From: an uncultured Christensenella sp.
GTDB lineage: Bacteria; Bacillota; Clostridia; Christensenellales; DTU072
Assembly (NCBI GenBank): GCA_949285605.1
Contig: CASDZI010000008.1
Span: forward strand, 1-44,400
Direction of reading: 5' to 3'
DNA length: 44,400 nt
Below are positions 1 through 44,400 of this stretch, piece after piece (positions within the stretch are counted from its first letter, which is position 1; each line of letters starts with the position of its first letter). The notes under the pieces are model-generated. The model saw only the letters and a program-made list of their open reading frames with translations, made no database searches and had not been told where the DNA came from. Both the position numbers and the translations under genes were made by a program.

Positions 1-671
1 AAATCGGCTTTTTCGTCGGCGGGGGTGGGGGATTTGTTTATGACGGCGAGAGTACCCCTGAAGGAATGGACGAAGGAGGCGGCGGGATAAACGGCAAGGG
101 AGGTGCCGCCCACCATCAGAAGGTCGGCGTTTTCGATCTCGTACGAGGTTTTTTCCAAAACTTCGGGGTCGAGGTTTTCGCCGTAAAGGACGACGTCGGG
201 TTTGACCGTGCCGCCGCAGATCGAACAGACGGGCACTCCTTCGGAGGACAGGATATATTCCATAGGATAGAAAGCTCCGCAGGAAAGACAGTAATTTCTC
301 AATGCGCTGCCGTGCAGTTCGAGGACGTTTTTACTTCCCGCTTTCTGATGAAGTCCGTCGATATTCTGCGTGACGACGCATTTTACGACGCCTTTTTTCT
401 CCAGCTCGGCGAGCTTGAGGTGGCAGGCGTTGGGGCGTGCGTCGGGAAAAAGCATTTTGTTTTTGTAAAAATCGTAGAACTTTTCGGGATAACGGTAAAA
501 AAACGGACCGCTGACAATTTCCTCGGGGGAAAAGGAATAATTCTGCGTAAAAATTCCTCTGTCCGAGCGGAAATCGGGGATACCGCTTGCGGTGGAGACC
601 CCTGCTCCGCCGAAAAATACGGCGTGCCGGGCGGAAGACAAAATCTTTTCGAAGGCAGATTTGTCGCTCAT
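1..671 (-). CDS. cobB: NAD-dependent protein deacylase, Sir2 family (partial, C-terminus off the window)
   Basis: Sirtuins remove acetyl or related acyl groups from lysines in the cytoplasm, using NAD+ and releasing nicotinamide. The visible 223 codons begin MSDKSAFEKIL and show the NAD-binding signature GAGVSTASGIPDFRS near residues 22-36, then TQNIDGLHQKAGS with the catalytic region LHGS. Two CxxC pairs follow (CLSC and CSIC) that would hold the structural zinc, then GGTVKPDVVLYGE and the second NAD-binding stretch MVGGTSLAVYPA. The reading frame is still open at base 1, so only the last part of the Rossmann domain is missing. The ATG lies 9 nt after the fhs stop, with AGAGG overlapping that stop as ribosome binding site, so the two genes are probably cotranscribed. 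The family call is secure. The symbol and the acyl group preferred are less so. Confidence 0.9.
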   Translation of the reverse strand, partial: MSDKSAFEKILSSARHAVFFGGAGVSTASGIPDFRSDRGIFTQNYSFSPEEIVSGPFFYRYPEKFYDFYKNKMLFPDARPNACHLKLAELEKKGVVKCVVTQNIDGLHQKAGSKNVLELHGSALRNYCLSCGAFYPMEYILSSEGVPVCSICGGTVKPDVVLYGENLDPEVLEKTSYEIENADLLMVGGTSLAVYPAASFVHSFRGTLAVINKSPTPADEKAD

Positions 672-680
672 TACACGCCT

Positions 681-2327
681 CTACATAAGTCCGTTTACGG
701 TGCCGTCGTCGTCTATGGTCATTTTCATGGCGTTGGGCAGTTTGGAAAGTCCGGGCATAAGGAGCATCTGTCCGCAACGGACGACGATGAATTCCGCCCC
801 CGCTCTGACCATAATTTCCTCCACGTTGAGATTGAAGTTTTCCGGTGCGCCCAAAAGAGAGGGATCGGCGGAAAAAGAGTATTGAGTTTTGGCGATACAA
901 ACGGGGAAAGAACGATATTTTTCGTTCAAAGACGCAAGAGTTTTTTCGGCGTTTTCGGAATAAGTGACCGATTTTGCACCGTAAATTTTCTTGGCGACCG
1001 CTTCGATTTTTTGCTTGACGGAGCAATTATCCTCGTAAGTAAGGGTCAAAGCGGAGGGTTTTTCCATAGCGGAAATTACGGCTTCGGCTAAATTTATGCA
1101 ACCTGCTCCTCCTTTGGAAAATCCTTCGCTGACGGCAAAACCGACGTTTTGTTCTTTGCAGAGTTTTTCCGCGAGGGCGATTTCTTCGGGGGTATCGGTG
1201 GGGAAACGGTTGAGGGCGACTACCACGTTCTGAGAAAATTCCGAACGGAGATTCTTGATGTGGCGGGCGACGTTGGCGAATCCTTTTCTTATCGCTTCTT
1301 CGTCGGGGAGGGTTATTTTGTCGGCAGGGACGCCGGCGTTGTGTTTTATGCTTCTCAAGGTTATCACGAGGACGGTTGCCGAAGGAACGAGCCCGGTTTT
1401 GCGGCATTTGATGTCGAAGAACTTTTCCGCACCCAGCTCGGCGCCGAAGCCGGCTTCGGTGACCGTCACGTCGGAAAGAGCGAGAGCCATACGGGTGGCG
1501 GTGACGGTGTTGCAGCCGTGGGCGATGTTGGCGAAGGGTCCGCCGTGCACTATTGCCGGAGTCCCCTCCAACGTCTGTACGAGGTTGGGGTTCAATGCGT
1601 CTTTGAGCAAAATAGCCAGACTGTCCCGGACTCCGAGGTCGTCGACGGTGATCTCTTTACCCGATTTGTCGTAGCCTATCAGAATATTGCCGAGACGGCG
1701 TTTGAGGTCGGAAAGGGAATCGGCAAGGCAGAGTATAGCCATCATTTCGCTGGCGGCGGTTATGACGAAGCCGTCTCTTCTCGGAACGCCGTTCTTGACT
1801 CCGCCCAAAGCTACGTCGGTAACCCTCAGCGCCCTGTCGTTGAGATCGATACAACGGGTCCAGACCACTTTGTCTATGCCGAGTTCGTTGCCTTGCATTA
1901 TGTGGTTGTCGATGAGAGCACTCAGAAGGTCGTTGGCGTAGGTCACGGCGTGCAGATCTCCGTTGAAATGAAGATTGATGTCGTCCATGGGTGCCACTTG
2001 AGAATATCCCCCTCCGCACGCTCCGCCTTTTATCCCGAACACCGGTCCGAGAGAGGGTTCTCTGAGAGCGAGACAAACCTTTTTTCCCATTTTATGAAAA
2101 GCGTCGGCAAGTCCGATACTGACGGTGGTTTTTCCCTCGCCGAAAGGGGTGGGGTTCATTGCGGTGACGAGAATAAGTCGTCCGGAAGAAGAAGCGGGTC
2201 TCGTTTTTATTTTGGCTTTGTATTTGCCGTAGCAATCGTAGTCCTCTTCCTTAAGTCCCAGTTTTCCCGCAACTTCGGCTATGGGAAGCAAGGAGGCTTC
2301 CCTGGCTATTTCAATATCGCTTTTCAT
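681..2327 (-). CDS. fhs: Formate--tetrahydrofolate ligase
   Basis: This enzyme joins formate to tetrahydrofolate with ATP to give 10-formyltetrahydrofolate, feeding purine synthesis and the methyl branch of the Wood-Ljungdahl pathway in anaerobes. The 548-residue product is close to the usual family length of about 555. The nucleotide-binding loop TPFGEGKTT is at residues 60-68, followed by the strongly conserved REPSLGPVFGIKGGACGGG and QVAPMDDINLHFNGD stretches. AAGGAG sits 7 nt before the ATG. The gene has its own promoter in the gap behind feoB and is followed 9 nt later by the sirtuin gene. No truncation or frameshift is visible. No other Wood-Ljungdahl gene is in the window, so acetogenesis cannot be claimed from this alone. 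Confidence 0.97.
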   Translation of the reverse strand: MKSDIEIAREASLLPIAEVAGKLGLKEEDYDCYGKYKAKIKTRPASSSGRLILVTAMNPTPFGEGKTTVSIGLADAFHKMGKKVCLALREPSLGPVFGIKGGACGGGYSQVAPMDDINLHFNGDLHAVTYANDLLSALIDNHIMQGNELGIDKVVWTRCIDLNDRALRVTDVALGGVKNGVPRRDGFVITAASEMMAILCLADSLSDLKRRLGNILIGYDKSGKEITVDDLGVRDSLAILLKDALNPNLVQTLEGTPAIVHGGPFANIAHGCNTVTATRMALALSDVTVTEAGFGAELGAEKFFDIKCRKTGLVPSATVLVITLRSIKHNAGVPADKITLPDEEAIRKGFANVARHIKNLRSEFSQNVVVALNRFPTDTPEEIALAEKLCKEQNVGFAVSEGFSKGGAGCINLAEAVISAMEKPSALTLTYEDNCSVKQKIEAVAKKIYGAKSVTYSENAEKTLASLNEKYRSFPVCIAKTQYSFSADPSLLGAPENFNLNVEEIMVRAGAEFIVVRCGQMLLMPGLSKLPNAMKMTIDDDGTVNGLM

Positions 2328-2360
2328 AATCGGTCTCCTTATAATTTGCGTAATAATAAA

Positions 2361-2389
2361 ATTATAAAAAAATATCGCCGAATAATCAA
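2361..2389 (-). promoter_or_regulatory. Probable sigma-A promoter of fhs
   Basis: On the minus strand TTGATT (2389-2384) is followed after 17 nt by TATAAT (2366-2361), which leaves a leader of about 25 nt to the fhs ribosome binding site. It lies entirely in the 66-nt gap between the feoB stop and the fhs start. Fhs and the sirtuin gene can therefore be transcribed apart from feoAB. I see no terminator after feoB, so read-through is also possible. Confidence 0.6.
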
Positions 2390-2393
2390 GCGA

Positions 2394-4109
2394 TTACCGA
2401 AAAACCGTTCCGATAAGCAGGGATATTGCGTGGAACGCCGCACAGAAAACGTAAGCGAACAAAAATTGCAACCCTAAACAACGCAGAAATTTCTTGCCGC
2501 CGAGTTCTTTTTTCAGAGCCGAACAGGAGGCGGCGCAGGGCGGACTCAGGAGTATGAACAGGCAGAAGGAAAGAGCGGACGAAGGGGTAAAAAGAGAGGG
2601 GAGGTCGCCTTTGGTTATCACGCCGAGGACGCCGAGAACGGTCTCTTTGCCGGCAAACCCTGCCGCAATAGCGGCGGCGTGCCATTTGTCGGTCAGCCCG
2701 ACAGGATAAAACAGGTACTTTGCCATTTCGCTCGTCACGGCGAGCATACTGTCCTCTATATCGCATTTACGGAACCCAAAATTGTAGTTAATAAGAACCC
2801 AAACGACTATGCTCGCTACAAACACCACGGCACAGGTGCGACGGAAGAAAGAACGGGAAAAGGCGGCGGTTTTTCCCAATACGCCCGACACGGAAGGAAA
2901 TTTTCGTGCGGGAATTTCCATAATGAAATCCTGCATTTTTCTGCCGGGAAGGAGGATGTTCAGGCAGAACACGCAGAATACGCCCGTGACGTAAAGCAGT
3001 GGCAGGGCGAAATAATTTCCCGGGAAGAAGGCGTTGACGAAGGTGGCGAACAAGGGCAGTTTGGCACTGCAAGGCATAAAGTGCAGGGAGCAAAGGCATT
3101 TTTCTCTTTCTGCGTCGTCGGGAATGGTACGGGTGCTTGCGGCGGCGGAAGCGGTGCAGCCGCAGGCGACTATCAGACTTATCGCCGTCCTGCCCGACAG
3201 TCCTGCCGAAGCGAAAGGTCTGTCTGCGAGGAAGGCTATCCTGGCAAGATACCCGCTTTCTTCCAGCAAGGCGAGGAAAAAGAAGGTGATGACGGTCACG
3301 GGAAGGAACTCCGCCACGCTCCCCACGCCCGTCAGGACGCCGTCTCCGATAAGGCTTGCCAAAGACGGGGACAGCCGAGCGGAAAGAAAAGCGTTTATTT
3401 TCGCAAAGAGGTATTCCGTGGCGGCGGAAAAAGCTTTTCCGGCAAGGTCTCCGAGGAAGGAACAGAGGAAAAGCACGGCAAACATTACGGCGAAGAAAAT
3501 CGGAAAAGCGGTATATTTCCCGAGCAGTATGTCGTCCGCTTTTTCGGAAAAAGAGGTTTTCCCGTTACGTTTCACGCAACGGGAAGAGATTTTTTCACAT
3601 TCGGCGTAGCGGGAGGAAGCGTCGGAAGGGAAGATTTTTTCCGAGGGAAGGGGGCGGGAGGAAAAGAGCTCATCGAAGTTTTTGTCTTTTTTAGCGGAAA
3701 TTCGCACTACTTTGCACCCTAAAGAACGGGATAAAGCCTCGCAATCGACGTCGAGTCCGAGTTTTTTCGCTTCGTCGCACATATTGAGAGCCAAGACCGT
3801 GGGTTTACGTTTTTCCAACAGCTGAGTGGTCAGAAAAAGGCTTCTTTCGAGGTATCGGACGTCTGCGACGTTTATGATGAGGTCGACGTTTTCCTTCCGC
3901 AAGAAATCGTCCGCCGCTTTTTCCTCGTTGGAAGGACGGTTGAGGGAATAGATCCCCGGCAGGTCGTAGATATAATCCTCGCCCCTTCGTCCTTCCGCTT
4001 CTTCCACGGTAACTCCCGCCCTGTTTCCCGTGTCGAGATGACTTCCGGTAAGTTTGTTGAAAAGAGTGGTTTTGCCGCAGTTGGGGTTACCGGCGAGGAC
4101 GGCTTTCAA
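2394..4109 (-). CDS. feoB: Ferrous iron transport protein B (FeoB)
   Basis: FeoB is the cytoplasmic-membrane Fe2+ permease with an N-terminal GTPase domain. The G1 loop GNPNCGKTT is at residues 7-15, the G2 threonine is T34 in GVTVEEAEG, G3 is DLPG at 49-52, and G4 is NMCD. After about residue 195 come hydrophobic helices with the Gate-domain signature LEESGYLARIAFLADR, the motif MPCSAKLPL, and a C-terminal helical part. At 571 residues it is shorter than many FeoB proteins but has all main parts. One oddity: the usual GCNVPAIMATR of the first Gate domain reads GCTASAAASTR here, losing the conserved proline. It overlaps feoA by 4 nt (ATGA), which indicates translational coupling. Confidence 0.95.
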   Translation of the reverse strand: MKAVLAGNPNCGKTTLFNKLTGSHLDTGNRAGVTVEEAEGRRGEDYIYDLPGIYSLNRPSNEEKAADDFLRKENVDLIINVADVRYLERSLFLTTQLLEKRKPTVLALNMCDEAKKLGLDVDCEALSRSLGCKVVRISAKKDKNFDELFSSRPLPSEKIFPSDASSRYAECEKISSRCVKRNGKTSFSEKADDILLGKYTAFPIFFAVMFAVLFLCSFLGDLAGKAFSAATEYLFAKINAFLSARLSPSLASLIGDGVLTGVGSVAEFLPVTVITFFFLALLEESGYLARIAFLADRPFASAGLSGRTAISLIVACGCTASAAASTRTIPDDAEREKCLCSLHFMPCSAKLPLFATFVNAFFPGNYFALPLLYVTGVFCVFCLNILLPGRKMQDFIMEIPARKFPSVSGVLGKTAAFSRSFFRRTCAVVFVASIVVWVLINYNFGFRKCDIEDSMLAVTSEMAKYLFYPVGLTDKWHAAAIAAGFAGKETVLGVLGVITKGDLPSLFTPSSALSFCLFILLSPPCAASCSALKKELGGKKFLRCLGLQFLFAYVFCAAFHAISLLIGTVFR

Positions 4110-4327
4110 AATTCCTGTCTCCTGAGATCGATTTTTTCCAGCGTGGAAAGTCTGAAGGCGTAAGAAGTGCCTCTGACGAAAGCTATGACGGGGTTCCCGA
4201 GGGGAGCGGTTTGTCCGAAACGTATTTCGGCGCCTTCGGTAAATCCGAGATTTTCCAGACGTATCCGGAGAGCCTCGTCTTTCGGCAGGGCGGTTACGAT
4301 ATAGCGGCTGTTTTTTCGGTATTTCAT
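4106..4327 (-). CDS. feoA: Ferrous iron transport protein A (FeoA), SH3-like
   Basis: This is a 73-residue cytosolic protein that works with FeoB in Fe2+ uptake. The pattern RIRLENLGFTEGAEIRF followed by the strand-rich PLGNPVIAFVRGTSYAFRL is typical of the FeoA SH3-like fold, and the length is normal for the family. AGGAA lies 4 nt before the ATG. It is the first gene of the feoAB pair and overlaps feoB by 4 nt. I looked for but could not identify a convincing iron-regulator operator upstream. Confidence 0.92.
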   Translation of the reverse strand: MKYRKNSRYIVTALPKDEALRIRLENLGFTEGAEIRFGQTAPLGNPVIAFVRGTSYAFRLSTLEKIDLRRQEF

Positions 4328-4345
4328 TACTTCCTGTTTTGCTAA

Positions 4346-4374
4346 ATTATATGTGAAGAAAAAGGTATTTAGAA
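4346..4374 (-). promoter_or_regulatory. Possible feoAB promoter
   Basis: On the minus strand a perfect TATAAT (4351-4346) lies 18 nt upstream of the feoA ATG. The hexamer 17 nt further upstream is only TTCTAA (4374-4369), a weak -35 match. A weak -35 fits a promoter that needs or is controlled by a regulator, but no operator is recognisable. Confidence 0.4.
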
Positions 4375-4377
4375 AAC

Positions 4378-4418
4378 AAAAAAATACTTCCGCAAAAAAC
4401 GGAAGTACAATTTTTTTT
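4378..4418 (-). terminator. Bidirectional intrinsic terminator
   Basis: A perfect 8-bp stem TACTTCCG/CGGAAGTA (4385-4392 with 4400-4407) encloses a 7-nt loop. Seven A residues on the left (4378-4384) give a T run on the minus strand, and eight T residues lie on the right (4411-4418). It lies between the end of the TIR-methyltransferase gene and the feoA promoter, so its obvious job is to end the minus-strand TIR transcript. Confidence 0.85.
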
Positions 4419-4460
4419 AATATACGATTATCTGAAAAAGTGGAGAGAAAGCTTGTGTAT

Positions 4461-5807
4461 TTATGCGGAGCCGATAGCTATGTATGAGCGTACGGTATAA
4501 TAGAAATCTCGGGAGAAGAAAACGGTTTTCAACTTGTCCAAAGCGTTTTCCAACCATTGAATTTCTTTTTTCAGGAATTCGTTTCCGGGATTTTCGGCAT
4601 ATATGCTTTTTATGCGGTTGAGCCTGAAAGAAAAGCCCATAGTAAACAGCCATTCCTTTTCACGACGGGTTTTATTGATGGTATCGTCTATAGAATAGAG
4701 TAATTCGATGTTTTCATAACCCAATTCGCTCAAATACGGATAAAGCTTTCTGCCGATAATGCGGTCGCTGGATTTAATAACGGCATTAGTACGTTTGATT
4801 ATTTCTTCCGCCAGCGAGTCGTTCGGAAAACAAAGTTTACTCCCGTCGTCGGATTCCCTTATTATTATTTTGCCTCCGGGGTTAAACAGGTCGAAGAGCC
4901 TTAAAAGGAGTAATTTTGGTTTTTGAACATGTTGCAGAATAAAAGCGGCAAAAATAAGATCGAAACCCTTTATGTCGTTTTCCTGCATAATGTTTTTAAT
5001 GGCACAACAAAAATCCGAACTGTTCAGATCAACTTTATAAAAACAAAAACGCGGATCGTTCTTACAGCGTTCTTTAGCGGCGTCCAAGTCGGATTGATTG
5101 TAATCCACACCTATTATTTTTTTGAATTGCGGACGGTTGGCGAAACGGGAATAGGTCACCAACGCATCCGAACACCCTAAATCCAGCACCGTAAGATTGT
5201 TATCGGGCAAAGAAGCCAAAGCTTTATCGATAGCTTCGTTGTCGAATTTTACATATCCGTTTTCCTGCCAATGTAAGCGTTCTTTTTCTCCGAGGATCAT
5301 ACTTGTATAGGTAGAAGCGGTAAAAACGTCGTCGGCGTTAGAGTCGGGTAACAACCCCCATTCCTTAAAGGTTTGACTGAGTTTTCCTTTCAAATCCAGA
5401 TTGAAATCGTTTTTCAATAAATACAGTTTGTTTTGTGGAAAATATACCGATAAATTTTCAATTACGAATCTGGCCATTTCGTTTCCGGAACGCAATGCTT
5501 CGGCAAAGATTTTTTGTGGTGATTCGTTATTCAGAGTGATTGCCGCATAAGGTTTGTTATATTTTTCGGCGTATTCTATTTCGGTAAGAACGGCGTTGCT
5601 TGCAGCCGATTTTTCGCTTAAAAAAACGAACATACCTTTACAACGAGAGTTGCTGAGTTGTCGACGGACTTTCAAATCCCATTCTTCACCGAAACTGATG
5701 GTTTCGTCGAAAACGGTATTGTAACCTCCGATATTCAACACGTCGATATAGTAGCTGATATTATCTTTGTGTGAATAGCTTAAAAATACGTAATTACCGT
5801 CGCTCAT
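4461..5807 (-). CDS. TIR domain - SAM-dependent methyltransferase fusion protein
   Basis: The 448-residue product joins two domains. Residues 5-130 form a TIR domain: box 1 is YVFLSYSHKD (6-15). In KSAASNAVLTEIEYA, E76 aligns with the catalytic glutamate of NAD-cleaving TIR domains such as SARM1. Residues about 175-345 form a class I methyltransferase: motif I is VLDLGCSDA (207-215), the acidic residue after strand 2 is in IIGVDYNQSD, followed by FDLIFAAFILQHV and NPGGKIIIRESD. The C-terminal 100 residues are unassigned. I chose the ATG at 5807 because GGAAGG precedes it and the promoter lies between it and the upstream in-frame ATG at 5906. The gene is monocistronic, with promoter and terminator. 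TIR domains often act in phage defence or signalling, but the substrate of either domain is unknown and no partner gene adjoins it. Confidence 0.85.
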   Translation of the reverse strand: MSDGNYVFLSYSHKDNISYYIDVLNIGGYNTVFDETISFGEEWDLKVRRQLSNSRCKGMFVFLSEKSAASNAVLTEIEYAEKYNKPYAAITLNNESPQKIFAEALRSGNEMARFVIENLSVYFPQNKLYLLKNDFNLDLKGKLSQTFKEWGLLPDSNADDVFTASTYTSMILGEKERLHWQENGYVKFDNEAIDKALASLPDNNLTVLDLGCSDALVTYSRFANRPQFKKIIGVDYNQSDLDAAKERCKNDPRFCFYKVDLNSSDFCCAIKNIMQENDIKGFDLIFAAFILQHVQKPKLLLLRLFDLFNPGGKIIIRESDDGSKLCFPNDSLAEEIIKRTNAVIKSSDRIIGRKLYPYLSELGYENIELLYSIDDTINKTRREKEWLFTMGFSFRLNRIKSIYAENPGNEFLKKEIQWLENALDKLKTVFFSRDFYYTVRSYIAIGSA

Positions 5808-5844
5808 AAAATTCCTTCCGCATAAATAATAAAATCTAATTTGT

Positions 5845-5873
5845 ATTATATTAAAAAAAATAAGAAGTGTCAA
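5845..5873 (-). promoter_or_regulatory. Consensus sigma-A promoter of the TIR-methyltransferase gene
   Basis: On the minus strand TTGACA (5873-5868), exactly 17 nt, then TATAAT (5850-5845): both hexamers are perfect. The predicted start of transcription near 5838 gives a leader of about 30 nt to the ATG at 5807. It also shows that the longer frame beginning at 5906 is not translated as a unit. Confidence 0.85.
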
Positions 5874-5888
5874 CATAAGAAATATGTC

Positions 5889-5916
5889 TTGAAAATAATC
5901 GAACAAGGGTTATTAA
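5889..5916 (+). promoter_or_regulatory. Possible promoter of the TtcA-like gene
   Basis: TTGAAA (5889-5894), 16 nt, TATTAA (5911-5916). It is a moderate match only. It lies back to back with the TIR gene promoter in the 145-nt divergent gap and would give a leader of about 30 nt to the ATG at 5953. Confidence 0.4.
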
Positions 5917-5952
5917 GTTGCCAATAAAAAAAGAGTGAGTTATTATAAAAAT

Positions 5953-6768
5953 ATGAATACGGCAGAGATCGAGAGAAGTCTCATTACTTCTTACAAAAAA
6001 GCTATTTACGCTCCCTTCGTCAAGGGAATAAAAGAGTACCGTCTCATCGAGGACGGAGACAGGATAGCCGTGTGCATTTCCGGCGGAAAGGACAGTATGG
6101 TGATGGCGAAATGCATGCAGGAGCTGAAACGGCACGGAAAAGACAATTTCGACGTGCGTTACCTGGTCATGAACCCGGGCTACAACGAAGCGAACCTTCG
6201 TAAAATTTACGAAAACGCCGAAAAAATGGGTATCCCCGTAGAGGTCTTTGACTCGGATATTTTCAACGTCGCTTACCAAAGCGGCGGCTCGCCCTGTTAT
6301 CTTTGCGCCAGAATGAGAAGGGGCTGCCTGTATTCCAAAGCGAAAGAGCTCGGCTGTAACAAAATAGCCTTGGGACATCACTTCGACGACGTCATCGAAA
6401 CGGTAATGATGAGTATTCTTTACAGCGGACAGATCCGTTCCATGATGCCGAAACTCAAGAGCACGAATTTCGAAGGAATGGAGCTTATCCGACCGCTTTA
6501 CAGGGTAAAGGAACAGGATATAATCAATTTTTCCCGATACATAGGGGTGGAGTTCCTGCGTTGCGCCTGTAAATTCACCGAAAAGGACGAAGGGGCGGGA
6601 GAGGGAAAAAGAGCGGAAATAAAAAGGCTCATAAAAAAGCTGAAGGAAAGCAACCCCAAGGCCGATTACAATATCTTTACCGCCGTCCATAACGTCAACG
6701 TGGACACCCTGGTGGCTTGTCGCAAAAACGGCGTTTTACATTCTTTTTTGGAAACTTACGACGATTAA
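5953..6768 (+). CDS. TtcA-like tRNA 2-thiocytidine synthetase family protein
   Basis: PP-loop ATPases of the TtcA/TilS group activate a tRNA base by adenylation; TtcA then thiolates cytidine 32 using an iron-sulfur cluster. The 271-residue product has the PP-loop SGGKDS at residues 43-48 and the CYLC pair within SPCYLCARMRRG near 110. It also has GHHFDDVIETVMM and a further CAC cysteine cluster near 197, the layout of cluster-binding TtcA proteins. I took the ATG at 5953: GAGTGAG lies upstream at a long but usable spacing. The alternative GTG at 5935 would leave only a dozen nucleotides of leader from the candidate promoter and has no properly spaced ribosome binding site. The precise substrate within the family is not certain. 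A terminator follows directly. Confidence 0.85.
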   Translation: MNTAEIERSLITSYKKAIYAPFVKGIKEYRLIEDGDRIAVCISGGKDSMVMAKCMQELKRHGKDNFDVRYLVMNPGYNEANLRKIYENAEKMGIPVEVFDSDIFNVAYQSGGSPCYLCARMRRGCLYSKAKELGCNKIALGHHFDDVIETVMMSILYSGQIRSMMPKLKSTNFEGMELIRPLYRVKEQDIINFSRYIGVEFLRCACKFTEKDEGAGEGKRAEIKRLIKKLKESNPKADYNIFTAVHNVNVDTLVACRKNGVLHSFLETYDD

Positions 6769-6800
6769 AAAAAGGTAAATTTTTACAAATTTTTAACAAG

Positions 6801-6845
6801 CGGTTTTTTATGGAAAAAACTGTAAAAACCGATTTTTTATTTTTT
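6801..6845 (+). terminator. Intrinsic terminator of the TtcA-like gene
   Basis: The stem CGGTTTTT/AAAAACCG (6801-6808 with 6824-6831) has a 15-nt loop and is followed by two runs of six T separated by one A (6833-6845). It begins 32 nt after the stop codon. The stem is AT-rich apart from its three GC base pairs, but the T tract is strong. Confidence 0.7.
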
Positions 6846-7022
6846 AAGTATTTTTGAATAAAATTGAATAATTTCATTAGTTCGGAAACTGCTCGTATTT
6901 GAAGTTTTTTGGCAGAAAAGGAAGGATGCGACGGTTTTAAGGTGAATTTTTCCCCGTGACGGGAGAGGGTCCGCCGTCGCAAAGGTACGTCGGGCGTGAA
7001 TAATTATATTATATATATAAAA
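6846..7022. other. Intergenic region upstream of the giant gene, with nested inverted repeats
   Basis: I see no gene here. The stretch is AT-rich at both ends with a GC-richer island at about 6921-6990. The island holds an outer inverted repeat GCGACGG/CCGTCGC (6928-6934 with 6974-6980) and inside it a tight one, CCCGT-G-ACGGG (6953-6963). These could be protein-binding sites or, if transcribed, a folded RNA. There is no evidence to choose. Confidence 0.4.
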
Positions 7023-7050
7023 CGGGTATTGACACGGGTCCGCAGCGGGT
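7023..7050 (+). repeat. Three CGGGT direct repeats on the giant-gene promoter
   Basis: CGGGT occurs at 7023-7027, 7035-7039 and 7046-7050, that is at 12- and 11-nt steps. The copies lie just before the -35 box, just after it, and just before the -10 box. Spacing near one helical turn on one face of the DNA is the usual arrangement for cooperative regulator binding; the regulator is unknown. Confidence 0.5.
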
Positions 7051-7057
7051 GTATAAT
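7029..7057 (+). promoter_or_regulatory. Consensus sigma-A promoter of the giant lipoprotein gene
   Basis: TTGACA (7029-7034), exactly 17 nt, then TATAAT (7052-7057): a perfect match in both boxes and spacing. Transcription would start near 7064, giving a leader of about 60 nt that contains a hairpin and the GGAG ribosome binding site at 7115-7118. Confidence 0.88.
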
Positions 7058-7075
7058 GTGTGTGTATCGCAAACA

Positions 7076-7098
7076 AAAAGGGTGAAGTACGCCCTTTT
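7076..7098 (+). promoter_or_regulatory. Leader hairpin of the giant gene
   Basis: AAAAGGG (7076-7082) pairs with CCCTTTT (7092-7098) around a 9-nt loop, close to the predicted 5' end of the transcript. The T run is part of the stem, so it is a poor terminator. A 5'-end stem may protect the very long mRNA from decay, but that is inference. Confidence 0.35.
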
Positions 7099-7124
7099 GC
7101 AAGTCGAAACGATCGGAGTGTGTT

Positions 7125-7196
7125 ATGAAGACTAAAATCGCAAAACTATTTATTTTTCTGCTGTGCGTGGCGCTGATGTTCAGTATCGCCGCATGC
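7125..7196 (+). other. Lipoprotein signal peptide of the giant protein
   Basis: The N-terminus has lysines at 2, 4 and 7, then a hydrophobic core (LFIFLLCVALMF), and the lipobox IAAC with the lipidated cysteine at residue 24. Mature residues 25-45 are polar and acidic, including six aspartates in a row (38-43), a typical lipoprotein tether. Confidence 0.88.
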
Positions 7197-10100
7197 TCGG
7201 AGAGGGTAAGCAACGTTGACGAAGGGCCGTCCGGGGACGACGACGACGATGATGTTGTCGAAAAAATCGTCAACCTTACCAACAGCGAGGCCAGAAACCA
7301 CATAATCAAAGCGGTCAACAACATCGACACCACTCCTGTCGACGATCCCGAATGGTTCAATATAGATTTTGCGGTACGTTTCACATTCCATAACTACGAA
7401 AAATCGGGAGAGGTTTATACCGACGTTCCGGCGACGAGCATAGACTACAACATCGTCGTCAAAGGCGCTTTCAATCTGAAGGATAACTCTGCCAGCGCCG
7501 TTTTCATAGAGATCAAAGACGTCTATTCCAACCAGGTCAAGGTAGGCGTTTACTATTACGATTCCACGCTTTATCTCGACATAGGCGGGAAAAAATATTA
7601 TACCGAACAGCTCAATATGAGTCAGCTGGGAGGTTTGCTGTGGAAGTTGCTGGAGTCTACCGGAATAGACATAGTGCCTTTTATAGGTAACGCCCTCGGC
7701 GGACAGCTCGATATAGACAATACCGACATCACCGGTCTTATTTCCATTGCGTGGGGTATTCTTTTCAACAAAGAAGCCAACCTTACGTATACAGCCGACG
7801 AAAAGACGCAATATATCAATCAATATCTCAATATTGATATGATTATGGGAATGATTATGGAAGGGCGTATCAATATCGGCGGATTCATCGATATTGAAAT
7901 TTCCTGGGAGGCCTTCGGATTGCCTGATCTCGATCCGTTGCTCAGGCAGGTGCTCGGCTTCGGACTTCAGGACATCATCGACAAAGAATGGCCCTCGATG
8001 ACCTTCGAACTTTCTGCGATAACTCAGAAAGAGCCGGTAAAGCAGGCCGACGGAACCACTAAGGAAGATTACGTTTTCAACGGACTCGGCATAGACATCA
8101 CCTGCGAAACCGGCGAGTACGACGTCGATATAGACGTGACGCCTTTCAAAATGGGCGTCGGCAACACCAATACTGTACAAATGGACCTTGCCGGATACAA
8201 TTTCGGGTCGGCGGGGAAAGACAGCGTTTACGAAGAAGGCAGCCTGACCAATCTGGAACTCAATCTTCAGCTCGGAGTGGACAGCGAAGAAGACGAGGAA
8301 CTGACTATTTCCAGTATCCTCGGCAATATGCTCGGAGACCTCGGGGCGGTGGGGCAGATACCGCTGAAGATATCGGGCGGTTCCCATTACGTATTCGACG
8401 TTAAAGTGGCGGCAAGCATCGACTTGTTCGACAACGCCAACAACAAAGCTCAAGTCACGTTCAAATATAACGACGCCGACGTGTTTTCATTGTATCTTGC
8501 GCCCGATCTGCAGTTACAACAGGGCAGTTCCGTCCTTTACAGCACGCTTTACATAGACACCTCCAATCTGACCAGCGGAGGGACGCAGCTCATTCCGCAG
8601 CTGAAACTTCCCAATCTCAATCTTACGCAATTACTCGCCGGAACGCCGGAATTGCCGGGTCTTTTGGGCGATTACATGAAATATCTCGACCCGTATTACG
8701 CCAACACCACCACGGCAACCAGGCCGAGTAACGCCGACGGCGAAGAGGGAGGCGGGCTGGATATTATGGCTCTCCTCAACGTGCTTCTGACTTCGGACGG
8801 CGCGGGAGGATTCAAATATCTGACCTTCCCCACCGAAGAAAGTTCGATTTTCTCTTTGCATTTCGACAACGACGGTATCAATTCCCTTCTCGGTATGTTC
8901 ATGGAAGGGGTGAGCATAGGGGTGCACGGGATAGAGCTGAGCGTGGATTTCGACGATCCGTTCGATTCCGTCCGTCTTAACCTCAACGTCACCGAAGGAC
9001 TGACCGTCCACGCCGGCATAGGCAGGGACAACGCCGACGGAACGTACTCGACGGGTCTTTCCTATTTCGTGGAACCCGATTTCGAAATGGAGGCCATAGG
9101 TATCGATTCCGACGGAAACGTCACCGAAAACGCCGAGGCGTTGCGGGGCGAATACAAGTCTATGAGCGGTTCTCTCGATTACGGGGCGACCATTACGGGC
9201 AACTTTACCATAGGCTCTACCGGCGGATCGGAAATAGATCTGTCGGCGGTGGTGGGCGCTTTGGTGGAAAACGTCTTCCTGACCCTCGGAATAGAGACGA
9301 GCAGCGCTCTTTCGGTGGAATACGAATTGCAGGCGGGCGTCAACCTCCTCGATTTCTCGCAGGTAGGCGTTATACTCGATTTGTATCTTCTCGAGGACGG
9401 GACGCGTAAAGGATATCCTTTCCTTTCGATATATTATTCCGGCAACGAAGACACTCTGTTCATCAATCCCCAGGTAAACGAAGAAGAGGATATGGTGACT
9501 CAGCTTCACGGCAAATTGCCCATAACCAAAATCGTGGACGGAGCAATCCCGAAAATTTCCATACCTAACCTGGGGCTTAAGGACGTATTAAGCGGAATGG
9601 GGCTGGATCTTTCCGGGTTGGAAGGAATTCTGGGCGGAATGAACGCCGATTTCGCCTTCAACGTGGACGAAGAAACCGGCGAAGTGGACGCAGGGACCGA
9701 CGGAAATAATATCCTCGACATTGCCGCAGGAGCGCTCGACGGTATCGTGGTGAACGACGGAGTGCTGGAAGTTCTCATAAACGCCGAAGTTTTGGGCGTG
9801 CTGTTACAGCTTATGAATATGGACCTTACCGGGGATCTTCCCAAGGTCAACGGTAACCTCGCCATTCATCTCGGCACCGAGATACTGAGAGATCCCGAAG
9901 GCAGACCTCTTTACGAACAGACCGTAACGGATGAAGAAGGGAACAAGACGACCTATATATTCTCCATAAATTACGATGACGAAGGCGACCTCTTTTTACT
10001 TGACAAAGAAGGCAACGTCGTCAGCGACAATTGGCCCGTGGACGTTTCCAAAGCAATCCCCCATCTTAAAGACAGAGAACTTATAAAAGCGCATCTCGGC

Positions 10101-13100
10101 ATACTGGACAGCACCGGGAAAGAAATCGAAGCGTTTTATCTCGATCTCAAATTACTGGATACCGTTACGGTCAAGAAAGGTTCCGATCTTACCTTTGCCG
10201 GCGGCGGACACAGTTCGGCGTCGTACACTTCGCTCACCGACTGGGTGGCGTCGCTTGTCATATCCGTCAACGTGGAACTGGAACTTTCGGTGGACGCAAC
10301 CGACGCCGAAACCGTGCCCGATAAGCTCAATCAGGCCCTCGGCAAAATGCTGGAGGACCTCCTCGGCACCGACGCTGCCAGCGGAGCGTTTATCGATCAG
10401 CTTATCAGCAGTCTTGCCATTAAATTCAAAAACAATTATTTCTACGAAAACGGTTTGCACGTGGGTATAGCCGTGAAAGGCAACATCGACATCAACGATT
10501 TGTTCGCAAGCAATATAGCCGTGGTTATTTTCGACAAGACCATTCTCGACAGTAACGGTTATACCGCCGCAGACAACAGGACTTACGCCGTTATCGCAGG
10601 CGTTTACGTGGAAGACGGCAAAGGATACATCGACCTTTCCTATCTCGGCATCAATCCCCTTGCCATAACCGACCTCGAAGGTACTTACGTCGGCGCAATC
10701 GCTCTTTTGTGGAATAGTATGTATAACGATACGAGCGACCTCAACATCGACTTTTCCGACAATTATCAGTCCAAACGGGATCTGATGGATTTCGTTATGA
10801 AGGAGACCGTCTTTAATTACTTCTTCGAGAATTTCTATATTCAGAACGGTTACCGTAACTCTTATCCCGAAACGGCGTATAAATATCTCCTGCACGACGA
10901 CGGATATATTTATCTGTATTATCTGACGAGCTTCTCCAACTATTTCGACTACACGTCCCGTTCCAACGATATTTATCTGAAAACCGAAGGACGTTATTAT
11001 ACCGTTAAGGACGGGGTTATCAGCATATTTAATTCCAACGGAGATCTCTTTACCTCCATAGAACCCTTTATGCTTCCCGACGGGCCTTTGCGTATAAGCG
11101 TGGCTCAACTCGAAGAAGAGGCCAGAGAACAACGCAGGGAAGAAGCGGAAAGCACCGGTCAGGAACCGCCTAAGGAAATAGATTTTACCGACCTTCTGGA
11201 GAGCGAGGCGTACTCTTATTACGGCGATATTGTGACTAAATACGCCGGCATTTGGCAGGCGACCATAGCGCAGCCCAACCTCGACGGTTCGGTGAAAGCG
11301 CTTATGGATGCCGGACTTGCCGAAACGATAGCCGAAATTAAAAATTACGAAAGGGCGGTTATCGAATATTACGACAGGACCTCTCTTGAGTCTTCGGTGG
11401 CAGGCGAACTGATAAATTATATAAGAAAAGAATATTCTTCGAAATATGCCAACGCAACCAGCGTGGCGATAAGGAACTCCGAGGAATTCAAGACCCTTTT
11501 CCCGCAATGGGTGGAAGACAGAATTGTTTCCGAAGTCAATAAGGCTTATGAGTCGAGAGGCGTCAGCGTGGAAGAATTGCAGGCGGTCACTTATTTCCGC
11601 ATGAGAACGGTCAAGGTGTTCCGTGACAGTCTGGTCATTCCCGGCGAGACCGCAACCCAAGCCGTCAACGTGGCGAGCATGAGCGCTTTAAGGTATATTC
11701 TCACCCCCGCTCTGAACGCCGCTTACCGGCCGTATGAAATAAATCCCTCCAACGCCGCCATCGAAAATCCCAACCGCATAGCGTTGCAGGTCATCTACAA
11801 TTCCGGAAAAGTCTCCCTGGAACTCGGGAACACCGTTATTACGGGCGTTCTCAATATGCTCGGTTTCGGAATGGTGACGGAATTCATTACCATAGACATT
11901 ATAAAACTGGAAGTGGACACCAATAACGGGTTGGAACTCGAAGTAACGGTGGGACTGGACAGCGTTTATACGATAGGTCTCGGGCTCAATCAGCTCAGGG
12001 CGAGCGTCGATCCCGACAAGCGTGCCGATTACGCCGTGACCGTTAACAAAGACAACTTCGCTCCCGAAAGCACTACCGACGGAGTGCCCGATGCGGTACA
12101 CGTGGAAGTGGGCGGATCGCTGTTTATCAAGAACAAACTCGGAGAAAGCGGAATAAAACTCAGTAACGACTACAATTTTACCGAAACCGTAGCCGCTATC
12201 TTCAATAACTCTGTTTTCAATAAATCCGATCTCGACGCAATATATGCGCAGATAGAAGAAGAAAACAAAGACGTGACCATGGCCGAAAAAGCCAAAAAAG
12301 TCGCAGCCTGGAAACGTCTTGCTTCAATGGAACTTACCGAGGCGGAAAGGGAAGAACTCGATATACGTTACGGTTGGGCGGTTAAGGACATAGCCGCAAA
12401 CGTGGACGAGATAGAAGAGTGGTACGATGCGGTGCCCGGCGACGACACCCACTACGCTCTGGCGTGGGATTACCTGGTGGAAAATTCCATTATGGTGGAC
12501 CTCAACGGACTCGGAATGGATATTCTGGCTCAATTTTTGGGAGAAATGGACGACAGCCTCGATTTTAACATCGACGTATGGCTGGACTTCTCCAATATTT
12601 ACCGCAGCGTTCTCAAAGTGGAAATAGTCCGCAGTCTTATCGGAGAAGAGAAAGAAAGCGCTCTGACTTTCATTTACGACGGCAGCGACGTGGACGTCGG
12701 CGCTTCCAGTTTTGCCGGCGACGTTTACGTTTCCACCGACATATTCAGCATCGGCGACGTCGTTTTGCGTAACGTGACGGGCGTTATAAACGGTATTATG
12801 GAAGTTTTCGACTCCACCTTCATAACCGCTCTCGGCAACGCCATAGACAAATTCATAGGGATTGCGCCAAACACCGCTTCCAACGCTCCGGTATCCGGGA
12901 AAGGCTCCGACACCGTTTACAATGCGGCGGCTCTTGCGGATGCGGATTTAGCCACTTATCTCGATATTATGTTCAACGACGGCAGTCTCGGAATTGCCGT
13001 CACCAAAGCCACCCTCATCAGCGTAATTGCTCTTGCGGGAGTGGATCTGACCGAAGCGTTGCGGAATATCGATTTCGGAGCGGACATTTCGGTAGGATTC

Positions 13101-16100
13101 AAGGGCGACCTCAACCTTTCCGCCAGCGTATACCTCGATACCGAAGGCGAAGTGGTGGCAGAAGGCGGTCACGCTACCGAGATAGGCTTGACCATAGGGA
13201 ATATCAACGCAGACTTCGACGATTCTCAAATAATCACCGAAGAAGATAAGAACAAAGACTATGCCGAGGTGGAAGAATTCACCACCGTAGGATTGCATTG
13301 GGGAGGACTTGCTTCCTTCAAACTCAGCAATCTGACCAAGAACTTTAACTTCGACTATGCGGTTAAGATGTTCACCAACTACTGGTTGGACGGACGCGAT
13401 CCCGAAATAGGCTTGCAGCTCGACGTGGACGGAAAATTCGAACAGACCACCTATTTCTCCATCAACGCCAACGTCAACCTTACCACGCTTAAGGATCTTA
13501 AGAACATAGAACTTTACCTCAATCTGACTTCTCAGGGCAATCAGGATATTTACGACAGTCTTGCTCCGAGAAGGACTATGATGCAGTCCGTTCTCGCGGA
13601 AGCTGACGGGAACAAGGTACTCGCCTGGAACCTTCTCAAGGCCAGACTTGCTTCCGCCGTGCCCGGAACCGAAAGTTACAGCAAGGAACTGGAAATCCTT
13701 GACGACTATATCTGTTATATCAGAATGATAGAGATAGAAAACGAAATGCTCGGACGTTATCCCAACGAAACCGAGAGACTTACCGCCTCGTGGAACGAAT
13801 TATACGGACTTGCGGGAGATTATTATCTCGGTAATGCGGTTTCGTTGTATATCGTACTCGACGCAGAGGGCGTAGCGGACGTTTACCTCAATCTCGGGTT
13901 CCTCGGAGTGGAAAAAGTCAAGTTAAGTAACGTAAGTTCCATTTTGATAGCTTTAGGCGAAGCGTTCGGAATAGACTGGGGCGAACTCCTCGGCAGAGGA
14001 ACTTCCGACGCGTCCGGCGCAAGCAACGCCGACCTCGCCGCCGCATATGCCGACGTGGCGGACGTTATCGCAAGAGAAATTATTCTCAGCGTCACCACCA
14101 AAAAAGGCTCGGATATGTTGATGCTCAAAGTCACCGGCGGAGCGATCTACGCTCTGGCTGCCGCTCTCGGACTCGACATAGAAGAATATTTCAACGTTTA
14201 TACCCCCGAACTCCGTATTTCCGCCCTCGGAGAAGACTTGGTCAAGTTCAACCTCGGATTGGAAAATCTGTTCGATTTGTCCATAGAAGTGAACTATCCG
14301 CAGTTCAGTCTCACCGATAAACTCGACCTCGTCATCAACGAGGACGAATACACCGTTATCGACGAAGAATGGGCCACCGACATGAAACTCTTTATGGAAG
14401 GGGCTCTCGTGCTCGGAGCCGAGGGCGAAAACGACGCTACCTCTCCCGAAGATATCACTTCTCTCAATTTCGGCGATCTTTTGAGAGCTTTGCTCGGCGA
14501 CGAAAGTTTTGCCGTGGACGTTATCCTCAACACCTTGGAGAGCATAGGAGCGGACCTTACTTTCTATCTGGAGATAAAAGCCAACATAATGCAGATCTAT
14601 CAGACCGCTGCGGCTATAGACCCGAATGCGGAACTGGATATTTTGCAGCTTCTCAGCGCTTCCGGCGTGGAAATGTTCCTGGAAATAGTCAACCGCAGGG
14701 AAGGCAGCGACGGATTGATAATAGAAGACCTTATTCTCGGTATATATCTCGTCAAAGAAACCGCTCCCGACGGTATGAGCGAATATCTCTCGCTTTATCT
14801 CGACCTTTCGGCGTTCCATGTGGGAAGGATAAAGGTAGCCGACTTCGAATCCACCGCAAAAGACCTTATCGATAAGGTAGGAGATCTTTTCGGAAGCGAA
14901 GAAGAAACCGTTCCCGACGCATCCAATTCTTCCGTCGAGGAAGACGAGGACGATTCATTTGAGGAAGACGAGGGCGATAAGGAGATTATCGACGGCGTTT
15001 ACGCCGAAGACAAACCCGCTATGGATTTGTTCCGTTTCCTTATTTACCTTAGAACTGCGGCTTCCGAAACTTACGGGACCATAGATTATAACGATTACTT
15101 CGCCAAGTCCCCCGTTCGTCCCTCCAACGCTCCCGGCACGACGACGACCAAGAGTCTCGCCGACTTTATACATGCGACGATAGGAGACGGTTACGGCTTT
15201 ACCGTGACGGCGGCCTCCAACGTCCTTATCAAACTTCTCGAAGAAGCGTTCAACGACGAGAAGAGCCGTTTTGCAAGGAGTTTTGCCGACCTCGTGGAAA
15301 CCATGTACGTGGCGGAAAGGGAAAACGCCAAAGCGGTGGCGACGGCTATAAAGCTCCGTATGGAGCAGTTAATCGTGGAAACCGGCGGTGAAGATAACGT
15401 GTATTACGCCTGGGACAGCATGCTGGAAAGCCAGATGCTGGATACCGAGCATTACATTATTGCAGAAGATATCTATAATAAATTAGTTCAGAACAATATT
15501 TCCGGAGCGACTACCAACAAGCTCAAGGAGCTCGCCTGGGAGGAATTTTATGACGCCATAGAGGCGGAAATTGCCGCATTAAACGCCGAAATAGAAGACG
15601 AAAACGTCATCGAAGGGGAAATAAAAACCATTTCCGAAGAGTTTACGAGTTATTACGTCGAAGGGTTGTCTTTGGACAGCTATATCGAATCGATGCACGT
15701 CAAACTCGACGCACTGACCGCTTCCTACGAGCAAGCCGAGGAGACCGTCAACGGAATGAGCGGCGTTTCGTCGGATGACAAACCCATTTATATCAACCGT
15801 TACGCCTTCGAATATTTCACCAACCGCTTCAACTGGCCGACGGAAGAAATAGAGAAATACGAGGAAATTTACGATAAATATTATAAGGAAAACGCTTCCA
15901 GCGAACTGCTTGCGTCTTCCTACAGCTGGACGGAAATAAGAGCCTCCATACTCGCTTCCTACAATACTTTGCTGTCCGCACTTCGCTACGTCAACCTCGA
16001 CGTCGCTTATTCGCAATTCGATGTGGCGATAACCGATCGTCCCAACTACGAGGATTACGCCTCCGAAGAGGACTATATCCTCGACAACAACGTATTCATC

Positions 16101-19100
16101 ATAAGCGAAGGCCGTTACTCCGGATATGCCACCGACCTTACTTATAACTGGAAAGCCGTGGCTTGGGAATATCTCGTGGAAACCGGCGGTATCGACAAGA
16201 CCCTTGCCGAGCAGTATATTTCCGCAATAAAGACGGAATACGTCGCTAACGCTCAAGGACTTCTCGGTGAAAACGAATACCGTTACGCCGCTTGGAAGTA
16301 TCTCAACGAAGACGCAAAACGGATTTTCGAAGGGACGAGAAGTTACTATTATCTCCTCCGCAAGCGTGCCGAACTCAACGACGAAGGCGCCACCGTTTAC
16401 GTCTGGTATAAAATGGATAAAGAGAAGGACTACAGCGCCACTCTCGACGAAATTTACGAGAATTCCTATTCCATGATGCCGCAACTCATAGTCGACGCCG
16501 TCAACGAGGACGGAAGTCTCACGTTGGGACTTCTCTATGACAGTTCCATCATCAACGTGGACGCCGACGTCGCCAATCTTTACTTCAAAGTCCTGTTCAA
16601 GGGCGCAGGCATCAAGATAGCCGACAGCGATCTGTCCCACACCGTTTTGGTTACCGAAACCGACGAGAACGGGAAACCTGTTCAGGTGGAAAAGGAAGAA
16701 GCAGTCAACGCCGAGTACCTCAACGCAAAAGACTTCGACGTCATCGACGAGAACTTCGGTTTTGTGTATGCGAAGATGGAGATCGACTTCGGTATTTCCA
16801 TGGACGAAAATTCCGTTTACGACTTCAGCGACCTGGTGAACACCATCCTTTCCGGAGCGGGACTCGACCTGGTGTTCAACGGACAAAAACTGGATATCGC
16901 TCCCGTACTGAGCATTCTCAGCCAGGTGGGCGAAAACTTCCGTCTGTCGCTGGAAGCCAGAGTCAATCTGTTCTCCCTCTTCGACAGGGATCTCTCCAAT
17001 ACCGACATTTCTCTTACGTTGTTCTCGCTCGACGACAACGGCGTGTACGATCCCGTGAAAGATATGGTATTGCAGTTAGTGTTCGGGACCATGCTCGACG
17101 AAGAAGGCACGGAAGTCAACTTCGTTTACGTGGACGCTTCCAGGTTCAACATACAGCGTCTTTACGTCAAGAACGCTCTCGATTACATCAAACAGCTTAT
17201 CGGGCAGAACGCTTATCCCGTAGGTTACGACGTAGCTAACGGCGGTTCCGTCTCCAAGACCATAATCGCAGCGGCGATGGCGGACGTGCTTTCTGCGGAA
17301 GAAGGAGAAAAGACCATATTCGATTTCTACGCCGAAAACGCTCCCGCCGGAACGGTCAATCCTTCGGTGGACATCAACCTTGCCCAGAGCGGAATGGCTA
17401 TACAGATAGCCTCCAACGCCATTTACACCTTACTCGGGTTCCTCGGAATGGGAGACATCAAGAGTATGATAAGCCAGGTGGGCGATCCCAGCGTTAAACT
17501 CGATATCTTCAGCGTGGCAACGTACGGCGACGACGACAGCGTGCCGACGGTTTACGACGACGGAGACAGGGACGTTATGCGCTTCCAGCTCAATTTCGAC
17601 AGCATCAACGAAAACGGAGTTTCCACGCAAAGAGGAATATCTCTCAAGCTTGCCCTGCATAACGTGGAACTGAGCCTTGCGCAGGATAAATACATAGATT
17701 TCGACGGCAGCGTGCTGGAAAGAGACGAAAACGGCGATCCGATAGATTTTGCCGAAGTGGACGGAATACTCCCCAGCGTAAATCTCAGCACCACTCTTTA
17801 TCTCGAAGTAGATGCCGGAGTAACCACGGGTACCAACCTTTATCAGGATCCCGTCGCTTCCATTATGGAAAAGTATCTCGGCGGACTGATCATCGATCTT
17901 GCGCTTTACATCGCCAACAAACAGAAGATAACTTTCGCTCTCGACATCGAAGCCAACCTCGACTTCGGTAACGGCGAAGATACGAATTATTTAGAGCATC
18001 TTATCAGCGGTTCCACGCTCAGGATAGCTCTGAGAATTTACCGCACCGGCGATAACATTTCCACCGATCCTACCAAGGAATGGGCGGTAATTTACTATTA
18101 CAACGGCAATCTTTACATCGATTTGCGTAACCTCAACAGCGACAGAGTCTACGTCGCCGACGCAGGCAATATGCTCTTCGGCAGCGCAGACGACGCCACG
18201 AACAGGGCTTTGTTTGCGGCGGTGGACGAATTGCGGAACGCCACGCTGACCGGTGCGACCTTGGGTGTGGACGCACAGATCAACGGCGAAGGATTGTTCC
18301 TCATCGTCAAAAAGACGGCTATAGCCGCTCTGCTCAGGATACTCGGTTTCGGCGGGTTCGACATATTCCCCGACGCCGCCATTCAGGTTTACGCCAAAGG
18401 CGTAACGGTCAGCGAAGGCGTAAGCAGTCTGGAGCTGGGCCTCGGACTCGCCATGGGCGAGAACATCGCTACCGGCACCACCGACATCAATCCCATTTTG
18501 GGTCTCGGTATCCGTATAAGCGGACTTTACGTCGGATTTACCAAGTCCGATATCAATCTCACCAACACCGAGGACTATAAACGTATCGACCGTGTGGATA
18601 CGTTGTATTTCAATACTCAGATCGTACTCAACATAACCGACGACAAGGGCGTTTACGGTTTGGGCGGACTGTTGCAACTGATGAAAGACAAGGGTTATCT
18701 CGACCTCAACGCTTCTCTCGGTATTGCCGCAACCATAGATCCGGTCATCGAATTCCTCGAATCCATAGACTCCACCCTCTACGTCAATATCGCCCTCACC
18801 GTCAATATCAAGTCCATACTGGAAGACCTGCAGGGACAGATCGAATTCCTGACCGACGACGGACAGGGCGGGAAGAGACTTCTTCTCAGCCTTTCCTACA
18901 TAAGAGGCGACGCATACATCGACGCCGAGGGCATCAGCAGCAGCAACTTCTATCTCGGCAAGGTCAAGATAGGCGGACTGTTGGATCTTCTCGGGTTGTT
19001 TACCGGCGAAGACGCTTCGGAATCGGCGCAGAACACCTACGCTAAGATAAAGGAATACCAAGATGAATTCTCCGATCACACGATATCGAGCTTTGCCGAC

Positions 19101-22100
19101 GTGAACAACAAGGTAAACGGCACCATCAACATTATAGGCGACATAATAGAAGGTATCAGCGTCGAGCTCGTCAACGGAGCGATATTCGGACTTCTCAAGC
19201 AGTTCCTCGGTGCGGATATGAAAGAACTCATCGACAACGTGGAGACGATGGTCAATACCGCCATCAATCCTTCTCTCGTGGTCAACGTCGATCCGTCCAT
19301 CACCGTGCTTATCACGATGAAGCTTCCGTCTACCGATTACAACACGCAGCCCGAAGTCACCGAAACGCTGGAAGCGTTGCAGGACGCTTTGGAATACTGG
19401 TATCCCGACGCCGGCGAGCAATGGATGGTCTATCCCGACGAGATATGGAGACAACTCGCCGAGGGAAGTAAACTTTACGAGTATTACGATATTCCCAGCG
19501 TGGAAAAGATAAACAAGGTAAACGAGTGGATCAACACTTCCAAACCTAAAGCGGCGGAAACCTTCCAGGCTATGCGCAACCGTTTCCCGAAAGTATCCGA
19601 AAGTCAGATTTACGTGCTGACCTACGAATACCTGATGATCGAAATATACGGCGACATATCGATGCGGACGTCCTACGGCTACGGCGAGGCGTTTAACGAC
19701 GACGACAAGGTTTCGGGCGTATACGATCATAGCGAAAAACTCGAGACTTTCCTCAACGAACTGATGAAAGCCTACGTTTGGGATGAGTTCTATGCCTCCG
19801 TTACCGACGTGGAAATGCGCAGCGAACTGGATAAGAACCTCGCTCTTGCCGACGGAGACAAGGCAAAAGCCTTCGGAACTACGGTAGGAGGGGACTTTAA
19901 GGAACTGGCGGAAGCGTTGCAGAACCTTTACAAAGGGAACGAATACGTCGTTTACGTAAATAATCTCAGAAACAACAATCCCGGAACTACCGACGTTACG
20001 ATCTACCGCAATCTCGTACAGGGCTTGATGAGGGTTATGTTTGCGACGGAGGACGCATATCTTTCCTATTTGTCCGAACAGATCACCTCTACCGCCGACG
20101 GCACCACGGTATATCTTGCCCGCTACGAGGAACTTTATATTTACCAACGCGCCCGTGCGTGGGAAGCCTACTACGAAATAGCCGACGTTTACGAAAAAGC
20201 GGTTATGGATTCGGCATTTGCGTATGCGGAAGGCAAATATCCCGGGGCGAGCCTTACCGAACTTCAGGCGTACGCTTTCGATAAATACAAATCCGACCTT
20301 CAGGACGACGCCACCATCTTCGAACAGGCGTTGACGGCGGACGACGTGAACGTGTTGAAATTCGTGGTATGGAACGAAATGAACCGTTATTACTATTACG
20401 AGGAAAGTCCCGTGGAGGGACTCGATATCGACGACGTCCTCGATATGGTCGCCATAGCCGATGCGGTGCTGGAAGCGGTCAAAGCCTACAGTCTGACCAA
20501 CTCCGTCATTCTCGACGAATATCGGGAAACCGCATTCGCTTACGACATCCTCTTCGACGAAAAATCGGCGTTTGAGGCAGCCGACGAGTATTTCGAGGGG
20601 ACAGCGAGCGAGATACTCCGTGCCATCAGGGCGAAAGCGGCGGAGATCCTCGCCGGTTGCGACCGTCCCAACATTTCGCAAAGCGTGACGGTCGGAGACA
20701 ACGCCACCGAATACGAAAAGAGCAGTAAGTTCGTTTCTCTTCTTTCTCAGTACGAAGCGAAATTAGCTTTACTGAGAGGAAACGGCAACGAAGTTATACA
20801 GATCGACGCCTATTCCGACGGATTCTCGATAAAATCCGACGCTTGGGACAATCTGATCGCCCTCGAAATGCAAAGCATCGTGCCCGAAGTGACGATTTCT
20901 TCGGAAACCGGCGCCACCAATTCCGGTTACGCTCAGAGCAACAAGGACAACGGATACGAAGCCAATCCCGCAGTTTACTTTGCCGAACTCGGAATTACGC
21001 TCGAGAACGATCTGTTGAAACTGTATCTTATTTATAACCAACTCCGTACCGATTCCGCCGACAAGAGCCTGTTCGACGCCGCCGACGAATACGCTTCCGA
21101 TACCGCAAACATCGGGAACGCCACGTCGATTTGCGCCAACAACGGTTACGGTGCGGACGGATATTTGGTGGAATACTACCGTGGAGCCCGTGCTTTCGCA
21201 AGGTATCTGTATCTGAGGACGGAGGCGTTTACCGAAGAGGAACTCGCCGTCGTTGCCGATATAGCCGAAGGAAATTACGGAGCGGTGTCTTACGTTACTT
21301 ATTTCGATAAGTTTGCCTCTTACGTCGGAATCGGCAAAGACCACGCCAATAATATCACCAAGGCCGTAGGTATCGTAAACGACATTTACGAAACGCTCAG
21401 GGAAGCCTACGAAGAAGAAAACGAGGCGATAAGAAAACAAATTAACGAAATCATCGGCGAAATAATGGCGGACACCGCCGTCAATATCCCGTCCTTATCG
21501 ACGGCTGTCACCGCAGGCGACGTCGAAAACGTCAACGGGTTGAAGCTTTATCCCGTTTATCTTGCGTTTGCCACCGTCATAGAAAAATACGGCGAGACCG
21601 ACGCTTATGTTTCCGATGCGTTGACCTTTGCGGCAAATTACACTTCCGTAACCGACTTCGAACGTCTTGCCATAGCTTACGGCAGGTATCTCAGAAGATG
21701 CGAGCTGGCGTCTCTCAACGACAGAGTGAGCGAAGCCGAAGGTTACGCCAACGACTACACCAACGGCAGGTACGATTCCGTAAACGCCGCCGTCTGGAAC
21801 GGATATATGACCTCTTACGTCGGAGACAACACCCGTCCCGAAGAAATCAAGACCGAGAGCGCCCGTATTTCCAAACTGTTTACGCAACTTAATAACGAGT
21901 ATTACGTCAAGCGTTACGCTTGGGACGACTGGTACCGTCTCAGTTCCACTATCGACAGAATAAACGAAATGAACGATATGCTTTACGCAAAAGTGTTCGA
22001 GTTTATGTATGACGATATAGGGTCCATAGTGTCCGACGTTATCATAGCCGCCGCAGACGACGACATATTCAGCGGAATGAACGTGGTAAGTTCGCTCGCC

Positions 22101-25100
22101 AAGAGCTACACTTCGGCGAACATTCTGACCTATATGGAATTCTTTGCGGAATTCCGCTCCGAAGCCGCCGATCTCTATAATCGGATAACCGCTTTCTACG
22201 AAGAAAATTCCGCCATGGTGGATCAGGCGGACATAGACTGGACGCAGACTCTGGAAGGCAGAGCCACCGACGTGCAGAAAGCCGATATAATGAATATCGT
22301 TTACGATACCGTCGTCCTCGATCCCGACGGATATCCCGCTTTGTCCAACTGGACGTCCATCTACGACCGTTCCGTTCAGAAAATAATCGATTTCGATATT
22401 CCGCTTTACAGCGAACTGATATTCGCAAATATCGAAGGCGTTTCCTCGGTGGAAACCTACCGTTCCGAGATCACCAGTCTGTTCAACGACGTGACGGCTT
22501 ACTCCGTCGATAAATACTACGACGGCTTGCTGAATGCGAAGATGGCTTCGATGAAGTCTACGTTGATAAGCAATCTGATCTATTTGTTCGATCCGATCAT
22601 AGAGACGTTAAATAGCGAAGAAAGAGAATACTATATTCAAAAACTGAATATCAACGAGCAGGATCCGAACGATATGGAAAGATTGGTCTATGATAAATAT
22701 ATAGATCAACTTGTCGAAGAATATGGAAATTATCCCTCCGAAAGCGACGTGAATGCTCAGAATACGCTCGCCGGGCTCAAAGAAGTTTTCGATAAAGCGG
22801 TATTCTTCTCTAAGGCAATACAGCTCAAGACGGCGGAATACACTTATTTGAGAGGCAATTCCACCCTTGAAGAGTATAATGCGAAGGTTGCGGAGATCGA
22901 AAATTACGACTATGACGCAGGGCAGCCGACTTTGCTTGCTTTTGTCGACTACGACGAAATTCTTTCGGGCAGCGACGTTTACGCTTATTATCTTGCTCGC
23001 TTAAACGCCCTCAACGCCATTCGTGAAGGGTTGACTTACGAGGAAGAAGAGCTTCTTGCGGCAACGAGCACCGTCTACGTCAGCATTCTCGACAACTGGA
23101 TCGGTATTCTGGAAGCCGGCGTTACCTTCGAAGCGCTATCCGCCGCCGTTTATGCCCTTATGGAAAGCAGCAACCTGACCGAAACAACAATCAAGGCTCA
23201 AGTCGACGCATTAAAGGGCACTTACGCCACCGCCGCCGCCGCTACCTTCCGCACTTTGTTCAGTGCGGGAGTGATCACCGCAAACTACGGCACGGATAAT
23301 ATTTATTCGACTTACATCAACAATTACGATATGCTCAAAACGGCTACCGGGGCGGAGCTCACCCTGGTGGGACTTGCGCAGGCGGAAGTCCTGTTGACCT
23401 ATACCGACAGGGATTGCGCTTTGCTTATGGAACTCATAAGTCAGGCTTACGAGAATATCGTTTCCGAGCCGATAAGCGACTTCGACTCGATAGTTTCCGC
23501 TTACCGTACCGAATACGAAAAGGCGTATGTGGATAATATTACCGAAGTCATCGAATATCTGCATGCTCAGCTCGGCACCACCTGGTACAACGGGTTCCTC
23601 GGCACCGACGCGGGATATTTGAATTACGCCGACGAAACCGTAGCGGCGGTCACGGCGCGCCTCGGCGAACTTTATAAAGAATGGGCCGGCGTGGACGTTG
23701 TTCCCGAAACGGATCTGAACGGACTCATTACGGCGATAGGTGGTATCGAGGACTTTACCGTACCCGGAAGCAGTGAAAAATTCTACGCTTTTGCCAACGC
23801 TCTGAACGATATAATCGTCAGCAATTACGACAATATGGGCGTTTTGACCGACGAAGGCAGGGTGGCGGCGATGAATTACGCCGTTAAGACGACGTACAAC
23901 AATTCCTCTGCGGTCACGGCGGCGATTTATGAGATCATCGTAGACGCAAGGAATTATTATTTGGAAGCCGCCACTTCGGAATATTCCGAAGTGTATGCGC
24001 CCGATCAGATAATTGCGATAGGTAAGAAGTATTACGACTCTTATATGAAGAGCACTTCCGACCTCGAAGCCGTGGTGACCTACACCGAGAATGCCGGCGT
24101 GACCGAAGATTATCTGAAGATGAGCACTCTTCTCGAATATCTGTTCAACGGAAGCTATTCCGTCAGCGGCATCAACACCTCTTTCCGCGCGATATTCGAT
24201 AAGTACGCAGTGGGCGGACCGACCTACTTCATTCTGGTCTCCGAAGCGTACCGGAACGCCCTTGCCGACGATTTCGACGCTCTTGCGGCAAGTATCAGGA
24301 CTAACGACTCGGCGAACGCCGATCTTATCGCTTACCTCAACGGACTCGACGCTTCTTCCCCTCAGGCGAAAGCTCTCAGCCTCCTCGCTTTGGCGGAATA
24401 TCTCGACGGAGTAAGCGTCAGCGCCGATACCGGTGTTCTTCTCAAGGCAGTCAACGACGTGTTTGCTTCCTTGACCGACCCGAAGGGCATACTTACCAAA
24501 GAAATTTGGACTAAGTACTACGCCGACTACATTTCCTCCAACCCCGCGGTCTTGGAAGGATTGGAACTGAAAGAAATTCTCGGCAACGGTTCGGATGACG
24601 CCGAAGAAGTTTTGTCGAAACTCGATTTCCGTGAAATGAGCATTATTTTCAAACAATATCTTTCCATTCTTGAAAATGACGCCACGGAAGAACTTACCAA
24701 CGTGATGATCTCCGGCGAAGTACTGAATAAGGCGTTCGACGTGATCTATACCGACGCCCTCGACAAGAGCGACGATCTTGCGTCCTTGGCGGTTTCCGTC
24801 GGTATAGCCGGCAGCAACACCGGACTTCTCCTCGACATAAAGAGCATCGTGACCGGTTCCGACGGTTCGGTCTCCACCAACATCGAGGACGTGCTCAGCG
24901 ATACCGAAAAAGCCGAATATACCGATTATTCCGAGCTTACTCTCAGGCTTAACGTCAACGCCAGTCTGACCATATCGTTGGACGAAGGGTTGATAGACAT
25001 CAGCGAAATAATAGGGCTCATGAACCTGCCTATCGACCTCGACCTCGATATTCAGTTCCTGGCGGCGCATACCCTGTACGCCGAAGTATCCGGTCAGCTC

Positions 25101-28100
25101 GGCGTCAATTTCGCTGCGCTCCTCTCCGGAGATAAGGCGCAGATCGACGATTCCATAGTGGGCGACCTCACCATTACCTATTATCTTATCGATCACGACA
25201 CCACCGGCGAAAACGTAAGGTTCCAGCAAGTCATTCTCCATATCTGGATCTACGGACCTTCCATTTATGCTCAGGTGGAATTGTTCGACAGTCATCTGAA
25301 CGTGGAAATTCCGCTCAGCATAGGCGAGACCATAATGAATCTCGTTTATCCCGATGGAGAAAGCGATCCCGCTACCGAACAGCTCAACGCAGCCATAATG
25401 CAGGCTTATCACGGAGTCAGCGAAGAGGAAGCGGCGAATATGCTCAATCCTTTCGAAGAATTCTGTTCCGTGGTCAACAATGCCGATTCCGATCTGTTCG
25501 ATATAGTCAGAGTTCTGTTGAGGATAGGCACTAAGGAAACCGCTCTCATATTGACTGCGGATATTCTCAGCGAATTGCTTAAAGCCGTTTTCGACGACGA
25601 CGCCACCAACTACGACGACCTGGTAAATCTTATCTTTACCGAAGGTAAACTCGGGGTGGAATACGGCGACGACTTCTCCGTCAACATCGGGGTATCCAAG
25701 GACGGCGACGACGAAGGCACTGTAGGTTACGATATAAAATTCTCTTTGTTGAACGATACGTTATTGAGTCTTGACAGGGGTACGTTCGACGAACTTTACG
25801 GCAGCGTGGACAAGCTCGACGAACAAGGTTACTTCAATAACTTCTTCGAGGTAGGAACGGACCTTGCCACCGACGCTTCTCTTACCGAGACGCTGATGAG
25901 TATTATCGGAGAAAGGACGACGATATCCTTCAGTATGTATCTGGAAAGCGATATGCTGAAGCACATTCTCGACTGGAGCAAACTGTTCAGCGTGCAGGAG
26001 ATCGACACTTACTTCCAGCTCAGGATATTGCAGAACGCCCACGGCAGACTGCGTATCGACATAGGGTTGGACATCGACCTCAATCAGGAGGCGTTCGACT
26101 TCCGCATCAGCGGTTACAATATCGACGAAAAGAATATCTTCAACATTTACTTCTTCGGCGGACTTCTCAACCACGACGGAAGCGGACAGGAAGGCGTGCT
26201 CAATCCCAAGATCTACGTTGACAGCGGAGACTTCACCGATAACGATCGTCTGCTGCTGACGCCCGAAGTTGGATTCGATTTCCTGGGTATCAACTTCGCC
26301 GATCTGTTCTTCAAACTTATAGGCAGCGACACCCGTTACGAAATAGTCGGCTCCAATGCCTCCGTTGCGGAATACGCCGACGAAAGCACCGGCGGAAGCG
26401 TGTTCGACAACATCGACTGGGGTAAGATCGCCGAAAGTATTACCTTCGGGAAAGGTACCATAGGTATAAAACTTTCCTCCGGTATCGTGGAAGCGTTGTT
26501 GCAGGCGTTGTTCGGATTCGAATTCGACGAACTGGGCAATATCACCCTGGAGCTCGACAACGTGAACAACACCCTCCAGCTCACCATTCCCGTAGACGCT
26601 CCGATAAGGGACGAAAACGGCAACGTCGTCAACGATTCGAAGATGAACTTCATATTCGGATTAAGCGATATAGATATCAGCTTGGGGCAGAGAGAAAACT
26701 TCTTCGGGACCGAAGACCTCAACACTAAGTTCGCTTACTATCAGGATATAAGTCAATACGTTTGGGTAGCCGAGCTCAACAGCTCCCTGCATGTAAACGA
26801 CGATTTCAATACCGTTCTCGACCTTACGGGCATCAGCTCGTCGTTGATAAAGGGACTCGGATTCAACCTGGTAAGCGGCGACGATCTCGATATAGAATTA
26901 TGCTTTGCGCTCAGAGTTTATATCGACTTCGCCGACATAAGACGTATGCGTTTCGAACTGGAAATAGGCCACGGCGACGGTAACGGCAACCAGACCAAGC
27001 GTATCCTCAGCATCAAGTACGTCGGAGAAGCCGACAACGGCGACGTTTACGTCGACCTCAGCGGACTCGGGTTCCCGAAGGTTTCCATTAACGACGTCAA
27101 CCTCGGCGGACTCGTGAAAAACTTGCTGGGAATGATCAACGACATAGGCGAAGAAGAGACGGTAACCGCTCCTTCGTTTGCTTCGGCGAGGGCGTCTTAC
27201 GCTTCCGGCACCGCCGGCAATCACACCAGCGCTGCCGAAGACCAGGCAGACCGTTATCCCGATATTTCCAGCATGGAATTCGGGCAGAATATGCTTTTGT
27301 TCATCTTCTCCGAAGAAGAAGTCAGTCTTGCCATAACCGGAAGCCTGCTCCTTACCTTGCTCGGGAACCTCGACGACGTTCTCGGCGGCGGCGTATTACC
27401 CGATCTTATCCTCGACTTGCCGACGTTCAGTTATCTGAAAGTAGGCAGAGACGACGCCGACAACGTAACGGGTATTCAGCTTGTTCTGGACGAAAACAAA
27501 CAGTTCAGCATCAGGTTCAATTTCAACGAGAGCTTCTCGCATCTGAAGAAACGCACCGATCTGTCCTCCGTTACCGATATGACCATCGTAAACGACGACG
27601 ACAGGGACGACTATGTGTCCATCGATCAGATCAAGAATTTGCATATCGGGCTGGAAATGTCCCTCACTTTGCAGACCATAAATCCCGGGACCAACGAAAA
27701 GAGCGAGATCATAAGCGGTTTCGAAGATATGTTGGAAGCCCTGCTCGGATTGCAGGACGGCACGGTTCTGTTCGATATGCAGGATACCCAGATGACCTTC
27801 AACGTCGTACTGGACGTGGGCGTGGATCTGGTGAATTTCGAAAATTCCATCATTAAACTCGAAATTTATTACAACGACGACGTAATGATAGGAGTTTACT
27901 ATATCAACGGCGTGGTTTATGTGGATCTCGGCACCCTCGGGCTGTTCCAGGCGAGTATTAACGGCATAGACCTTGCGTCGGTATTGTCGGGACTGTTGAC
28001 GGGCGACCTCATCGGCGAAAACGGTATCGACGTGGCGGGGCTTTTGGCAGGGCTCCTCGACGCCGACAAGATAACCGAAGGCGCTACCGGCACCATTACC

Positions 28101-31100
28101 AAGTCCAGCTCCTTCGTCAAAGAGGACACCAAGCAGTCCCTTATCGACGAAGCCAAAGCCGGAATGGCGGTGATGTCGGGTATGATCAACGGCGGATATT
28201 CTGCCGATCAGTTAAGCGTTATAGCGGACGTTCTGGAAAGGACAGAACTCAAAGATCTGACCGACCTCAGCACGGCGGACATCAACAATATCGTCGCCGC
28301 ATTGAAAGCTCAGACCGATTATCTGTCCGTAGTCGCTCCGAAGTTCCTCGGCATTACCGAAAGCTTAGCCGTAGATCTCATCAAGCAGCTGTTTACCACG
28401 GCTGCGGGAGTCGTTGCGGGCATGACGCCCGACGCGATAAGAGAAGCGGCTGCGGAAGCGGGTTCGGGGCTGTATAGCGGATTTACGGCTTCTCAGCTCA
28501 CGCTTATAGCGAATTATATGGACGTCAACAGGGTCACCGCTCTGGAAAAAGCCAGCAACACTCTTCTTACCAAACTGGCTACCGACCTTTACAACGGCGA
28601 AAGCGCATGGCTCTATTTCCTGTATCCCACCGACGAATTGCTGGAAGAAGCGATCATTACCAAACTGAAAGCGTATTCCGACGTATTCGGGGCAACCACG
28701 AGAGGATTTATGTCGGCTTGGGCGTCGGCTATGACGGACCTGAAGGTGACGACTATGTCCAAACTCGAAGAAAGTACCGTCAAAGACATTGTGACTGCGG
28801 CGGTCAACTATCTTGCGGCGGAAATAGACGAAAGATTCGGATATGCGGACAGCGAAAAGAAACTCCTTCTCAACGAATCGCTGGCGTTGTTCGGTATTTA
28901 CGAGACCGGAGGCGGTATTACGGTAAGCGGCGGAACGAGCGGTTCGGCGGGTTCGGCTCTTATCAACCTCATTCTGGAAAACGACACCATAAAGATCAAT
29001 CCCAACGCACAGGTATTGACTTTGCTGTTCAATATGATAATGCCCGGTTCCAATATCAACGTGCCGGCGTTCAACCGTCTCGAACTCTCTCTCAACACCT
29101 ATGCCGGACTCAATAACTTCACCTTCAACCTCAAACTGGACGAACAAGGCAACCGTCTCGGTATCAACGTGCCCGAAGGCGGCTTGTCCGTCAAGATCAA
29201 CGAAGGCGTGGGCGAAGCGCCCAACGGTTCGGATCTGCCGTTGAGCGAATATATTCTGTTGCCCGACACCGACGTATTCGGCGGACTTACCGGCGTAAGC
29301 CTGAACGCAAACGGCTTCAACATCGCCACGGCGGCTTTGGTCAACAGTCTTATCGACAGTATCTTCATCGACAACCTCAACATTTATCTGGAGCACAGAG
29401 CCGATTACTGGACGAGAAAAGACCTGTTCACCAAATATCCCAAAGTGGACGCCACCGGACCTTATACCTATGCCGACAACGACGCAGGGTACCTGGGTAA
29501 CGACGGCAGCGCGTTCAGTACCATCATCAAGATACTGAGAATAGCCAATACCATTTACGGTATGGTCACCGGTTCGGGTTGGCTGGACATCATAACCGGA
29601 GGCTTCAACGTAATAACCGACCTGTTCGGCGACGACGTCAACGAACCCGTCTTTATGCGTAACCAGTACGCTCGTGCCAAGGTGGCGGTCAACAAGTCGG
29701 TGACCAACGTCATAAACGCCGACATTTCCACTCCGTCGTTCAAGCAGGGCGCCATAGGCGCGCATATCGAAAACCATCAGATCTTCCTGTCGGTAGGTAT
29801 TTCTCTTACGGTCAAAGTTTACATAACTATCGACCTGAAGAGCTTCCTCAACGGCGACAACGAAGGTTTCGAAAGCAAGGGTCTGAACATTTCCGACCTG
29901 GCAGGGTTCGTGCTGTTCCCCGACAATATGTTTGCGTCCGACGACGCAAGCGAGTCTTCTGGCCGCTTCTACGGACGGGTAGTGGACGAAAACGGCGATC
30001 CCGTGGCGCAGGCGACGGTAGCCGTCTATAATTCCAGAGGCGACAGACAGACCACCACCACCGATAAAGACGGATATTACTACTTCCTCGATCTGCCTCT
30101 TACCGAACACATAACCGGAGACCTCAATCTCTCCAATCTGGAAAAATGGCTGGCAAACAACCTCACCATAGATCCCGAGGCGGAGGCGGGCTTCACCTAC
30201 AACGGGAAGGTTTACCGCAAGATAGGCACCAAGTATTATCTGTTGAGCGACAGAAGCGGCTTCAGCGTTTCCAAGGAAGGATACAGTTCGTATTTCGAAC
30301 AGAATCTTTACATTCTGCCCAAAGAAACCATGACCGCCAACAATATCAACGTCACGTTGGTGAACGCCGCTACCGAAACGCCTAAACACGTTACCGTTAC
30401 CGGCAAGACCTATTATCTCAACACTCCGGACGGCAGTTACACCGACCCGAGCAATCTCACGCTTTTCGGCGGAATGAGCATTATCTACAACGGAGGAGCG
30501 CTGCGTACCGTCAGCAGTATGGCGACTGCGACCAAGGGTGAATTCAGCCTTACGCTGCCGCTGTATCAGAAACTTATAGATCATTATGAGAACAACGGTA
30601 TCTACAACAACTTCGACGGCACGATGGCGGGATACAGGCTGGTGGGATACGTTTATCAAAATCAGTCCGTGACGGCGGAAAGTATCGACAGCACCATCAA
30701 CGGCACTTCCGACGGCGGAACGGTAAACGTGGACCTCATCTTCTCCCGTACCGACGTGACCGGCACTACCTTCGTAGGGAAGATACTCGCTTACAACAAG
30801 TACACCCGGGAAATGGAAGTTCCCGAAGCAGGGACTTATCAGTTCTGGATAAGCGTTCAAGGCAAGACCGTGGGCGTGACCGATTACTACGATCTCGAAC
30901 CCGAGGACTTCTCGATAAACGTGGACGAAGCGGGCGAATTCTCCTTCACTTCCGACGCTTTACCCCTTGAAGCTACGGGAAGCAGCACCTATATCTTCAA
31001 ATTCAGGAGCGAAGTTTACAAGAACTTCAACCTGGTGGTCGGCGCCGACGGTACGGCGACGGAAACCGGTGCAAGCCACGGAGCGAGCACCATAACCACC

Positions 31101-34100
31101 GCCGAAGTTTACGGAACGTACGCCAGCGTATTCAACGTCGAGCTCAACGTCGCACCGAGAGAAGCGCACTGGTCCGACGCCGAAGTGGACGAAGAAGGCA
31201 ACGAAGCGGGTATGATAGGTTCCCTCATCAGCCGTATCAGGATAAGGCTGGGCGCCGACGTGCTGGACGGCGAAGCGCACGGCGACGGCGACAACGGGAT
31301 CCAGGAATACGATTACAGCTACAAGGACGACGTCTCCAACCTCGAATACGAAGGCAGTAACGTAACCGAAAAATACAATACTTATACCTATATCGAAGCC
31401 TGGCTCGACTCCTCCGCCTTCAACGATATTCTGATGATGGTGGAAAACTTCGTGCTCGGTATGATAGGCGTGACGGGAGTCGCTACCGATCAGACCATTT
31501 CCGCCCAGGATATAGCTCTCGGCGATTATACCGAAGAAGGCGATTTCAATCTCAGCTTCTATACCGACGAAGATATCGAGAGAAAGGGCGAAGGTGAATT
31601 GAAAGACGCTTTCGTGGGTCGTTACAAGGGCCGTTACAACGAAAACGACATCAAGATATTCGATAAAGTCTATGTGGATAAAGGCGCTTACTACCAGGCG
31701 TCCCACAGCGCTCTGGCTAAGATGAGTCCGGGGCTTGTGCATTATATTATAGCTATGGTCCTCGACGGTTTCGTCGGAACGCTGCATTTCAACTTATTGG
31801 GTGAAGAAATAGGCGTTATGGACCTTATCGCATTCCTTGTATTGAGTCCGGGGTCCTTTACCATCATTCCTTATTTAGGAAGCTTGTTCAATACCGCCGG
31901 ACTTGCGGTAGGTAACCTGCTGAACGATCTTGCCATCCTTATCTCCCATCTGTTGCCGTTGCAGTTGAGTTACAGTATGTTCGATACCATGGACCTCAAG
32001 GGAAGTCCGCTTTACGGTATGCAGGAATACTTCCGGGAAGGTCAGCTGTCGGGACAGACCGTTCAGGTGACAGGCGCAGACGGCAAGACCTACACCAGAG
32101 ATCTCTACCGTAAGGCTCAGACCTACGATATGAGCGTTTACGCCAAGATCACCCTCAACGCTTCCGCACCCGGCGGTTACCTGGAAAGCATACTTTTATT
32201 CGTCAACGGCGCCAGCTACAGCCAGTCCAGCGAAATTTCCGGCAACCTCGCCGACGGCAACCGTATGGAGTCCTATACCGCTTTGCAGCAAGGCGACTGG
32301 AACTATAACTACTGGGAAAACAACGGCAGAGTAGGAAATTACTTTACGCTCAAGACCGTTTACGCCACCGAAAAAGAATATATGCAGCTCGAACCCAAGG
32401 AAGAAGCTTCCGAAGGCATGCAAGTCTTCTTCAAGGACAACGGAAGCGAAACCTACGTTCCGTACGACGCGAACTGGGAAGAAGTTTACGCAGACAGAGA
32501 ACTCGAGATGGAAACCGTGACGGAAACCGTGGACGGAGAGGAAGTCACCAAACAGGTGCCCGTAAGATACGCCATGACGGAAACGCAAACGGAAACCGTA
32601 ATTAGTTCGGAAGTTACCTACAACGTAGACAATTCCGCCACCCATTCCATCAAGAGCGTGGATATCAAGACTCTGGATATTATCGTGAAAGGCGTGGTTC
32701 AGGAAGAAAACCTTGCGTTTATGGAAGACTGGATTAAGCGTACCAACATCAATTCCTATGCCATCAGCGACGTATATTACATCCACCCGGACACCGAGGA
32801 AGAAGTGATATACAACAGAGTCTTCATTTACGACGACGAACAGAATCCCAAAGAAGACGTTTATCAGGAACTGGAAATCAAGAATAACGGTATAGATTTA
32901 CGTAAGGTGGACGACGACCTCAACGGCGATTTCTATACGATAACCTACGATCCGTACGACAAACTGTGGACGAAGGCTCTTACGGTACCGCCTACGAGAA
33001 TAATTTTCCACGACCCGTTCGATATGACCGACTTCACCGTTATCGGCGGCACGTGGGCAAGTTCCGGCGGACACGGCGGCAACCGTAGGAACACCGATCC
33101 CGATATTACGGCGGATATGATCTTACCCAACCGTTATTACGCTACGTTTGCCGACGGTAACAGTAATGGTACTCAGGGTATGAACGTTTACTGGGACGTA
33201 AGCGCATTGAACTTTAACGCCAACGGAACCCCCGAAGGTACGGTGGAATACCTCAAAGGCTATATCGGCAACGCCGTTTACGCCGCTATAGAAGTAGTGG
33301 TGGAACCGTTCAGTATCGATTTGGTCAGCGCCAAAGCGCAGATAATCCAGCAAATAGGCAACCTCGTCATCGATCCTTACGACTTCGACGCAGAAGAGTT
33401 TATTGCAGGGTTGCCCGATTTCTTCTATTACAACTACGACAGCACCAGCGGAGGAGAGCAGCGTCAGAAGACCTATCTCTTCAACGAACTGGTCTGGAGT
33501 CTGGATTATCAGGTCATAGACGGAGTAAGGAGATATACGTCGCTGGTTTACAACGACCCCGATACGCAACCGTACGTCAATCTTAAGTTCCGTGCTTACG
33601 GAGAGGACGCCGACGGCAACGAGTACTCCTCCAACACCGCCTGGACGTCGGTTCAAATACCGTTCAGCATGCTGAATTACGAGATAAAATCGGTCACGAG
33701 CGCCGTGGATAACAGCATCGGCGGAATAGTGCCCTCCGAAGAAAACGGTTATCACGGAACGATCACCTTCAATCCGTTGAACAACAGAGATCCTTACGCC
33801 ACGTTGCAGGCGTTGGGTTCGTTCGACGTGGTCAACATCAAGAACGAATTGAAACTCAACAACATCGTCAAGACCGTGGTCAACGACTGGACGATCATTC
33901 CCGGAAGCTTCACTTCGCTTACCGTGAACGGGAAAAACCTCGCCAACTACGACCGTAACGATACCTCCGAACAGCTCTATGCGGTAAGCTATAAGGTTAC
34001 CGACGGTACGGGTTACGTTCAGACGGTAATGATTCAGGTCAAGATACTGGCGAGCGGAATAGCCGCAGGAGAAAGTTACTATTTGGACAAAAACGGCAAT

Positions 34101-37100
34101 AAAGTATTCTTCGAAGACAACCGAGAACTTTATCCTTACGGCGCCGACAGTGAAGGCAATATCGAGATAGAGGAGCTCTACAGTAACGGCAGTCTGATAG
34201 ACAGACTCTATCTTACCGATGAACTTTACGTGATGTACGAAAGCGGATACGACGAAAAGGTTTCTCTCGGAAAAGACTATACTACCGAAAGGATAGTTTA
34301 CGCTACCTACGATCCGGTTACCGGAACCTTAGGCGCCGAGGGAGCTACCGTTATAACGGGAGAAGGCTTCAGTTACAAGATACCCTATATGAGCTATTCC
34401 GAAGGCAAACAGATCGTCATCAACGCCATCATCGGACAGCACGGCTATGCGCAATGGCAGCTGGATGCGATGGTGACCGAGATCATGCTTTCCAACACGC
34501 CGCTCCTTTACACCCTCAATGCGGCTAAGCAGGAGGCGTACGATAAACTTTACGAAACGCTGGACGCTTACGGAAAACTGCAGTGGACAAAGACCTTGAC
34601 CGAAAACGGTAACAACAAAGCTTCGGCGTGGGATGCCTGGTATGCGATTTATTCCGAACCGGGCAACGCCGCTACTTACAGCGTGAACGATACCCTCAAG
34701 CTCGATATTCTTCTTACCTCGGTAAGACTTGCTCACAGCACGTTGACCTACGAAGCGGCTCAGGCTCAGGCTTATCAGCGACTCATCAACGAAAACAGTA
34801 ATCCCGACGCCGACCTGAACCTGATAAGCGTTACCGAATTGAGAAATCTTTATGCCGAGATAACCGACGCCAATCCGCTTCTGACGGTAAGACAGCTGCA
34901 AGCCAAGACCTTCGAGACCTGGCGTAACGAACGCACCAGAAGCGAAATAGACATCGTGAGGACCGTGATAGCCCGTAACGCCCGTGCGGCAGGCAGTGCG
35001 GTCATCATTCCCGACAAAAACTTCACCATAGACAGTCTGCCTTCGGCTATAACCATAAGTTATGCCGAAGTTACCGACGTGTACGGCAAATATTCGCCCG
35101 TTTCCACCAAGGTGACCTGGATAGTGGACGAAGACCAGTTACTCGATGTGATCGGACTTAACGGTGCGGTGGTTTACGCCGAAGTCGTCATTAAGGACGA
35201 ACTGTTCGGCAATCAGACCTTGAGAGGCGTTGCCATCGTCATCAATCAGATGAAAGTAACCGACGTTCTTTTCGGCAATTCCGACAACTTTGCCGTAAAC
35301 GCTTATCACGAAAGCGACATCGATAATATCCTGAAAGACTATTATTACGAAGACATTACTAACTCTAGCGATTCGTTTATAAGCATAAAAGTCGACGACA
35401 GGACCATATCGATCCCGTCCGGCGGTTGGGACAACGCTTTCTGGGAACTCGCTACCGATCCTACCGAAAAATACGAAGAGACCGACTTCAACAAAGTTAT
35501 CTGGCGTTACGTCGACGACACCAACGGTAACGGCGATTACACCGACGACGGACTGAGCTACCATAACGACGGCAGCAGAGGTTCGCATAAGATCCAGATC
35601 TACGTTCGCAGCAAAAACTACGACACCTCTTCCGCAAGCGGACGTTGGAGCTATCCGGTTACCCTCGATTTGACGGCGCTCAATAAATATGATTACAACG
35701 CCAGCGGTTATGTGGTGACCAACGTACAAGTTGACGCCACCGTCAGCGCAGTGGAAAGCGTGGAAATCGACGGAGTCAAAGACGCTGCGGATATCGCTTA
35801 TAACGACCTCGAAGACAAGTACGTCATCAGCATCGATCCCGAAAAGATCAAACTGGGAGACGAGCAGACCATACTGTTCGACGTGGTTTATGCCGGCGGA
35901 CAAGAAGACACCATAAAGGGTCGTTTCGAACTCGACGAAAACAGCGGCTTCTACAGCAAGGAGAGTATCGAAAGCAGAATAATCTTCGGCGACAAGACCA
36001 ACAACATCCAGTATCTCGACGTAATAATCAAGAATAAAGCCATCTGGACGTTCACCGAAGTATCCTCGGTAAGCTATTACAGACTTAACGAAGCCGAAGA
36101 AAAGGTGTTCGTGGATATGAACGGCTGGATAGGCTCGGCGATGGAAGACCTCGACGAACTCCTGCCCACGCACGCCGAAGTCAGAGGCATCAACGCGTCC
36201 GGCATAGTCAGCACCGCAAATCTTGCGGTCACCTGGTCGAATATCACTCCTTACGGCCTGAACGGACGTACGACAAGCGGTAGCGTGCCCACGGCAGACG
36301 TCTCGATAGGCGACGAGACCTTCGGTTATCTCCGTTATTACGGTATAAAACTCAATATCGGAGCGGAGAGAGTGGTTTCCGTCGTCAGCGCCGATTTACC
36401 GGAATCCGTCAAGATCGACCCGTACGGAGAACAGGATCTCGAATGGTTGGCCAATGCCTATTCCTCGGTCAAAGTCAACACCGTTTACGTGGCGGCGAAC
36501 GGCACCGAAAGACAGGCGGTCAGAACGGTTGACGCCATAGTGGAAATTTCCGACATCGACTTACTCGCCTATCGTCAGTCCGGTTTTGCGGAAACGGCAT
36601 TCCCGGTAAGATTCTATCTCGGCAATACCGTTGAAGAAGGTATCTACGGGGCGTTCGACGTCAGACACGAAGAAGTCAGAGAGATAGTGCTTTGGGACAG
36701 AAGCTTACAGGCGCTTTACATCAAAGACGAGACCGGAGCAAGTCTGAGTTATATCAGCGGCGACATTTACAACGTCATCGACTTCGAGGATTACCGTTAC
36801 TTCATCCTTTACGGTAGCGGAAGCGAAGCCGTGGAAGTGAAAGACGTGGTCTGGAGCGGCCTCGACAATATCGTCTATAACGCAAACGGCGGTCAGTACA
36901 CCGTTACCGCCACCATAGGCGAAGGCGAACTCAGACAGTCGGTGGAGGTTACCGTAATTATCGACAGAGCGTTGTTGACGGGCATTCAGGTCATCGGCGG
37001 CGAAGACGGGACCGATCCCGACGCATATCTGCCTGCCGTAAACGGCTCGGACGGACTGGTGGAAAAACTGGTCATCGAACCGTTCTACGGTTTCGTCAAC

Positions 37101-40100
37101 CTGCCTGCGAAGGTGAACGCTCAAATCAATATCGGCGGAGGCCAGACGGTATTCCGTGAAGTTTATGTGGAATGGGACGGCTCCCTTGTCAGTGCGGATA
37201 TGACTCTCGCAGGCGGCGAGTATGAGAAAGGCGAGACCGCCACGCTGGCGTACGCTACCGTTTACGACCTCGACGAGAACGGAGAAAGGATAGGAGTTCA
37301 GACCATATCGTTAAGCGTATCCGTACCCGACAGAACGGTATTGAAGTATCAAGTAAGTTATAACGGGACCGATTATATCGACCTCAACGATTTACTTTAT
37401 AATTCCGAAGTAAATCCCGAAAACTTCACCAACGAACTGTTGCTCAACTCCTATACTATGCAGAACGCGTTGGTTGCCGATCCGAGGTTCAACACCGCCT
37501 ACAGAGAATACAGCGACGCCTTTACGGTAGTCAACGAGAAAGGCGAAACGATCGTCAACGATAAGTTCACGTTCTTCAGAAATGTGAAAGTCGTAGCCAG
37601 AGGCGAATTCGAGATCGACTACGAACTCACCGCAGCCAACTATGCGGCTATAAGCAAAGTCAGCGGTGACCTCTACGGCGGACACAGCGTAGAAATACTC
37701 CTTAACGTAGGACAGGCAGTCAACGGCGAAACCGGTCTTACCTGCGCTTCCGACGCTTATTCGATGAGAGTAACGCCGAACGTGACGGCAGACAGAGAAG
37801 GCAGTTTCGACGAAAGTCTGAAAGTAAGGATACTCGATATGACTTACGACGGCGGGTTGGATAAGGATATTTACTATATCGACCTGTACGGCGTGATCCG
37901 CAACACGGCTTTCGACGGAATAACCTTCGAAGAGAGCGTAATTTATCCCGAAGACACGTTAAGAGACGTAGTCATCTACGGCCGCGATCGCGAAAACTAC
38001 TACCGTCTCGACGGAAACGGGAACAGAGAAGAAATCGTGACCTACACCTTCGAGGAAGTAAATTACGACGGCAGCAACGTAAATTACAACTGGTTCGACA
38101 TAGTCGGTATCGATACGACCACCGGAGAATTTACGCTCAAAGAACTCAAACGCAGAGGTTCTGCGATAAATTACGGCGCAGGCGTAGGTAAACTTACCGT
38201 AACTTTCGGAAACGACTCGGAAAACCTCTATGCAGGTACGCAGACTTTCTCCATACCGATTATTTACGTTGACAGAACGGTGGAGGAAATAGTATTCAAC
38301 AGCGCAAACGCTCCTTACTACAAATATATCGACTGGAATACCGGCGTCACCGAGCAGGGCTTCGAATTCGATCCGTTCGTGAAATACAACAATTCCGAGA
38401 ACGGATTCGGGGACAACGAGCAGGGCTTCCTGAAGAACGGTAAATACGGAGCCACGTTGGTATTCGGGACCACCGACATAGACCGTATATTCAACAATAA
38501 GGTCAACGACACCTTCGAATACAACCTTACCACCGATCAGCAAGACGTAAGGATAGGAGTGGTATTCGAGGATAAGGACCTTATCTGGAGATACACCGGA
38601 GGAGAATTCGAAGTAGACGCCACCATCGGCAGCGGCAGAGGATTGCAGAAGATAGCCTACAGAGTGAAACTTCTTTCCAGAAGGGTGGACGCAGACAGGG
38701 AAGGCACCGTATTCGGATTCAGTTCCAATATCCTCAAAGACGGTTATACTCAGGAAATCATCAAGGTTTACGATTATATCGGACAAGTTAACGTGGAGAA
38801 GAAGCTCATAGAAATGATCTTCAATACCTCTGTAGACAATAATTTCCAGGTTTACTTCGAAGGGTTCGAAGATCCGATAACCTACACGATGGGCTCCCTT
38901 GCCACCGACGTGGACGGGAAGTATTTCCTCGACGAAAGCGAACTGTCCTACACCGACTTGCAAGGTAACGTATTCAATAACGGAGTTCAGATGAGCTTTA
39001 CTATGGATACCGCAAATTCCATCAGTTACAAGGGCGGTAAACTCAAGTTCACGATGACGATCCCCGGTTACGGAATGGGTTCCGACGGTCAGCAGAAAGC
39101 CTCCGTTACCTTCGAAATGGCGGAACAGTATATTATCTATACTACTCCCGCCGACGATAACGGAGACGAGTTGACTTACGACGAGTTCTTCGCCGACGCC
39201 ATAGCCGCCGACGCGATAGAATACGACACGACATCTCACCGTTGGTTCATCACCAATCCGTACTACTTCATTATGCAGGGCGGCGTCAAGATGCCCGATG
39301 CGATTTACGCTTACGTCACCAACAAAGCCAACTACGAGCGTTATAACGAATTACTGACGACGGCGACGGAAGACGAACTGAACGATTACCTTGAAAGTAT
39401 AGCCGGAGAGATCGACAAGTATAAAGCCAACGTCATCTGGACGGGCGGCAGTCTCGGCAGAGTTACCGTTTACTATAACGATACCGAGAGAGCGACTTCC
39501 ATGACCATGCCGATAGACGACCAGACCTACAGGTTCCGCTTCAACGTGCAGCCGTGGTTGTTCAACGGTATCGAAGGAGCGATAGACGGCTTCGAAGACA
39601 CTACGCCTTACGGTCCGGACGACATCATTCTGTTGCCGACTTCCAGCGGACTTACCAAGGAGCTCAACAGTAAGTTCTATATCCAAGTCGTCTACAACAC
39701 CGACGACAACGGACAGCCGATGTACGACGCTATGTACGGATACGAAATGCATTACACCATCAACGGGGAAGAGAAAGTAGTGACCGTGTATGACGTAAAC
39801 GGCGGAGGAAGCTACAGAGACAATTACAATAAGTGGTACTTCGGAGCGGTCAAGTTCGGATATTCCAACCAATACGCCACCATAACCTTAGGCGGCAAGG
39901 GCGGCCAGACCTTCCGTTGGAAGTTCCTCAAAACCTCCACCAGACAGTGGATCAACAGTAACGTACCGAGCCTGATGGCGTTGTCGGCCGGGAACGAGGT
40001 CGAGTTGCCGAGCAACCTCATTCAGTACTTCGGACAGAGCAATTCCTACGTTATCGAATCCACTCCGGCGGAATACTACATTCCGATAGAGTATCTGAGC

Positions 40101-41099
40101 CTGGAGAAACCGCTCAACGACAGCCGTTACGACATTATCGCAAGCCCAGACTTCACGCAGAACAAACTTACGGTTCATCGCTCCAGTCCCGCTACCATTC
40201 AGAGTCTCGACTTCGGTCGCGAGAAAGACAAAGACGGTAACGAAGGAGCTCAAATCGTCAACCCGTACCAGATAGCGTTGCTGAAATGGCAGGCGGCGGG
40301 ACGCAGAGCTTATCCCAGTCCTTCCCAGACCGTAGGCGGCACCATAGTAGTCAGCGGATACGGTTCGGTAATGCCGTGGTACGTTTACGAAACCGACAAG
40401 AGCCTTATAGCAAGTATCTTCAAGAGCGACGACAACGTAGGTTTCAACAGGATTTACGTTTCCGATGCCCTGAACGACAAACACTATCTCCTGCCTCCGA
40501 ACACCGAGGAAGAAATAGAAGGAGCGAGTGCGGCTTACACCAATGCAAACGTCTCTTTGGACAGCGGATACCGTTATTCCGACGATATGTATAACTCTAT
40601 GGCACTGGATCTGTACTATGTGGATAATAACGGACAGGCAGCCAACCGAGTTCCGACGTTGTATGTGAAGAGAGGCACGCCGTTTGCCGTTCACAACCTG
40701 CCGTTATTCCAGTTGAACCTTACTTTCTCGGTCAAGACGGATACTACTATTCCCGGAATTGACTGGACGATAGGTTCGGATTACTCCGCATTCAGCGCCA
40801 AGACGAGTATTTATATCCCGTGGCAGGATGCTAAGGTTTACAGCTTCAGCGGTTCTCTCAGTATATCCGGCGGAAAACCGAATGCAACGCCCCTTACCGG
40901 AGGACTGAGCGCCATCAACACCAATGCAAGCGTAGGTACGAAGTATCTGCTGGCAGTCGACTTCAGCATCAATATGTCCACCATAACCGACGCCGAAGAG
41001 ATGTATAACACCAGACCTACCAACGATACTGCGGCTCCGAGCAAGAGCGAGGCGAAATCCTTTACCGTTTACACCATCTTACAGGTATCCAACAGGTAA
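7125..41099 (+). CDS. Giant (11,324-residue) modular surface lipoprotein, unrecognised family
   Basis: This is a single open frame of 33,975 nt with GGAG 6 nt before the ATG. The protein starts with a lipoprotein signal peptide and an acidic linker. About fourteen divergent copies of a beta-rich module of some 300 residues follow, broken by alpha-helical insertions of about 80 to 1,860 residues. After these come a carboxypeptidase-regulatory-like domain near residue 7613, a hydrophobic helical stretch near 8200-8290, and Ig-like repeats to the end (...TILQVSNR). I see no LPXTG sortase signal, C-terminal membrane helix, S-layer homology domains, protease or glycosidase signature, or NRPS/PKS motifs. 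I count only about ten cysteines beyond the signal peptide, as expected for an exported protein. The modules recall mycobacterial LppX-type lipid-binding lipoproteins in strand pattern, but this is by eye only. It would be exported by Sec, lipidated and held on the outer face of the membrane, reaching outward. Adhesion, lipid binding or shielding are all possible; I do not assign a function. It has its own promoter and terminator. Confidence 0.93.
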   Translation: MKTKIAKLFIFLLCVALMFSIAACSERVSNVDEGPSGDDDDDDVVEKIVNLTNSEARNHIIKAVNNIDTTPVDDPEWFNIDFAVRFTFHNYEKSGEVYTDVPATSIDYNIVVKGAFNLKDNSASAVFIEIKDVYSNQVKVGVYYYDSTLYLDIGGKKYYTEQLNMSQLGGLLWKLLESTGIDIVPFIGNALGGQLDIDNTDITGLISIAWGILFNKEANLTYTADEKTQYINQYLNIDMIMGMIMEGRINIGGFIDIEISWEAFGLPDLDPLLRQVLGFGLQDIIDKEWPSMTFELSAITQKEPVKQADGTTKEDYVFNGLGIDITCETGEYDVDIDVTPFKMGVGNTNTVQMDLAGYNFGSAGKDSVYEEGSLTNLELNLQLGVDSEEDEELTISSILGNMLGDLGAVGQIPLKISGGSHYVFDVKVAASIDLFDNANNKAQVTFKYNDADVFSLYLAPDLQLQQGSSVLYSTLYIDTSNLTSGGTQLIPQLKLPNLNLTQLLAGTPELPGLLGDYMKYLDPYYANTTTATRPSNADGEEGGGLDIMALLNVLLTSDGAGGFKYLTFPTEESSIFSLHFDNDGINSLLGMFMEGVSIGVHGIELSVDFDDPFDSVRLNLNVTEGLTVHAGIGRDNADGTYSTGLSYFVEPDFEMEAIGIDSDGNVTENAEALRGEYKSMSGSLDYGATITGNFTIGSTGGSEIDLSAVVGALVENVFLTLGIETSSALSVEYELQAGVNLLDFSQVGVILDLYLLEDGTRKGYPFLSIYYSGNEDTLFINPQVNEEEDMVTQLHGKLPITKIVDGAIPKISIPNLGLKDVLSGMGLDLSGLEGILGGMNADFAFNVDEETGEVDAGTDGNNILDIAAGALDGIVVNDGVLEVLINAEVLGVLLQLMNMDLTGDLPKVNGNLAIHLGTEILRDPEGRPLYEQTVTDEEGNKTTYIFSINYDDEGDLFLLDKEGNVVSDNWPVDVSKAIPHLKDRELIKAHLGILDSTGKEIEAFYLDLKLLDTVTVKKGSDLTFAGGGHSSASYTSLTDWVASLVISVNVELELSVDATDAETVPDKLNQALGKMLEDLLGTDAASGAFIDQLISSLAIKFKNNYFYENGLHVGIAVKGNIDINDLFASNIAVVIFDKTILDSNGYTAADNRTYAVIAGVYVEDGKGYIDLSYLGINPLAITDLEGTYVGAIALLWNSMYNDTSDLNIDFSDNYQSKRDLMDFVMKETVFNYFFENFYIQNGYRNSYPETAYKYLLHDDGYIYLYYLTSFSNYFDYTSRSNDIYLKTEGRYYTVKDGVISIFNSNGDLFTSIEPFMLPDGPLRISVAQLEEEAREQRREEAESTGQEPPKEIDFTDLLESEAYSYYGDIVTKYAGIWQATIAQPNLDGSVKALMDAGLAETIAEIKNYERAVIEYYDRTSLESSVAGELINYIRKEYSSKYANATSVAIRNSEEFKTLFPQWVEDRIVSEVNKAYESRGVSVEELQAVTYFRMRTVKVFRDSLVIPGETATQAVNVASMSALRYILTPALNAAYRPYEINPSNAAIENPNRIALQVIYNSGKVSLELGNTVITGVLNMLGFGMVTEFITIDIIKLEVDTNNGLELEVTVGLDSVYTIGLGLNQLRASVDPDKRADYAVTVNKDNFAPESTTDGVPDAVHVEVGGSLFIKNKLGESGIKLSNDYNFTETVAAIFNNSVFNKSDLDAIYAQIEEENKDVTMAEKAKKVAAWKRLASMELTEAEREELDIRYGWAVKDIAANVDEIEEWYDAVPGDDTHYALAWDYLVENSIMVDLNGLGMDILAQFLGEMDDSLDFNIDVWLDFSNIYRSVLKVEIVRSLIGEEKESALTFIYDGSDVDVGASSFAGDVYVSTDIFSIGDVVLRNVTGVINGIMEVFDSTFITALGNAIDKFIGIAPNTASNAPVSGKGSDTVYNAAALADADLATYLDIMFNDGSLGIAVTKATLISVIALAGVDLTEALRNIDFGADISVGFKGDLNLSASVYLDTEGEVVAEGGHATEIGLTIGNINADFDDSQIITEEDKNKDYAEVEEFTTVGLHWGGLASFKLSNLTKNFNFDYAVKMFTNYWLDGRDPEIGLQLDVDGKFEQTTYFSINANVNLTTLKDLKNIELYLNLTSQGNQDIYDSLAPRRTMMQSVLAEADGNKVLAWNLLKARLASAVPGTESYSKELEILDDYICYIRMIEIENEMLGRYPNETERLTASWNELYGLAGDYYLGNAVSLYIVLDAEGVADVYLNLGFLGVEKVKLSNVSSILIALGEAFGIDWGELLGRGTSDASGASNADLAAAYADVADVIAREIILSVTTKKGSDMLMLKVTGGAIYALAAALGLDIEEYFNVYTPELRISALGEDLVKFNLGLENLFDLSIEVNYPQFSLTDKLDLVINEDEYTVIDEEWATDMKLFMEGALVLGAEGENDATSPEDITSLNFGDLLRALLGDESFAVDVILNTLESIGADLTFYLEIKANIMQIYQTAAAIDPNAELDILQLLSASGVEMFLEIVNRREGSDGLIIEDLILGIYLVKETAPDGMSEYLSLYLDLSAFHVGRIKVADFESTAKDLIDKVGDLFGSEEETVPDASNSSVEEDEDDSFEEDEGDKEIIDGVYAEDKPAMDLFRFLIYLRTAASETYGTIDYNDYFAKSPVRPSNAPGTTTTKSLADFIHATIGDGYGFTVTAASNVLIKLLEEAFNDEKSRFARSFADLVETMYVAERENAKAVATAIKLRMEQLIVETGGEDNVYYAWDSMLESQMLDTEHYIIAEDIYNKLVQNNISGATTNKLKELAWEEFYDAIEAEIAALNAEIEDENVIEGEIKTISEEFTSYYVEGLSLDSYIESMHVKLDALTASYEQAEETVNGMSGVSSDDKPIYINRYAFEYFTNRFNWPTEEIEKYEEIYDKYYKENASSELLASSYSWTEIRASILASYNTLLSALRYVNLDVAYSQFDVAITDRPNYEDYASEEDYILDNNVFIISEGRYSGYATDLTYNWKAVAWEYLVETGGIDKTLAEQYISAIKTEYVANAQGLLGENEYRYAAWKYLNEDAKRIFEGTRSYYYLLRKRAELNDEGATVYVWYKMDKEKDYSATLDEIYENSYSMMPQLIVDAVNEDGSLTLGLLYDSSIINVDADVANLYFKVLFKGAGIKIADSDLSHTVLVTETDENGKPVQVEKEEAVNAEYLNAKDFDVIDENFGFVYAKMEIDFGISMDENSVYDFSDLVNTILSGAGLDLVFNGQKLDIAPVLSILSQVGENFRLSLEARVNLFSLFDRDLSNTDISLTLFSLDDNGVYDPVKDMVLQLVFGTMLDEEGTEVNFVYVDASRFNIQRLYVKNALDYIKQLIGQNAYPVGYDVANGGSVSKTIIAAAMADVLSAEEGEKTIFDFYAENAPAGTVNPSVDINLAQSGMAIQIASNAIYTLLGFLGMGDIKSMISQVGDPSVKLDIFSVATYGDDDSVPTVYDDGDRDVMRFQLNFDSINENGVSTQRGISLKLALHNVELSLAQDKYIDFDGSVLERDENGDPIDFAEVDGILPSVNLSTTLYLEVDAGVTTGTNLYQDPVASIMEKYLGGLIIDLALYIANKQKITFALDIEANLDFGNGEDTNYLEHLISGSTLRIALRIYRTGDNISTDPTKEWAVIYYYNGNLYIDLRNLNSDRVYVADAGNMLFGSADDATNRALFAAVDELRNATLTGATLGVDAQINGEGLFLIVKKTAIAALLRILGFGGFDIFPDAAIQVYAKGVTVSEGVSSLELGLGLAMGENIATGTTDINPILGLGIRISGLYVGFTKSDINLTNTEDYKRIDRVDTLYFNTQIVLNITDDKGVYGLGGLLQLMKDKGYLDLNASLGIAATIDPVIEFLESIDSTLYVNIALTVNIKSILEDLQGQIEFLTDDGQGGKRLLLSLSYIRGDAYIDAEGISSSNFYLGKVKIGGLLDLLGLFTGEDASESAQNTYAKIKEYQDEFSDHTISSFADVNNKVNGTINIIGDIIEGISVELVNGAIFGLLKQFLGADMKELIDNVETMVNTAINPSLVVNVDPSITVLITMKLPSTDYNTQPEVTETLEALQDALEYWYPDAGEQWMVYPDEIWRQLAEGSKLYEYYDIPSVEKINKVNEWINTSKPKAAETFQAMRNRFPKVSESQIYVLTYEYLMIEIYGDISMRTSYGYGEAFNDDDKVSGVYDHSEKLETFLNELMKAYVWDEFYASVTDVEMRSELDKNLALADGDKAKAFGTTVGGDFKELAEALQNLYKGNEYVVYVNNLRNNNPGTTDVTIYRNLVQGLMRVMFATEDAYLSYLSEQITSTADGTTVYLARYEELYIYQRARAWEAYYEIADVYEKAVMDSAFAYAEGKYPGASLTELQAYAFDKYKSDLQDDATIFEQALTADDVNVLKFVVWNEMNRYYYYEESPVEGLDIDDVLDMVAIADAVLEAVKAYSLTNSVILDEYRETAFAYDILFDEKSAFEAADEYFEGTASEILRAIRAKAAEILAGCDRPNISQSVTVGDNATEYEKSSKFVSLLSQYEAKLALLRGNGNEVIQIDAYSDGFSIKSDAWDNLIALEMQSIVPEVTISSETGATNSGYAQSNKDNGYEANPAVYFAELGITLENDLLKLYLIYNQLRTDSADKSLFDAADEYASDTANIGNATSICANNGYGADGYLVEYYRGARAFARYLYLRTEAFTEEELAVVADIAEGNYGAVSYVTYFDKFASYVGIGKDHANNITKAVGIVNDIYETLREAYEEENEAIRKQINEIIGEIMADTAVNIPSLSTAVTAGDVENVNGLKLYPVYLAFATVIEKYGETDAYVSDALTFAANYTSVTDFERLAIAYGRYLRRCELASLNDRVSEAEGYANDYTNGRYDSVNAAVWNGYMTSYVGDNTRPEEIKTESARISKLFTQLNNEYYVKRYAWDDWYRLSSTIDRINEMNDMLYAKVFEFMYDDIGSIVSDVIIAAADDDIFSGMNVVSSLAKSYTSANILTYMEFFAEFRSEAADLYNRITAFYEENSAMVDQADIDWTQTLEGRATDVQKADIMNIVYDTVVLDPDGYPALSNWTSIYDRSVQKIIDFDIPLYSELIFANIEGVSSVETYRSEITSLFNDVTAYSVDKYYDGLLNAKMASMKSTLISNLIYLFDPIIETLNSEEREYYIQKLNINEQDPNDMERLVYDKYIDQLVEEYGNYPSESDVNAQNTLAGLKEVFDKAVFFSKAIQLKTAEYTYLRGNSTLEEYNAKVAEIENYDYDAGQPTLLAFVDYDEILSGSDVYAYYLARLNALNAIREGLTYEEEELLAATSTVYVSILDNWIGILEAGVTFEALSAAVYALMESSNLTETTIKAQVDALKGTYATAAAATFRTLFSAGVITANYGTDNIYSTYINNYDMLKTATGAELTLVGLAQAEVLLTYTDRDCALLMELISQAYENIVSEPISDFDSIVSAYRTEYEKAYVDNITEVIEYLHAQLGTTWYNGFLGTDAGYLNYADETVAAVTARLGELYKEWAGVDVVPETDLNGLITAIGGIEDFTVPGSSEKFYAFANALNDIIVSNYDNMGVLTDEGRVAAMNYAVKTTYNNSSAVTAAIYEIIVDARNYYLEAATSEYSEVYAPDQIIAIGKKYYDSYMKSTSDLEAVVTYTENAGVTEDYLKMSTLLEYLFNGSYSVSGINTSFRAIFDKYAVGGPTYFILVSEAYRNALADDFDALAASIRTNDSANADLIAYLNGLDASSPQAKALSLLALAEYLDGVSVSADTGVLLKAVNDVFASLTDPKGILTKEIWTKYYADYISSNPAVLEGLELKEILGNGSDDAEEVLSKLDFREMSIIFKQYLSILENDATEELTNVMISGEVLNKAFDVIYTDALDKSDDLASLAVSVGIAGSNTGLLLDIKSIVTGSDGSVSTNIEDVLSDTEKAEYTDYSELTLRLNVNASLTISLDEGLIDISEIIGLMNLPIDLDLDIQFLAAHTLYAEVSGQLGVNFAALLSGDKAQIDDSIVGDLTITYYLIDHDTTGENVRFQQVILHIWIYGPSIYAQVELFDSHLNVEIPLSIGETIMNLVYPDGESDPATEQLNAAIMQAYHGVSEEEAANMLNPFEEFCSVVNNADSDLFDIVRVLLRIGTKETALILTADILSELLKAVFDDDATNYDDLVNLIFTEGKLGVEYGDDFSVNIGVSKDGDDEGTVGYDIKFSLLNDTLLSLDRGTFDELYGSVDKLDEQGYFNNFFEVGTDLATDASLTETLMSIIGERTTISFSMYLESDMLKHILDWSKLFSVQEIDTYFQLRILQNAHGRLRIDIGLDIDLNQEAFDFRISGYNIDEKNIFNIYFFGGLLNHDGSGQEGVLNPKIYVDSGDFTDNDRLLLTPEVGFDFLGINFADLFFKLIGSDTRYEIVGSNASVAEYADESTGGSVFDNIDWGKIAESITFGKGTIGIKLSSGIVEALLQALFGFEFDELGNITLELDNVNNTLQLTIPVDAPIRDENGNVVNDSKMNFIFGLSDIDISLGQRENFFGTEDLNTKFAYYQDISQYVWVAELNSSLHVNDDFNTVLDLTGISSSLIKGLGFNLVSGDDLDIELCFALRVYIDFADIRRMRFELEIGHGDGNGNQTKRILSIKYVGEADNGDVYVDLSGLGFPKVSINDVNLGGLVKNLLGMINDIGEEETVTAPSFASARASYASGTAGNHTSAAEDQADRYPDISSMEFGQNMLLFIFSEEEVSLAITGSLLLTLLGNLDDVLGGGVLPDLILDLPTFSYLKVGRDDADNVTGIQLVLDENKQFSIRFNFNESFSHLKKRTDLSSVTDMTIVNDDDRDDYVSIDQIKNLHIGLEMSLTLQTINPGTNEKSEIISGFEDMLEALLGLQDGTVLFDMQDTQMTFNVVLDVGVDLVNFENSIIKLEIYYNDDVMIGVYYINGVVYVDLGTLGLFQASINGIDLASVLSGLLTGDLIGENGIDVAGLLAGLLDADKITEGATGTITKSSSFVKEDTKQSLIDEAKAGMAVMSGMINGGYSADQLSVIADVLERTELKDLTDLSTADINNIVAALKAQTDYLSVVAPKFLGITESLAVDLIKQLFTTAAGVVAGMTPDAIREAAAEAGSGLYSGFTASQLTLIANYMDVNRVTALEKASNTLLTKLATDLYNGESAWLYFLYPTDELLEEAIITKLKAYSDVFGATTRGFMSAWASAMTDLKVTTMSKLEESTVKDIVTAAVNYLAAEIDERFGYADSEKKLLLNESLALFGIYETGGGITVSGGTSGSAGSALINLILENDTIKINPNAQVLTLLFNMIMPGSNINVPAFNRLELSLNTYAGLNNFTFNLKLDEQGNRLGINVPEGGLSVKINEGVGEAPNGSDLPLSEYILLPDTDVFGGLTGVSLNANGFNIATAALVNSLIDSIFIDNLNIYLEHRADYWTRKDLFTKYPKVDATGPYTYADNDAGYLGNDGSAFSTIIKILRIANTIYGMVTGSGWLDIITGGFNVITDLFGDDVNEPVFMRNQYARAKVAVNKSVTNVINADISTPSFKQGAIGAHIENHQIFLSVGISLTVKVYITIDLKSFLNGDNEGFESKGLNISDLAGFVLFPDNMFASDDASESSGRFYGRVVDENGDPVAQATVAVYNSRGDRQTTTTDKDGYYYFLDLPLTEHITGDLNLSNLEKWLANNLTIDPEAEAGFTYNGKVYRKIGTKYYLLSDRSGFSVSKEGYSSYFEQNLYILPKETMTANNINVTLVNAATETPKHVTVTGKTYYLNTPDGSYTDPSNLTLFGGMSIIYNGGALRTVSSMATATKGEFSLTLPLYQKLIDHYENNGIYNNFDGTMAGYRLVGYVYQNQSVTAESIDSTINGTSDGGTVNVDLIFSRTDVTGTTFVGKILAYNKYTREMEVPEAGTYQFWISVQGKTVGVTDYYDLEPEDFSINVDEAGEFSFTSDALPLEATGSSTYIFKFRSEVYKNFNLVVGADGTATETGASHGASTITTAEVYGTYASVFNVELNVAPREAHWSDAEVDEEGNEAGMIGSLISRIRIRLGADVLDGEAHGDGDNGIQEYDYSYKDDVSNLEYEGSNVTEKYNTYTYIEAWLDSSAFNDILMMVENFVLGMIGVTGVATDQTISAQDIALGDYTEEGDFNLSFYTDEDIERKGEGELKDAFVGRYKGRYNENDIKIFDKVYVDKGAYYQASHSALAKMSPGLVHYIIAMVLDGFVGTLHFNLLGEEIGVMDLIAFLVLSPGSFTIIPYLGSLFNTAGLAVGNLLNDLAILISHLLPLQLSYSMFDTMDLKGSPLYGMQEYFREGQLSGQTVQVTGADGKTYTRDLYRKAQTYDMSVYAKITLNASAPGGYLESILLFVNGASYSQSSEISGNLADGNRMESYTALQQGDWNYNYWENNGRVGNYFTLKTVYATEKEYMQLEPKEEASEGMQVFFKDNGSETYVPYDANWEEVYADRELEMETVTETVDGEEVTKQVPVRYAMTETQTETVISSEVTYNVDNSATHSIKSVDIKTLDIIVKGVVQEENLAFMEDWIKRTNINSYAISDVYYIHPDTEEEVIYNRVFIYDDEQNPKEDVYQELEIKNNGIDLRKVDDDLNGDFYTITYDPYDKLWTKALTVPPTRIIFHDPFDMTDFTVIGGTWASSGGHGGNRRNTDPDITADMILPNRYYATFADGNSNGTQGMNVYWDVSALNFNANGTPEGTVEYLKGYIGNAVYAAIEVVVEPFSIDLVSAKAQIIQQIGNLVIDPYDFDAEEFIAGLPDFFYYNYDSTSGGEQRQKTYLFNELVWSLDYQVIDGVRRYTSLVYNDPDTQPYVNLKFRAYGEDADGNEYSSNTAWTSVQIPFSMLNYEIKSVTSAVDNSIGGIVPSEENGYHGTITFNPLNNRDPYATLQALGSFDVVNIKNELKLNNIVKTVVNDWTIIPGSFTSLTVNGKNLANYDRNDTSEQLYAVSYKVTDGTGYVQTVMIQVKILASGIAAGESYYLDKNGNKVFFEDNRELYPYGADSEGNIEIEELYSNGSLIDRLYLTDELYVMYESGYDEKVSLGKDYTTERIVYATYDPVTGTLGAEGATVITGEGFSYKIPYMSYSEGKQIVINAIIGQHGYAQWQLDAMVTEIMLSNTPLLYTLNAAKQEAYDKLYETLDAYGKLQWTKTLTENGNNKASAWDAWYAIYSEPGNAATYSVNDTLKLDILLTSVRLAHSTLTYEAAQAQAYQRLINENSNPDADLNLISVTELRNLYAEITDANPLLTVRQLQAKTFETWRNERTRSEIDIVRTVIARNARAAGSAVIIPDKNFTIDSLPSAITISYAEVTDVYGKYSPVSTKVTWIVDEDQLLDVIGLNGAVVYAEVVIKDELFGNQTLRGVAIVINQMKVTDVLFGNSDNFAVNAYHESDIDNILKDYYYEDITNSSDSFISIKVDDRTISIPSGGWDNAFWELATDPTEKYEETDFNKVIWRYVDDTNGNGDYTDDGLSYHNDGSRGSHKIQIYVRSKNYDTSSASGRWSYPVTLDLTALNKYDYNASGYVVTNVQVDATVSAVESVEIDGVKDAADIAYNDLEDKYVISIDPEKIKLGDEQTILFDVVYAGGQEDTIKGRFELDENSGFYSKESIESRIIFGDKTNNIQYLDVIIKNKAIWTFTEVSSVSYYRLNEAEEKVFVDMNGWIGSAMEDLDELLPTHAEVRGINASGIVSTANLAVTWSNITPYGLNGRTTSGSVPTADVSIGDETFGYLRYYGIKLNIGAERVVSVVSADLPESVKIDPYGEQDLEWLANAYSSVKVNTVYVAANGTERQAVRTVDAIVEISDIDLLAYRQSGFAETAFPVRFYLGNTVEEGIYGAFDVRHEEVREIVLWDRSLQALYIKDETGASLSYISGDIYNVIDFEDYRYFILYGSGSEAVEVKDVVWSGLDNIVYNANGGQYTVTATIGEGELRQSVEVTVIIDRALLTGIQVIGGEDGTDPDAYLPAVNGSDGLVEKLVIEPFYGFVNLPAKVNAQINIGGGQTVFREVYVEWDGSLVSADMTLAGGEYEKGETATLAYATVYDLDENGERIGVQTISLSVSVPDRTVLKYQVSYNGTDYIDLNDLLYNSEVNPENFTNELLLNSYTMQNALVADPRFNTAYREYSDAFTVVNEKGETIVNDKFTFFRNVKVVARGEFEIDYELTAANYAAISKVSGDLYGGHSVEILLNVGQAVNGETGLTCASDAYSMRVTPNVTADREGSFDESLKVRILDMTYDGGLDKDIYYIDLYGVIRNTAFDGITFEESVIYPEDTLRDVVIYGRDRENYYRLDGNGNREEIVTYTFEEVNYDGSNVNYNWFDIVGIDTTTGEFTLKELKRRGSAINYGAGVGKLTVTFGNDSENLYAGTQTFSIPIIYVDRTVEEIVFNSANAPYYKYIDWNTGVTEQGFEFDPFVKYNNSENGFGDNEQGFLKNGKYGATLVFGTTDIDRIFNNKVNDTFEYNLTTDQQDVRIGVVFEDKDLIWRYTGGEFEVDATIGSGRGLQKIAYRVKLLSRRVDADREGTVFGFSSNILKDGYTQEIIKVYDYIGQVNVEKKLIEMIFNTSVDNNFQVYFEGFEDPITYTMGSLATDVDGKYFLDESELSYTDLQGNVFNNGVQMSFTMDTANSISYKGGKLKFTMTIPGYGMGSDGQQKASVTFEMAEQYIIYTTPADDNGDELTYDEFFADAIAADAIEYDTTSHRWFITNPYYFIMQGGVKMPDAIYAYVTNKANYERYNELLTTATEDELNDYLESIAGEIDKYKANVIWTGGSLGRVTVYYNDTERATSMTMPIDDQTYRFRFNVQPWLFNGIEGAIDGFEDTTPYGPDDIILLPTSSGLTKELNSKFYIQVVYNTDDNGQPMYDAMYGYEMHYTINGEEKVVTVYDVNGGGSYRDNYNKWYFGAVKFGYSNQYATITLGGKGGQTFRWKFLKTSTRQWINSNVPSLMALSAGNEVELPSNLIQYFGQSNSYVIESTPAEYYIPIEYLSLEKPLNDSRYDIIASPDFTQNKLTVHRSSPATIQSLDFGREKDKDGNEGAQIVNPYQIALLKWQAAGRRAYPSPSQTVGGTIVVSGYGSVMPWYVYETDKSLIASIFKSDDNVGFNRIYVSDALNDKHYLLPPNTEEEIEGASAAYTNANVSLDSGYRYSDDMYNSMALDLYYVDNNGQAANRVPTLYVKRGTPFAVHNLPLFQLNLTFSVKTDTTIPGIDWTIGSDYSAFSAKTSIYIPWQDAKVYSFSGSLSISGGKPNATPLTGGLSAINTNASVGTKYLLAVDFSINMSTITDAEEMYNTRPTNDTAAPSKSEAKSFTVYTILQVSNR
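7245..19350 (+). repeat. First array of beta-rich modules in the giant protein (nine motif copies)
   Basis: The protein-level repeat is divergent. Each module has a strand-helix motif of the form hydrophobic strand, then LLxxLhG. Examples are GLFLIVKKTAIAALLRILGF (about 18288) and MAIQIASNAIYTLLGFLGM (about 17392). Copies begin near 8866, 9752, 11799, 12975, 14102, 15186, 17386, 18285 and 19147. Between them lies a second motif, a strand ending YhDL-like, as in NGNLYIDLRNL (about 18100) and ADVYLNLGFLGVEKVKL (about 13876). Uninterrupted copies are 862-899 nt apart. Larger gaps hold helical insertions at about 10735-11770, 12190-12480, 13555-13810 and 15250-16485. An acidic Ser/Glu/Asp linker lies at about 14911-14990. 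Confidence 0.7.
19350..24925 (+). other. Central alpha-helical block of the giant protein
   Basis: About 1,860 residues (roughly 4076-5934) are predicted by eye to be almost wholly alpha-helical and are rich in Tyr, Ala, Glu and Asp. Short degenerate motifs recur: a helix start of the form P-x-h-S/T-x-x-x-L/I-Q-x-x-A/T-F/Y, for example YPGASLTELQAYAFDKY near 20240, and an A/V-W-D/E/N-x-F/Y/W motif, for example RARAWEAYYEIADVY near 20148. It sits between the ninth and tenth beta-module motifs, so it behaves as one huge insertion in the module array. Confidence 0.65.
24925..29940 (+). repeat. Second array of beta-rich modules in the giant protein (five motif copies)
   Basis: The strand-helix motif returns near 25530, 26451, 27315, 28978 and 29308, for example TIGIKLSSGIVEALLQALFG. 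The paired YhDL-type strand appears as GDVYVDLSGLGFPKVSINDV (about 27037) and NGVVYVDLGTLGLFQASING (about 27904). Uninterrupted copies are about 921 and 864 nt apart. A helical insertion of some 260 residues at about 28120-28905 separates the twelfth and thirteenth copies. The last two copies are only about 330 nt apart, so one is a partial module. Confidence 0.68.
29961..30090 (+). other. Carboxypeptidase-regulatory-like (Cna-B-like) domain in the giant protein
   Basis: Residues about 7613-7656 read GRFYGRVVDENGDPVAQATV, then AVYNSRGDRQTTTTDKDGYY and FLDLP. This is the familiar beta-sandwich pattern of carboxypeptidase-regulatory-like domains (G-x-V-x-D-x-x-G-x-P-V-x-x-A-x-V ... T-D-x-x-G-x-Y-x-F). 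Two weaker strand-rich segments follow to about 31130 and may be diverged relatives. The domain usually acts as a structural spacer in secreted proteins. Confidence 0.72.
31705..32010 (+). other. Hydrophobic helical stretch inside the giant protein
   Basis: Residues about 8195-8295 hold several strongly hydrophobic segments in close succession: LVHYIIAMVLDGFVGTLHF, VMDLIAFLVLSPG, SFTIIPYLGSLFNTAGLAVG and DLAILISHLLPLQLSY. Nothing else in the mature protein is this hydrophobic. It could be a buried helical bundle, a lipid-binding or membrane-contacting element, or a true membrane insertion. Confidence 0.6.
33650..41096 (+). repeat. C-terminal Ig-like repeat region of the giant protein
   Basis: About 2,480 residues are dominated by short beta-strands. 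A tryptophan-centred strand recurs: KVTWIVDED (about 35110), KVIWRYVDD (35495), AVTWSNITP (36227), DVVWSGLDN (36845), YVEWDGSL (37163), DLIWRYTGG (38578) and NVIWTGGSL (39430). Each is followed by hydrophobic-alternating strands, resembling bacterial Ig-like domains. A helical insertion at about 34430-34985 carries the same Q-x-x-A helix motif as the central block. The region ends without any cell-wall anchor signal. Confidence 0.6.
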
Positions 41100-41121
41100 A
41101 AGGAGATTGACCGAAAAAGGA

Positions 41122-41153
41122 CCGGTTCCCTTCGAAAGGGAGCCGGTTTTTTT
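41122..41153 (+). terminator. Intrinsic terminator of the giant gene
   Basis: CCGGTTCCCTT pairs with AAGGGAGCCGG (41122-41132 with 41136-41146), an 11-bp stem with one G-T pair and a 3-nt loop, followed by seven T (41147-41153). It begins 23 nt after the giant gene's stop. It is the strongest terminator in the window and separates the giant gene from the NlpC/P60 gene. Confidence 0.92.
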
Positions 41154-41159
41154 ACAAAA

Positions 41160-41210
41160 TTTACCTCGGAAAGCAAGGAATAATTTATGCTAAGATGTTT
41201 CCGAGGTAAA
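41160..41210 (+). promoter_or_regulatory. 13-bp perfect inverted repeat at the start of the NlpC/P60 gene
   Basis: TTTACCTCGGAAA (41160-41172) is repeated inverted as TTTCCGAGGTAAA (41198-41210) across a 25-nt spacer. The right arm contains the AGGT ribosome binding site of the gene starting at 41215. As RNA the repeat would hide that site in a 13-bp stem; as DNA it could be a two-site operator around a weak TATGCT -10 box (41186-41191). Confidence 0.7.
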
Positions 41211-41214
41211 GAAA

Positions 41215-42048
41215 ATGAAAAAAATATCGTTATTTTTTATATTTTTAGCTACGGTAAGTTTGTTGTTCGGGTGCGTCGGGAAAGAACCGCCTACGCAGAA
41301 CGGGGAGACCGTCTTAACGGAAAATCCTTTTACTACGGAGGAAGAAGGAGATCGGACGGAAGTTCCCGAGGACAACGGCGAGGAGACGTCCGACTCCGAG
41401 GAAACGCTTGCGTCCGATGATACGCTTGCGACCTATCTTCGCTCTTTGGCGGACGGACTTAACGTAAGAGAGGCGCCATCCGTTCAGAGCGTCTCTTTGG
41501 GACATATCGACAAAGGGGATACGGTAGGTTATTACGGCGAAACCGACGGTTGGTACAAAACTTATTATTGCGGAAAAGAAGCCTACGTCAAAAAGGAGTA
41601 CTGCGAGCTTTACGTTATGGAAACAGAAAACGAAAAAGTGGAGAGAGTCATCGAAGTCGGAGTAAAACTTTTAGGGACGCCTTACGTTTACGGAGCGGTG
41701 CGTTACCACGACGGGGAAGGCAATCTTTTGAAAGGGTTTGACGAACGACGGTTTGACTGTTCTTCTTTTACGCAGTATATGTATTACATAGGAGCGGAAA
41801 TTTGTCTCGATCTTACCACGAGAACGCAGATATTACAGGGGACAAGCGTGGACGACGTTCAGAGAGGGGATCTTATGTTCTTTACCAACGCTTCGAGAAA
41901 AAATCTTACGGGGATAGAAAGAGTGGGACACGTCGCTTTGTATTTAGGAGACGGCTATATCCTTCACACGGCGTCGGACTATGCAGTCATAGAAAAAATA
42001 TCCGCAACCAGACAAAGTTATTTCATATCGGCAAACAGGTATCTGTAA
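41215..42048 (+). CDS. SH3b - NlpC/P60 peptidoglycan endopeptidase lipoprotein
   Basis: This 277-residue exported enzyme is expected to cut peptide stems of peptidoglycan. It has a lipoprotein signal peptide with lipobox LFGC (cysteine 20), then an acidic, low-complexity tether to about residue 72. A bacterial SH3 domain at about 75-135 (LADGLNVREAPSVQS ... GWYKTYYCGKEAYVK) probably binds the wall. The NlpC/P60 domain fills 145-277, with the catalytic triad visible as C182 (FDCSSF), H239 (VGHVALYLG) and H251 (ILHTAS). The ATG at 41215 has AGGT 7 nt upstream within a large inverted repeat. It is separated from the giant gene by a terminator and converges with the glycosylase gene 18 nt downstream. 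Confidence 0.93.
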   Translation: MKKISLFFIFLATVSLLFGCVGKEPPTQNGETVLTENPFTTEEEGDRTEVPEDNGEETSDSEETLASDDTLATYLRSLADGLNVREAPSVQSVSLGHIDKGDTVGYYGETDGWYKTYYCGKEAYVKKEYCELYVMETENEKVERVIEVGVKLLGTPYVYGAVRYHDGEGNLLKGFDERRFDCSSFTQYMYYIGAEICLDLTTRTQILQGTSVDDVQRGDLMFFTNASRKNLTGIERVGHVALYLGDGYILHTASDYAVIEKISATRQSYFISANRYL

Positions 42049-42066
42049 AACGGTGCGGTAAGAAGA

Positions 42067-42543
42067 CTATTTCTTGAACACCTTTTCCAATGCCTCGAAC
42101 CATTCTTTTTCGGGAGAACGGAAGTTGGCGGGACTGGTGGACGGCAGCGGATCTGTAAGAACGACAAGTTCAGGGTAATATCGTTTCAGAAGAGAAAAGG
42201 ATTTTCCGCCGTTGGTGAAGATACTTTTTATCGGGGCGTTGTTCAGCACTTCGTAAATATCCGCCACGACGGGATTTTTTATGGCGGAATCCAAAGATCC
42301 CTCTATGTCGCATTCCGTGACCACGTCCCAGAGGGCGATGTCGTGCTTTTTCAGAAAAGACTTTTTTTCCTCCACCGAAACGGGAGAATTTTCCCCGAAA
42401 AAAGCAGCGAGAATTTTCCAGAAACGGTTTTGCTTATGCCCGTAGTAAAAATTGGTTTCTCTGGATTTCACACTTGGGAAACTACCTAAGATCAGCAATT
42501 TGCTTTCTCCGTCGAAAAACGGAGGAAACCCTACGCAACGCAT
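42067..42543 (-). CDS. DNA-deoxyinosine glycosylase (uracil-DNA glycosylase superfamily)
   Basis: This 158-residue cytoplasmic base-excision repair enzyme is likely to remove hypoxanthine arising from adenine deamination. Visible family features are LILGSFPSVKSRE near the N-terminus, the NFYYGHKQNRFWKIL segment and the C-terminal LPSTSPAN motif that replaces the usual HPSPLS of other uracil glycosylases. The length is right for the family. Its ATG directly abuts the aminotransferase stop (TAAATG), so it is very likely translated by coupling. Metabolically the two genes have no obvious link. Confidence 0.87.
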   Translation of the reverse strand: MRCVGFPPFFDGESKLLILGSFPSVKSRETNFYYGHKQNRFWKILAAFFGENSPVSVEEKKSFLKKHDIALWDVVTECDIEGSLDSAIKNPVVADIYEVLNNAPIKSIFTNGGKSFSLLKRYYPELVVLTDPLPSTSPANFRSPEKEWFEALEKVFKK

Positions 42544-43731
42544 TTAGCGGTAAGATTTGGCGAGGGCCTCGAACTCGGGGAGGGAACGGCGTATGGTGTC
42601 GGTGGAAACGCAATAAGCTATCCTGACGTAACCGGGGGAAGCAAATCCTGCGCCCGGCACCAGCAACAAACCTCTATCGGAGGCACGACGGCAGAATTCC
42701 TCTTCGTCGTCGCCGAGAATTTTAACGAAAAGATAAAACGCTCCGTCGGGTTTGACGCAGTCATAACCGTATTCGGTAAGCGAGTTATAAAGCAAATCCC
42801 TATTGGCTTTGTATGACTCGATGTCGGGTTTTTCTTTAAGACAGCGTTTGACCACTTCCTGCATAAGAGAAGGAGCGCAGACGTATCCGAGAGAACGCCC
42901 CGCTCCGCAGACTGCGGCGTAGACGGAAGCGGAGTCTTTTGCTTTCGGCGAAACGGCTATGTAACCTATCCTTTCTCCGGGAAGACTTAAAGACTTACTG
43001 TAAGAATAACAGACCAGTACGTCGTCGTAATAGTTCATAAGGTAGGGGACGTTTACCGAGTCGTAAACAAGTTCCCGATACGGTTCGTCACAAATTATAT
43101 AAATCGGGTTACCGTATTCCTTGCTTTTAGCACCCAAAATTTCACATATAGCCTTTATGGTTTCTTCGGTATAGACCACTCCCGAGGGATTGTTGGGGGA
43201 GTTTATGATAACCGCCCTCGTGTCGGCGGTGACCGATCCTGCGAAAGCAGCGAGATCGGGTTGGAACGTTACGGGCAAAGCGGGGACGGAAACGTACCGA
43301 GCGTTTGCGTTGGCTATAAAGACGGTATATTCGGGGAAATACGGGGCGAAGATCACTACTTCGTCGGTATCTTTCGAGCAGAGGGCTTTCAAGGATATGG
43401 TAAGCGACGCCGCCGCTCCGCACGTCATATAGATGTTGTCGGCGTTTACCGAACAGCCGAAGCGTTCGTTTATATAATCGGCGACGGCTTTTCTCGTTCC
43501 TGCGTCGCCCTGAGCGGAGGTGTAACCGTGTATTACCGTACTCGGCATTTCGTCAAGGATATTTTTTATCGTTTCGTTTACTGCGGCGGGAGCGGGGACG
43601 TTGGGGTTACCCAAGGAAAAATCGAACACCGTATCTTCGCCGAATTCTGCGGCTCTTTTTTTCCCGAGTTCGAACAATTCTCTTATAACCGAACGCTTAC
43701 TTCCCAATTCGTACATATCCTTATTGAACAT
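42544..43731 (-). CDS. Pyridoxal-phosphate-dependent aminotransferase, class I/II
   Basis: This 395-residue fold-type I enzyme moves amino groups between an amino acid and a 2-oxoacid in the cytoplasm. Conserved features are FDFSLGNPNVPAP near the N-terminus, the cofactor-contacting NSPNNPSG and the CDEPYRE segment whose aspartate binds the pyridine nitrogen. The catalytic lysine is K246 in SYSKSLSLPGERIGY. The sequence resembles the aspartate/aromatic aminotransferase branch; substrate specificity cannot be read from it. GGAGG sits 5 nt before the ATG, behind a plausible promoter. It is the first gene of a two-gene unit with the glycosylase. Confidence 0.93.
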   Translation of the reverse strand: MFNKDMYELGSKRSVIRELFELGKKRAAEFGEDTVFDFSLGNPNVPAPAAVNETIKNILDEMPSTVIHGYTSAQGDAGTRKAVADYINERFGCSVNADNIYMTCGAAASLTISLKALCSKDTDEVVIFAPYFPEYTVFIANANARYVSVPALPVTFQPDLAAFAGSVTADTRAVIINSPNNPSGVVYTEETIKAICEILGAKSKEYGNPIYIICDEPYRELVYDSVNVPYLMNYYDDVLVCYSYSKSLSLPGERIGYIAVSPKAKDSASVYAAVCGAGRSLGYVCAPSLMQEVVKRCLKEKPDIESYKANRDLLYNSLTEYGYDCVKPDGAFYLFVKILGDDEEEFCRRASDRGLLLVPGAGFASPGYVRIAYCVSTDTIRRSLPEFEALAKSYR

Positions 43732-43770
43732 ATTGACCTCCGAATACCGAATATATCTTTTAATAGATAA

Positions 43771-43800
43771 ATGTTATCACTTTATAAGGCAAGAAGTCAA
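43771..43800 (-). promoter_or_regulatory. Probable promoter of the aminotransferase-glycosylase unit
   Basis: On the minus strand TTGACT (43800-43795), 18 nt, TAACAT (43776-43771), giving a leader of about 30-35 nt to the ATG at 43731. The -35 is good and the -10 moderate. Confidence 0.5.
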
Positions 43801-43818
43801 ATAAAGCGTCGCCGTCGT

Positions 43819-43847
43819 TTGCTTTTCTCTCGCTGAAAGTATATAAT
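43819..43847 (+). promoter_or_regulatory. Probable promoter of the thioesterase gene
   Basis: TTGCTT (43819-43824), 17 nt, TATAAT (43842-43847). The ribosome binding site GGAG (43861-43864) follows soon after, so the leader is only about 20 nt. Confidence 0.65.
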
Positions 43848-43873
43848 ATATAGGAAAAAAGGAGATACAGACA

Positions 43874-44269
43874 TTGAAAACCTTAAACGAACTGAAAGAA
43901 TTTTTCAAAATGGACAGATTTGTCTGCTACAACGGGATAGAAATAATCGACTGCGACGGAGAGAGATCGCTTGTAAAGGCGGCTATAGAAGACAGGGCGC
44001 TGAATGCAGGGGACTCTGTGCAGGGGGGAATGTTGTTTACGATAGCGGACTTTGCTTTTGCGGTGCTGGCTAACTGTATACATCCGGTAACCGTTACGAG
44101 TTCGGCTACGATAACGTATCTTGCTCCTTGCAGGGATACGGCGTTTATCACGGCTTCGAGCAAGGAAATATCCCGTCATCGTCACAACTGCGTACACGAA
44201 GTGACGGTTTGCGACGACAAGGGCAAAGCGGTATGCGTAGCTATGATGAACGGGTTTATCAAGGAATAA
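43874..44269 (+). CDS. PaaI-family hotdog-fold thioesterase
   Basis: This 131-residue cytoplasmic protein is expected to hydrolyse acyl-CoA thioesters. The family signature is clear: N44, then VQGGMLFTIADFAFAVLAN with D59 in the central helix, followed by strands SSATITYLAPCRD, AFITASSKEISRHR and CVHEVTVCDDKGKAV. The start is TTG at 43874, chosen because AAAAAAGGAG ends 9 nt upstream and no ATG or GTG lies between; the next in-frame ATG (residue 13) has no ribosome binding site and would shorten the first helix. It stands alone with its own promoter, ahead of the tRNA gene. The physiological acyl group is unknown. Confidence 0.88.
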   Translation: MKTLNELKEFFKMDRFVCYNGIEIIDCDGERSLVKAAIEDRALNAGDSVQGGMLFTIADFAFAVLANCIHPVTVTSSATITYLAPCRDTAFITASSKEISRHRHNCVHEVTVCDDKGKAVCVAMMNGFIKE

Positions 44270-44283
44270 GATAAGAAATATTC

Positions 44284-44312
44284 TTGCATAATGCGGTATC
44301 TTCTGTTATAAT
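44284..44312 (+). promoter_or_regulatory. Promoter of tRNA-Pro
   Basis: TTGCAT (44284-44289), 17 nt, TATAAT (44307-44312), placing the transcription start about 10 nt before the tRNA 5' end. Confidence 0.75.
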
Positions 44313-44319
44313 AACAGAA
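44301..44319. promoter_or_regulatory. 19-bp perfect palindrome over the tRNA promoter -10 box
   Basis: TTCTGTTAT-A-ATAACAGAA: 9-bp arms around one base, with the -10 hexamer in its centre. No T run follows, so it is not a terminator of the thioesterase gene. It looks like an operator for a dimeric regulator, though an AT-rich palindrome over a TATAAT can arise by chance. Confidence 0.45.
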
Positions 44320-44327
44320 CGGAAGGG

Positions 44328-44400
44328 CGAGGAGTAGCGCAGTTTGGTAGCGCGCTTGGTTCGGGACCAAGAGGCCGTGGGTTCAAATCCCGTCTCCTCG
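44328..44400 (+). tRNA. tRNA-Pro (anticodon CGG), 3' end at the window edge
   Basis: A full cloverleaf can be drawn. Acceptor stem CGAGGAG/CTCCTCG (44328-44334 with 44394-44400). D stem GCGC/GCGC with loop AGTTTGGTA. Anticodon stem CTTGG/CCAAG with loop TTCGGGA, giving anticodon CGG at 44362-44364. T arm GTGGG-TTCAAAT-CCCGT with two wobble pairs. The discriminator base and any encoded CCA lie beyond the window. It reads the proline codon CCG. Confidence 0.96.

Follow-up and report, generated by a model that had tools for sequence, protein, structure and literature searches.

A mobile gene family joining a TIR domain to a methyltransferase-fold module, with a probable role in bacterial immunity

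In the window, i.e., the whole stretch of 44,400 nucleotides analyzed here from an uncultured Christensenella sp., a gene was identified whose product joins an N-terminal TIR domain to a SAM-dependent methyltransferase (MTase) module. Its role is probably in bacterial immunity, and the best reading, with about an even chance of being correct, is a mobile TIR enzyme of the immune type whose regulatory module has an MTase fold. Cleavage of NAD+ at E76 of the TIR domain would either deplete NAD or yield a signal of the ADP-ribose type, and the MTase-fold module would serve as the regulatory half, binding SAM or SAH plus a further ligand and turning the effector on during infection. In many relatives, a TIR signal would probably be read by a membrane protein featuring a Rossmann region and a RyR-like end, for which association with the family was observed. 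TIR and HEPN, both of them major toxic effectors in the immunity of bacteria, appear on the one MTase module, and this shared module is suggested to represent an unrecognised sensing or signal-tailoring module. Should the MTase modify the signal, NAD-derived immune messengers would gain methylation as a further kind of chemistry, whereas an MTase sensing SAM or a methyl acceptor would represent a new infection sensor. The family comprises 80 distinct members and is mobile and single-gene in size, and is thus directly testable by expression. Features of the locus are listed below in window coordinates.

4461–5807, minus strand: TIR-methyltransferase gene, 448 aa, window protein P0001
5526–5789, minus strand: TIR_2 domain, aa 7–94 (Pfam 31.1 bits, curated cut-off 28)
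5582–5580, minus strand: catalytic-type E76, aligned with the SARM1 catalytic Glu
5265–5288, minus strand: ExxRLxxQ helix, aa 174–181, first helix of the MTase module, also in PDB 3mgg
4824–5204, minus strand: class I SAM methyltransferase core, aa 202–328 (Methyltransf_31 42 bits, cut-off 27; Foldseek 3mgg)
4464–4775, minus strand: conserved C-terminal part of the MTase module, aa 345–448 (R349, GR352–353, F392), from sequence conservation and the model
5845–5873, minus strand: sigma-70-type promoter match TTGACA-17-TATAAT, 12/12, pattern match only
4384–4408, minus strand: terminator-like hairpin and T-run 3' of the TIR-MTase gene, pattern match only
2394–4330, minus strand: feoB and feoA, flanking the insertion on the left, also in the sister species
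5935–6768, plus strand: PP-loop (ATP_bind_3) protein on the right flank, divergently oriented, with 91% identity to the sister species
4383–5940, no strand: segment of 1,558 bp with gene, promoter and terminator, 40 bp instead in sister species G006 (L183 7762–7801)

The gene starts with ATG at 5807–5805, and GGAAGGA is located at 5819–5813. Its layout is monocistronic, since feoA, which follows in the same orientation, lies past the terminator and the upstream PP-loop ATPase gene is divergent. The sequence-only reading had described two intact domains encoded by a gene standing alone between a perfect-consensus promoter and a terminator. Both domains are real, as TIR_2 and Methyltransf_31 score above their Pfam cut-offs, the layout at this locus agrees with a solitary gene, and promoter and terminator were recovered as pattern matches. 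Searching window positions 1–9000 against Rfam yielded no match. Placement in a defence island, on which the earlier reading had left the matter to be checked, was not observed: the surrounding genes are housekeeping genes (feoAB, formate-THF ligase, PP-loop ATPase), and defence-model matches were few among 193 proteins neighbouring family members. The missing defence island counts against the best reading, as does the absence of any TIR-MTase from the phage, IMG/VR and plasmid records searched, in which all plasmid matches were distant methyltransferases, among them a Haladaptatus protein whose N-terminus differs.

The family profile matched tir-1, SARM1, AbTIR and Cat1 in the PDB, with E-values between 1.9e-17 and 1.5e-11 for tir-1, SARM1 and AbTIR. 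In the alignment, E76 falls in the column of the SARM1 WVHKE glutamate, E642. A glutamate at this position was found in 72 of 72 TIR-bearing members, i.e., those among the 80 featuring a TIR domain and more than 90 aligned N-terminal residues; the remaining eight comprise four HEPN forms, two proteins without TIR and two truncated ones. The residue pointed out earlier is thus invariant, and homologues lacking it, which were looked for as the case speaking against an active TIR enzyme, did not occur among the 72. By homology, the TIR domain of the window protein is predicted to cleave NAD+ at E76.

Judged from its recurrence, the fusion is not a chance event and represents a real family, because a search for the same two-domain order recovered full-length TIR-MTase proteins in at least 29 of the 396 genomes sampled from the order; this count is a lower bound, with no more than four candidates scored in each genome. 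Profile A1, built from eight members, matched 205 of the 396 genomes, mostly through other TIR proteins. Among 398 genomes sampled across the phylum (E 1e-20), no full-length TIR-MTase match was obtained beyond the genome of origin, and a sample of 295 other Actinomycetota genomes returned a single match, a stand-alone methyltransferase; the family is therefore rare outside the order. Within the genus, occurrence is patchy, as none of the nine other genomes contained a P0001 match. Profile A2, representing the window's subfamily, located 50 loci in named genomes (four with another N-terminus), and their hosts are gut Clostridia and Bacilli, Lachnospiraceae (Claveliimonas, Mediterraneibacter), Erysipelotrichaceae and one Spirochaetia genome. 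Beyond the order, TIR-MTase proteins thus occur elsewhere in Bacillota and in Spirochaetota. At E < 1e-50, 93 members were collected, of which 80 remained once duplicates had been removed. The architecture had been called uncommon, which holds, and it is absent from PADLOC-DB: version 2.0.0 gave only two weak partial Aga_TIR matches to P0001 (E 0.013 and 0.019). In an actinobacterial MAG, a protein featuring a TIR domain and the C-terminus of the family was also noted (L157, 497–2128); the region around motif I of its MTase looks degenerate.

The TIR-MTase gene is mobile, as deduced from two empty sites in the sister species G006 (85–87% nucleotide identity), one of them with a 314-bp target duplication at the occupied counterpart. 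At the window locus, one G006 contig aligns with positions 1–4382 and 5941–11996, leaving a clean empty site of 40 bp in place of the 1,558-bp segment. The second TIR-MTase gene of the genome (L057, on G000:C1) is also missing from G006; here, the insert of 2,313 bp lies between 314-bp direct repeats (L057 8051–8364 and 10678–10991) that are single in G006. This arrangement resembles a long duplication of the target by which the target gene was not disrupted, an insertion type described for restriction-modification genes in PMC3031569. Long target duplication as a general rule was rejected: among 72 loci tested, only L057 carries a long one, two other loci feature target repeats of 56–57 bp, and the window copy has no long flanking repeat like that of L057. 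The window gene is flanked by two collinear exact inverted repeats, examined as a potential transposon signature: 4410–4424/5847–5861 (15 nt) and 4458–4469/5817–5828 (12 nt), with a pair score equal to the maximum of 500 shuffles; across 31 other members such repeats were not consistent, and its right flank has no further copy in the genome. An ORF of 228 aa in the L057 insert (8269–8955, minus strand; FWKKVGDYTKHELELALE) is cut at the repeat and appears DUF4062/TIR-like by eye; Pfam returned nothing for it.

The predicted model of P0001 (32 rows, mean pLDDT 89.7) comprises a complete MTase half and an alpha/beta half that resembles a TIR domain, their mutual placement being uncertain (pTM 0.65). 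Foldseek ranked the Methanosarcina methyltransferase 3mgg first (E 1.3e-19), followed by the small-molecule methyltransferases BC2162, JHAMT and OxaG. The Methanosarcina mazei protein resembles most of the C-terminal module (profile E 1e-22, ExxRLxxQ and GRxxYxLL) but is a stand-alone chain of 276 aa without TIR or HEPN. Since both the ExxRLxxQ helix, which is invariant, and the GRxxY/LL element also occur in 3mgg, the apparent linker and the C-terminal 100 residues both belong to the MTase. Treating the latter as a separate domain is accordingly not upheld, as the structural comparison assigns them to the cap/C-terminal part of a 3MGG-type MTase. Motif I of the window protein reads DLGCSDALV; D209, G211 and D235 are present, as are H293 and DDG320–322. 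The earlier statement that motif I is present holds for D209 and G211, but the final Gly of the canonical GxGxG is replaced by Ala. Throughout the family, 75 of 80 members have an intact SAM-site signature, which comprises D209/G211, acid 235 and H293. Broken motif I and loss of H293 were recorded in the other five (L071, L077, L078, L079, L093), four of which also lost acid 235. All five kept the TIR glutamate, so the TIR is retained where methyl transfer is not. Distances between TIR domains and between MTase modules correlate (Mantel r 0.785 for 74 members, with none of 999 permutations as high), and a few re-pairings between TIR groups and MTase groups occurred. An archaeal relative of the module on the Haladaptatus halobius plasmid NZ_CP085340.1 (L168, 5680–6876) carries a different N-terminus of about 110 aa that looks DUF4062-like by eye, a reading to which Pfam gives no support.

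In four relatives, the MTase module follows a helical domain of about 150 aa: Evansella tamaricis (L116), a Bacteroidales MAG (L118), a Micrococcales MAG (L145) and a Glaciihabitans MAG (L127). R113 and H118 are invariant in all four and form an Rx4H motif, in line with the Rx4-6H pattern. For the L127 N-terminus (model pLDDT 87.2), VIA matches with Z of at least 6 were mostly HEPN proteins, namely 2hsb (Z 9.1, rmsd 2.9, 110 aligned residues), Csm6 (8.4–6.3, top 8.4–8.0), AbiV (6.4) and HEPN-MNT (6.0), whereby Z values below about 13 are weak on their own for helical bundles. The RC3H2 ROQ domain 4z31 (Z 7.1) was an exception; 8ka6 (Z 5.2) and matches below 5 look unrelated. Foldseek alone gave no significant HEPN match for this N-terminus, and Pfam HEPN models stayed below threshold on the four relatives, which cluster in the MTase tree with modest support (84/86). 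Based on motif and model, these TIR-less proteins carry a putative HEPN RNase-type domain. One module combined with either TIR or HEPN is as expected of a sensor joinable to different toxic effectors, and this effector swap together with the pseudo-methyltransferases favours a sensor or regulatory role of the MTase half.

A membrane-anchored protein of 669–958 aa with a GFG Rossmann motif adjoins the TIR-MTase gene at several loci (L060/L109, L117, L120, L130, L142, L147, L148), the first being that of the G036 orthologue, which is 72% identical to the window protein. Most aligned rows of these membrane proteins end in EHxRW...H, as seen by eye. According to PMC13232231, this is the pattern of RyR ligand residues, and RyR-domain proteins bind or degrade cADPR isomers. 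Based on this pattern and that source, the TIR-MTase-linked membrane proteins are considered to carry putative RyR-like ends. The Pfam RyR model was sub-threshold on the membrane family of 725–734 aa (E 0.616 for G020) and above cut-off only in the G035 homologue (40% identity) of the 947-aa protein, the second G036 membrane neighbour besides one of 734 aa; searching the PDB with profile A12 retrieved no RyR or Trk-type chain. The membrane family is encoded in 64 of the 396 order genomes: 21 of the 29 TIR-MTase genomes listed, 34 of 176 other TIR-profile-positive genomes and 9 of 191 without such a match. Co-occurrence with TIR-MTase thus amounts to 21 genomes compared to 13.4 expected (permutation within families, p 0.00075), although family f20 shows the opposite (1 of 6 genomes, 2.67 expected). 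A TIR gene was located near the membrane protein in 6 of 20 fetched regions, of which 8–20 kb were read. The weak link in f20 and the usual lack of adjacency count against the best reading. The genome of origin encodes one such membrane protein, on the 8.9-kb contig C47, which harbors no TIR gene; its location on another contig means that the window gene itself stands alone. A region of about 15 kb in another genome (L233, G149:C3:138000–157900) combines a TIR-MTase gene, a second TIR gene, a RyR-domain protein above the Pfam cut-off and a RyR-like membrane protein.

No neighbour gene is common to the entire family, and enzyme partners are specific to clades. In the window's clade (nine rows, tree support 100/100), a RimK-like ATP-grasp gene is located directly downstream in seven, mostly with a 4-nt overlap (L125 9332–10213, also L110, L111, L112, L113, L115 and L114); L114/L088 represents an MTase and ATP-grasp pair without TIR. 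The window gene and its G036 orthologue lack the ATP-grasp gene, and as both are nested inside the ATP-grasp-bearing clade, their phylogenetic position suggests a loss. In another clade, a GNAT gene lies directly downstream at five of five loci (L056/L058/L061/L098/L099), and a different GNAT is encoded upstream in three of three loci of the L077/L078/L079 clade. The expectation of a one-gene system therefore holds for the layout in the window; it fails for relatives in which genes for ATP-grasp or GNAT enzymes or for RyR-like membrane proteins are coupled or adjacent.

Real chemistry is favoured by SAM sites that look intact and by the coupled genes for ATP-grasp and GNAT enzymes; both count against the best reading insofar as they would point to catalysis instead of sensing. 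Accordingly, tailoring of the signal is tentatively entertained as an alternative: an ADP-ribose derivative made by the TIR would be methylated by the MTase, processed further by ATP-grasp or GNAT enzymes in some clades, and read by the RyR-like membrane protein. The SAM site retained in 75 of 80 members, the ATP-grasp coupling in seven of nine and the GNAT coupling in five of five loci, the grouping with small-molecule MTases (3mgg, BC2162, JHAMT, OxaG) and the neighbouring membrane proteins with RyR-like ends all agree with this alternative. However, five members lost the SAM-site signature, HEPN-MTases do not make a nucleotide signal, the window gene and its 72% orthologue have no ATP-grasp gene, and a methylated ADPR signal was not found in the literature searched. 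A more speculative form, to which a rather low probability is assigned, regards the family as one-polypeptide second-messenger factories, in which the TIR would produce the ADP-ribose derivative, the MTase a methyl cap, and coupled ATP-grasp or GNAT enzymes of some clades would add an amino acid or acetyl group for RyR-like membrane readers, resulting in a diversified, private-channel Thoeris.

The same partner enzymes could also belong to metabolism or natural-product synthesis, with the MTase and an ATP-grasp or GNAT enzyme making a small molecule and the TIR acting in a regulatory or nicotinamide-handling, non-immune role. Besides these partners, the TIR-less MTase and ATP-grasp pair and the housekeeping neighbours fit such a function, which is nevertheless unlikely given the replacement of TIR by HEPN, the presence/absence between sister species at two sites and the scattering of the family over phyla. 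That the gene is a selfish addiction or toxin-type element, kept by mobility rather than by protection of its host, is rated as quite unlikely. Its single-gene cassette with clean insertion would suit this explanation, and so would the long target duplication, of a kind that PMC3031569 reports for restriction-modification genes; yet a conserved antitoxin-like partner is missing, and the copy in the window is solitary and preceded by a strong promoter match. The likeness to restriction-modification genes is confined to the L057 insert between direct repeats, whereas TIR-MTase is not a DNA methyltransferase and the window copy has no such repeat. A restriction-like mark, by which the MTase would label DNA, RNA or protein as self or non-self, is hardly credible: relatives show distant mad2 (MADS) matches, but P0001 has none at E up to 1 and its best structural matches are small-molecule MTases. 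A DNA/RNA-modifying activity was likewise rejected, with no DNA-methylase family among the nine Pfam matches of P0001.

The regulated immune-type TIR enzyme favoured here was compared with known systems. Like Thoeris, P0001 features a TIR with catalytic Glu and possibly a signal-plus-receptor logic. ThsB_TIR of Pfam narrowly exceeded its cut-off (21.3 bits against 21.2), and the PADLOC ThsB model gave no match at E up to 1. Unlike Thoeris, the protein has a C-terminal MTase, the putative receptors are RyR-like membrane proteins, and no ThsA (SIR2-SLOG or Macro) is encoded beside the window gene or was present among the listed defence-family matches of the 193 neighbour proteins, one list of which covers the 25 commonest. 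With the NAD hydrolases SARM1, tir-1 and AbTIR, it shares profile matches and the glutamate aligned to SARM1. The regulatory half of SARM1 consists of ARM/SAM-motif domains, whereas that of the window protein would be an MTase fold. Cat1 (CARF-TIR; described in PMC12162218) and other TIR-sensor fusions likewise combine TIR with a ligand-binding regulatory domain (profile match 9mud, 1.5e-11); in the window protein, by contrast, the TIR is N-terminal and its partner an MTase fold, and no CRISPR context was found at the locus. Among titles and abstract beginnings of the open literature, with subscription papers outside this scope, no paper on a TIR-methyltransferase fusion was found, and the term 'methyl' is absent from the TIR survey PMC7075850 and the gut TIR paper PMC9092222. 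The TIR-MTase family is thus apparently undescribed so far.

The 1.7-Mb genome of origin contains three more TIR genes within longer ORFs (G000:C1:2821–3141, C15:31587–31892 and C3:66957–67289), and an MTase module was seen in none of the three. Most of the window is filled by a single open reading frame (7125–41099, plus strand; 11,324 aa), the N-terminus of which resembles that of a lipoprotein; its first 1.9 kb shows 93% protein identity in sister species G006.

Follow-up and report, generated by a model that had tools for sequence, protein, structure and literature searches.

Locus and Gene Signals

The window, that is the whole 44,400-nt stretch of DNA analyzed here, derives from an uncultured rumen bacterium and carries a giant gene between a gene for a PP-loop ATPase (TtcA-like) and one for an SH3/NlpC-P60 lipoprotein. 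The gene and its signals are as follows:

7029–7057, plus strand: promoter TTGACA-17-TATAAT (12/12 match to the consensus; kept upstream of the orthologues in the genus)
7115–7118, plus strand: ribosome binding site GGAG (sequence; 6 nt upstream of the ATG)
7125–7196, plus strand: lipoprotein signal peptide with lipobox IAAC and Cys24 (sequence; conserved in homologues)
7125–41099, plus strand: giant lipoprotein gene, 11,324 aa (intact frame and conservation)
41115–41153, plus strand: intrinsic terminator hairpin (18 bp, -26 kcal/mol, z -5.5; U-run at its end)

Adjoining the PP-loop gene (4461–5906, minus strand), a TIR-like N-terminal domain putatively fused to a SAM methyltransferase was recognized by eye.

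The giant frame runs from ATG to TAA over 11,324 codons with no internal stop, there is no N in the window, and the encoded protein has a mass of about 1.25 MDa. Given the base composition, the chance expectation for an open frame of such length is about 10^-236. Purifying selection acts over the entire frame: the orthologue in the nearest relative, a sister species (G006), is colinear, 11,335 aa long and 89.6% identical, with dN 0.064, dS 0.570 and dN/dS 0.11, and every 500-aa bin has a dN/dS of 0.03–0.20 (all <0.21). Independent metagenome-assembled genomes (MAGs) of other studies also encode colinear, uninterrupted homologues. The gene and its conservation are shown by these data. Two long antisense frames, at 17991–20681 and 28365–30860 (both minus strand; 896 and 831 aa), lie within the gene; these are a codon-bias shadow rather than genes, the in-register antisense frame having just 52 stops.

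The promoter matches the consensus at 12/12 positions in four of seven relatives, at 11/12 in two and at 10/12 in one. Several relatives have an inverted repeat within the 17-bp spacer (ATACGC-N9-GCGTAT in G008 and G009, ACAC...GTGT in the window and G006), which may possibly serve as a repressor operator. The signal peptide is the most hydrophobic segment of the protein (2.54 vs. at most 1.99 elsewhere), and a hydropathy scan found no clear transmembrane segment besides it. The lipobox cysteine was detected automatically in nearly all homologues with an N-terminus and spotted by eye in the remainder; the protein meets the criterion for a bacterial lipoprotein, a signal peptide with a lipobox cysteine.

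An earlier sequence-only reading had claimed a single intact 33,975-nt gene for an 11,324-residue lipoprotein, organized and not a chance frame, with a perfect promoter, a good ribosome site, a lipoprotein signal and a strong terminator. The intact gene held (frame, signal peptide, conserved orthologues), as did its organized nature (chance expectation, purifying selection, colinear orthologues), and the signals held in every detail. The check which that reading had proposed, a search for giant genes in related genomes, was run and returned homologues in most sampled genomes of the host's taxonomic family.

Distribution and Architecture of the Family

Homologues were found in 32 of the 34 sampled genomes of this taxonomic family (hereafter f1). 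The complete ones span 8,200–13,600 aa and have common ends and a common architecture: members of the window's genus that are complete at both ends measure 11,674, 12,524, 13,588 and 12,483 aa, and complete copies from the other genera 8.2–9.7 kaa. The block order N - D - E - F - CarboxypepD_reg - G - C-terminus is nearly invariant in f1, with exceptions in G010, G011 and G019, where block F is displaced; a match to the C-terminal block was not found in G008. The main difference of the window's genus is the D–E interval, which covers 2,014–3,030 aa versus 237–686 aa in other genera. Trees of the N- and C-terminal parts have 8 of 11 splits in common, the genus among them. In one genome (G015, locus L072) the giant frame is broken into frames of 1,855 and 6,742 aa, by a frameshift either in the gene or in the assembly.

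The homologue records belong to uncultured Clostridia MAGs, several of them labeled as rumen, and to Christensenella sp. UBA1782 (NCBI order Christensenellales). With a profile built from the first 830 aa, distant members of 600–10,500 aa were recovered in five further families of the same order, apparently Christensenellales: 7–10.5 kaa in f3 and f17, 2.6–2.7 kaa in f6 and f14, and 760 aa in f8. Among 291 genomes of the class and 249 of the phylum, the N-domain profile (22 rows) matched only the window genome, and no relatives of the giant protein were found in the viral contigs and phages searched; the family is likely clade-specific. The window genome also encodes two more relatives of the N-terminal domain, lipoprotein-like open frames of 3,778 aa (G000:C4) and 560 aa (G000:C48).

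A Divergent Repeated Module

Profile iteration revealed a repeated module with a core of about 65 profile positions, of which the window protein has 11 significant copies besides one interrupted and one weak copy:

7446–7631, plus strand: repeat copy 1 core, aa 108–169 (module profile, E 4e-12)
8394–8636, plus strand: repeat copy 2 core, aa 424–504 (module profile)
9315–9590, plus strand: repeat copy 3 core, aa 731–822 (module profile)
10461–10691, plus strand: repeat copy 4 core, aa 1113–1189 (module profile)
12558–12788, plus strand: repeat copy 5 core, aa 1812–1888 (module profile)
13452–13946, plus strand: repeat copy 6, split by an insertion, aa 2110–2274 (two half matches, E 0.002 and 0.0009)
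14562–14855, plus strand: repeat copy 7 core, aa 2480–2577 (module profile)
16938–17180, plus strand: repeat copy 8 core, aa 3272–3352 (module profile)
17934–18176, plus strand: repeat copy 9 core, aa 3604–3684 (module profile)
18777–18986, plus strand: repeat copy 10 core, aa 3885–3954 (module profile)
26049–26273, plus strand: repeat copy 11, weak, aa 6309–6383 (module profile, E 0.1)
26898–27116, plus strand: repeat copy 12 core, aa 6592–6664 (module profile, E 2e-15)
27798–27986, plus strand: repeat copy 13 core, aa 6892–6954 (module profile, E 3e-15)

In total, 398 copies were found in 37 homologous proteins and none in reversed decoys. Proteins of 600–770 aa have a single copy and those of 2.6–2.7 kaa have 4–6, the complete f1 and f3 giants have 10–13, and the f17 proteins of 10.3–10.5 kaa have 18–19. 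Sequence identity between modules is low; the repeats emerge only with profiles, a DNA repeat search returning nearly nothing and a single-sequence self-BLAST the self match alone. By sequence profile, the repeats are shown and the copies are clearly homologous to one another.

Predicted Fold of the Modules

An AlphaFold2 model was calculated for aa 28–1180 from an alignment of nine sequences, with a mean pLDDT of 63 and about 80 for the first domain:

7272–8165, plus strand: N-terminal LolA/LppX-like domain, predicted, aa 50–347 (AF2 model; VIA-align)

The modelled first domain consists of a helix, six strands, three (lid) helices and further strands, an order consistent with the LolA fold as described in PMC6363788. 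In a VIA-align comparison of model residues 18–347, the first nine rows were LprF, LppX, LprG (three rows), RseB, LprG, LolA and RseB, with Z from 8.1 to 6.9 (LprF 8.1, LppX 7.9, LprG 7.8); the LprF alignment covers 177 residues at an rmsd of 6.3 Å. It should be borne in mind that a Z of 8.1 is borderline, VIA-align itself warning that such values may be coincidental; nearly all top rows are nonetheless of the LolA/LppX superfamily. As a prediction, and a borderline one, the domain meets the criterion for the LolA/LppX (beta-clam) fold, a half-barrel of about 11 strands with an N-terminal helix and a helical lid. Model regions 347–631 and 657–1015 independently match LolA3, LolA and LolB, and also DUF1329 and ApoB, the LolA/LolB rows standing for copies 2–4; the whole model gives weak matches to MTP, ApoB and LptD. 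The predicted strands are strongly amphipathic (z 6.9); ordinary beta sandwiches also have amphipathic strands. A second model, of aa 3201–4020, was poor (pLDDT 49) and had no clear fold match. The model predictions, coherent if borderline, give the N-terminal module the lipid-carrier fold of LppX, LprF, LprG and LolA, and the predicted composition of the giant protein as an array of LolA-like modules is fairly well supported.

Other Regions and Searches for Known Families

Three further regions stand out in the protein:

19332–24764, plus strand: fast-evolving insertion, approximately aa 4070–5880 (gap between conserved blocks; lowest identity to G006)
29970–30101, plus strand: CarboxypepD_reg-like domain, aa 7616–7659 (PF13620, E 1.8e-9, above the cut-off)
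38925–41096, plus strand: conserved C-terminal block, aa 10601–11324 (most complete family members match at E about 1e-200)

The insertion, which falls in the D–E interval that is so much longer in the window's genus, is likely to be largely helical, judging from a weak helix periodicity and by eye. The C-terminal block is 26–93% identical among homologues and matched no known family; the C-terminal part contains weak internal repeats.

Sequence searches of Pfam, NCBIfam, PHROGs, PADLOC and the PDB returned nothing except the one small CarboxypepD_reg domain. Matches of the N-terminal profile to antibody chains (E 0.015 and worse) were judged to be chance. The LolA/LppX Pfam models had no sequence-level match to the protein: PF07161 (LppX_LprAFG) matched neither the 1000-aa slices nor 19 N-terminal homologues at E up to 1, and its genome-wide search matched nowhere and is hence uninformative. 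No slice contained the Pfam domains AsmA, TamB, Chorein or VPS13. Adenylation and ketosynthase domains, RTX nonapeptides and LPXTG motifs are all absent, so the earlier claim that the NRPS/PKS, RTX and LPXTG classes do not fit held. Its statement that the family is not recognizable held for sequence families, and a full-length match to a characterized family, which it had named as grounds for refutation, was found in none of Pfam, NCBIfam or PHROG; the repeats and the fold comparison now suggest tandem LolA/LppX-type modules.

Gene Neighborhood in Relatives

In other f1 genera (G010, G017, G020, G022 and G026) a PIG-L deacetylase is encoded directly upstream of the giant gene, joined in several of these genomes by a ROK protein and an uncharacterized protein that looks epimerase-like by eye; M6 peptidase/RCC1/Big_2 proteins are encoded downstream. 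PIG-L also occurs near the giant gene in f3 (G035), there with GH20. In the window's genus the gene lacks this neighborhood; the window genome has one PIG-L, located away from the gene. The association could possibly hint at a glycolipid cargo, with the reservation that it is not conserved in the window's genus.

Envelope and Lipid Synthesis of the Hosts

Omp85 was not found in the host genome by a search that was positive in seven diderm controls, and because of this the host is probably monoderm; the most likely place of the lipidated N-terminus is therefore the outer surface of the cytoplasmic membrane, with the remainder of the protein outside. Using profiles that were all positive in controls, FabH and PlsY were absent from 34/34 f1 genomes and the FabF/ketoacyl synthase (KAS) C-terminal domain from 33/34, the single positive genome having one 894-aa frame with two matches that is PKS-like in appearance. 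This loss of FabF, FabH and PlsY is shown. A DegV/FakB-type fatty-acid binder was present in 31/34 (profile likewise positive in controls).

Across 25 families of the order, the protein family of the giant occurs in 4/5 of those lacking PlsY versus 2/20 of those bearing it (p = 0.005), and in 0/7 of the sampled KAS-positive families (p 0.10). These tests are uncorrected for phylogeny, and each family other than f1 is represented in them by a single genome; in f6, the genome lacking PlsY is not the one bearing the protein. PlsY is present in two protein-bearing families, f3 and f8, and many families lacking FASII are without the giant's protein family. Lipid auxotrophy of the whole f1 rumen/gut lineage is possible and remains unestablished, PlsB, PlsC and the CDP-DAG enzymes having been outside the searches.

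Discussion

We propose that the protein acquires lipids by means of a giant array of LolA-like modules anchored to the membrane, a working hypothesis that may as readily fail as stand: lipid binding is inferred and there are no ligand data. Cys24 would tether the protein to the outer side of the cytoplasmic membrane of a monoderm cell; much of the first 7,000 residues would consist of the approximately 12–13 half-barrel modules of LolA/LppX type that can be detected, along with insertions inside modules and between neighbors, and would be followed by mostly beta-rich domains and then the conserved C-terminal block. Each module would hold a hydrophobic ligand beneath its helical lid, the chain would draw on membranes, vesicles or micelles in the rumen or gut for fatty acids or (phospho)lipids, and this cargo would pass between modules, or by flexing of the chain, into the cell membrane of an organism without FASII condensing enzymes and PlsY. 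The direction of transfer, the hand-over mechanism and the outward-facing tip with the C-terminal block are likewise inferred. Acquisition is favored over export because of the absence of Omp85, the missing FabF, FabH and PlsY, and the association with PlsY loss.

A bolder reading, in which the whole lineage has lost the ability to make fatty acids and phosphatidic acid and is fed via the chain of LolA-type cups, is one we lean against; if true, this would be the first case of a free-living monoderm with a cell wall that acquires lipids by a giant apparatus. If lipid-carrier modules do feed bacteria seemingly unable to make lipids, this would be a new way to supply membrane and would make the lifestyle of lipid-dependent gut and rumen bacteria testable; lipid supply may possibly be part of why these bacteria resist cultivation.

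The alternative that survives best, and remains possible, is a giant surface fiber or adhesin, with the beta modules as mere spacers and the C-terminal block and Ig-like part binding cells, plant fiber or mucus. In its favor, the giant proteins that other Bacillota place outside the cell are adhesin-like (Giant1-5 of Apilactobacillus, PMC12863079), the whole family conserves the C-terminal block, the C-terminal part contains weak internal repeats, and M6/RCC1/Big_2 and Ig/transglutaminase surface proteins adjoin the gene in other genera. However, LolA-type modules are not known to act as spacers; here they are the conserved N-terminal part and also stand alone in lipoproteins of 600–770 aa. 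Furthermore, no wall-sorting motif was found, leaving the lipid as sole anchor, and the link with PlsY loss would be left unexplained.

Export or positioning of a self-made lipid or glycolipid, as by LppX/LprG in mycobacteria, is an unlikely alternative to import. The closest folds, LprF, LprG and LppX, help to export lipids of the envelope; several genera have PIG-L and ROK kinase genes immediately upstream, with PIG-L in another family too, and GlcNAc glycolipids are frequent substrates of PIG-L enzymes. An ABC/FtsX permease is also encoded near the gene in one f17 genome. Against this, an outer membrane is probably lacking, a cell without FabF, FabH and PlsY gives scant sign of lipid synthesis to export, and the window's genus lacks the PIG-L neighborhood at the gene.

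Very unlikely is a single continuous hydrophobic groove (VPS13/AsmA/TamB- or apoB/MTP-like) instead of separate LolA beads: the weak whole-model matches to MTP, ApoB and LptD and the low inter-module identity, as in bridge proteins, speak for it, whereas lid helices between strand sets and the single-module members suit discrete half-barrels, and Pfam matches to AsmA, Chorein and VPS13 are lacking. An assembly or annotation artefact is all but excluded: although the gene lies on a single MAG contig, which the window spans completely, and long reads are still absent, independent assemblies hold complete colinear orthologues of 8–13.6 kaa and the whole frame is under purifying selection.

Comparison with Known Systems

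The gene ranks among the longest in bacteria; bacterial proteins of more than 10,000 residues are rare, and most are enzymatic assembly lines or adhesins. LolA-type modules are already known; their scale and arrangement here are without precedent in the literature searched, where nothing was found on giant proteins or lipid auxotrophy in this lineage. LppX, LprF and LprG of mycobacteria (CATH 2.50.20) share with the giant a lipoprotein signal, the predicted fold of the N-domain (Z 7.1–8.1) and long amphipathic strands with lid helices. They are, however, single domains of about 200 aa, whereas the window protein, 11,324 aa long, is a tandem array that also carries inserted and C-terminal domains, comes from a Clostridia lineage and has no detectable sequence similarity to them. 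Bridge-like transfer proteins (VPS13/ATG2; AsmA/TamB) are likewise very long, beta-rich, built of repeats and membrane-anchored at one end; unlike them, the giant lipoprotein has discrete-looking, lidded LolA cups and no Pfam match, and its host probably has no second membrane. The Apilactobacillus Giant1-5 proteins (PMC12863079) are also giant and secreted and account for a sizeable part of a small Bacillota genome, but consist of a beta-solenoid and a helical rod, and the text of that paper mentions neither lipoprotein nor LolA. P116 of Mycoplasma pneumoniae (PMC10023570), a large protein of the cell surface, has hydrophobic cavities and provides lipids to a bacterium whose own lipid synthesis is reduced. 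Its fold is different, without a match in the PDB according to its authors (PMC10023570), and it is not repeated; the job proposed for the giant lipoprotein is alike, by purpose and not by homology.
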